Virus record (IMG/VR): IMGVR_UViG_3300019892_000002
Location: 1-31,723 of that record
DNA from: a virus
Length of the DNA: 31,723 bases
Reading direction: 5' to 3' (one strand)
Position 1 is the first letter of the stretch, and the number at the start of each line of letters is the position of its first letter. Positions 1 through 31,723 of the stretch are shown here, in pieces. The translations under genes were made by a program, and so were the position numbers. The notes under the pieces are model-generated. The model ran no database searches and was not told where the DNA came from. It saw only the letters and a program-made list of their open reading frames with translations.

Positions 1-2
1 AA

Positions 3-245
3 GATAAGATAGTTGCAAGACGTATTGATAAGCAGAAAGTGTTCGACTTATTACCAAATCAAGAAAACTACACACAAGAATCAGCGAGGCTTACAAGAAT
101 GTTGATTCGAGAGATTGATGACATATCGTGGGAGTTACTCGAATTTGGACAATCTTACGGATTAGTCGAAGAATGTCCAGATAGAAACGCAACAGAATGG
201 CTAGTCAACAACAATTCACATGAAGAATTACTCAATAATAGATGA
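3..245 (+). CDS. hypothetical protein, 5' truncated by window edge
   Basis: The frame is open from the left edge, with about 80 codons visible, so the true start lies outside the window. The GTG at 39 is only an internal valine codon. The visible part is helical and charged, with no recognisable motif. The next gene starts inside its last 26 nt, implying translational coupling. Function unknown. Confidence 0.6.
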   Translation, partial: DKIVARRIDKQKVFDLLPNQENYTQESARLTRMLIREIDDISWELLEFGQSYGLVEECPDRNATEWLVNNNSHEELLNNR

Positions 246-519
246 TAAGTGCATAGATGAAATCATTGGGTCGATAGAATATCGTAGAAAAGCTGTCGAA
301 GAGGTGATTCAGACAGGAAGAACTGCATATGGTCCGATTGAATTGCGCTATGATTCAGATTCAGAGATGATTATCATGAAATCATTCTTTAAAACAACTC
401 TCTCCATGAGATATTACAAACGTGGTGAGAACATCCTGTATGAAAAACTTCGCAAAGACATTGATGAAATAATCAAAGAAAAGGCTTGTGAACAATTGGT
501 TGAAGACTTGTGGGAGTAA
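220..519 (+). CDS. hypothetical protein (99 aa)
   Basis: This is a small acidic and helical protein with a lysine-rich C-terminal half. ATG 220 is the only early in-frame start, and it overlaps the previous gene by 26 nt. No cysteine cluster, membrane segment or enzyme motif is visible. It is followed after 3 nt by the next small gene, so it belongs to the same transcript. Function not recognised. Confidence 0.65.
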   Translation: MKNYSIIDDKCIDEIIGSIEYRRKAVEEVIQTGRTAYGPIELRYDSDSEMIIMKSFFKTTLSMRYYKRGENILYEKLRKDIDEIIKEKACEQLVEDLWE

Positions 520-522
520 CAT

Positions 523-681
523 ATGAAACTTGGTGAAACAATCAGTTATCGACTTGACGGTATGGATTCATGGAAAGATGCAGAGATAGTACACATGGAT
601 GCCACTGTTGGACATTCCATCTCTGCAAGAGACATTGAAGACAACCAGCTATTGTTCTTGTCTCCTGAAGAAGTCCAGTAA
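523..681 (+). CDS. small hypothetical protein (52 aa)
   Basis: The short ORF begins at ATG 523, three bases after the previous stop, and reads MKLGETISYR...PEEVQ. It is compact and acidic, with alternating hydrophobic residues suggestive of a small beta-rich domain. It is the last gene before the first tRNA-like module, whose upstream motif starts 3 nt after its stop. Supported by tight gene packing rather than homology. Confidence 0.55.
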   Translation: MKLGETISYRLDGMDSWKDAEIVHMDATVGHSISARDIEDNQLLFLSPEEVQ

Positions 682-683
682 GC

Positions 684-699
684 TAAGAATTAGAGTCGG
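684..699 (+). promoter_or_regulatory. 16-nt repeated motif TAAGAATTAGAGTCGG (copy 1), possible promoter
   Basis: An identical 16-nt sequence occurs at 4028-4043, in both cases just before a tRNA-like module. It resembles the upstream part of the TTAGAACCAACGA promoter family. It may be the promoter-proximal element that starts a transcript running through the following modules; the TATA box is not clear. Confidence 0.4.
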
Positions 700-704
700 C
701 GTTT

Positions 705-767
705 GAGAGTCATGGTGAGAATTGGGTTCGATTCCCAATGCTCTTCTAGCTGGCATCTTATCTGCCG
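705..767 (+). ncRNA. tRNA-like module 1 (mini-tRNA fold plus start-proximal hairpin)
   Basis: Acceptor-like stem 705-710/740-745 (GAGAGT with GCTCTT, including two G-T wobbles). T-arm 721-726/734-739 (ATTGGG/CCCAAT) with loop TTCGATT at 727-733, and a GG-containing D-like segment between. There is no anticodon arm. Second hairpin TGGCA 751-755 / TGCCG 763-767. The stem differs in sequence from the other copies yet still pairs. It sits directly before the gene at 776. Confidence 0.8.
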
Positions 768-775
768 AGTTTATT

Positions 776-1102
776 ATGAGTGAAACACTTTCAGAAGCAC
801 TTGTTGAAGTTGCAGAAGAAAACGGAATGAATATAGAATCAAAAACTTTTGGAGATATGTGTAGTAAAGTAAAAGGTATGGAAAGAAAAATCGAAAGAAT
901 AGCAGATTGTGAACATGAAAAGGTAGATATGAGACTCCCTCCCTCAATAGTTAAGGAATCTGCTTCGGAATTCTTATTTGACAAATGTGAAGCAGGTAAA
1001 GTTCGTGGAGTGGAAGGTACAAAGAACGTATTAATAGGAGAATGTATAGACTGTGGGAAAAAGATAGATATATCAATCAATTTAGAGGTACATAGAGAAT
1101 AG
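776..1102 (+). CDS. hypothetical protein with CxxC (108 aa)
   Basis: Start chosen at ATG 776 (MSETLSEALV), 8 nt after the module 1 hairpin. The longer ORF from 722 would begin inside the tRNA-like T-arm and is rejected. The protein is helical and acidic, with Cys90-x2-Cys93 near the C-terminus and further Cys/His residues at 45-47 and 71, possibly a small zinc site. The initiator context ATGAGTGAAAC recurs at several genes in this window. Function unknown. Confidence 0.7.
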   Translation: MSETLSEALVEVAEENGMNIESKTFGDMCSKVKGMERKIERIADCEHEKVDMRLPPSIVKESASEFLFDKCEAGKVRGVEGTKNVLIGECIDCGKKIDISINLEVHRE

Positions 1103-1171
1103 CACATAGCTTGGTAGCATAGTTGGGGGTTCGATTCCCTCCATGTGTTTTAGCTGGCATCTTATCTGCCA
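1103..1171 (+). ncRNA. tRNA-like module 2
   Basis: Acceptor-like CACAT 1103-1107 / ATGTG 1143-1147. D-loop-like segment CTTGGTAGCAT. T-arm 1125-1129/1137-1141 around loop TTCGATT (1130-1136). No anticodon arm. Hairpin TGGCA 1155-1159 / TGCCA 1167-1171 with loop TCTTATC. It begins right after the preceding stop codon, and ATG 1180 follows 8 nt after the hairpin. Confidence 0.85.
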
Positions 1172-1179
1172 AGTTTACT

Positions 1180-1425
1180 ATGAATTTCGACCAAAATTCA
1201 GCACTACTGCAAGGTGTAGCTCCAATGGAAGCACTTTCATTCTTGTCGGAAAACGACAAGCAATATGAAGTTACGGTTCACTGTGGCAGTGCAGAAGCAG
1301 CAGAACGGCAACGTCGTGCTGGAAATGGAAAGGTAACGGAAAACGGATACCAGCGTACTTTTCCTCATGAGGTAGTCGAAGAATTGGCTGAAGATGATGA
1401 GAATGTTTCTGTGAAGGTAATATGA
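1180..1425 (+). CDS. hypothetical protein (81 aa)
   Basis: Start set at ATG 1180 (MNFDQNSALL), 8 nt beyond the module 2 hairpin. An upstream in-frame ATG at 1123 lies within the tRNA-like fold and is not credible. Small mixed protein with an acidic C-terminus. Its stop overlaps the next start (ATGA, 1422-1425), so the two are translationally coupled. No known domain recognised. Confidence 0.7.
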   Translation: MNFDQNSALLQGVAPMEALSFLSENDKQYEVTVHCGSAEAAERQRRAGNGKVTENGYQRTFPHEVVEELAEDDENVSVKVI

Positions 1426-1730
1426 GAATGATAAAAAATAAATACAAACTTGAGCGGTTCGCAAAGGCTGTTAGAGATGATAAATATGAACAATTTATGT
1501 TGAAAAATAGAAACGTACTCTATACTGATTGGGAAGGAGATGGTGCATTTGAACCATGGGTTACGATGTACCACGAAGACGACTTATCAACAGAAGAACA
1601 CATTGAGGAAATTCGAGACACTCTTGAAGACGTTTTTGAAACTTCTATACACCATATGCACTATGATGAAGACCAAGAAATAGTGTATCCTGAAGACTTG
1701 AGAAAAGATGATGTACTCAAACATCTGTAA
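1422..1730 (+). CDS. hypothetical acidic protein (102 aa)
   Basis: Coupled to the previous gene by a 4-nt ATGA overlap. Strongly acidic, with many Tyr, Trp and His residues (TDWEGDGAFEPW, HHMHYDEDQE). There is no signal peptide or membrane helix. The protein may belong to the small accessory proteins typical of haloarchaeal viruses. Function unknown. Confidence 0.7.
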   Translation: MRMIKNKYKLERFAKAVRDDKYEQFMLKNRNVLYTDWEGDGAFEPWVTMYHEDDLSTEEHIEEIRDTLEDVFETSIHHMHYDEDQEIVYPEDLRKDDVLKHL

Positions 1731-1733
1731 CAG

Positions 1734-1800
1734 CACATAGCTTGGTAGCATAATTGGAGGTTCGATTCCTCCATGTGTTTTGGCTGGTATCCTACTACCA
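1734..1800 (+). ncRNA. tRNA-like module 3
   Basis: Acceptor CACAT 1734-1738 / ATGTG 1773-1777. T-arm GGAGG 1756-1760 / CCTCC 1768-1772, loop TTCGATT. Hairpin TGGTA 1785-1789 / TACCA 1796-1800, a covariant of the TGGCA/TGCCA version. ATG 1808 follows after 7 nt. Confidence 0.85.
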
Positions 1801-1807
1801 ACTTATT

Positions 1808-2218
1808 ATGAAGGAATATCATGACTCTGAAGTTTTGAAAAAATTGTATCACGAGAAAGAAATGAGCCAACATGAGATTGCAGATAAATTTGGTGTTTGT
1901 CAAGCGACTATTCATAAATGGATGAAGAAAAACAATTTAGAGACAAGAAAAGCAAATGATGAAAAACCTCCTTGTTATCAGGAAGTTGCTAATGGATATA
2001 GATGTTGGAGGCATACAATTGAGGGAAACAAACAAAGAGTGTTGGTTCACAGACTCCTCGCAGTTAGTAAATTTGGAATTAATGCTGTAGCTGATAATAT
2101 AGTTCATCATAAGAATGGGTGCAGATTTGATAACAGACCAGATAATATTGAAATAATGACGAGAGGAAAACACACTACACTACATAATAATGAGAGAGCA
2201 AATAATAATAACTACTAA
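1808..2218 (+). CDS. HTH-HNH endonuclease (homing-type)
   Basis: A 136-aa freestanding HNH endonuclease. Residues about 17-44 form a helix-turn-helix (KEMSQHEIADKFGV..ATIHKW) for DNA recognition. The C-terminal half carries the HNH core: His100-His101, Asn103, the DNRPDNIE segment at 108-115 and His122/His126. Such enzymes nick or cut DNA and spread as selfish genes in phages and viruses. Start ATG 1808 is 7 nt after the module 3 hairpin; the longer frame from 1754 starts within the tRNA-like element. Target site unknown; no intron boundary is evident around it. Confidence 0.88.
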   Translation: MKEYHDSEVLKKLYHEKEMSQHEIADKFGVCQATIHKWMKKNNLETRKANDEKPPCYQEVANGYRCWRHTIEGNKQRVLVHRLLAVSKFGINAVADNIVHHKNGCRFDNRPDNIEIMTRGKHTTLHNNERANNNNY

Positions 2219-2221
2219 AAT

Positions 2222-2289
2222 CACATAGTCTGGTGACTTAGAGAAGGTTCGATTCCTTATATGTGCTTTAGCTGGCATCTTATCTGCCA
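2222..2289 (+). ncRNA. tRNA-like module 4
   Basis: Acceptor CACATA 2222-2227 / TATGTG 2260-2265. T-arm AAGG 2244-2247 / CCTT 2255-2258 with loop TTCGATT. The D-like segment is TCTGGTGACTTAG. Hairpin TGGCA 2273-2277 / TGCCA 2285-2289. ATG 2298 lies 8 nt further on. The core differs clearly from modules 2, 3 and 5, but all stems are kept. Confidence 0.83.
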
Positions 2290-2297
2290 AGTCTATT

Positions 2298-4016
2298 ATG
2301 AGTGAACAACTCAGCAGTACAAGTCAGTCAGCGGATAGTATCTCAATTGACGCAAATGACAATCTTATCAGGAGCGTTATTTGCGACCAAGCAGATAGCA
2401 TCGAGAAAGGATGGCGAGAAGGTATTCAAAATTCAGTTGACTCTGATGCCTCAAAGGTAGAACTTGACTTTACTCATGAGTATAGTCTCATTGAGGATAA
2501 TGGTTCAGGTGTCAAATTAACTGAAGAACGTGGAAAAGAGCTTATGACTACAATGGGTGCATCGTCAAAAGACAAAGGTAGCGATGAAGATATTGGTTGT
2601 TTCGGTGTTGGCAAAGGACAACTAATCGCAAAAGGCAAGACAGTCTTCTATTCAGGTGGCTATGCAATCTTGTTCGACATCAAAAACTGGGGATTAGAGA
2701 GTTTTCAGATGAAGCTCTTTGATGTTCCGAGCTTCCTCGAAGACTGTGGCGAAGATGAATGGAAAGAATTGTTTGAAGAACACGTTGGCAAAGGTGTCTA
2801 TGATGGGTTTGGAATGTTCATCAATCACTATGAAGATGAAGTTCCAGCAGAAGATAGCTATCATTGGAGATTCCATAGGGAAAACACAGAAGAGCGGTTC
2901 CAATTCCTTGAGTCTGTCAATGATACAGAAGTCTATGTGAATGGGAATCAAATCTCAGACAAACATCCACTGAATTATGTGAATGATACAGGAGTGAGAA
3001 AGACAATCAGTGGTGATGAAACTGAAGAGACATACATCTGCATTACAGATTCGACGGGCACTGAAGAACCACTTGAAGTCTACTCGAATGGTATTTATGT
3101 GAGAGATATTGAGGCACGAGGTGTCGAAGGTGTCATCGTAACAAGTCGTAATCTCAGCCTTAACTTTGCTCGAAATGAGATTAAGAGTGGCTGTCCAGTA
3201 TGGAATGAGATTCAAGATAGACTTGATGAGTTACGATGTGAGGTGTTCGCTGATTCAGAAAATGACCTCAATGAGTCTGCTCGTGAATTTTTGGCACAAC
3301 AAATGCTCAAAGATGATGAGATACGAGCAGAATTTGGTTACGAAGAGCTATTCATCACTGCCACAGAGAACAGAGTCTCCCTCAATGAGATTCAGACACA
3401 GCATGAGATTGGTAAAGATGTTATTGGTGGTGATGCTGGTGATACTCTTGAAGAGGCTCTTGGAGTCCTCGTATTAGGCAGTGAAGGTGAAGATGATGCA
3501 AATGATGTACTATTCGAGGCAGAAGCAAGTAACAATACTGAGTTTGAACTTCCACCACTCTTCAATGCAAGAGACAGAGCAGAAGATGAAGGACTTCAGA
3601 CAACTCATGAAAAGCTACGAGACAGAGAATTATCTGATTCACAGAGAAAGATACTCGGTATTGCAGAGTTACTTGCTGATGAACTTGGTTGTGAAAGAAG
3701 TATCGAATACGGTGAGAGTGACATAGCTCATGCTTGGACTGATGGACTGACAAAGATTCACATTACAGACAGTGCAGCAAGCGGTACAGCATGGATAGAA
3801 TGGGTTCCGTCACTTTGGAGAACAATTGTTCATGAAATGGCTCATAGACATTCAAGCAAAGATGATGCCGACCATGGTTCAATCTTCAACAGAGAGTTTC
3901 GCAAAGAATTGGATGAAGAACACGCAGAAGAAGCATTGAGTGCAGTCATGAAAGAAATACAGAAGTCCGGTCTAAAAGACACAGCAATCAAAGGTATGAA
4001 TCAACGCGGATTGTAA
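2298..4016 (+). CDS. GHKL ATPase fused to HExxH metalloprotease domain
   Basis: 572 aa. The N-terminus has the Bergerat (Hsp90/MutL/histidine-kinase-like) ATP fold: N-box EGIQNS (41-46), G1 box EDNGSGV (66-72) and G2 box GCFGVGKGQ (100-108). The C-terminus has a zinc metalloprotease motif HEMAH (512-516) with a third histidine at 526 in DADHGSIF, the SprT/WLM-like layout. The middle (about 330-470) is acidic and probably linker. An ATP-driven clamp or MORC-like module coupled to proteolysis is plausible, perhaps acting on DNA-bound host proteins, but that is inference. Start ATGAGTGAAC at 2298, 8 nt after the module 4 hairpin. Confidence 0.82.
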   Translation: MSEQLSSTSQSADSISIDANDNLIRSVICDQADSIEKGWREGIQNSVDSDASKVELDFTHEYSLIEDNGSGVKLTEERGKELMTTMGASSKDKGSDEDIGCFGVGKGQLIAKGKTVFYSGGYAILFDIKNWGLESFQMKLFDVPSFLEDCGEDEWKELFEEHVGKGVYDGFGMFINHYEDEVPAEDSYHWRFHRENTEERFQFLESVNDTEVYVNGNQISDKHPLNYVNDTGVRKTISGDETEETYICITDSTGTEEPLEVYSNGIYVRDIEARGVEGVIVTSRNLSLNFARNEIKSGCPVWNEIQDRLDELRCEVFADSENDLNESAREFLAQQMLKDDEIRAEFGYEELFITATENRVSLNEIQTQHEIGKDVIGGDAGDTLEEALGVLVLGSEGEDDANDVLFEAEASNNTEFELPPLFNARDRAEDEGLQTTHEKLRDRELSDSQRKILGIAELLADELGCERSIEYGESDIAHAWTDGLTKIHITDSAASGTAWIEWVPSLWRTIVHEMAHRHSSKDDADHGSIFNREFRKELDEEHAEEALSAVMKEIQKSGLKDTAIKGMNQRGL

Positions 4017-4027
4017 TGTAGCTTCGA

Positions 4028-4043
4028 TAAGAATTAGAGTCGG
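4028..4043 (+). promoter_or_regulatory. 16-nt repeated motif TAAGAATTAGAGTCGG (copy 2), possible promoter
   Basis: Exact repeat of 684-699, again between a stop codon and a tRNA-like module (start 4055). It is followed by an A/T-rich TTCTTAAAAA at 4044-4053 that could be a TATA box, which would place transcription start inside or just after the module. Only modules 1 and 5 have this motif, so it may mark transcript starts within the left block. Confidence 0.45.
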
Positions 4044-4054
4044 TTCTTAAAAAT

Positions 4055-4122
4055 CACATAGCTTGGTAGCATAGTTGAGGGTTCGATTCCCTCCATGTGT
4101 TTTGGCTGGCATCCTACTGCTA
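4055..4122 (+). ncRNA. tRNA-like module 5
   Basis: Acceptor CACAT 4055-4059 / ATGTG 4095-4099. D-loop-like CTTGGTAGCAT. T-arm GAGGG 4077-4081 / CCCTC 4089-4093, loop TTCGATT. Hairpin TGGCA 4107-4111 / TGCTA 4118-4122 (one G-T wobble). ATG 4136 follows after 13 nt, the longest gap in the family. Confidence 0.85.
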
Positions 4123-4135
4123 GGTTTGTTTTCAG

Positions 4136-4750
4136 ATGCTTGAGATAAGTCATCCAACAGTGACAGTACAAGTTAGTGAAGAAACCGCAGCGAATCATAT
4201 TGGAGAAATGTACGATGCGTATTGTGTCTCTAACAGAGATAAACGCCTCATGAATAGAGCAGTAGATGAAGTGGTTGCAACAAATCAACTTCTGATTAAA
4301 CGACTTAAAGATGAGATAGATGTTCAATACACAACTGATGACCCATATTCAGGTCATGAAGAGATGTTTGATGATATTGCAGTAAATGATAGAATAAAAA
4401 TATTCAGTGGTGGTACTCATCCGTGGTACATGGGTAGTATGGAAAAATCAGCAAAGCAGAACAACATTGAAAACAGAGCAATTCACGATTACTTCGGTCA
4501 CTACAAGAATAATGTCGGATTCAACTTTTGGGGAGAGTTTCAGAAATGGCATCATATGAGAGAGCATTATTCACGACAAGCAAACCGCGCTCTCTTCAAT
4601 GAGGTTGCAGGACAAACTGGACTTGTGAATTATCTTGAAGGTGGATTTGACAACGACGATTATACTCAAAAAGCGTTCTTAGCTCCTGAACAATGGATAG
4701 AATATTGTTACGAACATTGTCCTCACTCATTGAGTGGCGGTAAGTGGTGA
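4136..4750 (+). CDS. phage-type conserved protein with HDYFGH motif (204 aa)
   Basis: Contains RAIHDYFGHY, then FNFWGEFQKWHHMREHYS, then ALFNEVAGQTG. This resembles, from memory, an uncharacterised phage protein pattern (hHDhFGH ... GE ... E..GQ). The conserved His, Asp and Glu residues could form a metal site. The N-terminal third is helical and probably a separate segment. No function is established to my knowledge, so only the resemblance is claimed. It is read from ATG 4136 behind module 5. Confidence 0.7.
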   Translation: MLEISHPTVTVQVSEETAANHIGEMYDAYCVSNRDKRLMNRAVDEVVATNQLLIKRLKDEIDVQYTTDDPYSGHEEMFDDIAVNDRIKIFSGGTHPWYMGSMEKSAKQNNIENRAIHDYFGHYKNNVGFNFWGEFQKWHHMREHYSRQANRALFNEVAGQTGLVNYLEGGFDNDDYTQKAFLAPEQWIEYCYEHCPHSLSGGKW

Positions 4751-4769
4751 GATAACAACAGAGACAAAA

Positions 4770-4833
4770 CCATAGAGCAGTGGCGTAAGTGAGGTTCGAG
4801 TCCTCACTATGGCTTGCTGGCATCATACTGCTA
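4770..4833 (+). ncRNA. tRNA-like module 6 (TTCGAGT subtype)
   Basis: Acceptor CCATAG 4770-4775 / CTATGG 4807-4812, perfect 6 bp and a clear covariant of ACATAG/CTATGT in modules 9 and 10. D-like segment with TGGCGTAAG. T-arm TGAGG 4790-4794 / CCTCA 4802-4806, loop TTCGAGT. Hairpin TGGCA 4818-4822 / TGCTA 4829-4833. ATG 4839 follows 5 nt later. Confidence 0.87.
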
Positions 4834-4838
4834 CTATT

Positions 4839-5111
4839 ATGAGTGAAACAAATGATATTCAGACGATTTTGACAGAAGAAGATGGAATGCTCAATGTTGA
4901 GGTTACAATGCCAAGAAAACATCAAAGTATTGACGGGTCATCTATTATCGAAGCTCCCGTAGTAGTTGCTGAGATTGATGTACGTAAAGATGAAGATACT
5001 GTAAAAGCTATTATCGACAGATTAGGTGAATGGTATGCTGAACAACAAGATTCAGTACAAGAATCTGTAAAATCAGTGTCGCAGAAAATGGATGAGGTGT
5101 ACGATAGATGA
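4839..5111 (+). CDS. hypothetical protein (90 aa)
   Basis: Starts at ATG 4839 (MSETNDIQTI), just after the module 6 hairpin; the in-frame ATG at 4809 lies in the acceptor stem and is rejected. The N-terminal half is beta-like and the C-terminal half a predicted amphipathic helix ending QKMDEVYDR. It overlaps the next gene by ATGA. Function unknown. Confidence 0.7.
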   Translation: MSETNDIQTILTEEDGMLNVEVTMPRKHQSIDGSSIIEAPVVVAEIDVRKDEDTVKAIIDRLGEWYAEQQDSVQESVKSVSQKMDEVYDR

Positions 5112-5401
5112 GTGAAACAATAATCTCAACTGAGAAAGGACCAATAGAACCACCTGAGTTTGCTTTCGATGAAGGTGATTTCCTCGAAGTAAATGAACAT
5201 ATCGTACTACCAAGTGGTGAAGAAAAGTATGCACTGCGGTATAACATAGAAGACCAGATGCGAGAGTATGTTATTCCTGAAGATAAATGGTATGTAAGAT
5301 ATAAAGTTTCCATTGTTTACAGGAATTGTGTGAATAGACTAAATGAATACACTTTATGGACTACTGAAGAAGATATTCTTGAAGATGATTTTAATACCTA
5401 A
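5108..5401 (+). CDS. hypothetical protein (97 aa)
   Basis: Coupled to the preceding gene by a 4-nt overlap and beginning with the recurrent ATGAGTGAAAC. Beta-strand-rich, acidic sequence with many aromatic residues. No cysteine cluster or membrane segment. Its stop codon abuts module 7. Function unknown. Confidence 0.7.
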   Translation: MSETIISTEKGPIEPPEFAFDEGDFLEVNEHIVLPSGEEKYALRYNIEDQMREYVIPEDKWYVRYKVSIVYRNCVNRLNEYTLWTTEEDILEDDFNT

Positions 5402-5470
5402 CACATAGCTTGGTAGCATAATTGAGGATTCGATTCCCTCTATGTGTTGTGGCTGGTAGCCTAACTACCA
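5402..5470 (+). ncRNA. tRNA-like module 7
   Basis: Acceptor CACATA 5402-5407 / TATGTG 5441-5446, fully paired where modules 2 and 5 have a mismatch. T-arm 5424-5427/5437-5440 plus an A-C mismatch next to loop TTCGATT. Hairpin TGGTAG 5454-5459 / CTACCA 5465-5470 with loop CCTAA. ATG 5477 follows after 6 nt. Confidence 0.86.
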
Positions 5471-5476
5471 TTGATT

Positions 5477-5905
5477 ATGCCTTATCCGCCAAATGTTTCA
5501 CGACGAGACAAGATTAGAGCAGGAATTATCGAGCCGCATAGTCATGACTGTCATTTTGTTCCAACAGAGAAAAACATAACATATGAGGATAACGCATTTT
5601 ATGTGTTATTCCATTGTGATTATAGAGAAGGTGAATGGGGAGAAGAATACAGTTGTGATGAAAAGATTCATGTGAGATATGAAATTTCTCATATGTACTT
5701 CCCTGAAGAATCCAGAGCAAATGGAGTAGAATTTAATCAAGATACCAAAAAAGGATGTGAGATAACACATCCGATAGCAAGATGGGTAGTCAATGCGTAC
5801 CTACAAGATGAACACTCCGACATAAATGTTCGTCCTGACCGTCATGATGGTCATGTTGAGATAACTTACGATGGTATTGTACTTCGGTTTGAACCAGTAG
5901 AGTAG
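5477..5905 (+). CDS. hypothetical His/Cys-rich protein (142 aa)
   Basis: Start chosen at ATG 5477 (MPYPPNVSRR), 6 nt from the hairpin, rather than the TTG two codons earlier. The sequence is rich in His, Tyr and Cys (EPHSHDCHF, YSCDEKIHVRY), which may bind a metal, and ends with a beta-like segment. Not recognised; placed among other accessory genes each preceded by a tRNA-like module. Confidence 0.7.
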   Translation: MPYPPNVSRRDKIRAGIIEPHSHDCHFVPTEKNITYEDNAFYVLFHCDYREGEWGEEYSCDEKIHVRYEISHMYFPEESRANGVEFNQDTKKGCEITHPIARWVVNAYLQDEHSDINVRPDRHDGHVEITYDGIVLRFEPVE

Positions 5906-5973
5906 CACATAGCTTGGTAGCATAGCGAGGGTTCGATTCCCTCAATGTGTTGTGGCTGGTAGCCTAACTACCA
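5906..5973 (+). ncRNA. tRNA-like module 8
   Basis: Acceptor CACAT 5906-5910 / ATGTG 5945-5949, beginning at the base after the preceding stop. T-arm GAGGG 5927-5931 / CCCTC 5939-5943, loop TTCGATT. Hairpin TGGTAG 5957-5962 / CTACCA 5968-5973. ATG 5982 is 8 nt further. Confidence 0.86.
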
Positions 5974-5981
5974 TGTTTACC

Positions 5982-6497
5982 ATGAGTGAAACAATCACCG
6001 ACGAGAGATACGGAAATAACATGAATCAATCACAACTTAAAGATGCCATTGTTGAGTACCAAAGAAAATTTGCAAAGAAATACGATGTACTTGATATTGA
6101 TGTCGATGCCTTCCCAACTGAAATATCAAATCGAATGACAAAAACAGCAGGTAAAGTAGCACACAAAGGAGGTGAAGTATCCTATGTCCGATATGCCTAC
6201 AAAGCATATGAAAAGTGGGGATGGAAAAAGTTCGCAAAGACAATTCGACATGAGCTAATCCATGTTCATCAAGTTCAGAATAATAAACCAAGCGGTCATG
6301 GATACTCATTTAAAAAGCTGGTTGAACCACTAGATACACACCGACATTGTGAGAAATTCTCTACTCCAAATTATCTGGTTACGTGTAAGGGATGTGGTGA
6401 GACAACAGGACGGCAGAAAAAATCAAAGCTGGTTAAGTACCCATATAAATATCAGTGTTCAAAATGTGGTGGAGATTTAGTATCGAGTAAAAACTGA
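5982..6497 (+). CDS. SprT-like zinc metalloprotease
   Basis: 171 aa. Active-site motif HELIH at 90-94 with a third ligand His106 in SGHGYSF, followed by a C-terminal zinc ribbon (Cys135, 138, 159, 162). This is the standard SprT/Spartan domain order and typical SprT size. Spartan-type proteases cut DNA-protein crosslinks; in a virus the target is unknown. Start ATGAGTGAAAC at 5982 lies 8 nt after the module 8 hairpin; the longer frame from 5952 overlaps that hairpin. It is the second HExxH protein within about 2 kb. Confidence 0.9.
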   Translation: MSETITDERYGNNMNQSQLKDAIVEYQRKFAKKYDVLDIDVDAFPTEISNRMTKTAGKVAHKGGEVSYVRYAYKAYEKWGWKKFAKTIRHELIHVHQVQNNKPSGHGYSFKKLVEPLDTHRHCEKFSTPNYLVTCKGCGETTGRQKKSKLVKYPYKYQCSKCGGDLVSSKN

Positions 6498-6517
6498 TTA
6501 CAAGAGTAACTATTTTA

Positions 6518-6922
6518 ATGAATGACACTAATTCAATGAGTACGGAAATGAATATGGATATGCTCGAACACACGGAAGCAAACATCAGACGAATAGCAAA
6601 CGCCGAACCCGAAAAGCTCGGAGAAGGTGGTATGGCAATCGAGTTTCGTGTTCCAGTAGAACTTGATGTCGAAGATGTAATCTGGAACGGAAGGCAGATA
6701 ATTATCAGAGCTTATACTCGTAGCGAAAAAGTCCCACTAGCAAGCCTTACACTAAGTACAGTTGTCGAAAATGGTACAATCATCGTAACTGAATACGGTC
6801 CCGGTATGCTATCCGCGAAAGAGGTGAAAGAAGAGAAGTCATACACTCCTAATGCTGAAAAACTCAAGCCGATTTATCAATGGTTGCAGAGTGTTGGTGT
6901 CGAATTTCATGGATTAGAGTAA
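6518..6922 (+). CDS. hypothetical acidic protein (134 aa)
   Basis: Begins at ATG 6518 after a 20-nt gap that has no tRNA-like module. Methionines at 8, 12 and 14 are possible later starts. The second half looks beta-rich (VDVEDVIWNGRQIIIRAY, TLSTVVENGTIIVTEYG). No recognised domain. Confidence 0.65.
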   Translation: MNDTNSMSTEMNMDMLEHTEANIRRIANAEPEKLGEGGMAIEFRVPVELDVEDVIWNGRQIIIRAYTRSEKVPLASLTLSTVVENGTIIVTEYGPGMLSAKEVKEEKSYTPNAEKLKPIYQWLQSVGVEFHGLE

Positions 6923-6924
6923 CG

Positions 6925-6989
6925 ACATAGAGATGTGGCGTAAGTAGGGTTCGAGTCCCTACTATGTTTTCGCTGGCATCGTACTGCTG
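6925..6989 (+). ncRNA. tRNA-like module 9 (TTCGAGT subtype)
   Basis: Acceptor ACATAG 6925-6930 / CTATGT 6962-6967, perfect. TGGCGTAAG D-like segment. T-arm TAGGG 6945-6949 / CCCTA 6957-6961, loop TTCGAGT. Hairpin TGGCA 6974-6978 / TGCTG 6985-6989 with two wobbles. ATG 6994 follows only 4 nt later. Confidence 0.86.
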
Positions 6990-6993
6990 TGTA

Positions 6994-7566
6994 ATGAGTA
7001 GCAAATCATATCCACATCCAGAGAAATTTAAAACAGAATCGAAGCCAAAACAAGATGCAGATTCCTGCCGTATTGAGTATAGATTTAATCAATTACTTGG
7101 AAAGAACAGCGATGAATATGTATTCGTAGATTATGTTTTCGATAATCTGAATACAAATGTTGGTGGTACAGTTGGCACAATGATGAGGGCGGTTCCGACT
7201 GCTGAAGCTGAGAGAAGAGTACAGGTTTACAAACAATACCATACATCACCAATGTCCAACATATATGATGCAATCAACCCATCATTGTCATGGAAAGAAT
7301 GGATTAATGCTCGATTCCGTCGAGATGGATACGGTGTCATCTACGATAGAACATATGAATGGCAGTATGGTGATGTCGTTATCGAAAAGCTGTCTCAGGA
7401 AACACACATGGAGGAGAGCGATATTGCCTGTGTCGAATGTGTGAATGAATCTCGATTGACGCGATTTTTCGATGATGATAGTCGCCACACACTGGATACA
7501 GTCTACGATGTAGAGTTGCTGAAAGTCGCAAATCAAGCAGAACATAGCAGTCTTAGTAACTACTAA
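6994..7566 (+). CDS. hypothetical protein (190 aa)
   Basis: Start ATG 6994 (MSSKSYPHPE) is 4 nt past the module 9 hairpin; the upstream in-frame ATG at 6964 is within the acceptor stem. Mixed alpha/beta soluble protein rich in Tyr and Arg, with one Cys-x2-Cys pair (ACVEC) in the C-terminal third. Its TAA overlaps the next ATG (TAATG). No family recognised. Confidence 0.7.
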   Translation: MSSKSYPHPEKFKTESKPKQDADSCRIEYRFNQLLGKNSDEYVFVDYVFDNLNTNVGGTVGTMMRAVPTAEAERRVQVYKQYHTSPMSNIYDAINPSLSWKEWINARFRRDGYGVIYDRTYEWQYGDVVIEKLSQETHMEESDIACVECVNESRLTRFFDDDSRHTLDTVYDVELLKVANQAEHSSLSNY

Positions 7567-7676
7567 TGACTGATAAAAAACATAAACAGAGACATGGTGT
7601 AGCAAAGCTAGAAGGAGAGTTTGTCGGATTGAAGCTGTATGATGATGTGTACCAAGAGGTGAGAACAAATGATTGA
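7566..7676 (+). CDS. small basic-N-terminus protein (36 aa)
   Basis: ATG 7566 overlaps the previous stop as TAATG. The sequence runs MTDKKHKQRHG...VRTND. The K/H/R-rich N-terminus is unusual among the acidic proteins here. The next microprotein starts inside its end (ATG 7669). The chain of start-stop overlaps is the main support. Confidence 0.5.
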   Translation: MTDKKHKQRHGVAKLEGEFVGLKLYDDVYQEVRTND

Positions 7677-7752
7677 AACATGGTTTATGTTTTTCTTTGG
7701 AGCATGGCTTATGATGCTTCTAACTATACTTTTGGATTTATTATATGAGTGA
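7669..7752 (+). CDS. single-pass membrane microprotein (27 aa)
   Basis: ATG 7669 overlaps the preceding ORF. The 27 residues (MIETWFMFFFGAWLMMLL..) are nearly all hydrophobic, forming one membrane helix. Likely inserted in the cell membrane; role unknown. Too short for homology, supported by coupling to neighbours on both sides. Confidence 0.5.
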   Translation: MIETWFMFFFGAWLMMLLTILLDLLYE

Positions 7753-7757
7753 AAGAA

Positions 7758-7871
7758 ATGATTAATTACTTACTTGCTATCGTACTTAGTGTAGTTCTTA
7801 GTATAATTATCTTGTTTGTGTCATCAATAGTTTTTATCAACATTATTTTTAGCGTAGTTAGATTTCAATGA
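7758..7871 (+). CDS. single-pass membrane microprotein (37 aa)
   Basis: ATG 7758 opens a 37-residue, almost wholly hydrophobic chain (MINYLLAIVLSVVLSIIILF..) that would span the membrane once. Its stop forms an ATGA overlap with the next gene at 7868. It is the second tiny membrane protein in a row. Confidence 0.5.
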   Translation: MINYLLAIVLSVVLSIIILFVSSIVFINIIFSVVRFQ

Positions 7872-8176
7872 CTGAAACAAAAACAATCGTCACGACAGAG
7901 GAAGTTGAAATGGTTGAATGTAGTAGTTGTGGGCAAGAAATCAAGAAAGATGAGGCACATTGTTTCATGGTAAAAAATACAAAATATAAAGATGATTCTT
8001 CAGGACAAACAGAAGGATGGGCGTGTGAACATTGTGTCGAAAGACCAATTAGTTACCCTACAATTAAACTTAGCAAGTTTTTACTTGGAGAAGTAACCGA
8101 TAGTGTAAAAGCAATCTTTGCTCTTATGTTGTTGTCTTTTCTACTTGGTGTAGTAATTACACCTATATTTGTATAA
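7868..8176 (+). CDS. zinc-ribbon membrane-anchored protein (102 aa)
   Basis: The N-terminal half carries Cys-x2-Cys (CSSCGQ, residues 18-21) and a second pair ACEHC, forming a likely zinc ribbon. The C-terminus is a membrane helix (FALMLLSFLLGVVITPIFV), so the zinc domain is probably held on the inner face of the membrane. Translationally coupled (ATGA) to two membrane microproteins, suggesting they act together at the envelope. Function unknown. Confidence 0.7.
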   Translation: MTETKTIVTTEEVEMVECSSCGQEIKKDEAHCFMVKNTKYKDDSSGQTEGWACEHCVERPISYPTIKLSKFLLGEVTDSVKAIFALMLLSFLLGVVITPIFV

Positions 8177-8185
8177 TCATAGCTA

Positions 8186-8250
8186 ACATAGAGGAGTGGC
8201 GTAAGTAGGGTTCGAGTCCCTACTATGTTCTAGCTGGCATCTTACTGCTA
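8186..8250 (+). ncRNA. tRNA-like module 10 (TTCGAGT subtype)
   Basis: Acceptor ACATAG 8186-8191 / CTATGT 8223-8228. TGGCGTAAG D-like segment. T-arm TAGGG 8206-8210 / CCCTA 8218-8222, loop TTCGAGT. Hairpin TGGCA 8235-8239 / TGCTA 8246-8250. ATG 8257 follows after 6 nt. Confidence 0.87.
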
Positions 8251-8256
8251 CTCATT

Positions 8257-9195
8257 ATGAAACTTGATTACGACAAGCTGACATACGACGAAGCATTGGG
8301 TATTCTCACAGAAGAACACGGTTCAAAAACAATCTCAGCATGGAAAGAGCAGATAATTTCAGCGTCAGATGTCCTTTGGTATCTTGATGAGTATGAATTT
8401 ACAACACTTGAAGATGCAATTGCACTCCAAGGGTGGGACAAGCGACTTGGAAAAAGGATTCATAACGGACTGCTCAATTCAGGAGCCGACATTCAAGAGG
8501 CAACAGAATGTTATGACATTGCAGATGATGCTGAAAGATGCCCCGGTTGTGGGACAGAAATGTATCGGTTTGAACTTCCGAGTGTAGGACTTCATATGAC
8601 GGAGACTGAGTATGTGGATGAATATGGAGAATTAACAGGTGAAGATATAAAGTTTGTCGAACAACCATCAGGTATGTACTGGAACGCCGACAAACAAGAA
8701 GACCATGCACCTAATCTGTGTAATTGTTGTAGTGTTGATATGTTTCGGCGGGTTGATAGAAGGACTCAATCAACAGTTAGTATCTTTTATGGAGAAACAA
8801 ATGAATATACTAAATTCTCTATCGAAGACAACATTATCATGTGGCATATGTACTACGACCATGACATGACTGATTTGTATATGCTTCCCGGCGACCACAA
8901 TGACTTCCCTAAAGCTATGGCAAGGAATAATATCACAGAGTTCCTTGATGAACATGACTGGGTTGAAGTCTCATGGAGTGTGTATAAGGAAGAGTGTGAC
9001 TATGGAAGATTATACAATACTCGACGAGATTACAGAAATGTCGGGAAAGAATGGGCTGGAGCAGAAGAGCCTCATCCTGATATAGACTTCACATACATTG
9101 TTGATACATCATCATTTGGCAAGCCCTCATTCTATATGGCTGAAGAAAACAAAGCAGACTTCCTCCATGAGCTAGAACAGCAGATTAGTAAATAG
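8257..9195 (+). CDS. hypothetical zinc-binding protein (312 aa)
   Basis: Acidic protein with a central zinc-ribbon-like motif: CPGCG (Cys95, 98) and CNCC (Cys155, 157, 158). Residues 1-90 are helical and resemble a small DNA-binding or adaptor domain. The C-terminal half is Asp/Tyr-rich with no known motif. ATG 8257 is directly behind module 10. The stop codon TAG overlaps the first two bases of module 11, so module and gene are packed without spare sequence. Function unknown. Confidence 0.72.
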   Translation: MKLDYDKLTYDEALGILTEEHGSKTISAWKEQIISASDVLWYLDEYEFTTLEDAIALQGWDKRLGKRIHNGLLNSGADIQEATECYDIADDAERCPGCGTEMYRFELPSVGLHMTETEYVDEYGELTGEDIKFVEQPSGMYWNADKQEDHAPNLCNCCSVDMFRRVDRRTQSTVSIFYGETNEYTKFSIEDNIIMWHMYYDHDMTDLYMLPGDHNDFPKAMARNNITEFLDEHDWVEVSWSVYKEECDYGRLYNTRRDYRNVGKEWAGAEEPHPDIDFTYIVDTSSFGKPSFYMAEENKADFLHELEQQISK

Positions 9196-9259
9196 ATAGG
9201 TTTGGTAACATAGACAGGGTTCGATTCCCTGCTATCTTTTCGCTAGCATCGTACTGCTG
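9194..9259 (+). ncRNA. tRNA-like module 11
   Basis: Acceptor AGATAG 9194-9199 / CTATCT 9232-9237, a fourth acceptor sequence, perfectly paired. D-like TTTGGTAACATAG. T-arm CAGGG 9215-9219 / CCCTG 9227-9231, loop TTCGATT. Hairpin TAGCA 9244-9248 / TGCTG 9255-9259, where AGCA/TGCT replaces GGCA/TGCC. ATG 9266 is 6 nt later. Confidence 0.87.
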
Positions 9260-9265
9260 ATTACA

Positions 9266-9670
9266 ATGACAGATTTTGATGAAACCAAATTTCCACACCG
9301 ACCAAGCGAGTATGGATTCACCGACCACTTCAGTAATGATGTGGTTCATGCAAAAGAACAAATGCCGAAAGATAATATCCGCCATGTAACATGGGAGCGA
9401 ACATTCCACACAATCCGCCATGGGAAGTTGCAGAAGGCTGATGGCAACGCTGATGCAGAGTTTATGCGTCAGTACAAAGGTGTTCGTAACTTCGTGCTAG
9501 TCGGCTATGACAACCATCGTGATAAACCGATAGTTGTCACCGGCTGGATGATGGTTCATGACCCAAACCAAGCAATCAAATCAGGTCGCTGGAGTGAGCA
9601 GCAGCTACGAGACATAAACGAATTTAATAACGGCGAATCGCTTGAAGAAGATTTTGGGTATCCCCTCTGA
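9266..9670 (+). CDS. hypothetical protein (134 aa)
   Basis: Soluble mixed alpha/beta protein; the segment RHVTWERTFHTIRHGKLQ is basic in an otherwise acidic protein and could contact nucleic acid. ATG 9266 sits 6 nt after the module 11 hairpin. It directly precedes the helicase gene, 16 nt from the chosen helicase start. No family recognised. Confidence 0.68.
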   Translation: MTDFDETKFPHRPSEYGFTDHFSNDVVHAKEQMPKDNIRHVTWERTFHTIRHGKLQKADGNADAEFMRQYKGVRNFVLVGYDNHRDKPIVVTGWMMVHDPNQAIKSGRWSEQQLRDINEFNNGESLEEDFGYPL

Positions 9671-9686
9671 TAGAGGCAGTTTTTCA

Positions 9687-11486
9687 ATGAACTTACAAAC
9701 AGCAGAAGACGAACTAGATGTATCACTCGAAATAGAAGACTACCACGGTTCACAAGCAGGCTTTATTCCATTTCTTCGAGACGTTGCTGATGAGGTATTC
9801 GTTTTTGACGGCTACCGACAATATCAAGATGAAATTTTATACGAGGCAGTTGAAGAATTGTATCTAAACGGTACACAAAATATCATCATTGATGCACCGA
9901 CAGGCATTGGAAAAAGTCCAGTGAATGTCGCAATTGCTCGTGTTGGAACCTACCTCAATGAGCAATCACTTCCGATTCAGCAACATTTCGGTGTCAGTCT
10001 TGACCTCGATGAAGGAAATGGATTCTATTGCACACCTCAAAAGCAGCTTCGCAACCAGCTAGCTGAAGATGATGACCTGCAAGAGTATGTTGATATGCTC
10101 AAGAGCCGTTCAGATTATATCTGTGGTGAAACAGGCAGTCCATGTAATGACTGTCCAGTGTTGAGTGACCCTGATAGCTCTTGTATGCAAGAATCAGCTT
10201 GCACATACTGGGATGCAAAGATGGATGCAATAGAGTCTAACGCAGCAGTCCTTACATTTGCGATGCTTGTCGTGGATGATAACATTCCGAAGTCCGTAGA
10301 AACAGAGCATGGAGAAGAGCGTGTTGGCTTTGGTAACAGAGATGTTGTCATCGTTGATGAAGGACATGGTATCGAGAATCAAGCTGCAAGTCTCTTTGCT
10401 GGTTTTACAGTATCGCCATTCTCACTTCCAAACAGAGTGTTTGCCGATGCTGGTGACAATGTATCATGGGATGCAGAACGAATTGAAGATGTTAGCGGTC
10501 AGCTAATTGGAATCGCAAACCGAGCAGAAAAATATATTACAGAGAATGAAAACAATGAAAACCTTACTCGTGAAGTGAGACAGTGTGAGAACTTCCTTAC
10601 CAAGTACCAGTATATGAACACTGAGATTACGGAAGACCGTCCATGGGTTGTAAATATCGAGCAAGTACAAATTCCCGGTGACTCTGAAACAACAAAGAAG
10701 ATAGAGCTAAAACCCGTTCAGGTTGACCGCTTCCTCAATCGGTTTGTTTGGAATCGTGGCAACAAACGAGTTATCTCTTCAGCTACAATCCCATGGAGAG
10801 GGAGTATAGACAAATTCGCAAACCGGATTGGACTAAATGGTAGTACAAAAATGATTAGTAAACCGTCGCCGTTTCCACGAAAGCATCAACTCATTCATAC
10901 TAATACTGAAATTGGTGAGATGTCCGGTGATAGCGAGGATGAAAACTGGTTTGCTGCGTGTCGAAAAGTCGAAGAGATACAAAGCCATCATGAGGGAGAA
11001 AACGGACTCATTCATACAAATAGCTACGAACGAGCAGAGCGATTACAAGATTCAATCGGTGATGAATTGGTTATGGTTCATGACAGAGAATTAGATGCTT
11101 CGGTTCAGATTCGTAAGTGGCAAGAATCAGAGCAGCCAATCTTAGCATCACCAGCAATGACAGAAGGTGTTGACTTATACGATGATAGATGTCGCTGGCA
11201 AGCCATTCTGAAGGTTCCGTTCGGGATGATTGGTGATAGTCGGGTTAATTATCTCCTCAATGAGAAACACCAGTGGGGATGGTACTACGAGACAACAAGC
11301 AACCACCTACAACAAGCTGCTGGTCGAGCAGTCCGTGGACCAGATGATGCAGCGTCAATGTATATTCTTGATTCCAAATTCAGAAGTGTAATGCAACGAA
11401 CGAATCCACCTGAATGGTTCTTGAATACCATTACAGACGAAAAGCCCGACCATTGGGACAATCCTGAAGCTGCGCCGTGGAGATAG
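9687..11486 (+). CDS. XPD/DinG-type superfamily 2 helicase with iron-sulfur cluster
   Basis: 599 aa from ATG 9687 (an in-frame ATG at 9642 would overlap the previous gene by 29 nt). Walker A APTGIGKS (70-77), Walker B DEGH (224-227), and between them the cysteines expected for a 4Fe-4S cluster (Cys146, 153, 156, 166, 172 available). C-terminal motif VI region QQAAGRAVRGPDD. These are hallmarks of Rad3/XPD/DinG 5'-3' DNA helicases, whose usual length is 550-750 aa. Probable role: unwinding in viral replication or repair. The DEGH box rather than DEAH is a minor deviation. Confidence 0.93.
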   Translation: MNLQTAEDELDVSLEIEDYHGSQAGFIPFLRDVADEVFVFDGYRQYQDEILYEAVEELYLNGTQNIIIDAPTGIGKSPVNVAIARVGTYLNEQSLPIQQHFGVSLDLDEGNGFYCTPQKQLRNQLAEDDDLQEYVDMLKSRSDYICGETGSPCNDCPVLSDPDSSCMQESACTYWDAKMDAIESNAAVLTFAMLVVDDNIPKSVETEHGEERVGFGNRDVVIVDEGHGIENQAASLFAGFTVSPFSLPNRVFADAGDNVSWDAERIEDVSGQLIGIANRAEKYITENENNENLTREVRQCENFLTKYQYMNTEITEDRPWVVNIEQVQIPGDSETTKKIELKPVQVDRFLNRFVWNRGNKRVISSATIPWRGSIDKFANRIGLNGSTKMISKPSPFPRKHQLIHTNTEIGEMSGDSEDENWFAACRKVEEIQSHHEGENGLIHTNSYERAERLQDSIGDELVMVHDRELDASVQIRKWQESEQPILASPAMTEGVDLYDDRCRWQAILKVPFGMIGDSRVNYLLNEKHQWGWYYETTSNHLQQAAGRAVRGPDDAASMYILDSKFRSVMQRTNPPEWFLNTITDEKPDHWDNPEAAPWR

Positions 11487-11538
11487 AAGCAAAGAGTTTA
11501 ATTGTCATAAGCTAGTAACAACAGTACATCTGTTATCG

Positions 11539-11604
11539 GCATAGAGTGATGGCGACAGTGGGGTTCGAGTCCCCACTATGTTGTGGCTGGCATCCTTACT
11601 GCCA
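11539..11604 (+). ncRNA. tRNA-like module 12 (TTCGAGT subtype)
   Basis: Acceptor GCATAG 11539-11544 / CTATGT 11576-11581 (terminal G-T wobble). ATGGCGACA D-like segment. T-arm TGGGG 11559-11563 / CCCCA 11571-11575, loop TTCGAGT. Hairpin TGGCA 11588-11592 / TGCCA 11600-11604. ATG 11609 follows 4 nt later. Confidence 0.85.
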
Positions 11605-11608
11605 TATC

Positions 11609-11761
11609 ATGACTGATAAAACAATGAGTGAAACGTGTGAAGTTGATGGCTGTGAGAATCGCGCTCACACATTTATTGAGAAAGGAGATGATTCTATTGA
11701 AGGAATGTTATACTGTGAACAACACTTTCGAGAAATATTTTTTGGAGAGACAGATGAATGA
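11609..11761 (+). CDS. small zinc-finger protein, paralogue A (50 aa)
   Basis: From ATG 11609 (MTDKTMSETCEVDGCENR); a second start at 11624 would match the paralogue at 12132 exactly but lies farther from the module hairpin. Cys-x4-Cys followed by Cys-x2-His (YCEQH) forms a one-zinc finger. The next paralogue overlaps its end (ATGA at 11758). Probably a small adaptor or DNA/RNA-binding protein; function unknown. Confidence 0.7.
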   Translation: MTDKTMSETCEVDGCENRAHTFIEKGDDSIEGMLYCEQHFREIFFGETDE

Positions 11762-11916
11762 GTGAATGTATAGATGATGGTTGTAATAAGAACGGCTTTA
11801 TAGAGATAAGTATTGATGGTAGAATGTTATGTATCGACCATTTCAACGAGTGTATTGACATTTCATATTTAAACGAATCAGAAAACGAAAACCAAGAAGA
11901 GGAAAACAATGAGTGA
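11758..11916 (+). CDS. small zinc-finger protein, paralogue B (52 aa)
   Basis: Begins MSECIDDGCNKNGF with ATGA overlap to paralogue A. It has the same layout, Cys-x4-Cys then Cys-x2-His (LCIDH), plus a Glu/Asn-rich tail. Its end overlaps the membrane gene at 11909. Divergence from A and C suggests an old tandem duplication. Confidence 0.65.
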   Translation: MSECIDDGCNKNGFIEISIDGRMLCIDHFNECIDISYLNESENENQEEENNE

Positions 11917-12139
11917 AATTCCTATTGGAGGAGTTATCGTAACATCATTAATACTGTATCTCACAGTTGCAATATCGTTGAGTTTTGATATTATTACTGA
12001 TAGTAGACGAAACTACGGTGATACAGACTACATGATAATACTCCTCGCTAGTTTTGGATGGCTGCCAGCAATCATCATACAGTTATATATTAAGGGAATA
12101 CGAAGCGTAAAGAAGGTTAAATATTATAATAATGAGTGA
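11909..12139 (+). CDS. two-pass membrane protein (76 aa)
   Basis: ATG 11909 lies inside the end of the previous gene. Two hydrophobic helices (about 6-26 and 42-62) are separated by a polar loop (DSRRNYGDTD), with a basic C-terminus (RSVKKVKYYNNE). The positive end suggests a cytoplasmic C-terminus. Encoded between zinc-finger paralogues B and C. Function unknown. Confidence 0.65.
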   Translation: MSEIPIGGVIVTSLILYLTVAISLSFDIITDSRRNYGDTDYMIILLASFGWLPAIIIQLYIKGIRSVKKVKYYNNE

Positions 12140-12278
12140 AACTTGCGACGTTGATGGCTGTGAGAATGATGGTCGTACAATTTGCGAAGTAAAAGATGAT
12201 AATGGTGAAACAATTTTTGAAAAAGTATTGTGTCGTAAGCACATTGAAGAATTAGTCTTCGAAGAAACAAATCAATGA
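12132..12278 (+). CDS. small zinc-finger protein, paralogue C (48 aa)
   Basis: Begins MSETCDVDGCENDG, nearly identical at the N-terminus to paralogue A (MSETCEVDGCEN), then Cys-x2-His (LCRKH). It overlaps both neighbours (start within 11909-12139, stop overlapping ATG 12275), so it is one cistron in a coupled chain. Confidence 0.68.
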   Translation: MSETCDVDGCENDGRTICEVKDDNGETIFEKVLCRKHIEELVFEETNQ

Positions 12279-12556
12279 CAATTATCATCGAAAAGCCATA
12301 CGCGAAACACCTTACTCGAATAGCATATGAAGGCACACAGCTAGACCGCGTTCCAGAAGAGTATGAGTATAATCAAGACGTTTTGCATCAACATATTGAT
12401 AGTGTAAGAGCATTTGAAAAAGGCGACTCGTTACAGGTACTTATTCATGCAACATACGAAACACACAATGGCGGAGAAACGATTTCAGCAATTGTTGACT
12501 ACCGTATTTACAAAACAGGTAGTGCTGATACAATAATTGTGTATGACTTAGAGTAG
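12275..12556 (+). CDS. hypothetical protein (93 aa)
   Basis: Coupled to paralogue C by an ATGA overlap. Predicted beta-rich C-terminal half (SLQVLIHATYE, TISAIVDYRIYKT, DTIIVYDLE). No cysteines or membrane segment. Function unknown. Confidence 0.65.
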   Translation: MTIIIEKPYAKHLTRIAYEGTQLDRVPEEYEYNQDVLHQHIDSVRAFEKGDSLQVLIHATYETHNGGETISAIVDYRIYKTGSADTIIVYDLE

Positions 12557-12561
12557 TAAAG

Positions 12562-12567
12562 TTTATC
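12562..12567 (+). promoter_or_regulatory. TATA-like box TTTATC for gene at 12591 (leaderless)
   Basis: The box centre is 26.5 nt before ATG 12591, the spacing expected when archaeal transcription starts at the A of the ATG. The gene has no tRNA-like module, which fits an own leaderless promoter. Confidence 0.45.
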
Positions 12568-12590
12568 AAATAATAATACAACAAACCACT

Positions 12591-12839
12591 ATGAACAAAG
12601 AACAAGCAGCCAACATCGGTGTAAATCCAATCGAAATTGACGAACGAACAAACTTCCGTACTGATTCCCTCGATGAGTACCCCTCATTGTCAGCAGAAGG
12701 ATTGAAGTTCTGCTTTGGGTGTACTGCCAATCACGAGACACAGGGTTGCATCACTGCTGATAGAAAAAGCACAGGAAGCTCGTCGTACTTCTGTAAAGAG
12801 TGTGGTGGAATCACAGTCTTACAGATTCGAGACGAATAG
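12591..12839 (+). CDS. zinc-ribbon protein (82 aa)
   Basis: Cys41-x2-Cys44 and Cys68-x2-Cys71 (CFGC, CKEC) form a zinc ribbon in the second half, with Cys53 extra. The first 35 residues are acidic and polar. ATG 12591 is preceded by a 34-nt A/T-rich gap with a TATA-like box. Likely nucleic-acid or protein-binding; exact role unknown. Confidence 0.7.
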   Translation: MNKEQAANIGVNPIEIDERTNFRTDSLDEYPSLSAEGLKFCFGCTANHETQGCITADRKSTGSSSYFCKECGGITVLQIRDE

Positions 12840-12849
12840 AGAGAAATAG

Positions 12850-12918
12850 CACATAGCTTGGTAGCATAGTCGAGGGTTCGATTCCCTCCATGTGTTTTGG
12901 CTGGTAGCCTAACTACCA
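12850..12918 (+). ncRNA. tRNA-like module 13
   Basis: Acceptor CACAT 12850-12854 / ATGTG 12890-12894. CTTGGTAGCAT D-like segment. T-arm GAGGG 12872-12876 / CCCTC 12884-12888, loop TTCGATT. Hairpin TGGTAG 12902-12907 / CTACCA 12913-12918. ATG 12925 follows after 6 nt. Last copy of the left block. Confidence 0.86.
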
Positions 12919-12924
12919 ATTATT

Positions 12925-13092
12925 ATGCATACAGTTGAACTATCAGAAAAAGATGCAGCGATTATCAAAGATATACTCAGAGTCAACAAAGACTTGACTT
13001 CAGGTACACGCTCAATCTACTGGGATGAAGAAGATGCAGAAGAGATTGGCGAAACACTAGAAAGACTTGAGATGCAACTAGAAAATGAGTAG
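12925..13092 (+). CDS. small hypothetical protein (55 aa)
   Basis: Reads MHTVELSEKDAAIIKDILRV...LENE, a short helical acidic protein resembling many haloviral microproteins. ATG 12925 is 6 nt from the module 13 hairpin, and the stop overlaps ATG 13085 of the next gene by 8 nt. Position and coupling support it. Confidence 0.62.
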   Translation: MHTVELSEKDAAIIKDILRVNKDLTSGTRSIYWDEEDAEEIGETLERLEMQLENE

Positions 13093-13411
13093 TCAACCAT
13101 GGAAGGATTTCGACAGGCTTGAAGAGGTTCAACAAGAGTGCGATACACAGAAAGAAATGGCAGAAAAGCTTGGGTGTTCAGCAGCTACGGTATCAAATTG
13201 GCTTGGAAAGAAAGAAGAGAGCGAAGAGTTTGATAGATATTCCGACCCAACAAAATGCCACCTCCACGATGTCTGTGGCAACGAAACTCCCGGTGCTGGA
13301 AACACACTATGTACCGAGTGTCTTGATGTGCTTCGCTACTTTGAAGCAGATAGCATGAGCAGCATTGAAACAGTCGAAGAATTGTATGAGAAGTACGACG
13401 AAACACACTAA
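13085..13411 (+). CDS. HTH protein with zinc site (108 aa)
   Basis: Residues about 20-43 form a helix-turn-helix (TQKEMAEKLGCSAATVSNWL), typical of resolvase/Xre-like DNA binders. A downstream four-cysteine cluster (Cys58, 64, 76, 79) suggests a zinc finger. Probably a sequence-specific DNA-binding regulator of the virus. It overlaps the preceding small gene, and the next microgene starts 2 nt after its stop. Confidence 0.75.
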   Translation: MSSQPWKDFDRLEEVQQECDTQKEMAEKLGCSAATVSNWLGKKEESEEFDRYSDPTKCHLHDVCGNETPGAGNTLCTECLDVLRYFEADSMSSIETVEELYEKYDETH

Positions 13412-13413
13412 TT

Positions 13414-13533
13414 ATGAATGACTTAACTCTTGAAGAAATGACCCGTAGAGCCATCAAACAAATTGAGTCAAGTAAGGAAACAATTAGAAACGCAGACTCA
13501 AAAACAGATTTCAGGTCTAAATATAGCAGATAA
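13414..13533 (+). CDS. microprotein (39 aa)
   Basis: ATG 13414 opens 39 codons (MNDLTLEEMTRRAIKQIESS..), helical and weakly basic at the end. It is the last + strand gene before the convergent minus-strand pair. The 30-nt gap at 13534-13563 holds no clear terminator hairpin. Confidence 0.5.
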   Translation: MNDLTLEEMTRRAIKQIESSKETIRNADSKTDFRSKYSR

Positions 13534-13563
13534 AGAATTAGAATAGTATAGTTTAGAAATAGT

Positions 13564-14025
13564 TCACATTGTCTCATCTCTCCATTCAAGAAATTCATAT
13601 GCAAGCTGTTCTGCCTTTCGCTTATCGCGTTGGAAGAAATACTCGACGTTGAAAGTTTTTGCATGAGTGTCGATAGTTCCGTCAACAGAATTTGGATGAA
13701 TATCACGTCTGTATCGGTTGTTTGTAAAGTATCCCCATGGTGAAGAGATGATGATAGGCATCCGATATGCTAAATCACCTGCTCGCCGTAGCTCCTTCTC
13801 AAACCGTTCTCTGGTATGAGTAATGGAACCAAGAAAATCAGATGCCGTCTTCCGTTCGATAGCATAGTTTGGAGAAAATGTTTTTTCTGTCATGTCAACA
13901 CCATCTGTTTTGAGGCAGTAGTCTCCAGTTTCGAGTGTCTTTGTTGTCGTTTCAACATCATAATGACGGAATTGATATGGTCTTTTCTCACGAGTATCAA
14001 CGTAGACTTGGAGTGTATCAGTCAT
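13564..14025 (-). CDS. ERCC4-type (XPF/Mus81) nuclease
   Basis: 153 aa from ATG 14025 (MTDTLQVYVD), which overlaps the upstream gene's stop by 8 nt; two earlier in-frame ATGs at 14037 and 14049 lie deeper in that gene. Catalytic residues of the ERCC4 fold are visible: Asp10 in VDTREKRPY, GDYCL at 34-38, Glu56-Arg-Lys58 in AIERKTASD, and Asp63. Only the nuclease domain is present, with no helicase or tandem HhH, like other short viral homologues. Probable structure-specific endonuclease for branched DNA in replication or recombination. Second gene of a two-gene minus-strand operon. Confidence 0.9.
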   Translation of the reverse strand: MTDTLQVYVDTREKRPYQFRHYDVETTTKTLETGDYCLKTDGVDMTEKTFSPNYAIERKTASDFLGSITHTRERFEKELRRAGDLAYRMPIIISSPWGYFTNNRYRRDIHPNSVDGTIDTHAKTFNVEYFFQRDKRKAEQLAYEFLEWRDETM

Positions 14026-14557
14026 AGAACTCTCCATATAGTTTGTCAAAACTTTGTGAAATTTCTTGTTGTGTTATATTATAGTTGTCAGCTACCTCCT
14101 CAAACGAATCAGGATTATCTCGTGATTCTGATGGTAAATACTTCTGTCTAGACTCATGGAGTGTCCTGTTATATACCATGACACAAACCACGAAAAGATG
14201 CACTTCTAGTGGGACGTTAGTTCCGCTAAAGTCAAGACTGTCTAACCGTGACCGAGCTTGTTCCCTCTGGAAGTCATCAAGTGGCAGTCGTGACGCAACC
14301 ACCTCAAAGAGTTGAATCCGTTCTCGACGCCGAACTTCTTTCTGATTTTTGTACTTCCCTTGCTTCTGAAGATTTTCGTTATGATTCCAAAGACGCTCGT
14401 ATTTTTTACGCTGGTCTGGTGGAGCTTCTTGTGGATTGAAATACGTCGCGCTTGGTGATTCGATTCTGTCTGAATTGCCGTATTTGTCGTCATCAGTGTT
14501 GTTACTACTAGAATTGCTGTCCATAATAGAGTAAGAACATTCACTGTTTGTCCTCAT
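14018..14557 (-). CDS. TFB-like single cyclin-fold protein (possible transcription factor)
   Basis: 179 aa from ATG 14557, 26.5 nt from the TATA-like centre, so probably leaderless; an ATG at 14581 lies upstream of the predicted transcription start. Residues 1-75 are polar and probably disordered. Residues about 80-178 match the layout of one TFIIB/TFB cyclin repeat: a first helix set ending ARSRLDSLDF, core VHLFVVCVMVYN (119-130), and a final helix-turn-helix FEEVADNYNITQQEISQSFDKL. No N-terminal zinc ribbon. It may redirect transcription to viral promoters. The similarity is by eye; another HTH-containing fold is possible. Confidence 0.55.
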   Translation of the reverse strand: MRTNSECSYSIMDSNSSSNNTDDDKYGNSDRIESPSATYFNPQEAPPDQRKKYERLWNHNENLQKQGKYKNQKEVRRRERIQLFEVVASRLPLDDFQREQARSRLDSLDFSGTNVPLEVHLFVVCVMVYNRTLHESRQKYLPSESRDNPDSFEEVADNYNITQQEISQSFDKLYGEFYD

Positions 14558-14600
14558 TATAATAGAGGAAGACCTGTACACTTAAAGTCGTTGGTTCTAA
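14552..14600 (-). promoter_or_regulatory. repeated viral promoter module, copy 1 (minus strand)
   Basis: Reading on the minus strand: TTAGAACCAACGA (from 14600), TATA-like CTTTAAGT (14587-14580), conserved TCTTCCTCTATTATA, then ATG 14557. TATA centre to ATG is 26.5 nt. It drives the TFB-like and ERCC4 genes. Shared with copies at 15558, 15642 and 26633. Confidence 0.75.
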
Positions 14601-14634
14601 TTCATTGGAATAGAATGACTCTAATTCACAAAGA

Positions 14635-14642
14635 CTTATTTA
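14635..14642 (+). promoter_or_regulatory. TATA-like box CTTATTTA for gene at 14665 (leaderless)
   Basis: The centre is 26.5 nt before ATG 14665, again the leaderless spacing. It lacks the TTAGAACCAACGA upstream block of the repeated module, so this gene is probably controlled separately from its divergent neighbour. Confidence 0.5.
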
Positions 14643-14664
14643 CTATCACCTCATGATATAAAAT

Positions 14665-15219
14665 ATGACTAATTCTAACAAAGAAAAAAGAGTAGAGTGC
14701 CCTGAATGTGGAGAATCAATAATAAAGCGAGGATTGTTTGCTCATGTGTTTCAATCTTCTGATGAAGCACATGGAGATAGGTTTGAAGTCCCCGATGACT
14801 TCGACGTTGACAAGGCGGAAGAGATAGGTGAAGAAGATGTCGAGCTAGACTATCCAAAACGGGTAGACTTAGAAGAACAATACTACCTCGATACCTATAC
14901 TGGGAAGGCATACGAGGGAGCAAGAGGCTTGATGGTTCATCTCGGACAGATGGCTGGTCAAGATAATATACCAGAAGATGTAGCTGAGAGACACGAAGCG
15001 AGAGACTTCCCACAGGTCGAGATAGATGATGATGGTAACATAATTGAAGTCATAACATGGCAGAGTGATGATGTGCCACCACTTGAGCCATACCTTCCAT
15101 GGTTCACCGACAGGGAACGAGGATTTGTATCAAAACAGGATATTAAAGAATTTGCTGAAGAGCTAGAAGAAACAACAGGAGCAGCAACAGCAGATACAAT
15201 CAAAGAAGAACTACTATAA
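14665..15219 (+). CDS. zinc-finger protein (184 aa)
   Basis: The N-terminus has Cys12-x2-Cys15 (CPECGESI) followed by His27 and His36, a C2H2-like finger of a kind seen in haloarchaeal and haloviral proteins. The rest is very acidic with no enzymatic motif and ends in a helix (EFAEELEETTG..). Divergent from the minus-strand operon and just upstream of the repeat-rich non-coding region. Possibly a DNA-binding protein acting on that region; unproven. Confidence 0.72.
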   Translation: MTNSNKEKRVECPECGESIIKRGLFAHVFQSSDEAHGDRFEVPDDFDVDKAEEIGEEDVELDYPKRVDLEEQYYLDTYTGKAYEGARGLMVHLGQMAGQDNIPEDVAERHEARDFPQVEIDDDGNIIEVITWQSDDVPPLEPYLPWFTDRERGFVSKQDIKEFAEELEETTGAATADTIKEELL

Positions 15220-15332
15220 TAGTAATTACTGTATTGTTTTTACTCATTGTTGAGTAGCAACTATAGTAGTAACTGTAGTGGTAGCAGCAGTCGGGGCTTC
15301 CCGCGTAGGCGTTATTGCGGTGCTGTACTGCT

Positions 15333-15374
15333 GTGCTGTTGTTGTGCTGTTGTTGTGCTGTTGTTGTGCTGTAG
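15333..15374 (+). repeat. 11-bp tandem repeat GTGCTGTTGTT, 3.7 copies
   Basis: Three exact units (15333-15343, 15344-15354, 15355-15365) plus a partial unit. The surrounding TGCTGT and GTAGT runs extend the same G/T composition. It gives a spurious Cys/Val-rich ORF on the + strand. Confidence 0.85.
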
Positions 15375-15413
15375 TTGTAGCTGTAGTGGTAAGCGGTATT
15401 GCTGTGTAGTAGT

Positions 15414-15528
15414 TGATTCCCTCTATGTATCTTAACAGAAATGCTGTAGTAATAGCTTTAGTAGTACGGTATAGTTATGCTGTATTGCTGTGTTGTATTG
15501 AATCACCTCCATGTATCTTAACAGGAAT
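15414..15528 (+). repeat. two decayed tRNA-like 3' halves
   Basis: 15414-15441 and 15500-15528 share ATGTATCTTAACAG preceded by GATTCCCTCT or GAATCACCTCC. This resembles the T-loop, T-stem and acceptor 3' strand of the tRNA-like modules (CGATTCCCTCTATGTG). No matching 5' acceptor strand is found nearby, so these look like remnants or half elements. Confidence 0.45.
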
Positions 15529-15557
15529 AGTTTCAACTAACAGCTACAACTAAACAG

Positions 15558-15610
15558 TTAGAACCAACAGCTTTAACTGTCCAAATCTTCCTCTATTATA
15601 GTGAGGGGAG
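15558..15610 (+). promoter_or_regulatory. repeated viral promoter module, copy 2 (upstream tandem copy)
   Basis: TTAGAACCAACAG, TATA-like CTTTAACT (15571-15578), TCTTCCTCTATTATA, then GTG 15601 in the place of ATG. Same internal spacing as the other copies. The start codon position is mutated to GTG and opens only 14 codons, so this is a diverged or regulatory duplicate. Confidence 0.65.
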
Positions 15611-15641
15611 TTGTGAAAGGTGGTTGCGTTCTGGTGGTGAC

Positions 15642-15702
15642 TTAGAACCAACGACTTTATATGTCGCAATCTTCCTCTATTATAATGAGGGGAGTTAGAA
15701 TG
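15642..15702 (+). promoter_or_regulatory. repeated viral promoter module, copy 3 (before replication block)
   Basis: TTAGAACCAACGA, TATA-like CTTTATAT (15655-15662), TCTTCCTCTATTATA, then ATG 15685, with 26.5 nt between TATA centre and ATG. Sequence identity with copy 4 continues past the ATG through AGGGGAGTTAGAATGAG. Predicted main promoter of the 15,811-26,628 block. Confidence 0.75.
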
Positions 15703-15715
15703 AGAGCATCATTGA

Positions 15716-15754
15716 CTGTTATTGGCATCAGGTGGGTTCGATTCCTGCTAACAG
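15716..15754 (+). ncRNA. tRNA-like module 14 (diverged, in the leader of the gene at 15811)
   Basis: Acceptor CTGTTA 15716-15721 / TAACAG 15749-15754, perfectly paired and unlike every other copy. D-like TTGGCATCA. T-arm GTGGG 15732-15736 / CCTGC 15744-15748 with two G-T wobbles, loop TTCGATT. Shortest copy (39 nt). The usual second hairpin is not clear. It lies between promoter copy 3 and the chosen start of the next gene. Confidence 0.7.
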
Positions 15755-15810
15755 CATTAGGAGCATTGTTCGCTAACCAACGCAGTTCGCGGATGCAGTT
15801 CACTCTAACC

Positions 15811-16809
15811 ATGAGCAAATTTGGTAACACTAATTATTCGGCTGACACGTCAAGTAGTTCAAATAACAACGACTTCAAGGACCGAGAGCCATTCCTCCTC
15901 TCGACATACTCAATCATCACATTCACTCTCGCTGATGTCGGAGTGTACGGTGGTGATTACGGCGATACACTCATTCTTAACATGGATGATGTCGAAGTGC
16001 TTGAAGGGGTTGTCGGGAATCGAATCAAACAGAACGGCGAGGATTGCCGGGACAAAACGAAAGTATTCGATTGGGGACGATGGTTTGACCGTGATGATGA
16101 GATGGAGTTAATGCCCTTTGATGAAGATGGTGAGGTGTCCACTGCCGAAATTGGGCGACGGGTGACTGATGAAGCAGGCAGTAATACCTACAAGTACGAA
16201 ATTGAAGAAGGCGTCCTCGAAGTCCGAGATGACCCGGTTGAGATAGGAGATAAAGAGTTGTGGCTGAGTAATCAGAAGAAGAGCCGAACGCTGGCAAAAG
16301 TCCTCTCAGAGCGAGGTCACGATGCTGTTGATGATGATAACAAGACCGAAGACTACGGATGGTTGACGGCTGAGAATCAGGCTGACTTCGCGCTTCGACC
16401 AGAGCTAGAAGGTCGTGAGATAATGATGTGGTTTGAAGAGGTGACACTTGAACCAGAGGAAGATAACGACATTGAAGAAGAGGTAACATTCCGTGATTCA
16501 GTCATTCTCGATGCTGAGACTGAGACTGGAATTGTTATCCAGAACGATGAAGAAAGCGAAAACGCAGCAATGGAAAGCACAACCACAAGCCAATCACAAA
16601 CTGCAACTGATGGCGGGATGGCAACTCCTGATAATCCGTATTCAGATGTTGACTTGCCGACTGCGGTTGACAGTTTGATTGACTCATTCGCTGCAAGTGG
16701 GACTGATAATCGAGATAGCATTGAAAATGTGGTTTCCGACGCAGCACCAGATGATTACGAGCTTGACATGGATGTAGTCATGAGCGAGCTTCGTAGTCGA
16801 ATGGATTAG
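15811..16809 (+). CDS. hypothetical acidic protein, first gene of replication block (332 aa)
   Basis: The frame is open from 15661, but the promoter and tRNA-like module 14 lie inside that extension, so ATG 15811 (MSKFGNTNYS) is preferred; ATG 15685 remains possible if the message is not processed. The core (residues about 20-220) is beta-rich with DREPFLLSTYSIITF and VFDWGRWFDRDD. The middle is a Ser/Thr/Gln-rich linker, and the C-terminal 60 residues are helical (LPTAVDSLIDSF, VVMSELRSRMD). A nucleic-acid-binding protein such as an ssDNA-binding protein is possible from position only. Not recognised. Confidence 0.68.
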   Translation: MSKFGNTNYSADTSSSSNNNDFKDREPFLLSTYSIITFTLADVGVYGGDYGDTLILNMDDVEVLEGVVGNRIKQNGEDCRDKTKVFDWGRWFDRDDEMELMPFDEDGEVSTAEIGRRVTDEAGSNTYKYEIEEGVLEVRDDPVEIGDKELWLSNQKKSRTLAKVLSERGHDAVDDDNKTEDYGWLTAENQADFALRPELEGREIMMWFEEVTLEPEEDNDIEEEVTFRDSVILDAETETGIVIQNDEESENAAMESTTTSQSQTATDGGMATPDNPYSDVDLPTAVDSLIDSFAASGTDNRDSIENVVSDAAPDDYELDMDVVMSELRSRMD

Positions 16810-16843
16810 AATAGGGCAGTCTAACTGACTTTTTGAAACAATT

Positions 16844-17065
16844 ATGTTTGAAAGTAATAAAGAATTATACGAGACGCTAGAGAATATCGGAGAAATGGAA
16901 GTTGTTCTGGACAGTGGTGTGGAGCTAGTGCTTCATACTCATGATACTTACCAAGACCCAAATTCAATACGAACACAAGGAATACCAGAAGACGGCGGCG
17001 AATATGAATACGTAATCTTCGACGCAACTGACGTTGAACACTACAGCTACCACAAAGAGATATAA
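16844..17065 (+). CDS. small acidic protein (73 aa)
   Basis: Mostly beta-like, His/Tyr-containing (LVLHTHDTYQD, EHYSYHKEI). It is preceded by a 34-nt gap with a small inverted repeat (CAGT/ACTG) and T5, and its stop overlaps the next ATG (TAATG 17063-17067). No known domain. Confidence 0.65.
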   Translation: MFESNKELYETLENIGEMEVVLDSGVELVLHTHDTYQDPNSIRTQGIPEDGGEYEYVIFDATDVEHYSYHKEI

Positions 17066-17310
17066 TGGATGTTGATGAAGCTGCTGAATATGTGACTGAT
17101 GTTAGTGTTGAGTTTTCAGAGAAGAAACAAATCGAGCAGTATCAGCCTGCTGAAGCAACAGTAGGCTATGAAGCAGCAGATATTCCTGATGATGTAGACC
17201 CAGTTGAGCTACATGATACGCTCATGGAGATGGCGCGAGAGCAAGCCAAGCGAGACATCATGGCTCGACTTGAAGAGAAGATTAAGAAGGACGCTGGCGT
17301 GGACGAATAG
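17065..17310 (+). CDS. small conserved-looking protein (81 aa)
   Basis: The pattern EKKQIEQYQPAEATVGYEA followed by an acidic loop and a long helix (ELHDTLMEMAREQAKRDI) resembles a widespread class of small archaeal and viral proteins of unknown role, from memory. Translationally coupled to the previous gene. The 95-nt gap after it carries no obvious promoter. Confidence 0.65.
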   Translation: MDVDEAAEYVTDVSVEFSEKKQIEQYQPAEATVGYEAADIPDDVDPVELHDTLMEMAREQAKRDIMARLEEKIKKDAGVDE

Positions 17311-17405
17311 GGACTAATCCCCCACTCCATGTATAGTTTCTTTGAGTTGAGGCGTATGAAATAGCTCATGAAATGTAACTCATAGCAACAATAACTTCCC
17401 TCATT

Positions 17406-18887
17406 ATGCCTTCAGAAACAGATATTGAACCGCCGACGTTGTACGAATTGTCGCAACTCGCCAAGGACCACGGACTTGTTGGCGAGGAAGCAACGATGCT
17501 GTCAGTGTTCGTGATTACGTTGAATGGTGGCTTGGTAATCGTTACAGGTCCATCTCGAAGTGGGAAAGATGAGATTGTTGATGCAGTTGAATACTGCCGG
17601 AGTGGGTTTGACGTAGCAAAGATTCCGAACAGCACTTCACCAACTGTGCTATATCAGCGAGCAAACGAGTTTAATAATGCTCGTGTGCATCGGTATCCAG
17701 ATATTACGAATCTTGACGACCACTTGGAAACATTGCTTAAGCAGAATGGTGATGGTCGTCCGTCAAAACACTCATATACGGATGTCGAGAATGGGCGTGA
17801 ATCAGTCACACAGACTATTGAGCCTCCCAACTCGATGATTCTATTTCTTGCATCTGATAATCAAAAAGTCGATATTGACGACTTTCCAGAAGTCCGTAAT
17901 CGAGCAATGGTAGTCAGCACTGATGCGTCAGCAGATTTGACACAGCGAATCACAAAACGACAAGCACGGGTTGAAGTCGGACGGTATGAACAGAAGGTAA
18001 CGAATGAACGCGCTGAAAAAGTTCGTCGTTATGTGTCTAACATTCCCCTCACGCTCTACACTGATGATTCTGACCCCGGAGAAGTATGGAATCTAACACA
18101 CCTTGGATTTCGACAAGAGAATCCGCTTCCGAGCATCTTTCCAGAATCTCGAATGGACTTTGATAGGTTCAACAGATTCGTGAAAAGTGTGACAATGTTT
18201 CATTACGGCAATCGGATGCAGATACACACACCGTCAAAAGATGATACCACGGTTGGGTTGCTTTCGACACCTGAAGACTTGTGGTTGTCATGGCGTATCT
18301 TCGGAGAAAAGATGGTGCTATCATCACTCAATCTAACCGAGATTGACTTTGCGATACTCAATCTGCTTCGGACAAGAGCGCAAGCACTTGAGGTATCTGA
18401 GGTAATGACTGAAATGCGGAAACAGGGATACAACCTATCTGACCAGCAAGCGCGAGGTGCGTTGGAGTCAATGCTTGGGAAGGGATACGTATTCAAGGAC
18501 ACATCTGGAACGCTTGTCAAGTATTCTCCCTCACCGTTCGCAACACAAGATAATATCTCTCGTGATATTAGCATTGACTTCGAGACTGTCGTTGAGCAAA
18601 CAAAAGCTGATGCACGAAATGCTCTCGAACCAGATGTTGCAGATGAGTACATTGCTCGATTTTGCGAAGGAGATGGGCTTGTTACTCAGCATCCAATAAA
18701 CGGAGAAGAAGTACATATTGTTGAAACTGACCTACTTGATGAGGTGTCAGAACGCATTGAGGAGGAGTCAGAAACAATTGATGAGTCAAATCCATTTGGG
18801 GATGATGGCACACAAGATGAACCAGAACCAGAACCAGACGGTGATGAATCAGGCGATGGGCAAGAGACGTTCTCAGGCACTCTATGA
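17406..18887 (+). CDS. AAA+ ATPase, probable replicative helicase or loader
   Basis: 493 aa. Walker A GPSRSGKDE (48-56). The Walker B position is degenerate (VHRYPDITN, 94-102, no DE). Sensor-1-like FLASDN (147-152) and arginines in PEVRNRAMVV (161-170) follow in AAA+ order. A winged-helix-like segment sits near residues 325-360 (LEVSEVMTEMRKQGYNLSDQQARGA), and the C-terminus is an acidic Glu/Asp/Pro tail. The order resembles MCM/AAA+ replication ATPases. The ATGA overlap with the primase gene supports a joint role at the fork. It could instead be a loader or initiator. Confidence 0.75.
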   Translation: MPSETDIEPPTLYELSQLAKDHGLVGEEATMLSVFVITLNGGLVIVTGPSRSGKDEIVDAVEYCRSGFDVAKIPNSTSPTVLYQRANEFNNARVHRYPDITNLDDHLETLLKQNGDGRPSKHSYTDVENGRESVTQTIEPPNSMILFLASDNQKVDIDDFPEVRNRAMVVSTDASADLTQRITKRQARVEVGRYEQKVTNERAEKVRRYVSNIPLTLYTDDSDPGEVWNLTHLGFRQENPLPSIFPESRMDFDRFNRFVKSVTMFHYGNRMQIHTPSKDDTTVGLLSTPEDLWLSWRIFGEKMVLSSLNLTEIDFAILNLLRTRAQALEVSEVMTEMRKQGYNLSDQQARGALESMLGKGYVFKDTSGTLVKYSPSPFATQDNISRDISIDFETVVEQTKADARNALEPDVADEYIARFCEGDGLVTQHPINGEEVHIVETDLLDEVSERIEEESETIDESNPFGDDGTQDEPEPEPDGDESGDGQETFSGTL

Positions 18888-20113
18888 GTCTTGATGTCGG
18901 ATTACTCTATGAAGTGTCAAAAATATGGGTTCCAGACTTCCCACGACAAGTTACCTTTTCTGGTGAGAAAAAACAAAAAAGAGTTAATTCAAGAAGTGAG
19001 CTAGTATCGAGTCTTTCAAATGCAGCAGCAAATGGTGGTCCCGGTTTTGTGTCAGCATATTCATTCCCAAACGGTCACTCAAAAGATGGGAATATTCCAA
19101 AAGTTGACACGTTGTTCCTTGATTTAGATATACCAAAAAATGAAGGAGTGTATCACCCCGGACAAGGTGGGACCAAAGAAGAATGGATGCAAGATATGAG
19201 CAAGCTATTGGTTCGGGCTAAACTGGTTGCTCGAACGATACTTGATGCTGAACTTGAAGACCATGTGCGTGTCACATTGAGTGGTCACAAGGGTATTCAT
19301 ATCTACATTGACTTTGAGGCAGTTAGCAACGACCTTGGTAGCATTGACCAATATAAGAATGGCTTGGCTAGTTATGCAAATCAAATGCTTGACTTCTTCG
19401 CCAAAGATGGAGCGCAAGACATACACAAATGGGTTGATGTGACATCTGATGATTTGGGTCGATTGGCACGGCATCCTAACACTCCTCACCATGGAGCAAA
19501 ACACGTTGACAGGACGCCGTACTGTGTTGCATCATCAGTCAAAGAGCTAGCTACAATGACTCCTTCATTGTATCTTGCTGCAACAATGCAGCCTCGACCT
19601 CCGATTGGCTCAGGACGTAATCCGTCTGCAAAAGCACACAGTGTTGTTGAACAGAATATTGAGAAGTCCGATTCATCCACGTCGCGTAGCATATCCAAGT
19701 CGAAACACCGCGATGAGGATGCACTCAATGAGTATAAACAGCAGTCCAACGACAGTATTGACCTCGAAACAGTTGAAGAATTGCTTGTCAAAAACAAACC
19801 ATGTATCATGGCATGGCGAGAGCGAGATGATGCCTATGACTACGGACAGCACTCACGAGATATGGAGATTAACGTCATTAAAAAGCTCGCCAAACATGAT
19901 GTTCCAATTGATGTGATGGTTGATTTCTTCCGCCCTATTCCGGGCTTTGATGAGGAATACAGCATCAATCTGATTGAAGACATCATTGCTCGGTATCATC
20001 CAAGTTCATTCGTCTGCAAGAATGTCATCAATTCTGGAGGCGAATTTTGCCTTGGAGAAAGTTGTAGCGTATATCAAAGAAACGACGACCTTGACTTACA
20101 CAATGACACTTAG
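18884..20113 (+). CDS. archaeo-eukaryotic DNA primase, PriS-like with PriL-like C-terminal domain
   Basis: 409 aa. Catalytic DLD (80-82) in TLFLDLDIP, SGHKGIHIYIDF (133-144) and RLARHPNTPHHG (193-204) are the three hallmark motifs of AEP/PriS primases. The C-terminal region holds four cysteines (307, 378, 389, 394) spaced like the PriL 4Fe-4S domain, so the two archaeal primase subunits appear fused in one chain. It synthesises primers for the viral PolB. Overlaps the AAA+ gene by 4 nt and the phosphoesterase gene by 11 nt. Confidence 0.92.
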   Translation: MSLDVGLLYEVSKIWVPDFPRQVTFSGEKKQKRVNSRSELVSSLSNAAANGGPGFVSAYSFPNGHSKDGNIPKVDTLFLDLDIPKNEGVYHPGQGGTKEEWMQDMSKLLVRAKLVARTILDAELEDHVRVTLSGHKGIHIYIDFEAVSNDLGSIDQYKNGLASYANQMLDFFAKDGAQDIHKWVDVTSDDLGRLARHPNTPHHGAKHVDRTPYCVASSVKELATMTPSLYLAATMQPRPPIGSGRNPSAKAHSVVEQNIEKSDSSTSRSISKSKHRDEDALNEYKQQSNDSIDLETVEELLVKNKPCIMAWRERDDAYDYGQHSRDMEINVIKKLAKHDVPIDVMVDFFRPIPGFDEEYSINLIEDIIARYHPSSFVCKNVINSGGEFCLGESCSVYQRNDDLDLHNDT

Positions 20114-21344
20114 CCAAACTAAACGAACTATTTTGCAGCAGCTTTCCGAAGAAACAATGACGTATAAACAGATTGCAGATATGTGTAATATCTCGATGAG
20201 TACCGCTCGTGGTCACATTACAGACCTAGAGAATAATGGATATGATATTACATCCGCGCTTAATGGACGAGTAAAAGAAATGTCAGCAGATGGTGGCTAC
20301 GAAATGGAAAACACACAACCAGATGATGTTGACAGCCACACCGAGAATCGAACAGAAACCTATATTGAGGAAACAAAGTCCAAGCGTCAGAAGTCAAAGC
20401 TGCTGACTGAGCATATGCAGAGTATGGAGCGACGGCTTGCTGGTCTATTAAAAGAATCAGAACCAGCAGTTGCAGATGGTGGGCTTGAAGTGCGAGATTC
20501 GCATGAAGATGTTGTGATTCACCGCACTGATGCTCATTTTGGTGATGAAGTGACTGATGAATTTGGGAATACTGTTTTCGACACAGAAATTGCAGAACGT
20601 CGAGAACGCTATATTACTAACAAAACGATGGACCTCATTGAGCGGCAGAATGAAGCCGGTATCAAGTACGATACGGCTCACCTACTCCTCGGTGGGGACC
20701 ATGTGACAGGCGAAAACATCTATCCGAAACAGCAAGCTGAGATACGAGAAACTCTTGACGAGCAGATTGATACTGCATTTGAGATTTACTGGGAGCAGAT
20801 TCAGCAACTCTCTCGAAAGTTCCCACAAGTACAAGTTGTGTGTCAGCCGGGTAATCATGGCTCCCTCGGAGCAAGCGTGTCTGATGGAGCTAATTCTGAC
20901 CGACTGCTATACATGATGCTTGATAAAGCTCTTCGGACGAGTGACTTAGAGAACGTCACGTTCATTCGTAACAACTCGTCAGAATTTACTAACTTCTATG
21001 TCCGTGGTAATAAAGAGAGCTACATTCAAGATGATGATGGATGGCGGTTTCATCTCCGACATGGCGATAGTTCGTTAGAGCATATTGGTACGTCAGCGGG
21101 GAAGAAAAGATGGTACAATTGGTTGCTCAAACACGACTTTGATTTAGGCTACCGTGGTCATTATCATAAATTCGAGATTGATACTGTTCATGGTGGAACA
21201 CGAGTTGTAATGACAGGCTCCCCAAAGCCACCTGATGATTTTGAAGAGTCAATTGCAGAATGGAGTACCGCGTCAGCAACTATCCATGGTGTCAGTGATG
21301 ATAGACCAATGACATGGATGTTTCCTGTTGAATTTGATGAATAA
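20103..21344 (+). CDS. calcineurin-like phosphoesterase with N-terminal HTH
   Basis: 413 aa from ATG 20103, overlapping the primase stop; a longer frame from 19974 would lie deep in the primase gene. Residues 1-50 are a winged helix-turn-helix (MTYKQIADMCNISMSTARGHI). The metallophosphoesterase motifs follow in order: DAHFGDE (143-149), GGDH (197-200), GNHG (250-253), HGD (320-322) and GHYHKF (352-357). Relatives include Mre11/SbcD nucleases; the HTH implies DNA binding, so a replication or repair nuclease is the best guess. Not a full Mre11 and no Rad50 is nearby. Confidence 0.88.
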   Translation: MTLSQTKRTILQQLSEETMTYKQIADMCNISMSTARGHITDLENNGYDITSALNGRVKEMSADGGYEMENTQPDDVDSHTENRTETYIEETKSKRQKSKLLTEHMQSMERRLAGLLKESEPAVADGGLEVRDSHEDVVIHRTDAHFGDEVTDEFGNTVFDTEIAERRERYITNKTMDLIERQNEAGIKYDTAHLLLGGDHVTGENIYPKQQAEIRETLDEQIDTAFEIYWEQIQQLSRKFPQVQVVCQPGNHGSLGASVSDGANSDRLLYMMLDKALRTSDLENVTFIRNNSSEFTNFYVRGNKESYIQDDDGWRFHLRHGDSSLEHIGTSAGKKRWYNWLLKHDFDLGYRGHYHKFEIDTVHGGTRVVMTGSPKPPDDFEESIAEWSTASATIHGVSDDRPMTWMFPVEFDE

Positions 21345-21380
21345 CTAAATCCGTTGCTGTTTTAGCAAAACTTCTCTACA

Positions 21381-21788
21381 ATGTCCGAAAATTTTAAAGC
21401 TTATCCACGAGCAGATACACATAGCATTGTGAATGACCACAACATCTACCGTTCGTATTTGATTCCCGGTATGCGTAACAGCAAATACTACGGTGGAAAC
21501 GTGGTCTGTGGAACACCAATTCAAAAAACGTATAATCTAGTTGAATCGGACCGTGACTACCCACCTGATAATGAAGCCGTTCCTTCACTAAAAAGTCTCG
21601 AAAATGGCAGCATAATGAGTAAGAACATTACTTACTCTACCAAAGTATGCCCCGAATGTGATGGAGATATAGAAGGTCGGAAAAACCCGCGCTCAGGAGA
21701 GGTATCATGTCCTGAATGTGGGCTTCTACTTCGTGGAGACAAACTTTCACGAACACCAAACGCTGCTGGACAATTTCAACATGACTAA
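21381..21788 (+). CDS. TFB-type zinc-ribbon protein (135 aa)
   Basis: Cys90-x2-Cys93 and Cys110-x2-Cys113 (VCPECDGDIE, VSCPECGLLL) match the layout of a TFIIB/TFIIS-type zinc ribbon. The first 85 residues are unrecognised. ATG 21381 follows a 36-nt gap with a small stem-loop (TTGCT/AGCAA). Its stop overlaps the next ATG. Since the TFB-like protein at 14,018 lacks a zinc ribbon, a functional pairing is conceivable but unsupported beyond this. Confidence 0.65.
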   Translation: MSENFKAYPRADTHSIVNDHNIYRSYLIPGMRNSKYYGGNVVCGTPIQKTYNLVESDRDYPPDNEAVPSLKSLENGSIMSKNITYSTKVCPECDGDIEGRKNPRSGEVSCPECGLLLRGDKLSRTPNAAGQFQHD

Positions 21789-22125
21789 CGATTCTAAATG
21801 CTGTACGGCAACTGAGGCTCTTGAGGAAACGTATTCATACTGTCATAACGATAACTGCCGGAAGTCTTTGCAAACCGCAGCAGAAACGCTTTATTCTGCT
21901 GATGAAATAACCTATAGACTTCTTGAAATAGGAGAAGTGTTTCTCCTTGGTATTATTCACAGAGATAGTGTTTGCGATAGAGCAAAGACAATTGCGAAAA
22001 ATATGCTACGAGACATACAACACAGTTACGAACCAGCGCACGAATTAGAAAAAATAAATATAGAAGATAAAATCCCACTCCATGAGTCAAAACAAATCGA
22101 CGGAAAAGGTAACACTAGCGATTGA
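21781..22125 (+). CDS. hypothetical Cys-containing helical protein (114 aa)
   Basis: Starts at ATG 21781 (MTNDSKCCTA), overlapping the previous stop; the frame further upstream lies inside that gene. Helical, with CHNDNC near residue 22 as a possible metal site. The next gene starts 44 nt before its end, an unusually long overlap. Function unknown. Confidence 0.62.
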   Translation: MTNDSKCCTATEALEETYSYCHNDNCRKSLQTAAETLYSADEITYRLLEIGEVFLLGIIHRDSVCDRAKTIAKNMLRDIQHSYEPAHELEKINIEDKIPLHESKQIDGKGNTSD

Positions 22126-22276
22126 CAAGGAAACACTCCTCGATATTCTCAAACACGCTGCTGGACGAGAGCGCACTATCGTTGAGTTCCAAACGAATGT
22201 TGTTGATGGCGAGCGACAGCTAGATACTGTGCTTGAAATAACCGACCACGTTAATGAATTAGAGTCCGATATTTAA
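22082..22276 (+). CDS. small hypothetical protein (64 aa)
   Basis: Reads MSQNKSTEKVTLAIDKETLLD...NELESDI, with a short beta-strand and a helix. It overlaps the preceding gene by 44 nt in another frame and sits 1 nt before the nuclease gene. Composition and position make it plausible, but no domain is recognised. Confidence 0.6.
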   Translation: MSQNKSTEKVTLAIDKETLLDILKHAAGRERTIVEFQTNVVDGERQLDTVLEITDHVNELESDI

Positions 22277-22277
22277 A

Positions 22278-23192
22278 ATGAGTAGATTTGGAAAGTCAGA
22301 CAAAGAACTAACAGAAGATGAAATAGATGGTGTAACAAAAGACTGGAGCTATGAGGGTGAGATGGACTTGGACACTGATAAGCTCGGAACAGGTCCGATA
22401 GCAAGTCACTTTGACTACATCTCCAAGAGCCGACTCAAAACGAAAGAGAAGTGTGAGCGGAAACTTGGATTCAAGTATATCAGTGAGGTGCGACCTGATG
22501 AAAACTTCTATATGGTGCGTGGAACTAACATCCACGACTCATTTGAGAAGTATCACAAGAATGTAAAAGCATATGTTGCAGCTAATCGCTGCTTTCCCGA
22601 ATCTTTGACTGAACTACTTGGACATGGCTCTGAGTGGTTTCAGTTCATTGATTGGGTAATACCCTTCTTTGAATGGGAGCTAGCGCGGTTTGAGGAAGCG
22701 AAAACAAATACTGAGACACTTGATGCAGCCCTTGACGCATGGACTCCTCATTCGCTTGAGCAGGACTTGTGGATAGATGACCCACCAGTAGGTGATTTAC
22801 CATGGCGCGGTCCATACGATGCTCTTGTCGAATCACAGTCTGTACCAGAGATAGACGCGACTGAGGGGTACACTGTTGTTGACTACAAGACTGGAAGTAC
22901 ACCTGATGAACAGTATCGAGATGAGGGAATACACATTGACTTGTGTTTCTACTCATGGATGCTTGAGATAAAGGGATTCAATGTCACTGGCGCAATCGGC
23001 TTTTATCCAACTGGAGAAAGCCACGTAGTTCGGGAAGCTCCACAACCAGAGATACGAGCAAAGATAATAGGAATAATTCAATATCTGCACAACAATGACG
23101 TGACACCAGAAGATATGGAGATAAATCCTAATCCCCTCTGCTCCTACTGCGATTACTATGAACAATGCCCTTCAACTTGGGAAGATTACTGA
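22278..23192 (+). CDS. Cas4/RecB-like PD-(D/E)XK exonuclease with iron-sulfur site
   Basis: 304 aa. N-terminal Cys59 (KCERK), GTNIHDSFEK (82-91, His86), Asp181 in GPYDALVE, VVDYKTG (200-206, Asp202 and Lys204), a QxxxY-like HIDLCFYSW, and a C-terminal triplet Cys288, 291, 297 (LCSYCDYYEQC). This is the RecB-nuclease/Cas4 architecture with its 4Fe-4S pattern. No CRISPR array or other cas gene is present, so it is a viral replication/recombination nuclease rather than part of an immune locus. Confidence 0.9.
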   Translation: MSRFGKSDKELTEDEIDGVTKDWSYEGEMDLDTDKLGTGPIASHFDYISKSRLKTKEKCERKLGFKYISEVRPDENFYMVRGTNIHDSFEKYHKNVKAYVAANRCFPESLTELLGHGSEWFQFIDWVIPFFEWELARFEEAKTNTETLDAALDAWTPHSLEQDLWIDDPPVGDLPWRGPYDALVESQSVPEIDATEGYTVVDYKTGSTPDEQYRDEGIHIDLCFYSWMLEIKGFNVTGAIGFYPTGESHVVREAPQPEIRAKIIGIIQYLHNNDVTPEDMEINPNPLCSYCDYYEQCPSTWEDY

Positions 23193-23196
23193 TATT

Positions 23197-23409
23197 ATGA
23201 CAAGTTACTCAAAGGAAGAATGTATTGAGGCGATTAGAGAAGCAAATAAGAAAACAGAAGGAAAACTGAGTAGGAAAGAATACAATAAATTTAGAGCTGG
23301 TCCTCTTTCGTGTAGATTTTTCTCACGAGATGATTTTGATGGGTGGAAAGACGCGAAAAAACAGGCTGGTTTGTACGTTTCCGAACCGGGTGGCAGTAAA
23401 GGTAATTAA
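23197..23409 (+). CDS. homing-endonuclease-associated repeat protein, single unit (70 aa)
   Basis: Pattern YSKEECIEAIREANKKTEG, then LSRKEYNKFR, PLSCRFFSRDDFDGWKDAKKQAGL. It fits the short DNA-recognition repeat found next to HNH nuclease domains (FxxWxxAxxxAGL ending). Here it stands alone without an HNH domain, so it may be a remnant or a small DNA-binding protein. Start ATG 23197 after a 4-nt gap; an in-frame ATG at 23158 lies in the nuclease gene. Confidence 0.7.
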   Translation: MTSYSKEECIEAIREANKKTEGKLSRKEYNKFRAGPLSCRFFSRDDFDGWKDAKKQAGLYVSEPGGSKGN

Positions 23410-23410
23410 T

Positions 23411-24019
23411 ATGACAATGAAAGCAAGTGAAGTAGATAATGCACTCGGTGAGATAGACGAATTGAGAGGTAACAAAGGTAACGGACTCGGAGTTTGCGTC
23501 GTTGGATACCCCGGTGCTGGAAAGACGACATTTGCAGAAGCAATGGAATCACAGCTAGAAAGTAAGATGGAAGCTGATACTAAACGGTTCGACCTCACAA
23601 ATCAGCGAGAATATCTTTACGTATCAAATAGCAACTACATTGAAGAGGTTGCAGTCAGTCAATCCCTCTCTGGTGAGACACATGGAGTCGTTGATGATGT
23701 ACAGAGTATGGATGAGATGGTTCAACTTGCTCCGTTCTTCGATAGATTGTGTATTGTGTTAGTGTTGTCAAATGCGCTTGCTCGACATAACAGACTCATT
23801 GAACGAGAGATGAATGGGGAAGGAAGAGAAGAATTAGTTAGTAATGATACGCTTCGTCACCTCGATGAGCGTATTGGAAACCGAGGTCTTGAGACAATCA
23901 AAAAACTTAAAGTCCGAGACTATGAATTAGAGAACGTAGCATTAACTCAAGAAGAGATAGAACAGGCATCGACATATCTTGCACAGAAGATAATAACAGA
24001 CTTCACAGACTTGCGATAA
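23411..24019 (+). CDS. P-loop nucleotide kinase-like protein (202 aa)
   Basis: Walker A GYPGAGKTT (32-40) with preceding beta-strand GVCVVGY. The size and helix-rich lid region (LIEREMNGEGREEL) fit archaeal adenylate-kinase-like or dephospho-CoA-kinase-like enzymes (haloarchaeal kinases of this class are about 190-210 aa). ATG 23411 is preferred to the longer frame from 23330, which overlaps the previous gene by 80 nt. TAATG junction with polB. Substrate unknown; a nucleotide or deoxynucleotide monophosphate is likely. Confidence 0.78.
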   Translation: MTMKASEVDNALGEIDELRGNKGNGLGVCVVGYPGAGKTTFAEAMESQLESKMEADTKRFDLTNQREYLYVSNSNYIEEVAVSQSLSGETHGVVDDVQSMDEMVQLAPFFDRLCIVLVLSNALARHNRLIEREMNGEGREELVSNDTLRHLDERIGNRGLETIKKLKVRDYELENVALTQEEIEQASTYLAQKIITDFTDLR

Positions 24020-26628
24020 TGAAATTATACATCACCAAGAGTCGGACGCACTATCCACAGAACGGCGATGTCGAGATTATCCTCTACGGAAGGACACCAC
24101 AGGGTAATGCAGAAAAGGTAACTGTCGAAGGTTTTGAACCCTACTTCTATGTTCCTCAAGAAGAGGCGACAGAGCTTGTTCCAAAAGACCACTCAGACTT
24201 GCGGCGCGTTGAGGTAACGGATGTGGAGAACCTCAATGTGTCTCAACAGCAAGCAAAACAACAGCAACATCCAACAGTTGTTGATGAGATGCCTGTTACA
24301 GAGTCACTCAAGGGAGAGCGTTTGGCACGGGTTGTTGTAACCCATCCCGGTGGTGTTCCAAAACTGAAGGAACAGTACGATAAAACATATGAGGCTGATG
24401 TTCAATTCACAGACCGACTACGGATTGACCAAGAGATATACACAGGGATTGAGGTAGACTCTCGGACAGTAACCCCTGACGAGATTACACCTGTTGACAT
24501 GGACACACAGGCTCGCTATCACTACTATGATATTGAGACTGATGACCGTGGTTCCATTCCAGTGCAAGGCGGTGAGGTTGTGCATACAGATTCGGAGATT
24601 GTAACGATAACCTCATACGACAGCTTCGATGAAGAATACATTGCGTTTCTGAATCTCAAGGAGCGCCCGGTTAGTGAAGTGCTACCAGAAATTGTTGAGA
24701 CAGGCGAAAAACCCGGTTGTATTGATACGATTGTCTTTGAAAGAAATGAGAAAGAGCTTCTACGGACGTACTTCCAGTACATTCAAGATTCAAATCCAGA
24801 CGTACTTCTTGCGTGGAATAACCTTGGGTTTGACGCACCATATCTCATTGAACGAGCAAAAGCAATCAATGTCAGCACTGGAACGCTTGGTCGGAAACCA
24901 GAGCGTAATGCAACCAGTGGGCAGTACGACCCTGAGATTTCAGGGCGTGTTGTCTATGATTTGATGAAAGCGTGGAAGCGGATGCAATACTCAGATGTCA
25001 GCAAGGCACTCGATAATGCAGCGTCAATCGAGCTTGATGATGCTGCGAAGATAGAACACGAGGAATCACTCTTTGAGCTATGGCGGTCAAACGTCAGTAA
25101 GCTCCTCAAGTACAATGCACGAGATGTGAAACTCATGGTAGACATCAATGATGCAGCGGGCGTCATGGATGACCGTTGTGAGCTAAAGAATACAGTTGGT
25201 GCAGAATATGAGTCTACCTATGAGAGCAATGACTTCATTGAGATTCTCACTCGGCGGATGCTCCATGAGTGGAACAAAGCCGGACCAACAAAGACACCAC
25301 CTTCAGGTGGGGGTAAAGACGACGACTATGAGGGTGCATACACATTTCCGGCATTTGAAGGTCGTCGTACAAATGTTGTGCAGATTGACCTTGCAAGTCT
25401 TTATCCGCTCACTATGCGTATGATAAACTCATCTCCAGAGACACTCATTGATGTGTCGGATACACCACAGGTTGTTGCCCAAGCTCGTGATGATGTTGTT
25501 GCAGCACCAAATGGTGCGGTATTCTCACAGGAAGAAGACGGCATCTTCAGGGCACTTGTTGATAAGGCATTAGAGTTGACACAGCAAGCTGGTCGGCGTC
25601 GTGATAAGCATCCTCCCGGTTCTGATGAATGGGTAAAACACAATAAGAGTCGTGAAGCCCGCAAGCGAATCAGGAACGGACTCTATGGTGTACTCGGTTG
25701 GGTTTGGTTCTTCTTGTATGATGAGCCGGTTGCGGAGTCTGTTACGACAATGGCTCAGGAAGTTATCAAACTGACTGCTGAATATGTTGATGAAGAGACA
25801 GAAGGAGAAGTAATCTACGGTGATACAGATAGTAACTACATCTCGTACCCCGATGAGTGGTCGTATCAAGAGTGTCTGGAAGCGACTGAAGATGCCATCC
25901 ATGAGCTTAATCAATCCCGCTACCCACAGCTTGCCGAAGAGTGGGGTATGGATGCAGACGAGTGTGAATGGGAGATTGAAATAGAAGATATGTCTTCTGT
26001 CATGATGCAGTGTGGGTCCAAGAAGAGGTATGGGAAAAAACTAATTTGGGTTGAAGGAATGGACTTCGATGAAACACTCGATGAAACTGAATACAAGATA
26101 GCAGGCTTTGAATACAAGCGGTCTGATAGTTCAAAGCTTACAAAACAGCTACAGAAAGATGTTATCATGATGATTCTTGATAGAGAAGACGAGTCTAAGA
26201 TACGTGAGAGAATTTTCAACGCATCGAAAAGAATCACTCGTTGTGACCCGGACTGGGATTTGATAGGCAAGCCCGGTGGCATAGGGTCGCCTCTCGATAG
26301 CTATGACAGTGATACGGCATCGGTGCGAGCAGCCAAGACAGCAAATACTCTGTTTGACCTTGGATTCGGTGAAAGTGATAAGCCAAAACGAGTCTATCTC
26401 GAAGAAGATGTGATTGAACATAATGGAGAGTCAGTTGAGACTGATGTGATTGGCTTTGATAGTGCAGATGAGATAGAACCAGTAACCAATGACATCTATG
26501 TGGATGTGCCCCGTATGACAGAGGTAACAATCACCAAACCGATTGGGAGAGTTGTCGAGACAGTTGGAATTGATATTGATGCAGCGATTGCAGGAAAGAA
26601 GCAAGAGAAGATTTCTGATTGGATTTAG
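24019..26628 (+). CDS. polB: family B DNA polymerase
   Basis: 869 aa. Exonuclease motifs: DIET (171-174), NNLGFD (267-272) and YNARD (365-369). Polymerase motif A DLASLYP (457-463), motif B KSREARKRIRNGLYG (543-557), motif C YGDTDS (600-605). All catalytic acidic residues are present, so both proofreading and polymerase activities are expected. The length is close to intein-free haloarchaeal and haloviral PolB; no intein is inserted at motif A or C. It is coupled to the kinase gene (TAATG) and ends the replication block. Confidence 0.97.
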   Translation: MKLYITKSRTHYPQNGDVEIILYGRTPQGNAEKVTVEGFEPYFYVPQEEATELVPKDHSDLRRVEVTDVENLNVSQQQAKQQQHPTVVDEMPVTESLKGERLARVVVTHPGGVPKLKEQYDKTYEADVQFTDRLRIDQEIYTGIEVDSRTVTPDEITPVDMDTQARYHYYDIETDDRGSIPVQGGEVVHTDSEIVTITSYDSFDEEYIAFLNLKERPVSEVLPEIVETGEKPGCIDTIVFERNEKELLRTYFQYIQDSNPDVLLAWNNLGFDAPYLIERAKAINVSTGTLGRKPERNATSGQYDPEISGRVVYDLMKAWKRMQYSDVSKALDNAASIELDDAAKIEHEESLFELWRSNVSKLLKYNARDVKLMVDINDAAGVMDDRCELKNTVGAEYESTYESNDFIEILTRRMLHEWNKAGPTKTPPSGGGKDDDYEGAYTFPAFEGRRTNVVQIDLASLYPLTMRMINSSPETLIDVSDTPQVVAQARDDVVAAPNGAVFSQEEDGIFRALVDKALELTQQAGRRRDKHPPGSDEWVKHNKSREARKRIRNGLYGVLGWVWFFLYDEPVAESVTTMAQEVIKLTAEYVDEETEGEVIYGDTDSNYISYPDEWSYQECLEATEDAIHELNQSRYPQLAEEWGMDADECEWEIEIEDMSSVMMQCGSKKRYGKKLIWVEGMDFDETLDETEYKIAGFEYKRSDSSKLTKQLQKDVIMMILDREDESKIRERIFNASKRITRCDPDWDLIGKPGGIGSPLDSYDSDTASVRAAKTANTLFDLGFGESDKPKRVYLEEDVIEHNGESVETDVIGFDSADEIEPVTNDIYVDVPRMTEVTITKPIGRVVETVGIDIDAAIAGKKQEKISDWI

Positions 26629-26632
26629 AGAC

Positions 26633-26692
26633 TTAGAACCAACGACTTTAAGTGTCGCAATCTTCCTTTATTATAATGAGGGGAGTTAGAAT
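26633..26692 (+). promoter_or_regulatory. repeated viral promoter module, copy 4
   Basis: TTAGAACCAACGA (from 26633), TATA-like CTTTAAGT (26646-26653), TCTTCCTTTATTATA, then ATG 26676, with the same 26.5-nt TATA-to-ATG spacing. It begins 4 nt after the polB stop codon and drives the nucleotide-metabolism block. Identical to copy 3 past the ATG. Confidence 0.78.
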
Positions 26693-26858
26693 GAGTAAAA
26701 TACTACCAGCAATAGTCGGAAGCATAGCTGCACTTTTAATAATTGTTTTAAATCTCTCTTTTTATGCTATTGGAACTTTCATCATATGCAGAATAATCTA
26801 CTTCTTCCTAGCTATGGCGGGTATCGTGCCACCGATTGATATTATTCCAGTGATATAG
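26676..26858 (+). CDS. small membrane protein (55-60 aa)
   Basis: The leaderless start is ATG 26676 (MRGVRMSKIL); ATG 26691 behind GGGGAG is an alternative. One or two hydrophobic helices span most of it (AIVGSIAALLIIVLNLSFYAIG..). The upstream ATG at 26652 would precede the transcription start and is rejected. It is the first gene of the promoter copy 4 transcript. Function unknown. Confidence 0.62.
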   Translation: MRGVRMSKILPAIVGSIAALLIIVLNLSFYAIGTFIICRIIYFFLAMAGIVPPIDIIPVI

Positions 26859-26859
26859 A

Positions 26860-27159
26860 ATGAAAAAAGAATTAGCAAAAGTTACGAGTAGCCATGATAT
26901 AAATGAGTTTTCTGAAATTATAGTAGTAGTTGAGTACAAAACAAATGTAGAAGGTGAAAATATAATTCAAGAAATGCAAAAAGATGTATATAAAATAGAA
27001 GAAGTAACTCCGGTAAGTAGATACACAATAACTCATTATAGATACAAAGAAGACAAATTAAAAATAGAACAATCAGGTATCGGTACTGAGGAAGGACTCA
27101 TTGAGGCTATTCAACAAGAGTTAGATTTAGAGGGTAATCCTATAAATGACAACAGTTAA
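26860..27159 (+). CDS. hypothetical protein (99 aa)
   Basis: More lysine-rich and AT-rich than its neighbours (KKELAKV, QKDVYKIEEV, HYRYKEDKLKIEQ), with a predicted beta-rich middle. Starts 1 nt after the membrane gene's stop and overlaps thyX by 14 nt. No recognised domain. The composition hints at a recent or different origin. Confidence 0.62.
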   Translation: MKKELAKVTSSHDINEFSEIIVVVEYKTNVEGENIIQEMQKDVYKIEEVTPVSRYTITHYRYKEDKLKIEQSGIGTEEGLIEAIQQELDLEGNPINDNS

Positions 27160-27871
27160 ACTACTCGACAGATACAGCACAGATAATCCAGACGAAGCAG
27201 CAGTTTTGGCAGCGCGGGGGGATTACATGGAGCAGTCATTAGTCTCCGAAGAAGCCCGCGAATATGCGCTTTCAAGCATCAACGGAACAGATGGCGAACC
27301 AAAGCGAGAACGACTACGTTCTTTCATCGAGAAGGCAATTCAGCGAGGTCATTGGGGCATCTTTGAGCATCCGAAAGCATACTTTGTAGTTGAAGGTATC
27401 TCGCGTGACCAGATGGCACAGATTACTCGACATCGAGTTGGTGTCTCATTCGATGTGCAATCAATGAGATATGTTGACTTCGATGATGCTGACTTTGAGA
27501 TTCCAGAGACAGCAGCAGAGATTGATGTAGAGTGGGAATTAGATGGTGTAGCTAATATAGAACTTCCATCAGAAAAAGTAATGCTAGATACCTTCAATGC
27601 TAGTCTCAAACGATATAAAAAACTCCGTGAATCAGGCATGGAGAAGGAAGATGCACGAAAGGTACTCCCGATTGGAACAAAGGTTAATATGACCTTTTCA
27701 ATCAACCTTCGCGCTCTCCTCCATGTGGCTGACCTCCGAGTGTCGGGTGTCGCCCAACATGATACTAGGTCTTTCATGCAACAGGTAATGGATGAAGCGA
27801 GAGAGTGGTCGCCAATCACAATTAGCGAATACGAAGAACACGGTAAAAATAGCAGTCTTAATTCACCATAA
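27146..27871 (+). CDS. thyX: flavin-dependent thymidylate synthase
   Basis: 241 aa. The ThyX signature RHRVGVSFDVQS is at 95-106 (Arg95, Arg97, Ser101, Ser106), followed by RY (108-109); the C-terminal NLRALLHVADLR region is also ThyX-like. It converts dUMP to dTMP using methylene-tetrahydrofolate and FAD. Length fits the family (220-260 aa). With MazG, dCTP deaminase and the P-loop kinases it gives the virus its own deoxynucleotide supply. Its stop overlaps the next ATG (TAATG). Confidence 0.95.
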   Translation: MTTVKLLDRYSTDNPDEAAVLAARGDYMEQSLVSEEAREYALSSINGTDGEPKRERLRSFIEKAIQRGHWGIFEHPKAYFVVEGISRDQMAQITRHRVGVSFDVQSMRYVDFDDADFEIPETAAEIDVEWELDGVANIELPSEKVMLDTFNASLKRYKKLRESGMEKEDARKVLPIGTKVNMTFSINLRALLHVADLRVSGVAQHDTRSFMQQVMDEAREWSPITISEYEEHGKNSSLNSP

Positions 27872-28023
27872 TGAATCAACTTGAAATACTACTCATTGGA
27901 TTTGCACTTGGCTCTGTTCCAACAGCAGAGTTAGCAAAACTAATGCTTGTTTTCATCGGTAAACGACTTGGAGTAAAGCCACAAGAAATAACGTCATATC
28001 AGGATGCTACTAATGACTCATGA
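27871..28023 (+). CDS. small protein with hydrophobic N-terminus (50 aa)
   Basis: Reads MNQLEILLIGFALGSVPTAE...DATNDS. A possible single membrane helix (residues 4-18 or 22-30) precedes a basic turn (GKRLG). The start overlaps the thyX stop, and its stop overlaps the next start. Function unknown. Confidence 0.5.
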   Translation: MNQLEILLIGFALGSVPTAELAKLMLVFIGKRLGVKPQEITSYQDATNDS

Positions 28024-28280
28024 ATGTCTTCACTACTCATGACGTAGCAAAACGGTGTGTCGTACTGTATCTTCTCTTTTTCTGTTTTTTCTTAATTTGG
28101 TTTGACTTCTTTGCTCATCTCACAAGCCTGATACCATTGGGTTTTCAGCTTGGTGGTCCGTTTGGGTTTGAGCATCCCCTCTATGAGGTGTACTGGAGTG
28201 TCTACTGGGGAACAGTATCAATTGCAATTACAATTCTTACAATTATCCACACACACGAATGGTTCAAAGTTACACACTAA
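28020..28280 (+). CDS. two-pass membrane protein (86 aa)
   Basis: Hydrophobic helices at about 13-34 (VVLYLLFFCFFLIWFDFF) and 60-78 (VYWGTVSIAITILTII). ATG 28020 overlaps the previous stop, and its end overlaps the nuclease-like gene by 22 nt. Role unknown. Confidence 0.65.
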   Translation: MNVFTTHDVAKRCVVLYLLFFCFFLIWFDFFAHLTSLIPLGFQLGGPFGFEHPLYEVYWSVYWGTVSIAITILTIIHTHEWFKVTH

Positions 28281-28747
28281 CGAAAGGGGATAAGATATTA
28301 GCTGATAAAATGGCAGAGATACGCGCTGCTGATTGGTACGATAACAGTGCCTATGGATATTCACCATATCAGGTGCATCTAATGGGTTCCAAAGCAGAAA
28401 TTGCAGTCGGGTGTATGTTTCAGCTTCCGATTGATATTTCAGATAGAGACTATGGAGATGAATGTGATTTCCGAGTCTCGGTCGATGATGACGTTGGAAC
28501 GCTTGATGTGAAGTCTACCTCAACTGAGAATGGTGAATTGATGGTTCGAGCAGATACAACAACAAACGACTACTATTTGCTGACACACATTGATGGGTAT
28601 GAAGGAACCGAAGTAACGATTCTTGGATGGGCTGATACAGAGCAGGTGAAGCGTGGTGGTACAGTTGAAATGCCTAACGATGGGCATGAAAATTATATTG
28701 TACAGTGTAGTGAATTAAAGAGCGTTCCTCAAATTGAACGAGTATGA
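28259..28747 (+). CDS. PD-(D/E)XK nuclease-like protein (162 aa)
   Basis: Glu47 in GSKAEIAVG, Asp70 in DECDFRV and Asp83-x-Lys85 in GTLDVKSTS match the order of a PD-(D/E)XK restriction/repair nuclease core. Similar small proteins occur in phages and archaea. Overlap of 4 nt with the following kinase-like gene. It could act in DNA processing or host DNA degradation; specificity unknown. Confidence 0.72.
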   Translation: MVQSYTLTKGDKILADKMAEIRAADWYDNSAYGYSPYQVHLMGSKAEIAVGCMFQLPIDISDRDYGDECDFRVSVDDDVGTLDVKSTSTENGELMVRADTTTNDYYLLTHIDGYEGTEVTILGWADTEQVKRGGTVEMPNDGHENYIVQCSELKSVPQIERV

Positions 28748-29274
28748 CTAATAATATTGTTCTCACAGGTCCACCGTCTGCTGGTAAATCAACATTAATG
28801 AGAGAAATATCAGCACTTGGGTATCAAACTGTACCAGAAACCGCACGTATGGAAATTGAGAGGATGAAAAACTCACGGAGTGGAATGAAGATAAAGAATG
28901 AATCATCCAAACGATATTTCCAGAATCGAATTACACAACGACGATTAGCTGCTGAATCAGCAAACGGTATTGATACTGATGAAGCAGTTGTGCTTGACCG
29001 CTCGCTGATAGACAACATTGCGTATAGAGAGTACCTTGGTGTAACGACACCAGAGTACCTCTATAATTTAGCAGAGGGGAGATATGATACCGTTGTATTT
29101 CTCGAAGGGCTACCACTTGAAAAAGATGGCATACGGTTTGATTCAGAAGAGGACCAAAGAAAGATAGGAATGAAGCTAGAGTATATGTATCAAGACTATG
29201 AACCGAAAGTTAATCACATCGAAGTAGATAGCATCGACACACGACTAGACGACATTCTTTCAGTAATACAATGA
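28744..29274 (+). CDS. P-loop ATPase/kinase of the NadR-like (AAA_28) type
   Basis: 176 aa. Walker A GPPSAGKST (9-17), VLDRSLIDNIAYREYLG in the middle (DRx..D motif of the NadR/Ttd14-like ATPase family) and a TVVFLEGLPLEKDGIR segment matching the same family's lid. Typical length 170-190 aa. Probable small-molecule kinase, possibly of nucleosides or NAD precursors. Coupled by ATGA to both neighbours. Confidence 0.85.
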   Translation: MTNNIVLTGPPSAGKSTLMREISALGYQTVPETARMEIERMKNSRSGMKIKNESSKRYFQNRITQRRLAAESANGIDTDEAVVLDRSLIDNIAYREYLGVTTPEYLYNLAEGRYDTVVFLEGLPLEKDGIRFDSEEDQRKIGMKLEYMYQDYEPKVNHIEVDSIDTRLDDILSVIQ

Positions 29275-29690
29275 CAGACACAACACCCAGTATTGAATCT
29301 GATATTGAGTCATTCAACGAACGACATCAGGTAACGACATCTCAACAACTCCGACAATTAGCAGAAGAGGTTGGTGAACTTAACCAAGCCATCAATGAGT
29401 CTCAACACGCACCTTTTGTTGCAATAGAAGCAGCAGATGTGGCTTTTGTTGCACTGTCAATTGCGTCTCTCTATTCTGATGAACCAATGCGACAACTCGA
29501 AGATGTGGCTTATAAAAATTCATTAAAAGATACTTCGACAAATGGTGATAAGGTGACAAAATCAACTGACGGCTCTGGTGATGGTGCTGGTGGTTCTCCG
29601 CCCGCCTCAACATTTGATGAGTGGGTTGAAGAAAACTACTTTGAAAAGGAGGATGATGATGAAGATTACTTTCCACGGAATAGACCATGA
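29271..29690 (+). CDS. MazG-like nucleotide pyrophosphohydrolase
   Basis: 139 aa. EEVGE (32-36) and EAADVAF (53-59) give the paired E-x-x-E and E-x-x-D metal sites of the MazG/all-alpha NTP-PPase fold. The second half is a Gly/Ser/Asp linker and acidic tail, probably disordered. It likely hydrolyses a non-canonical or excess (d)NTP. Part of the coupled nucleotide operon. Confidence 0.85.
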   Translation: MTDTTPSIESDIESFNERHQVTTSQQLRQLAEEVGELNQAINESQHAPFVAIEAADVAFVALSIASLYSDEPMRQLEDVAYKNSLKDTSTNGDKVTKSTDGSGDGAGGSPPASTFDEWVEENYFEKEDDDEDYFPRNRP

Positions 29691-29726
29691 AGAAATCGGA
29701 ATAGTAGCAGCATCTCCTTCAATTTC

Positions 29727-29741
29727 TTTTCCAAGGGAAAA
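29727..29741 (+). other. stem-loop just upstream of the dcd start
   Basis: TTTTCC 29727-29732 pairs with GGAAAA 29736-29741 around AAG, ending 8 nt before ATG 29750. Its position relative to the start resembles that of the hairpins in the tRNA-like modules, although there is no tRNA-like fold here. May be a translation-control hairpin. Confidence 0.4.
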
Positions 29742-29749
29742 CAATTAAA

Positions 29750-30328
29750 ATGAATACACCTGATACAATTCCGTCTGGAGTAGGCATCGAAGAAATGATG
29801 AGAAGGGACCACCTCAATGTGTCTCGACAAAGTGACAACAACGATTTACACATCGGACCTTCATCGTTAGACTTTCATATCGCACCTGAAAAAGGTGCGG
29901 TTCAAGGTCAGAACACAGTCCGTGAAACAAAACAACCGATAAATCTTGATGATAAACGAACATATCCCGGTGTGACGTATCTTGACCGTGACCCAATACG
30001 ATTAGAGCCACATGAGTTTGCGCTGGCAACGACTGATGAATACTTTGAGTTAGATAAACAACTGATGGGATTCATGCACGGGCGGTCAAGTATCGGACGT
30101 GTTGGATTGTTCATCGAGAACGCTGGTCTAATTGACCGTGGATTCGAGGGACAACTGACGCTAGAGCTATTCAATGCAACTGCAAATGTGATTGAAATTC
30201 CGGCGTTCAAGCGTGTTGGACAGATTGCATTTTTCAGCCATGATTACGTTCTTGATGATGGCTACGATGGGAAGTATAACGAACAGGAAAGTATCACAAG
30301 TTCACGGGGGTATAGAGATGAAGACTGA
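29750..30328 (+). CDS. dcd: dCTP deaminase (dUTPase superfamily)
   Basis: 192 aa. GRSSIGRVGLF (111-121), AGLIDRGFEGQLTLELFN (125-142) with the catalytic-type Glu in TLEL, and a trailing VGQIAFF are the dCTP deaminase/dUTPase signatures. It makes dUMP/dUTP from dCTP for dTMP synthesis by ThyX. Length is standard for the family. Starts after a 59-nt gap. Its end overlaps the next membrane gene (ATG 30318). Confidence 0.92.
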   Translation: MNTPDTIPSGVGIEEMMRRDHLNVSRQSDNNDLHIGPSSLDFHIAPEKGAVQGQNTVRETKQPINLDDKRTYPGVTYLDRDPIRLEPHEFALATTDEYFELDKQLMGFMHGRSSIGRVGLFIENAGLIDRGFEGQLTLELFNATANVIEIPAFKRVGQIAFFSHDYVLDDGYDGKYNEQESITSSRGYRDED

Positions 30329-30530
30329 TGGTTTGACATCAGGACTTTTGTTTGGTGCAATAATAACTATTACATGGTATCTTTTTGTATATGGATTGGT
30401 CTTATTGAAGAACATACTTCTTGGAAATCCCATCAATGAGCTATTTTTACTTTTCTATTGTATTGCAGCTTTTGCTAGTGTAGCTCATGTTGTGTCATAC
30501 CGACGCAATCAGTGGTCACATAGACAATGA
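30318..30530 (+). CDS. small two-pass membrane protein (70 aa)
   Basis: Starts at ATG 30318 (MKTDGLTSGL), within the end of dcd and behind a purine-rich ACGGGGG stretch. Two hydrophobic helices (about 9-30 and 36-56), then a basic tail (RRNQWSHRQ). The frame further upstream lies inside dcd. Function unknown. Confidence 0.62.
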   Translation: MKTDGLTSGLLFGAIITITWYLFVYGLVLLKNILLGNPINELFLLFYCIAAFASVAHVVSYRRNQWSHRQ

Positions 30531-30775
30531 ATCAAGACTCAGACAAATTCACATCAGAAGAGCTTGCACGTAGAGTATCAAAAGCTGGTATTCTTATAGA
30601 CGAAGGACTGCTAGCTGAGTCATTATCTGTTTTCTTCCATGATAATGAAGTCAAAAATAGAGGTATGGCAGTACATAATGCACACGATAATATACTCGAA
30701 GCAATTGAAGATGAAACTGAAGAAATAGTCAAAGAGGAAGCAGAGCGAATGAGAGAAAAGTACGAATCTGTGTAA
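30527..30775 (+). CDS. helical acidic protein (82 aa)
   Basis: Coupled by a 4-nt overlap. It reads as a helix-rich protein with a long C-terminal charged helix (EEIVKEEAERMREKYESV) that may form a coiled coil. Last + strand gene of the window, followed by the terminator at 30782. Function unknown. Confidence 0.65.
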   Translation: MNQDSDKFTSEELARRVSKAGILIDEGLLAESLSVFFHDNEVKNRGMAVHNAHDNILEAIEDETEEIVKEEAERMREKYESV

Positions 30776-30781
30776 TGCACA

Positions 30782-30797
30782 GCTAAAAAATTTTAGC
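30782..30797. terminator. bidirectional terminator (7-bp inverted repeat)
   Basis: GCTAAAA 30782-30788 and TTTTAGC 30791-30797 form a perfect inverted repeat with A/T-rich flanks in the 27-nt gap between the convergent last + gene and the integrase. Symmetry allows it to act on both strands. Confidence 0.6.
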
Positions 30798-30802
30798 GAT
30801 AT

Positions 30803-31723
30803 TTAGTTGTCAGAAAATAAATTCTTTCGTTGGTGCATTTTTTCCAACTCGCTTCGTTTATCATAGTGTTTTTCAATAACACTTTCAGTTGAGTTGACTC
30901 GTTTTGAAATTGCGCTCTTATTTGTGCCATCTTCATCTTGCTTCAACCAGTGGGTGATACTCCCTCGTCTAACGGTATGTGGTGATATTGATGATGGGCA
31001 TTTACTTGCATCCTGAATAGTTTGTGCAGCTTCACAGTCTTTCATATCTCTATCATGTGGGCAATGTCCATCGTCATACATACATGGTCTTGATAGACTG
31101 TAGATATGCTCTCGAAGCATAGATATTGAAGAGCGTCCATGAGTGCTAGCAAACAGTGGTTCTCTGCCATACTCATCAGTTACGTCATGCCGTCGAGCTT
31201 GGATATAGTCTTGGAGTAGTGTCGTGTATGTATCATCGAGATACACCGGACGCTCGCCTTTTTGTTTATTCTTCAGTGGTGTGTCTTCTTCTGGTCGATG
31301 ACGTATTTCAACGTAGTTTCCACTTGGATGAAAGTCTTCGACATCAATAGCTCTCGCGCTGCCAATTCTCATGGAGGTGTGCCATAACAATCCGAACAGC
31401 GTGTGTCGGAAGCTCGCATATTTGAACTTAGAGAGGTAGTTCAAAATTAAGTTTGCACGGGATGTTTCCAGCCTCGTGTCCCGGGTGTTATCATCTGGAG
31501 TTGGCACTCGGACGTGTGAATGGATGCCTCGCTCGATGGCTCCATAGTCTTCTGCCCATTTGATGAACACTCTGAGTGTTGATAGCTGTGTCTGAACACT
31601 TACTGTATTCAGGTCGCCATCTGCTTGACGCCAATATCGGTAGTCTTGGAAGTGATGTGGTCGGAGCTCGGAGAGGGACTCCATGTGTTGTTGCTCAGTT
31701 TCACACCATCTGACAAAGTGATT
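30803..31723 (-). CDS. tyrosine recombinase/integrase, N-terminus beyond window edge
   Basis: 306 residues are visible, and the frame is still open at the right edge, so the true start is outside; ATG 31684 is probably internal. N-terminal SAM-like core-binding region (VSVQTQLSTLRVFIKWAEDYG). Catalytic Arg in TSMRIGSARA, His-x-x-Arg in SPHTVRRGSITHW, and Tyr in EKHYDKRSELEKM, the complete R-HxxR-Y set. A cysteine/histidine cluster (CMYDDGHCPHDRDMKDC) inserted between R and HxxR is common in haloarchaeal integrases. It would mediate integration or resolution; no att site is visible in the window. Confidence 0.9.
   Translation of the reverse strand, partial: NHFVRWCETEQQHMESLSELRPHHFQDYRYWRQADGDLNTVSVQTQLSTLRVFIKWAEDYGAIERGIHSHVRVPTPDDNTRDTRLETSRANLILNYLSKFKYASFRHTLFGLLWHTSMRIGSARAIDVEDFHPSGNYVEIRHRPEEDTPLKNKQKGERPVYLDDTYTTLLQDYIQARRHDVTDEYGREPLFASTHGRSSISMLREHIYSLSRPCMYDDGHCPHDRDMKDCEAAQTIQDASKCPSSISPHTVRRGSITHWLKQDEDGTNKSAISKRVNSTESVIEKHYDKRSELEKMHQRKNLFSDN

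Follow-up and report, generated by a model that had tools for sequence, protein, structure and literature searches.

In Haloferax, t-elements are cut in vivo by RNase P and tRNase Z (PMC4326828; PMC4946936). The host tRNase Z cuts the t-element in the leader of the 5S rRNA, generating the 5' end of 5S. This host element and the viral elements analysed here share a stack of approximately 11 bp, a T-loop TTCGATT, a TGG-type linker and the lack of an anticodon arm, and in both of them U is the first nucleotide after a cut 13 nt past the T-loop (a predicted cut in the case of the virus). They differ in that the host t-element precedes an rRNA, whereas the viral copies precede protein genes, recur many times within one operon and in most cases have a hairpin and an ATG behind them. 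Other predicted tRNA-like elements of Haloferax, tested in a 2012 Biochimie paper, were reportedly not cleaved in vitro. The element type is already known, and the novelty is its viral use.

In animal mitochondria, polycistronic RNA is cut at tRNA shapes between genes; these marks are working tRNAs, whereas the viral elements have neither an anticodon arm nor a tRNA role. The mascRNA-menRNA is a tRNA-like element of a long RNA that is cut by RNase P and tRNase Z. This family (RF01684) was the best Rfam look-alike of three of the copies described below, but it is mammalian and serves 3' end formation. In the TMER RNAs of murine gammaherpesvirus 68, a viral tRNA-like element is followed by hairpins and is cut by tRNase Z; these RNAs are Pol III transcripts yielding microRNAs, unlike mRNA punctuation. 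The t-elements of plant mitochondria are likewise tRNA-like structures between protein genes that set mRNA ends, but they belong to organelle genomes and are individual cases instead of a repeated array (PMC8003010), and they are not known to carry a hairpin before each ATG. A Type II hammerhead located 5' of the HF2 helicase gene (record annotation; Serpecor1, Hardygib1) is also an RNA-cleaving device before an early gene, in the same operon, but it is a self-cleaving ribozyme without a tRNA shape.

The array of tRNA-like elements in the window

The window (the whole stretch of DNA analysed, 31,723 nucleotides) is a piece of a new, low-GC virus related to the Hafunaviridae, the HF2-like haloarchaeal tailed viruses. 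An integrase-like gene is located at 30803-31684. A preliminary description had reported 13 copies of a tRNA-like RNA in the left block and one at 15716. Pattern and descriptor scans recovered all 14 against controls, and the observation was thereby confirmed; elements of this kind are also present far outside the window. Sites of GGTTCGANTCC with one mismatch at most were detected at the 14 element positions, all on the + strand (shuffles: mean 1.07, maximum 4, both strands); two more one-mismatch sites in the window were judged to be chance. A descriptor composed of T-arm, acceptor and linker, without an anticodon arm, retrieved exactly the 14 elements from the whole window and none from its minus strand (0.08 elements per window in the Markov control). 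The elements harbour an acceptor/T-arm stack of 11-12 bp, a T-loop TTCGANT and a short GG-bearing D-like linker, without an anticodon arm. In the list below, elements 1 to 13 were defined by the descriptor scan and their context, and their hairpins by folding.

705..746 (+): t-element 1, acceptor GAGAGT/GCTCTT, predicted cut after 746, ORF ATG 776; covariance model match at 706-744, yet this copy was in the training set of the model
748..771 (+): hairpin of element 1, predicted new 5' UTR
1102..1149 (+): t-element 2, acceptor CACAT/ATGTG, predicted cut after 1149, ATG 1180
1152..1175 (+): hairpin of element 2
1732..1780 (+): t-element 3, predicted cut after 1780, ATG 1808 of an HNH protein (Pfam HNH_3)
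1785..1800 (+): hairpin of element 3
2222..2267 (+): t-element 4, acceptor CACATA/TATGTG, predicted cut after 2267, ATG 2298 of a HATPase-domain protein (Pfam)
2269..2295 (+): hairpin of element 4
4055..4101 (+): t-element 5, predicted cut after 4101, ATG 4136
4106..4123 (+): hairpin of element 5
4770..4814 (+): t-element 6, acceptor CCATAG/CTATGG, predicted cut after 4814, ATG 4839
4818..4833 (+): hairpin of element 6
5401..5448 (+): t-element 7, abutting/overlapping the upstream TAA (5399-5401), predicted cut after 5448, ATG 5477
5454..5470 (+): hairpin of element 7
5905..5951 (+): t-element 8, abutting/overlapping the upstream stop, predicted cut after 5951, ATG 5973 or 5982 of a SprT-like protein (Pfam)
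5957..5973 (+): hairpin of element 8
6924..6969 (+): t-element 9, acceptor ACATAG/CTATGT, predicted cut after 6969, ATG 6994
6971..6991 (+): hairpin of element 9
8185..8230 (+): t-element 10, acceptor ACATAG/CTATGT, predicted cut after 8230, ATG 8257
8232..8252 (+): hairpin of element 10
9194..9239 (+): t-element 11, acceptor AGATAG/CTATCT, overlapping the upstream TAG (9193-9195), predicted cut after 9239, ATG 9266
9244..9259 (+): hairpin of element 11
11538..11583 (+): t-element 12, acceptor GCATAG/CTATGT, predicted cut after 11583, ATG 11609
11588..11604 (+): hairpin of element 12
12849..12896 (+): t-element 13, predicted cut after 12896, ATG 12925
12902..12918 (+): hairpin of element 13
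15716..15756 (+): t-element 14, acceptor CTGTTA/TAACAG, in the leader of an HF2_270 homologue (ATG 15793 or 15811), predicted cut after 15756; covariance model match, this copy also being in the training set
15639..15704 (+): putative promoter repeat 5' of element 14, so named from its resemblance to HF2 class I repeats, promoter activity inferred
15555..15620: repeat related to 15639-15704
26630..26695: repeat related to 15639-15704

The acceptor pairings named in the preliminary description were present in the window. Thirteen of the 14 elements were located between a stop codon and the next ATG. In these left-block copies, the upstream stop codon ended 0-51 nt 5' of the element or overlapped it by 1-2 nt, the first downstream ATG started an ORF at 68-81 nt past the first base of the element and 21-34 nt from the predicted cut, and a hairpin was present 3' of every copy (13/13). 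The earlier placement of the copies on the + strand between a stop codon and the next gene, about 69-81 nt from its ATG, agrees with this for the 13 left-block copies. The + strand copy at 15716 is not flanked by two operon genes; it is in a leader downstream of the promoter-like repeat (15639-15704). Numerous left-arm genes lack an element upstream, and in some window copies the stem is followed by TTTT. Acceptor pairing in the window alone (mean 6.64 contiguous pairs vs. 5.02 in shuffles, shuffle maximum 5.79) was just moderately over chance; the strong covariation comes from the relatives.

The elements are not true tRNAs: they do not form a cloverleaf with anticodon arm and D-stem, and ARAGORN ignored the elements, its sole call (tRNA-Met, 6876-6969) spanning one of them. 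The comparison of the window with Rfam gave nothing at gathering score and no tRNA match, nor was a hammerhead ribozyme matched in the window at gathering score. The mascRNA-menRNA family reached 22-24 bits (gathering score 42.5; E 0.5-1.3), which was not significant.

Conservation in relatives and likeness to the host 5S rRNA leader

Relatives were found by profile searches. The composite of element, hairpin and ATG was present, in unrelated sequences, in HF2 and other Haloferacalesvirus, Laminvirus, Mincapvirus and uncultured hafunaviruses (HF2, HRTV-8, HJTV-1/2, Hardygib1, Serpecor1, HRTV-5, HRTV-10, HSTV-4, HRTV-25, HSTV-2, HCTV-6 and many of the uncultured ones). The t-elements of HF2 include those at 2906 and 4375 and are unannotated in this long-sequenced, re-annotated model virus. 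In HFTV1, which belongs to another order, an element without a hairpin separated the stop of gp62 from the ATG of the PCNA gene; the predicted tRNase Z product there would start at record position 35099. In hafunavirus contigs, the PolB region was nearly free of elements. A collection scan with a DNA pattern of T-arm plus hairpin retrieved mainly ordinary phage tRNAs; two contigs (L013 and L036) had an element-like match. Upstream of the SPFH gene of HF2 relatives, a tRNA-Arg and a t-element interchange, and both the flanks and the cut site can be aligned across the exchange. Genomes with the elements also contain viral tRNA genes.

The compensatory change in the acceptor proposed previously was borne out by covariation across genera. 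In 47 distinct rows, 97.8% of the cells were paired (45-55% in slid controls), 9 of 10 pairs showed double changes, and 184 double-change cells were counted vs. 49 ± 6 in shuffles. The alignment used for covariation was fitted to the structure. The covariance model was seeded with a gap-free subset (A4), because MAFFT misaligned the acceptor when applied to elements of mixed length. The D-like TGG was present in 49 of 59 viral elements vs. 12 expected (the scanner favoured GG), and the D-like linker was usually 9-17 nt long.

R1, a covariance model made exclusively from viral copies (10 sequences), was run over whole haloarchaeal genomes. Of the 11 host genomes scanned, 5 gave matches to 5S leaders (10 leaders), located 2-3 nt upstream of the 5S model match. 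With the descriptor, elements in the 5S leader were recovered from 9 of 10 genomes; the 10th has 5S copies cut by contig ends. The t-element criteria (acceptor/T-arm stack of 11-12 bp, TTCRANT loop, no anticodon arm, 5S-leader profile) were met and, as far as can be judged from sequence, the viral elements are of the same build as the haloarchaeal 5S-leader t-elements. Covariation, position and the matches of a viral model to host 5S leaders support the earlier proposal that a tRNA-like RNA lacking the anticodon arm is under selection and serves as intergenic punctuation. The preliminary description had mentioned neither the hairpin 3' of the elements, nor their conservation in HF2 and its relatives, nor the 5S precedent.

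Predicted cut site and downstream hairpins

The host ruler sets the cut 13 nt past the T-loop. The following position (T-loop + 14), which played no part in element selection, was T in 55 of 59 viral elements (adjacent positions ≤0.44) and in 9 of 9 inspected leaders of host 5S, where it coincides with the 5S start or is next to it. Among tRNA-type matches in haloarchaeal loci (n = 52, including at least two 5S leaders), it was T in 38 and C in 11. These counts satisfy the cut-site criterion of a U directly after T-loop + 13, and no CCA was encoded at +14 to +16 in the listed post-cut sequences. Few hairpins started at offsets 8-12 (1-7 of 59), whereas at offsets 13-15 the figure was 20-22, and a hairpin was present in 78% of the 59 viral elements (28% in shuffles). 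Approximately one quarter of the viral elements had no clear hairpin.

Nearest-neighbour folding yielded the proposed fold in just 37 of 59 lone elements and 20 of 59 composites, and it likewise missed the proposed fold in the single host 5S t-element that was folded; MFE folding of the composite is no useful test here. Pairing of the linker with the hairpin 3' of the element was raised in the window (6.25 vs. 4.99) but not in the relatives (4.53 vs. 4.61), and a general switch based on this pairing was rejected.

Proposed processing of the early transcripts

We consider it likely that the host tRNase Z, perhaps with help from RNase P, divides the early polycistronic RNA into mRNAs that have short leaders and hairpins at their 5' ends, although the cleavage in infected cells is inferred. 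Each element would act as a t-element, a minimal tRNA mimic with the acceptor stem stacked on the T-arm, in which the GG-bearing D-like segment may dock on the T-loop. The early left-arm operon is probably transcribed as a long polycistronic RNA, and the host tRNase Z, an enzyme whose involvement is itself inferred, would recognise each element and cut 13 nt 3' of the T-loop, just 5' of the conserved U. The downstream mRNA would then start 21-34 nt 5' of the ATG in the window, and the hairpin at or near the new 5' end would probably shield it and give a short translation-ready leader; both the protection and the effect on translation are inferences. RNase P, also an inferred participant, may cut the 5' side of the element, trimming the upstream mRNA past the stop codon. 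Without any RNA ends mapped, the tRNase Z half of the processing idea already put forward in the preliminary description is far better supported than its RNase P half. The latter is weaker because, at one site or more, the upstream stop and the acceptor share nucleotides, and RNase P cleavage there would harm the upstream mRNA; at t-element 11 (9194), such a cut would break the upstream stop codon.

With less assurance, we lean towards a wider reading, in which haloarchaeal tailed viruses made the 5S rRNA processing signal of the host into a general mRNA punctuation, and t-element, tRNA and hammerhead are interchangeable cutters at gene boundaries. A full tRNA can fill the same slot (HF2 relatives), and the hammerhead ribozyme upstream of the HF2 helicase gene may serve the same function.

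Conserved structure and leader position would also suit elements that fold as tRNA mimics and remain uncut, binding a tRNA-recognising protein or a viral regulator and controlling downstream translation or stability; even the hairpin could belong to the binding site. We regard this as improbable: the conserved U at T-loop + 14 and the hairpins starting there, not before, fit a cut and not binding alone, the same build is known as a tRNase Z substrate in the hosts, and the exchange with a full tRNA gene suits processing better. No more probable is the release of a stable small tRNA-like RNA acting in trans (e.g. as a decoy for host tRNA enzymes), with the mRNA effect as a by-product. Many copies per early operon and cuts at both ends, leaving a product of about 45 nt, would agree with it, but acceptor and linker sequences vary among copies, and a location so near the next ATG, accompanied by a hairpin, suggests that it is the mRNA that is affected.

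That the elements are decayed tRNA genes or integration (att) remnants maintained by duplication is very improbable, even though the HF2 attP is a partial tRNA-Thr (PMC8707807; PMC7230728), viral tRNA genes are found in the same genomes and the window carries the integrase-like gene at 30803-31684. Remnants would decay, whereas here the sequence changes and the pairing is retained; moreover, the place before the ATG is fixed and all window copies are on the coding strand. Least credible of all are transcription terminators or promoters, suggested by the TTTT after the stem in some window copies and by the HF2 intergenic repeats that are promoters (PMC8707807). The GC-rich relatives have no U-run, no resemblance to the class I/II promoter repeats (AT-rich BRE/TATA repeats of 58 or 29 bp) was seen by eye, and there is scant room for a promoter between stop and element.

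Transcripts of up to 35 kb were detected in HF2 by RT-PCR, compared to Northern bands of 0.5-9 kb, and processing was suggested by the authors (PMC8707807). The long uncut transcripts imply that tRNase Z cleavage at the elements would be partial or late. If true, this cleavage would account for the very long RT-PCR transcripts vs. the short Northern ones, and the genes of the left 16 kb, which are without class I/II promoter repeats, could gain separate mRNAs. A prokaryote virus would then punctuate its polycistronic transcript in the manner of tRNAs, using elements stripped of their translation role. The elements may also supply a small portable cutting tag for archaeal genetics; t-elements are already used for crRNA trimming in Haloferax. 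Exact cut positions are predicted, including one in HFTV1, and RNA-seq of HFTV1 infection has been published (PMC12542753).

Structure and position of the elements

All 14 t-elements (minimal tRNA-like RNAs without an anticodon arm) are present on the + strand of the window, as the preliminary description had claimed for 13 copies in the left block and one at 15716. In each, a 5-7 bp acceptor and a 4-6 bp T-stem form one stack, the T-loop is TTCGATT or TTCGAGT, T-loop to acceptor end measures 11-12 nt, and a GG-carrying linker stands where the D arm, anticodon arm and variable loop would be. A descriptor scan of the whole window found only these 14 elements (control rate 0.08). Thirteen have a stop codon on their 5' side and the ATG of the following ORF on their 3' side, the position first proposed for all; the 15716 copy departs from it and belongs to the HF2_270 homologue's leader, downstream of a repeat resembling the class I promoters of virus HF2.

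Class I-like repeats in the window
15555-15620, class I-like repeat at a gene-block start
15639-15704, class I-like repeat at a gene-block start
26630-26695, class I-like repeat at a gene-block start
near 14545-14600, minus strand, reverse copy, read by eye

The intergenic stretch 15310-15375 carries a short direct repeat of TGCTGTTGTTG units.

R1, a covariance model built from 10 viral copies, gave 56 matches in 683 kb, with E no higher than 0.02. In their alignment 97.8% of cells were paired (only 45-55% in slid controls), with double changes in 9 of 10 pairs. The proposal of a selected RNA structure with compensatory change was supported by this model and scan (184 double-change cells vs. 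49 ± 6 in shuffles), with the counts inflated because the alignment was fitted to the structure. TGG occurred within the first nine linker bases in 49 of 59 elements (12 by shuffling); the scanner that collected them rewarded GG, not TGG.

Host 5S leaders and the predicted cut point

The 5' end of Haloferax 5S rRNA is produced by a tRNase Z cut at an upstream tRNA-like structure (PMC3296008, PMC7714728, PMC4326828). The whole genomes of eleven haloarchaea were scanned with R1, a model made without any cellular sequence.

R1 matches to 5S leaders
Halospeciosus, all three leaders, ranks 2-4
Natronorubrum sulfidifaciens, both leaders, ranks 1-2
Haloarcula japonica, one leader, rank 1
Halobium, two leaders, ranks 1-2
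Actinarchaeum, two leaders

The 5S leaders of six of the eleven genomes were not matched by R1, in some of them because the linker is longer. The descriptor found 5S-leader elements in 9 of 10 genomes; the tenth has its 5S copies at contig ends. Some further R1 matches lay in or near proviral regions. Three clustered in Halorubrum coriense (contig C58, 6691-9670), perhaps an unrecognised provirus or relic.

The base at T-loop + 14, the first after the predicted cut, was T in 9 of 9 host leaders inspected. It coincides with the start of 5S rRNA or adjoins it, the exact mature end being placed by what is generally known of 5S sequences in haloarchaea. In tRNA the same count (12 bp plus discriminator) gives the tRNase Z site. 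In the viral elements, + 14 was T in 55 of 59 (43 of 45 outside the window), with immediate neighbours reaching at most 0.44; this position played no part in finding the elements. Among 52 tRNA-type hits in haloarchaeal loci, at least two of them 5S leaders, 38 had T at this position and 11 had C.

A hairpin stood near the predicted cut in 78% of elements, compared to 28% in shuffles. Its first base fell at each exact offset from 8 to 12 in 1-7 of 59 elements, and at 13, 14 and 15 in 22, 20 and 21. For the 13 left-block genes, leaders of 21-34 nt are predicted. In window elements 2, 5, 6, 10 and 13 the linker and the 3' arm of the hairpin that follows can pair above chance (TTGGTAG with CTACCAA, for instance); relatives show no such excess, and the pairing is possibly a local switch in the window virus. 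Motifs like the window hairpin TGGCATCC...ACTGCCA recur in virus and provirus contigs (L163 5630, L167 -13683, L168 -10730) and may not be just a generic stem.

A processing reading and its limits

The most economical reading is that host tRNase Z would cut a long early transcript at each t-element, releasing mRNAs with short, hairpin-led leaders; cleavage, enzyme and hairpin benefit are all unproven. In living Haloferax, RNase P and tRNase Z cut t-elements serving as crRNA trimmers (PMC4326828, PMC4946936). In the viral elements RNase P action is doubtful at 9194, where element and stop codon overlap, and at 1102, 5401 and 5905, where they abut or overlap. The HF2 study (PMC8707807) reports RT-PCR products up to 35 kb vs. 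Northern bands of 0.5-9 kb, gives processing as one explanation, and describes the left 16 kb as free of promoter repeats.

T-elements are already known in plant mitochondria (PMC8003010) and upstream of 5S rRNA in haloarchaea, and we rate the viral ones as a known processing signal put to a new role. The literature search found no paper joining haloarchaeal tailed viruses with tRNase Z, and the accessible parts of the HF2-group papers (PMC8707807, PMC7230728) do not describe these elements. An earlier mention is not excluded, since the original HF2 genome paper and most subscription literature lay outside the search.

Relatives and exchange of devices

The Rad3/DinG-like helicase of the window (9687-11486) shows ~52% identity to those of HF1, HF2, HRTV and HJTV viruses, its PolB (24019-26628) ~35-42% to PolB from all Hafunaviridae genera, and megablast of the left 12 kb found no phage record near enough to match. 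Judged from these similarities, the window thus comes from a distinct hafunavirus-like genome of low GC content, of which it is a fragment. The HF2_270 homologue (34% identity), a 493-aa protein (45%) and a helix-turn-helix/calcineurin-like protein (identified by Pfam) follow the order of the HF2 middle region, and the left 13 kb is the positional counterpart of the HF2 early left arm.

Elements in HF2
2906-2944, gap before HrrHF2_010, unannotated
4375-4414, gap before HrrHF2_035, unannotated

This pair is also present in HRTV-8, HJTV-1/2, Hardygib1, Serpecor1, HRTV-5, HRTV-10 and HSTV-4. One to several matches each were found in Laminvirus HRTV-25, Mincapvirus HSTV-2, HCTV-6 and HRTV-7, Minorvirus HRTV-27 and various hafunavirus contigs of IMG/VR. 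HFTV1, of another order, has one element, which lies after the gp62 stop (35056) and before the PCNA ATG (35111). Two contigs (L013 and L036; IMG/VR 3300007344 and 3300007346), obtained by DNA pattern search and not through hafunavirus PolB or helicase, also have the t-element, hairpin and ATG arrangement.

A complete tRNA-Arg precedes the SPFH gene in HF2 and HJTV-1, and the alignable slot in HRTV-8, Serpecor1 and HSTV-4 holds a t-element without anticodon arm. Its acceptor differs in sequence from that of tRNA-Arg with pairing kept, and TGCGGTGTA follows the predicted cut in both versions.

SPFH leader swap in close relatives
L001 18509-18583, tRNA-Arg
L074 19690, t-element
L077 19080, t-element
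L088 18219, t-element

The HF2_270 leader has two tRNAs in HF2 vs. one t-element in the window, and an annotated type II hammerhead precedes the HF2 helicase gene. The left arm of HF2-like viruses has a third conserved gap, ~95 nt long (L075 3729-3821, L001 3663-3758), with a different stem, GTTGTC...GACAAC, that is neither a t-element nor an annotated hammerhead.
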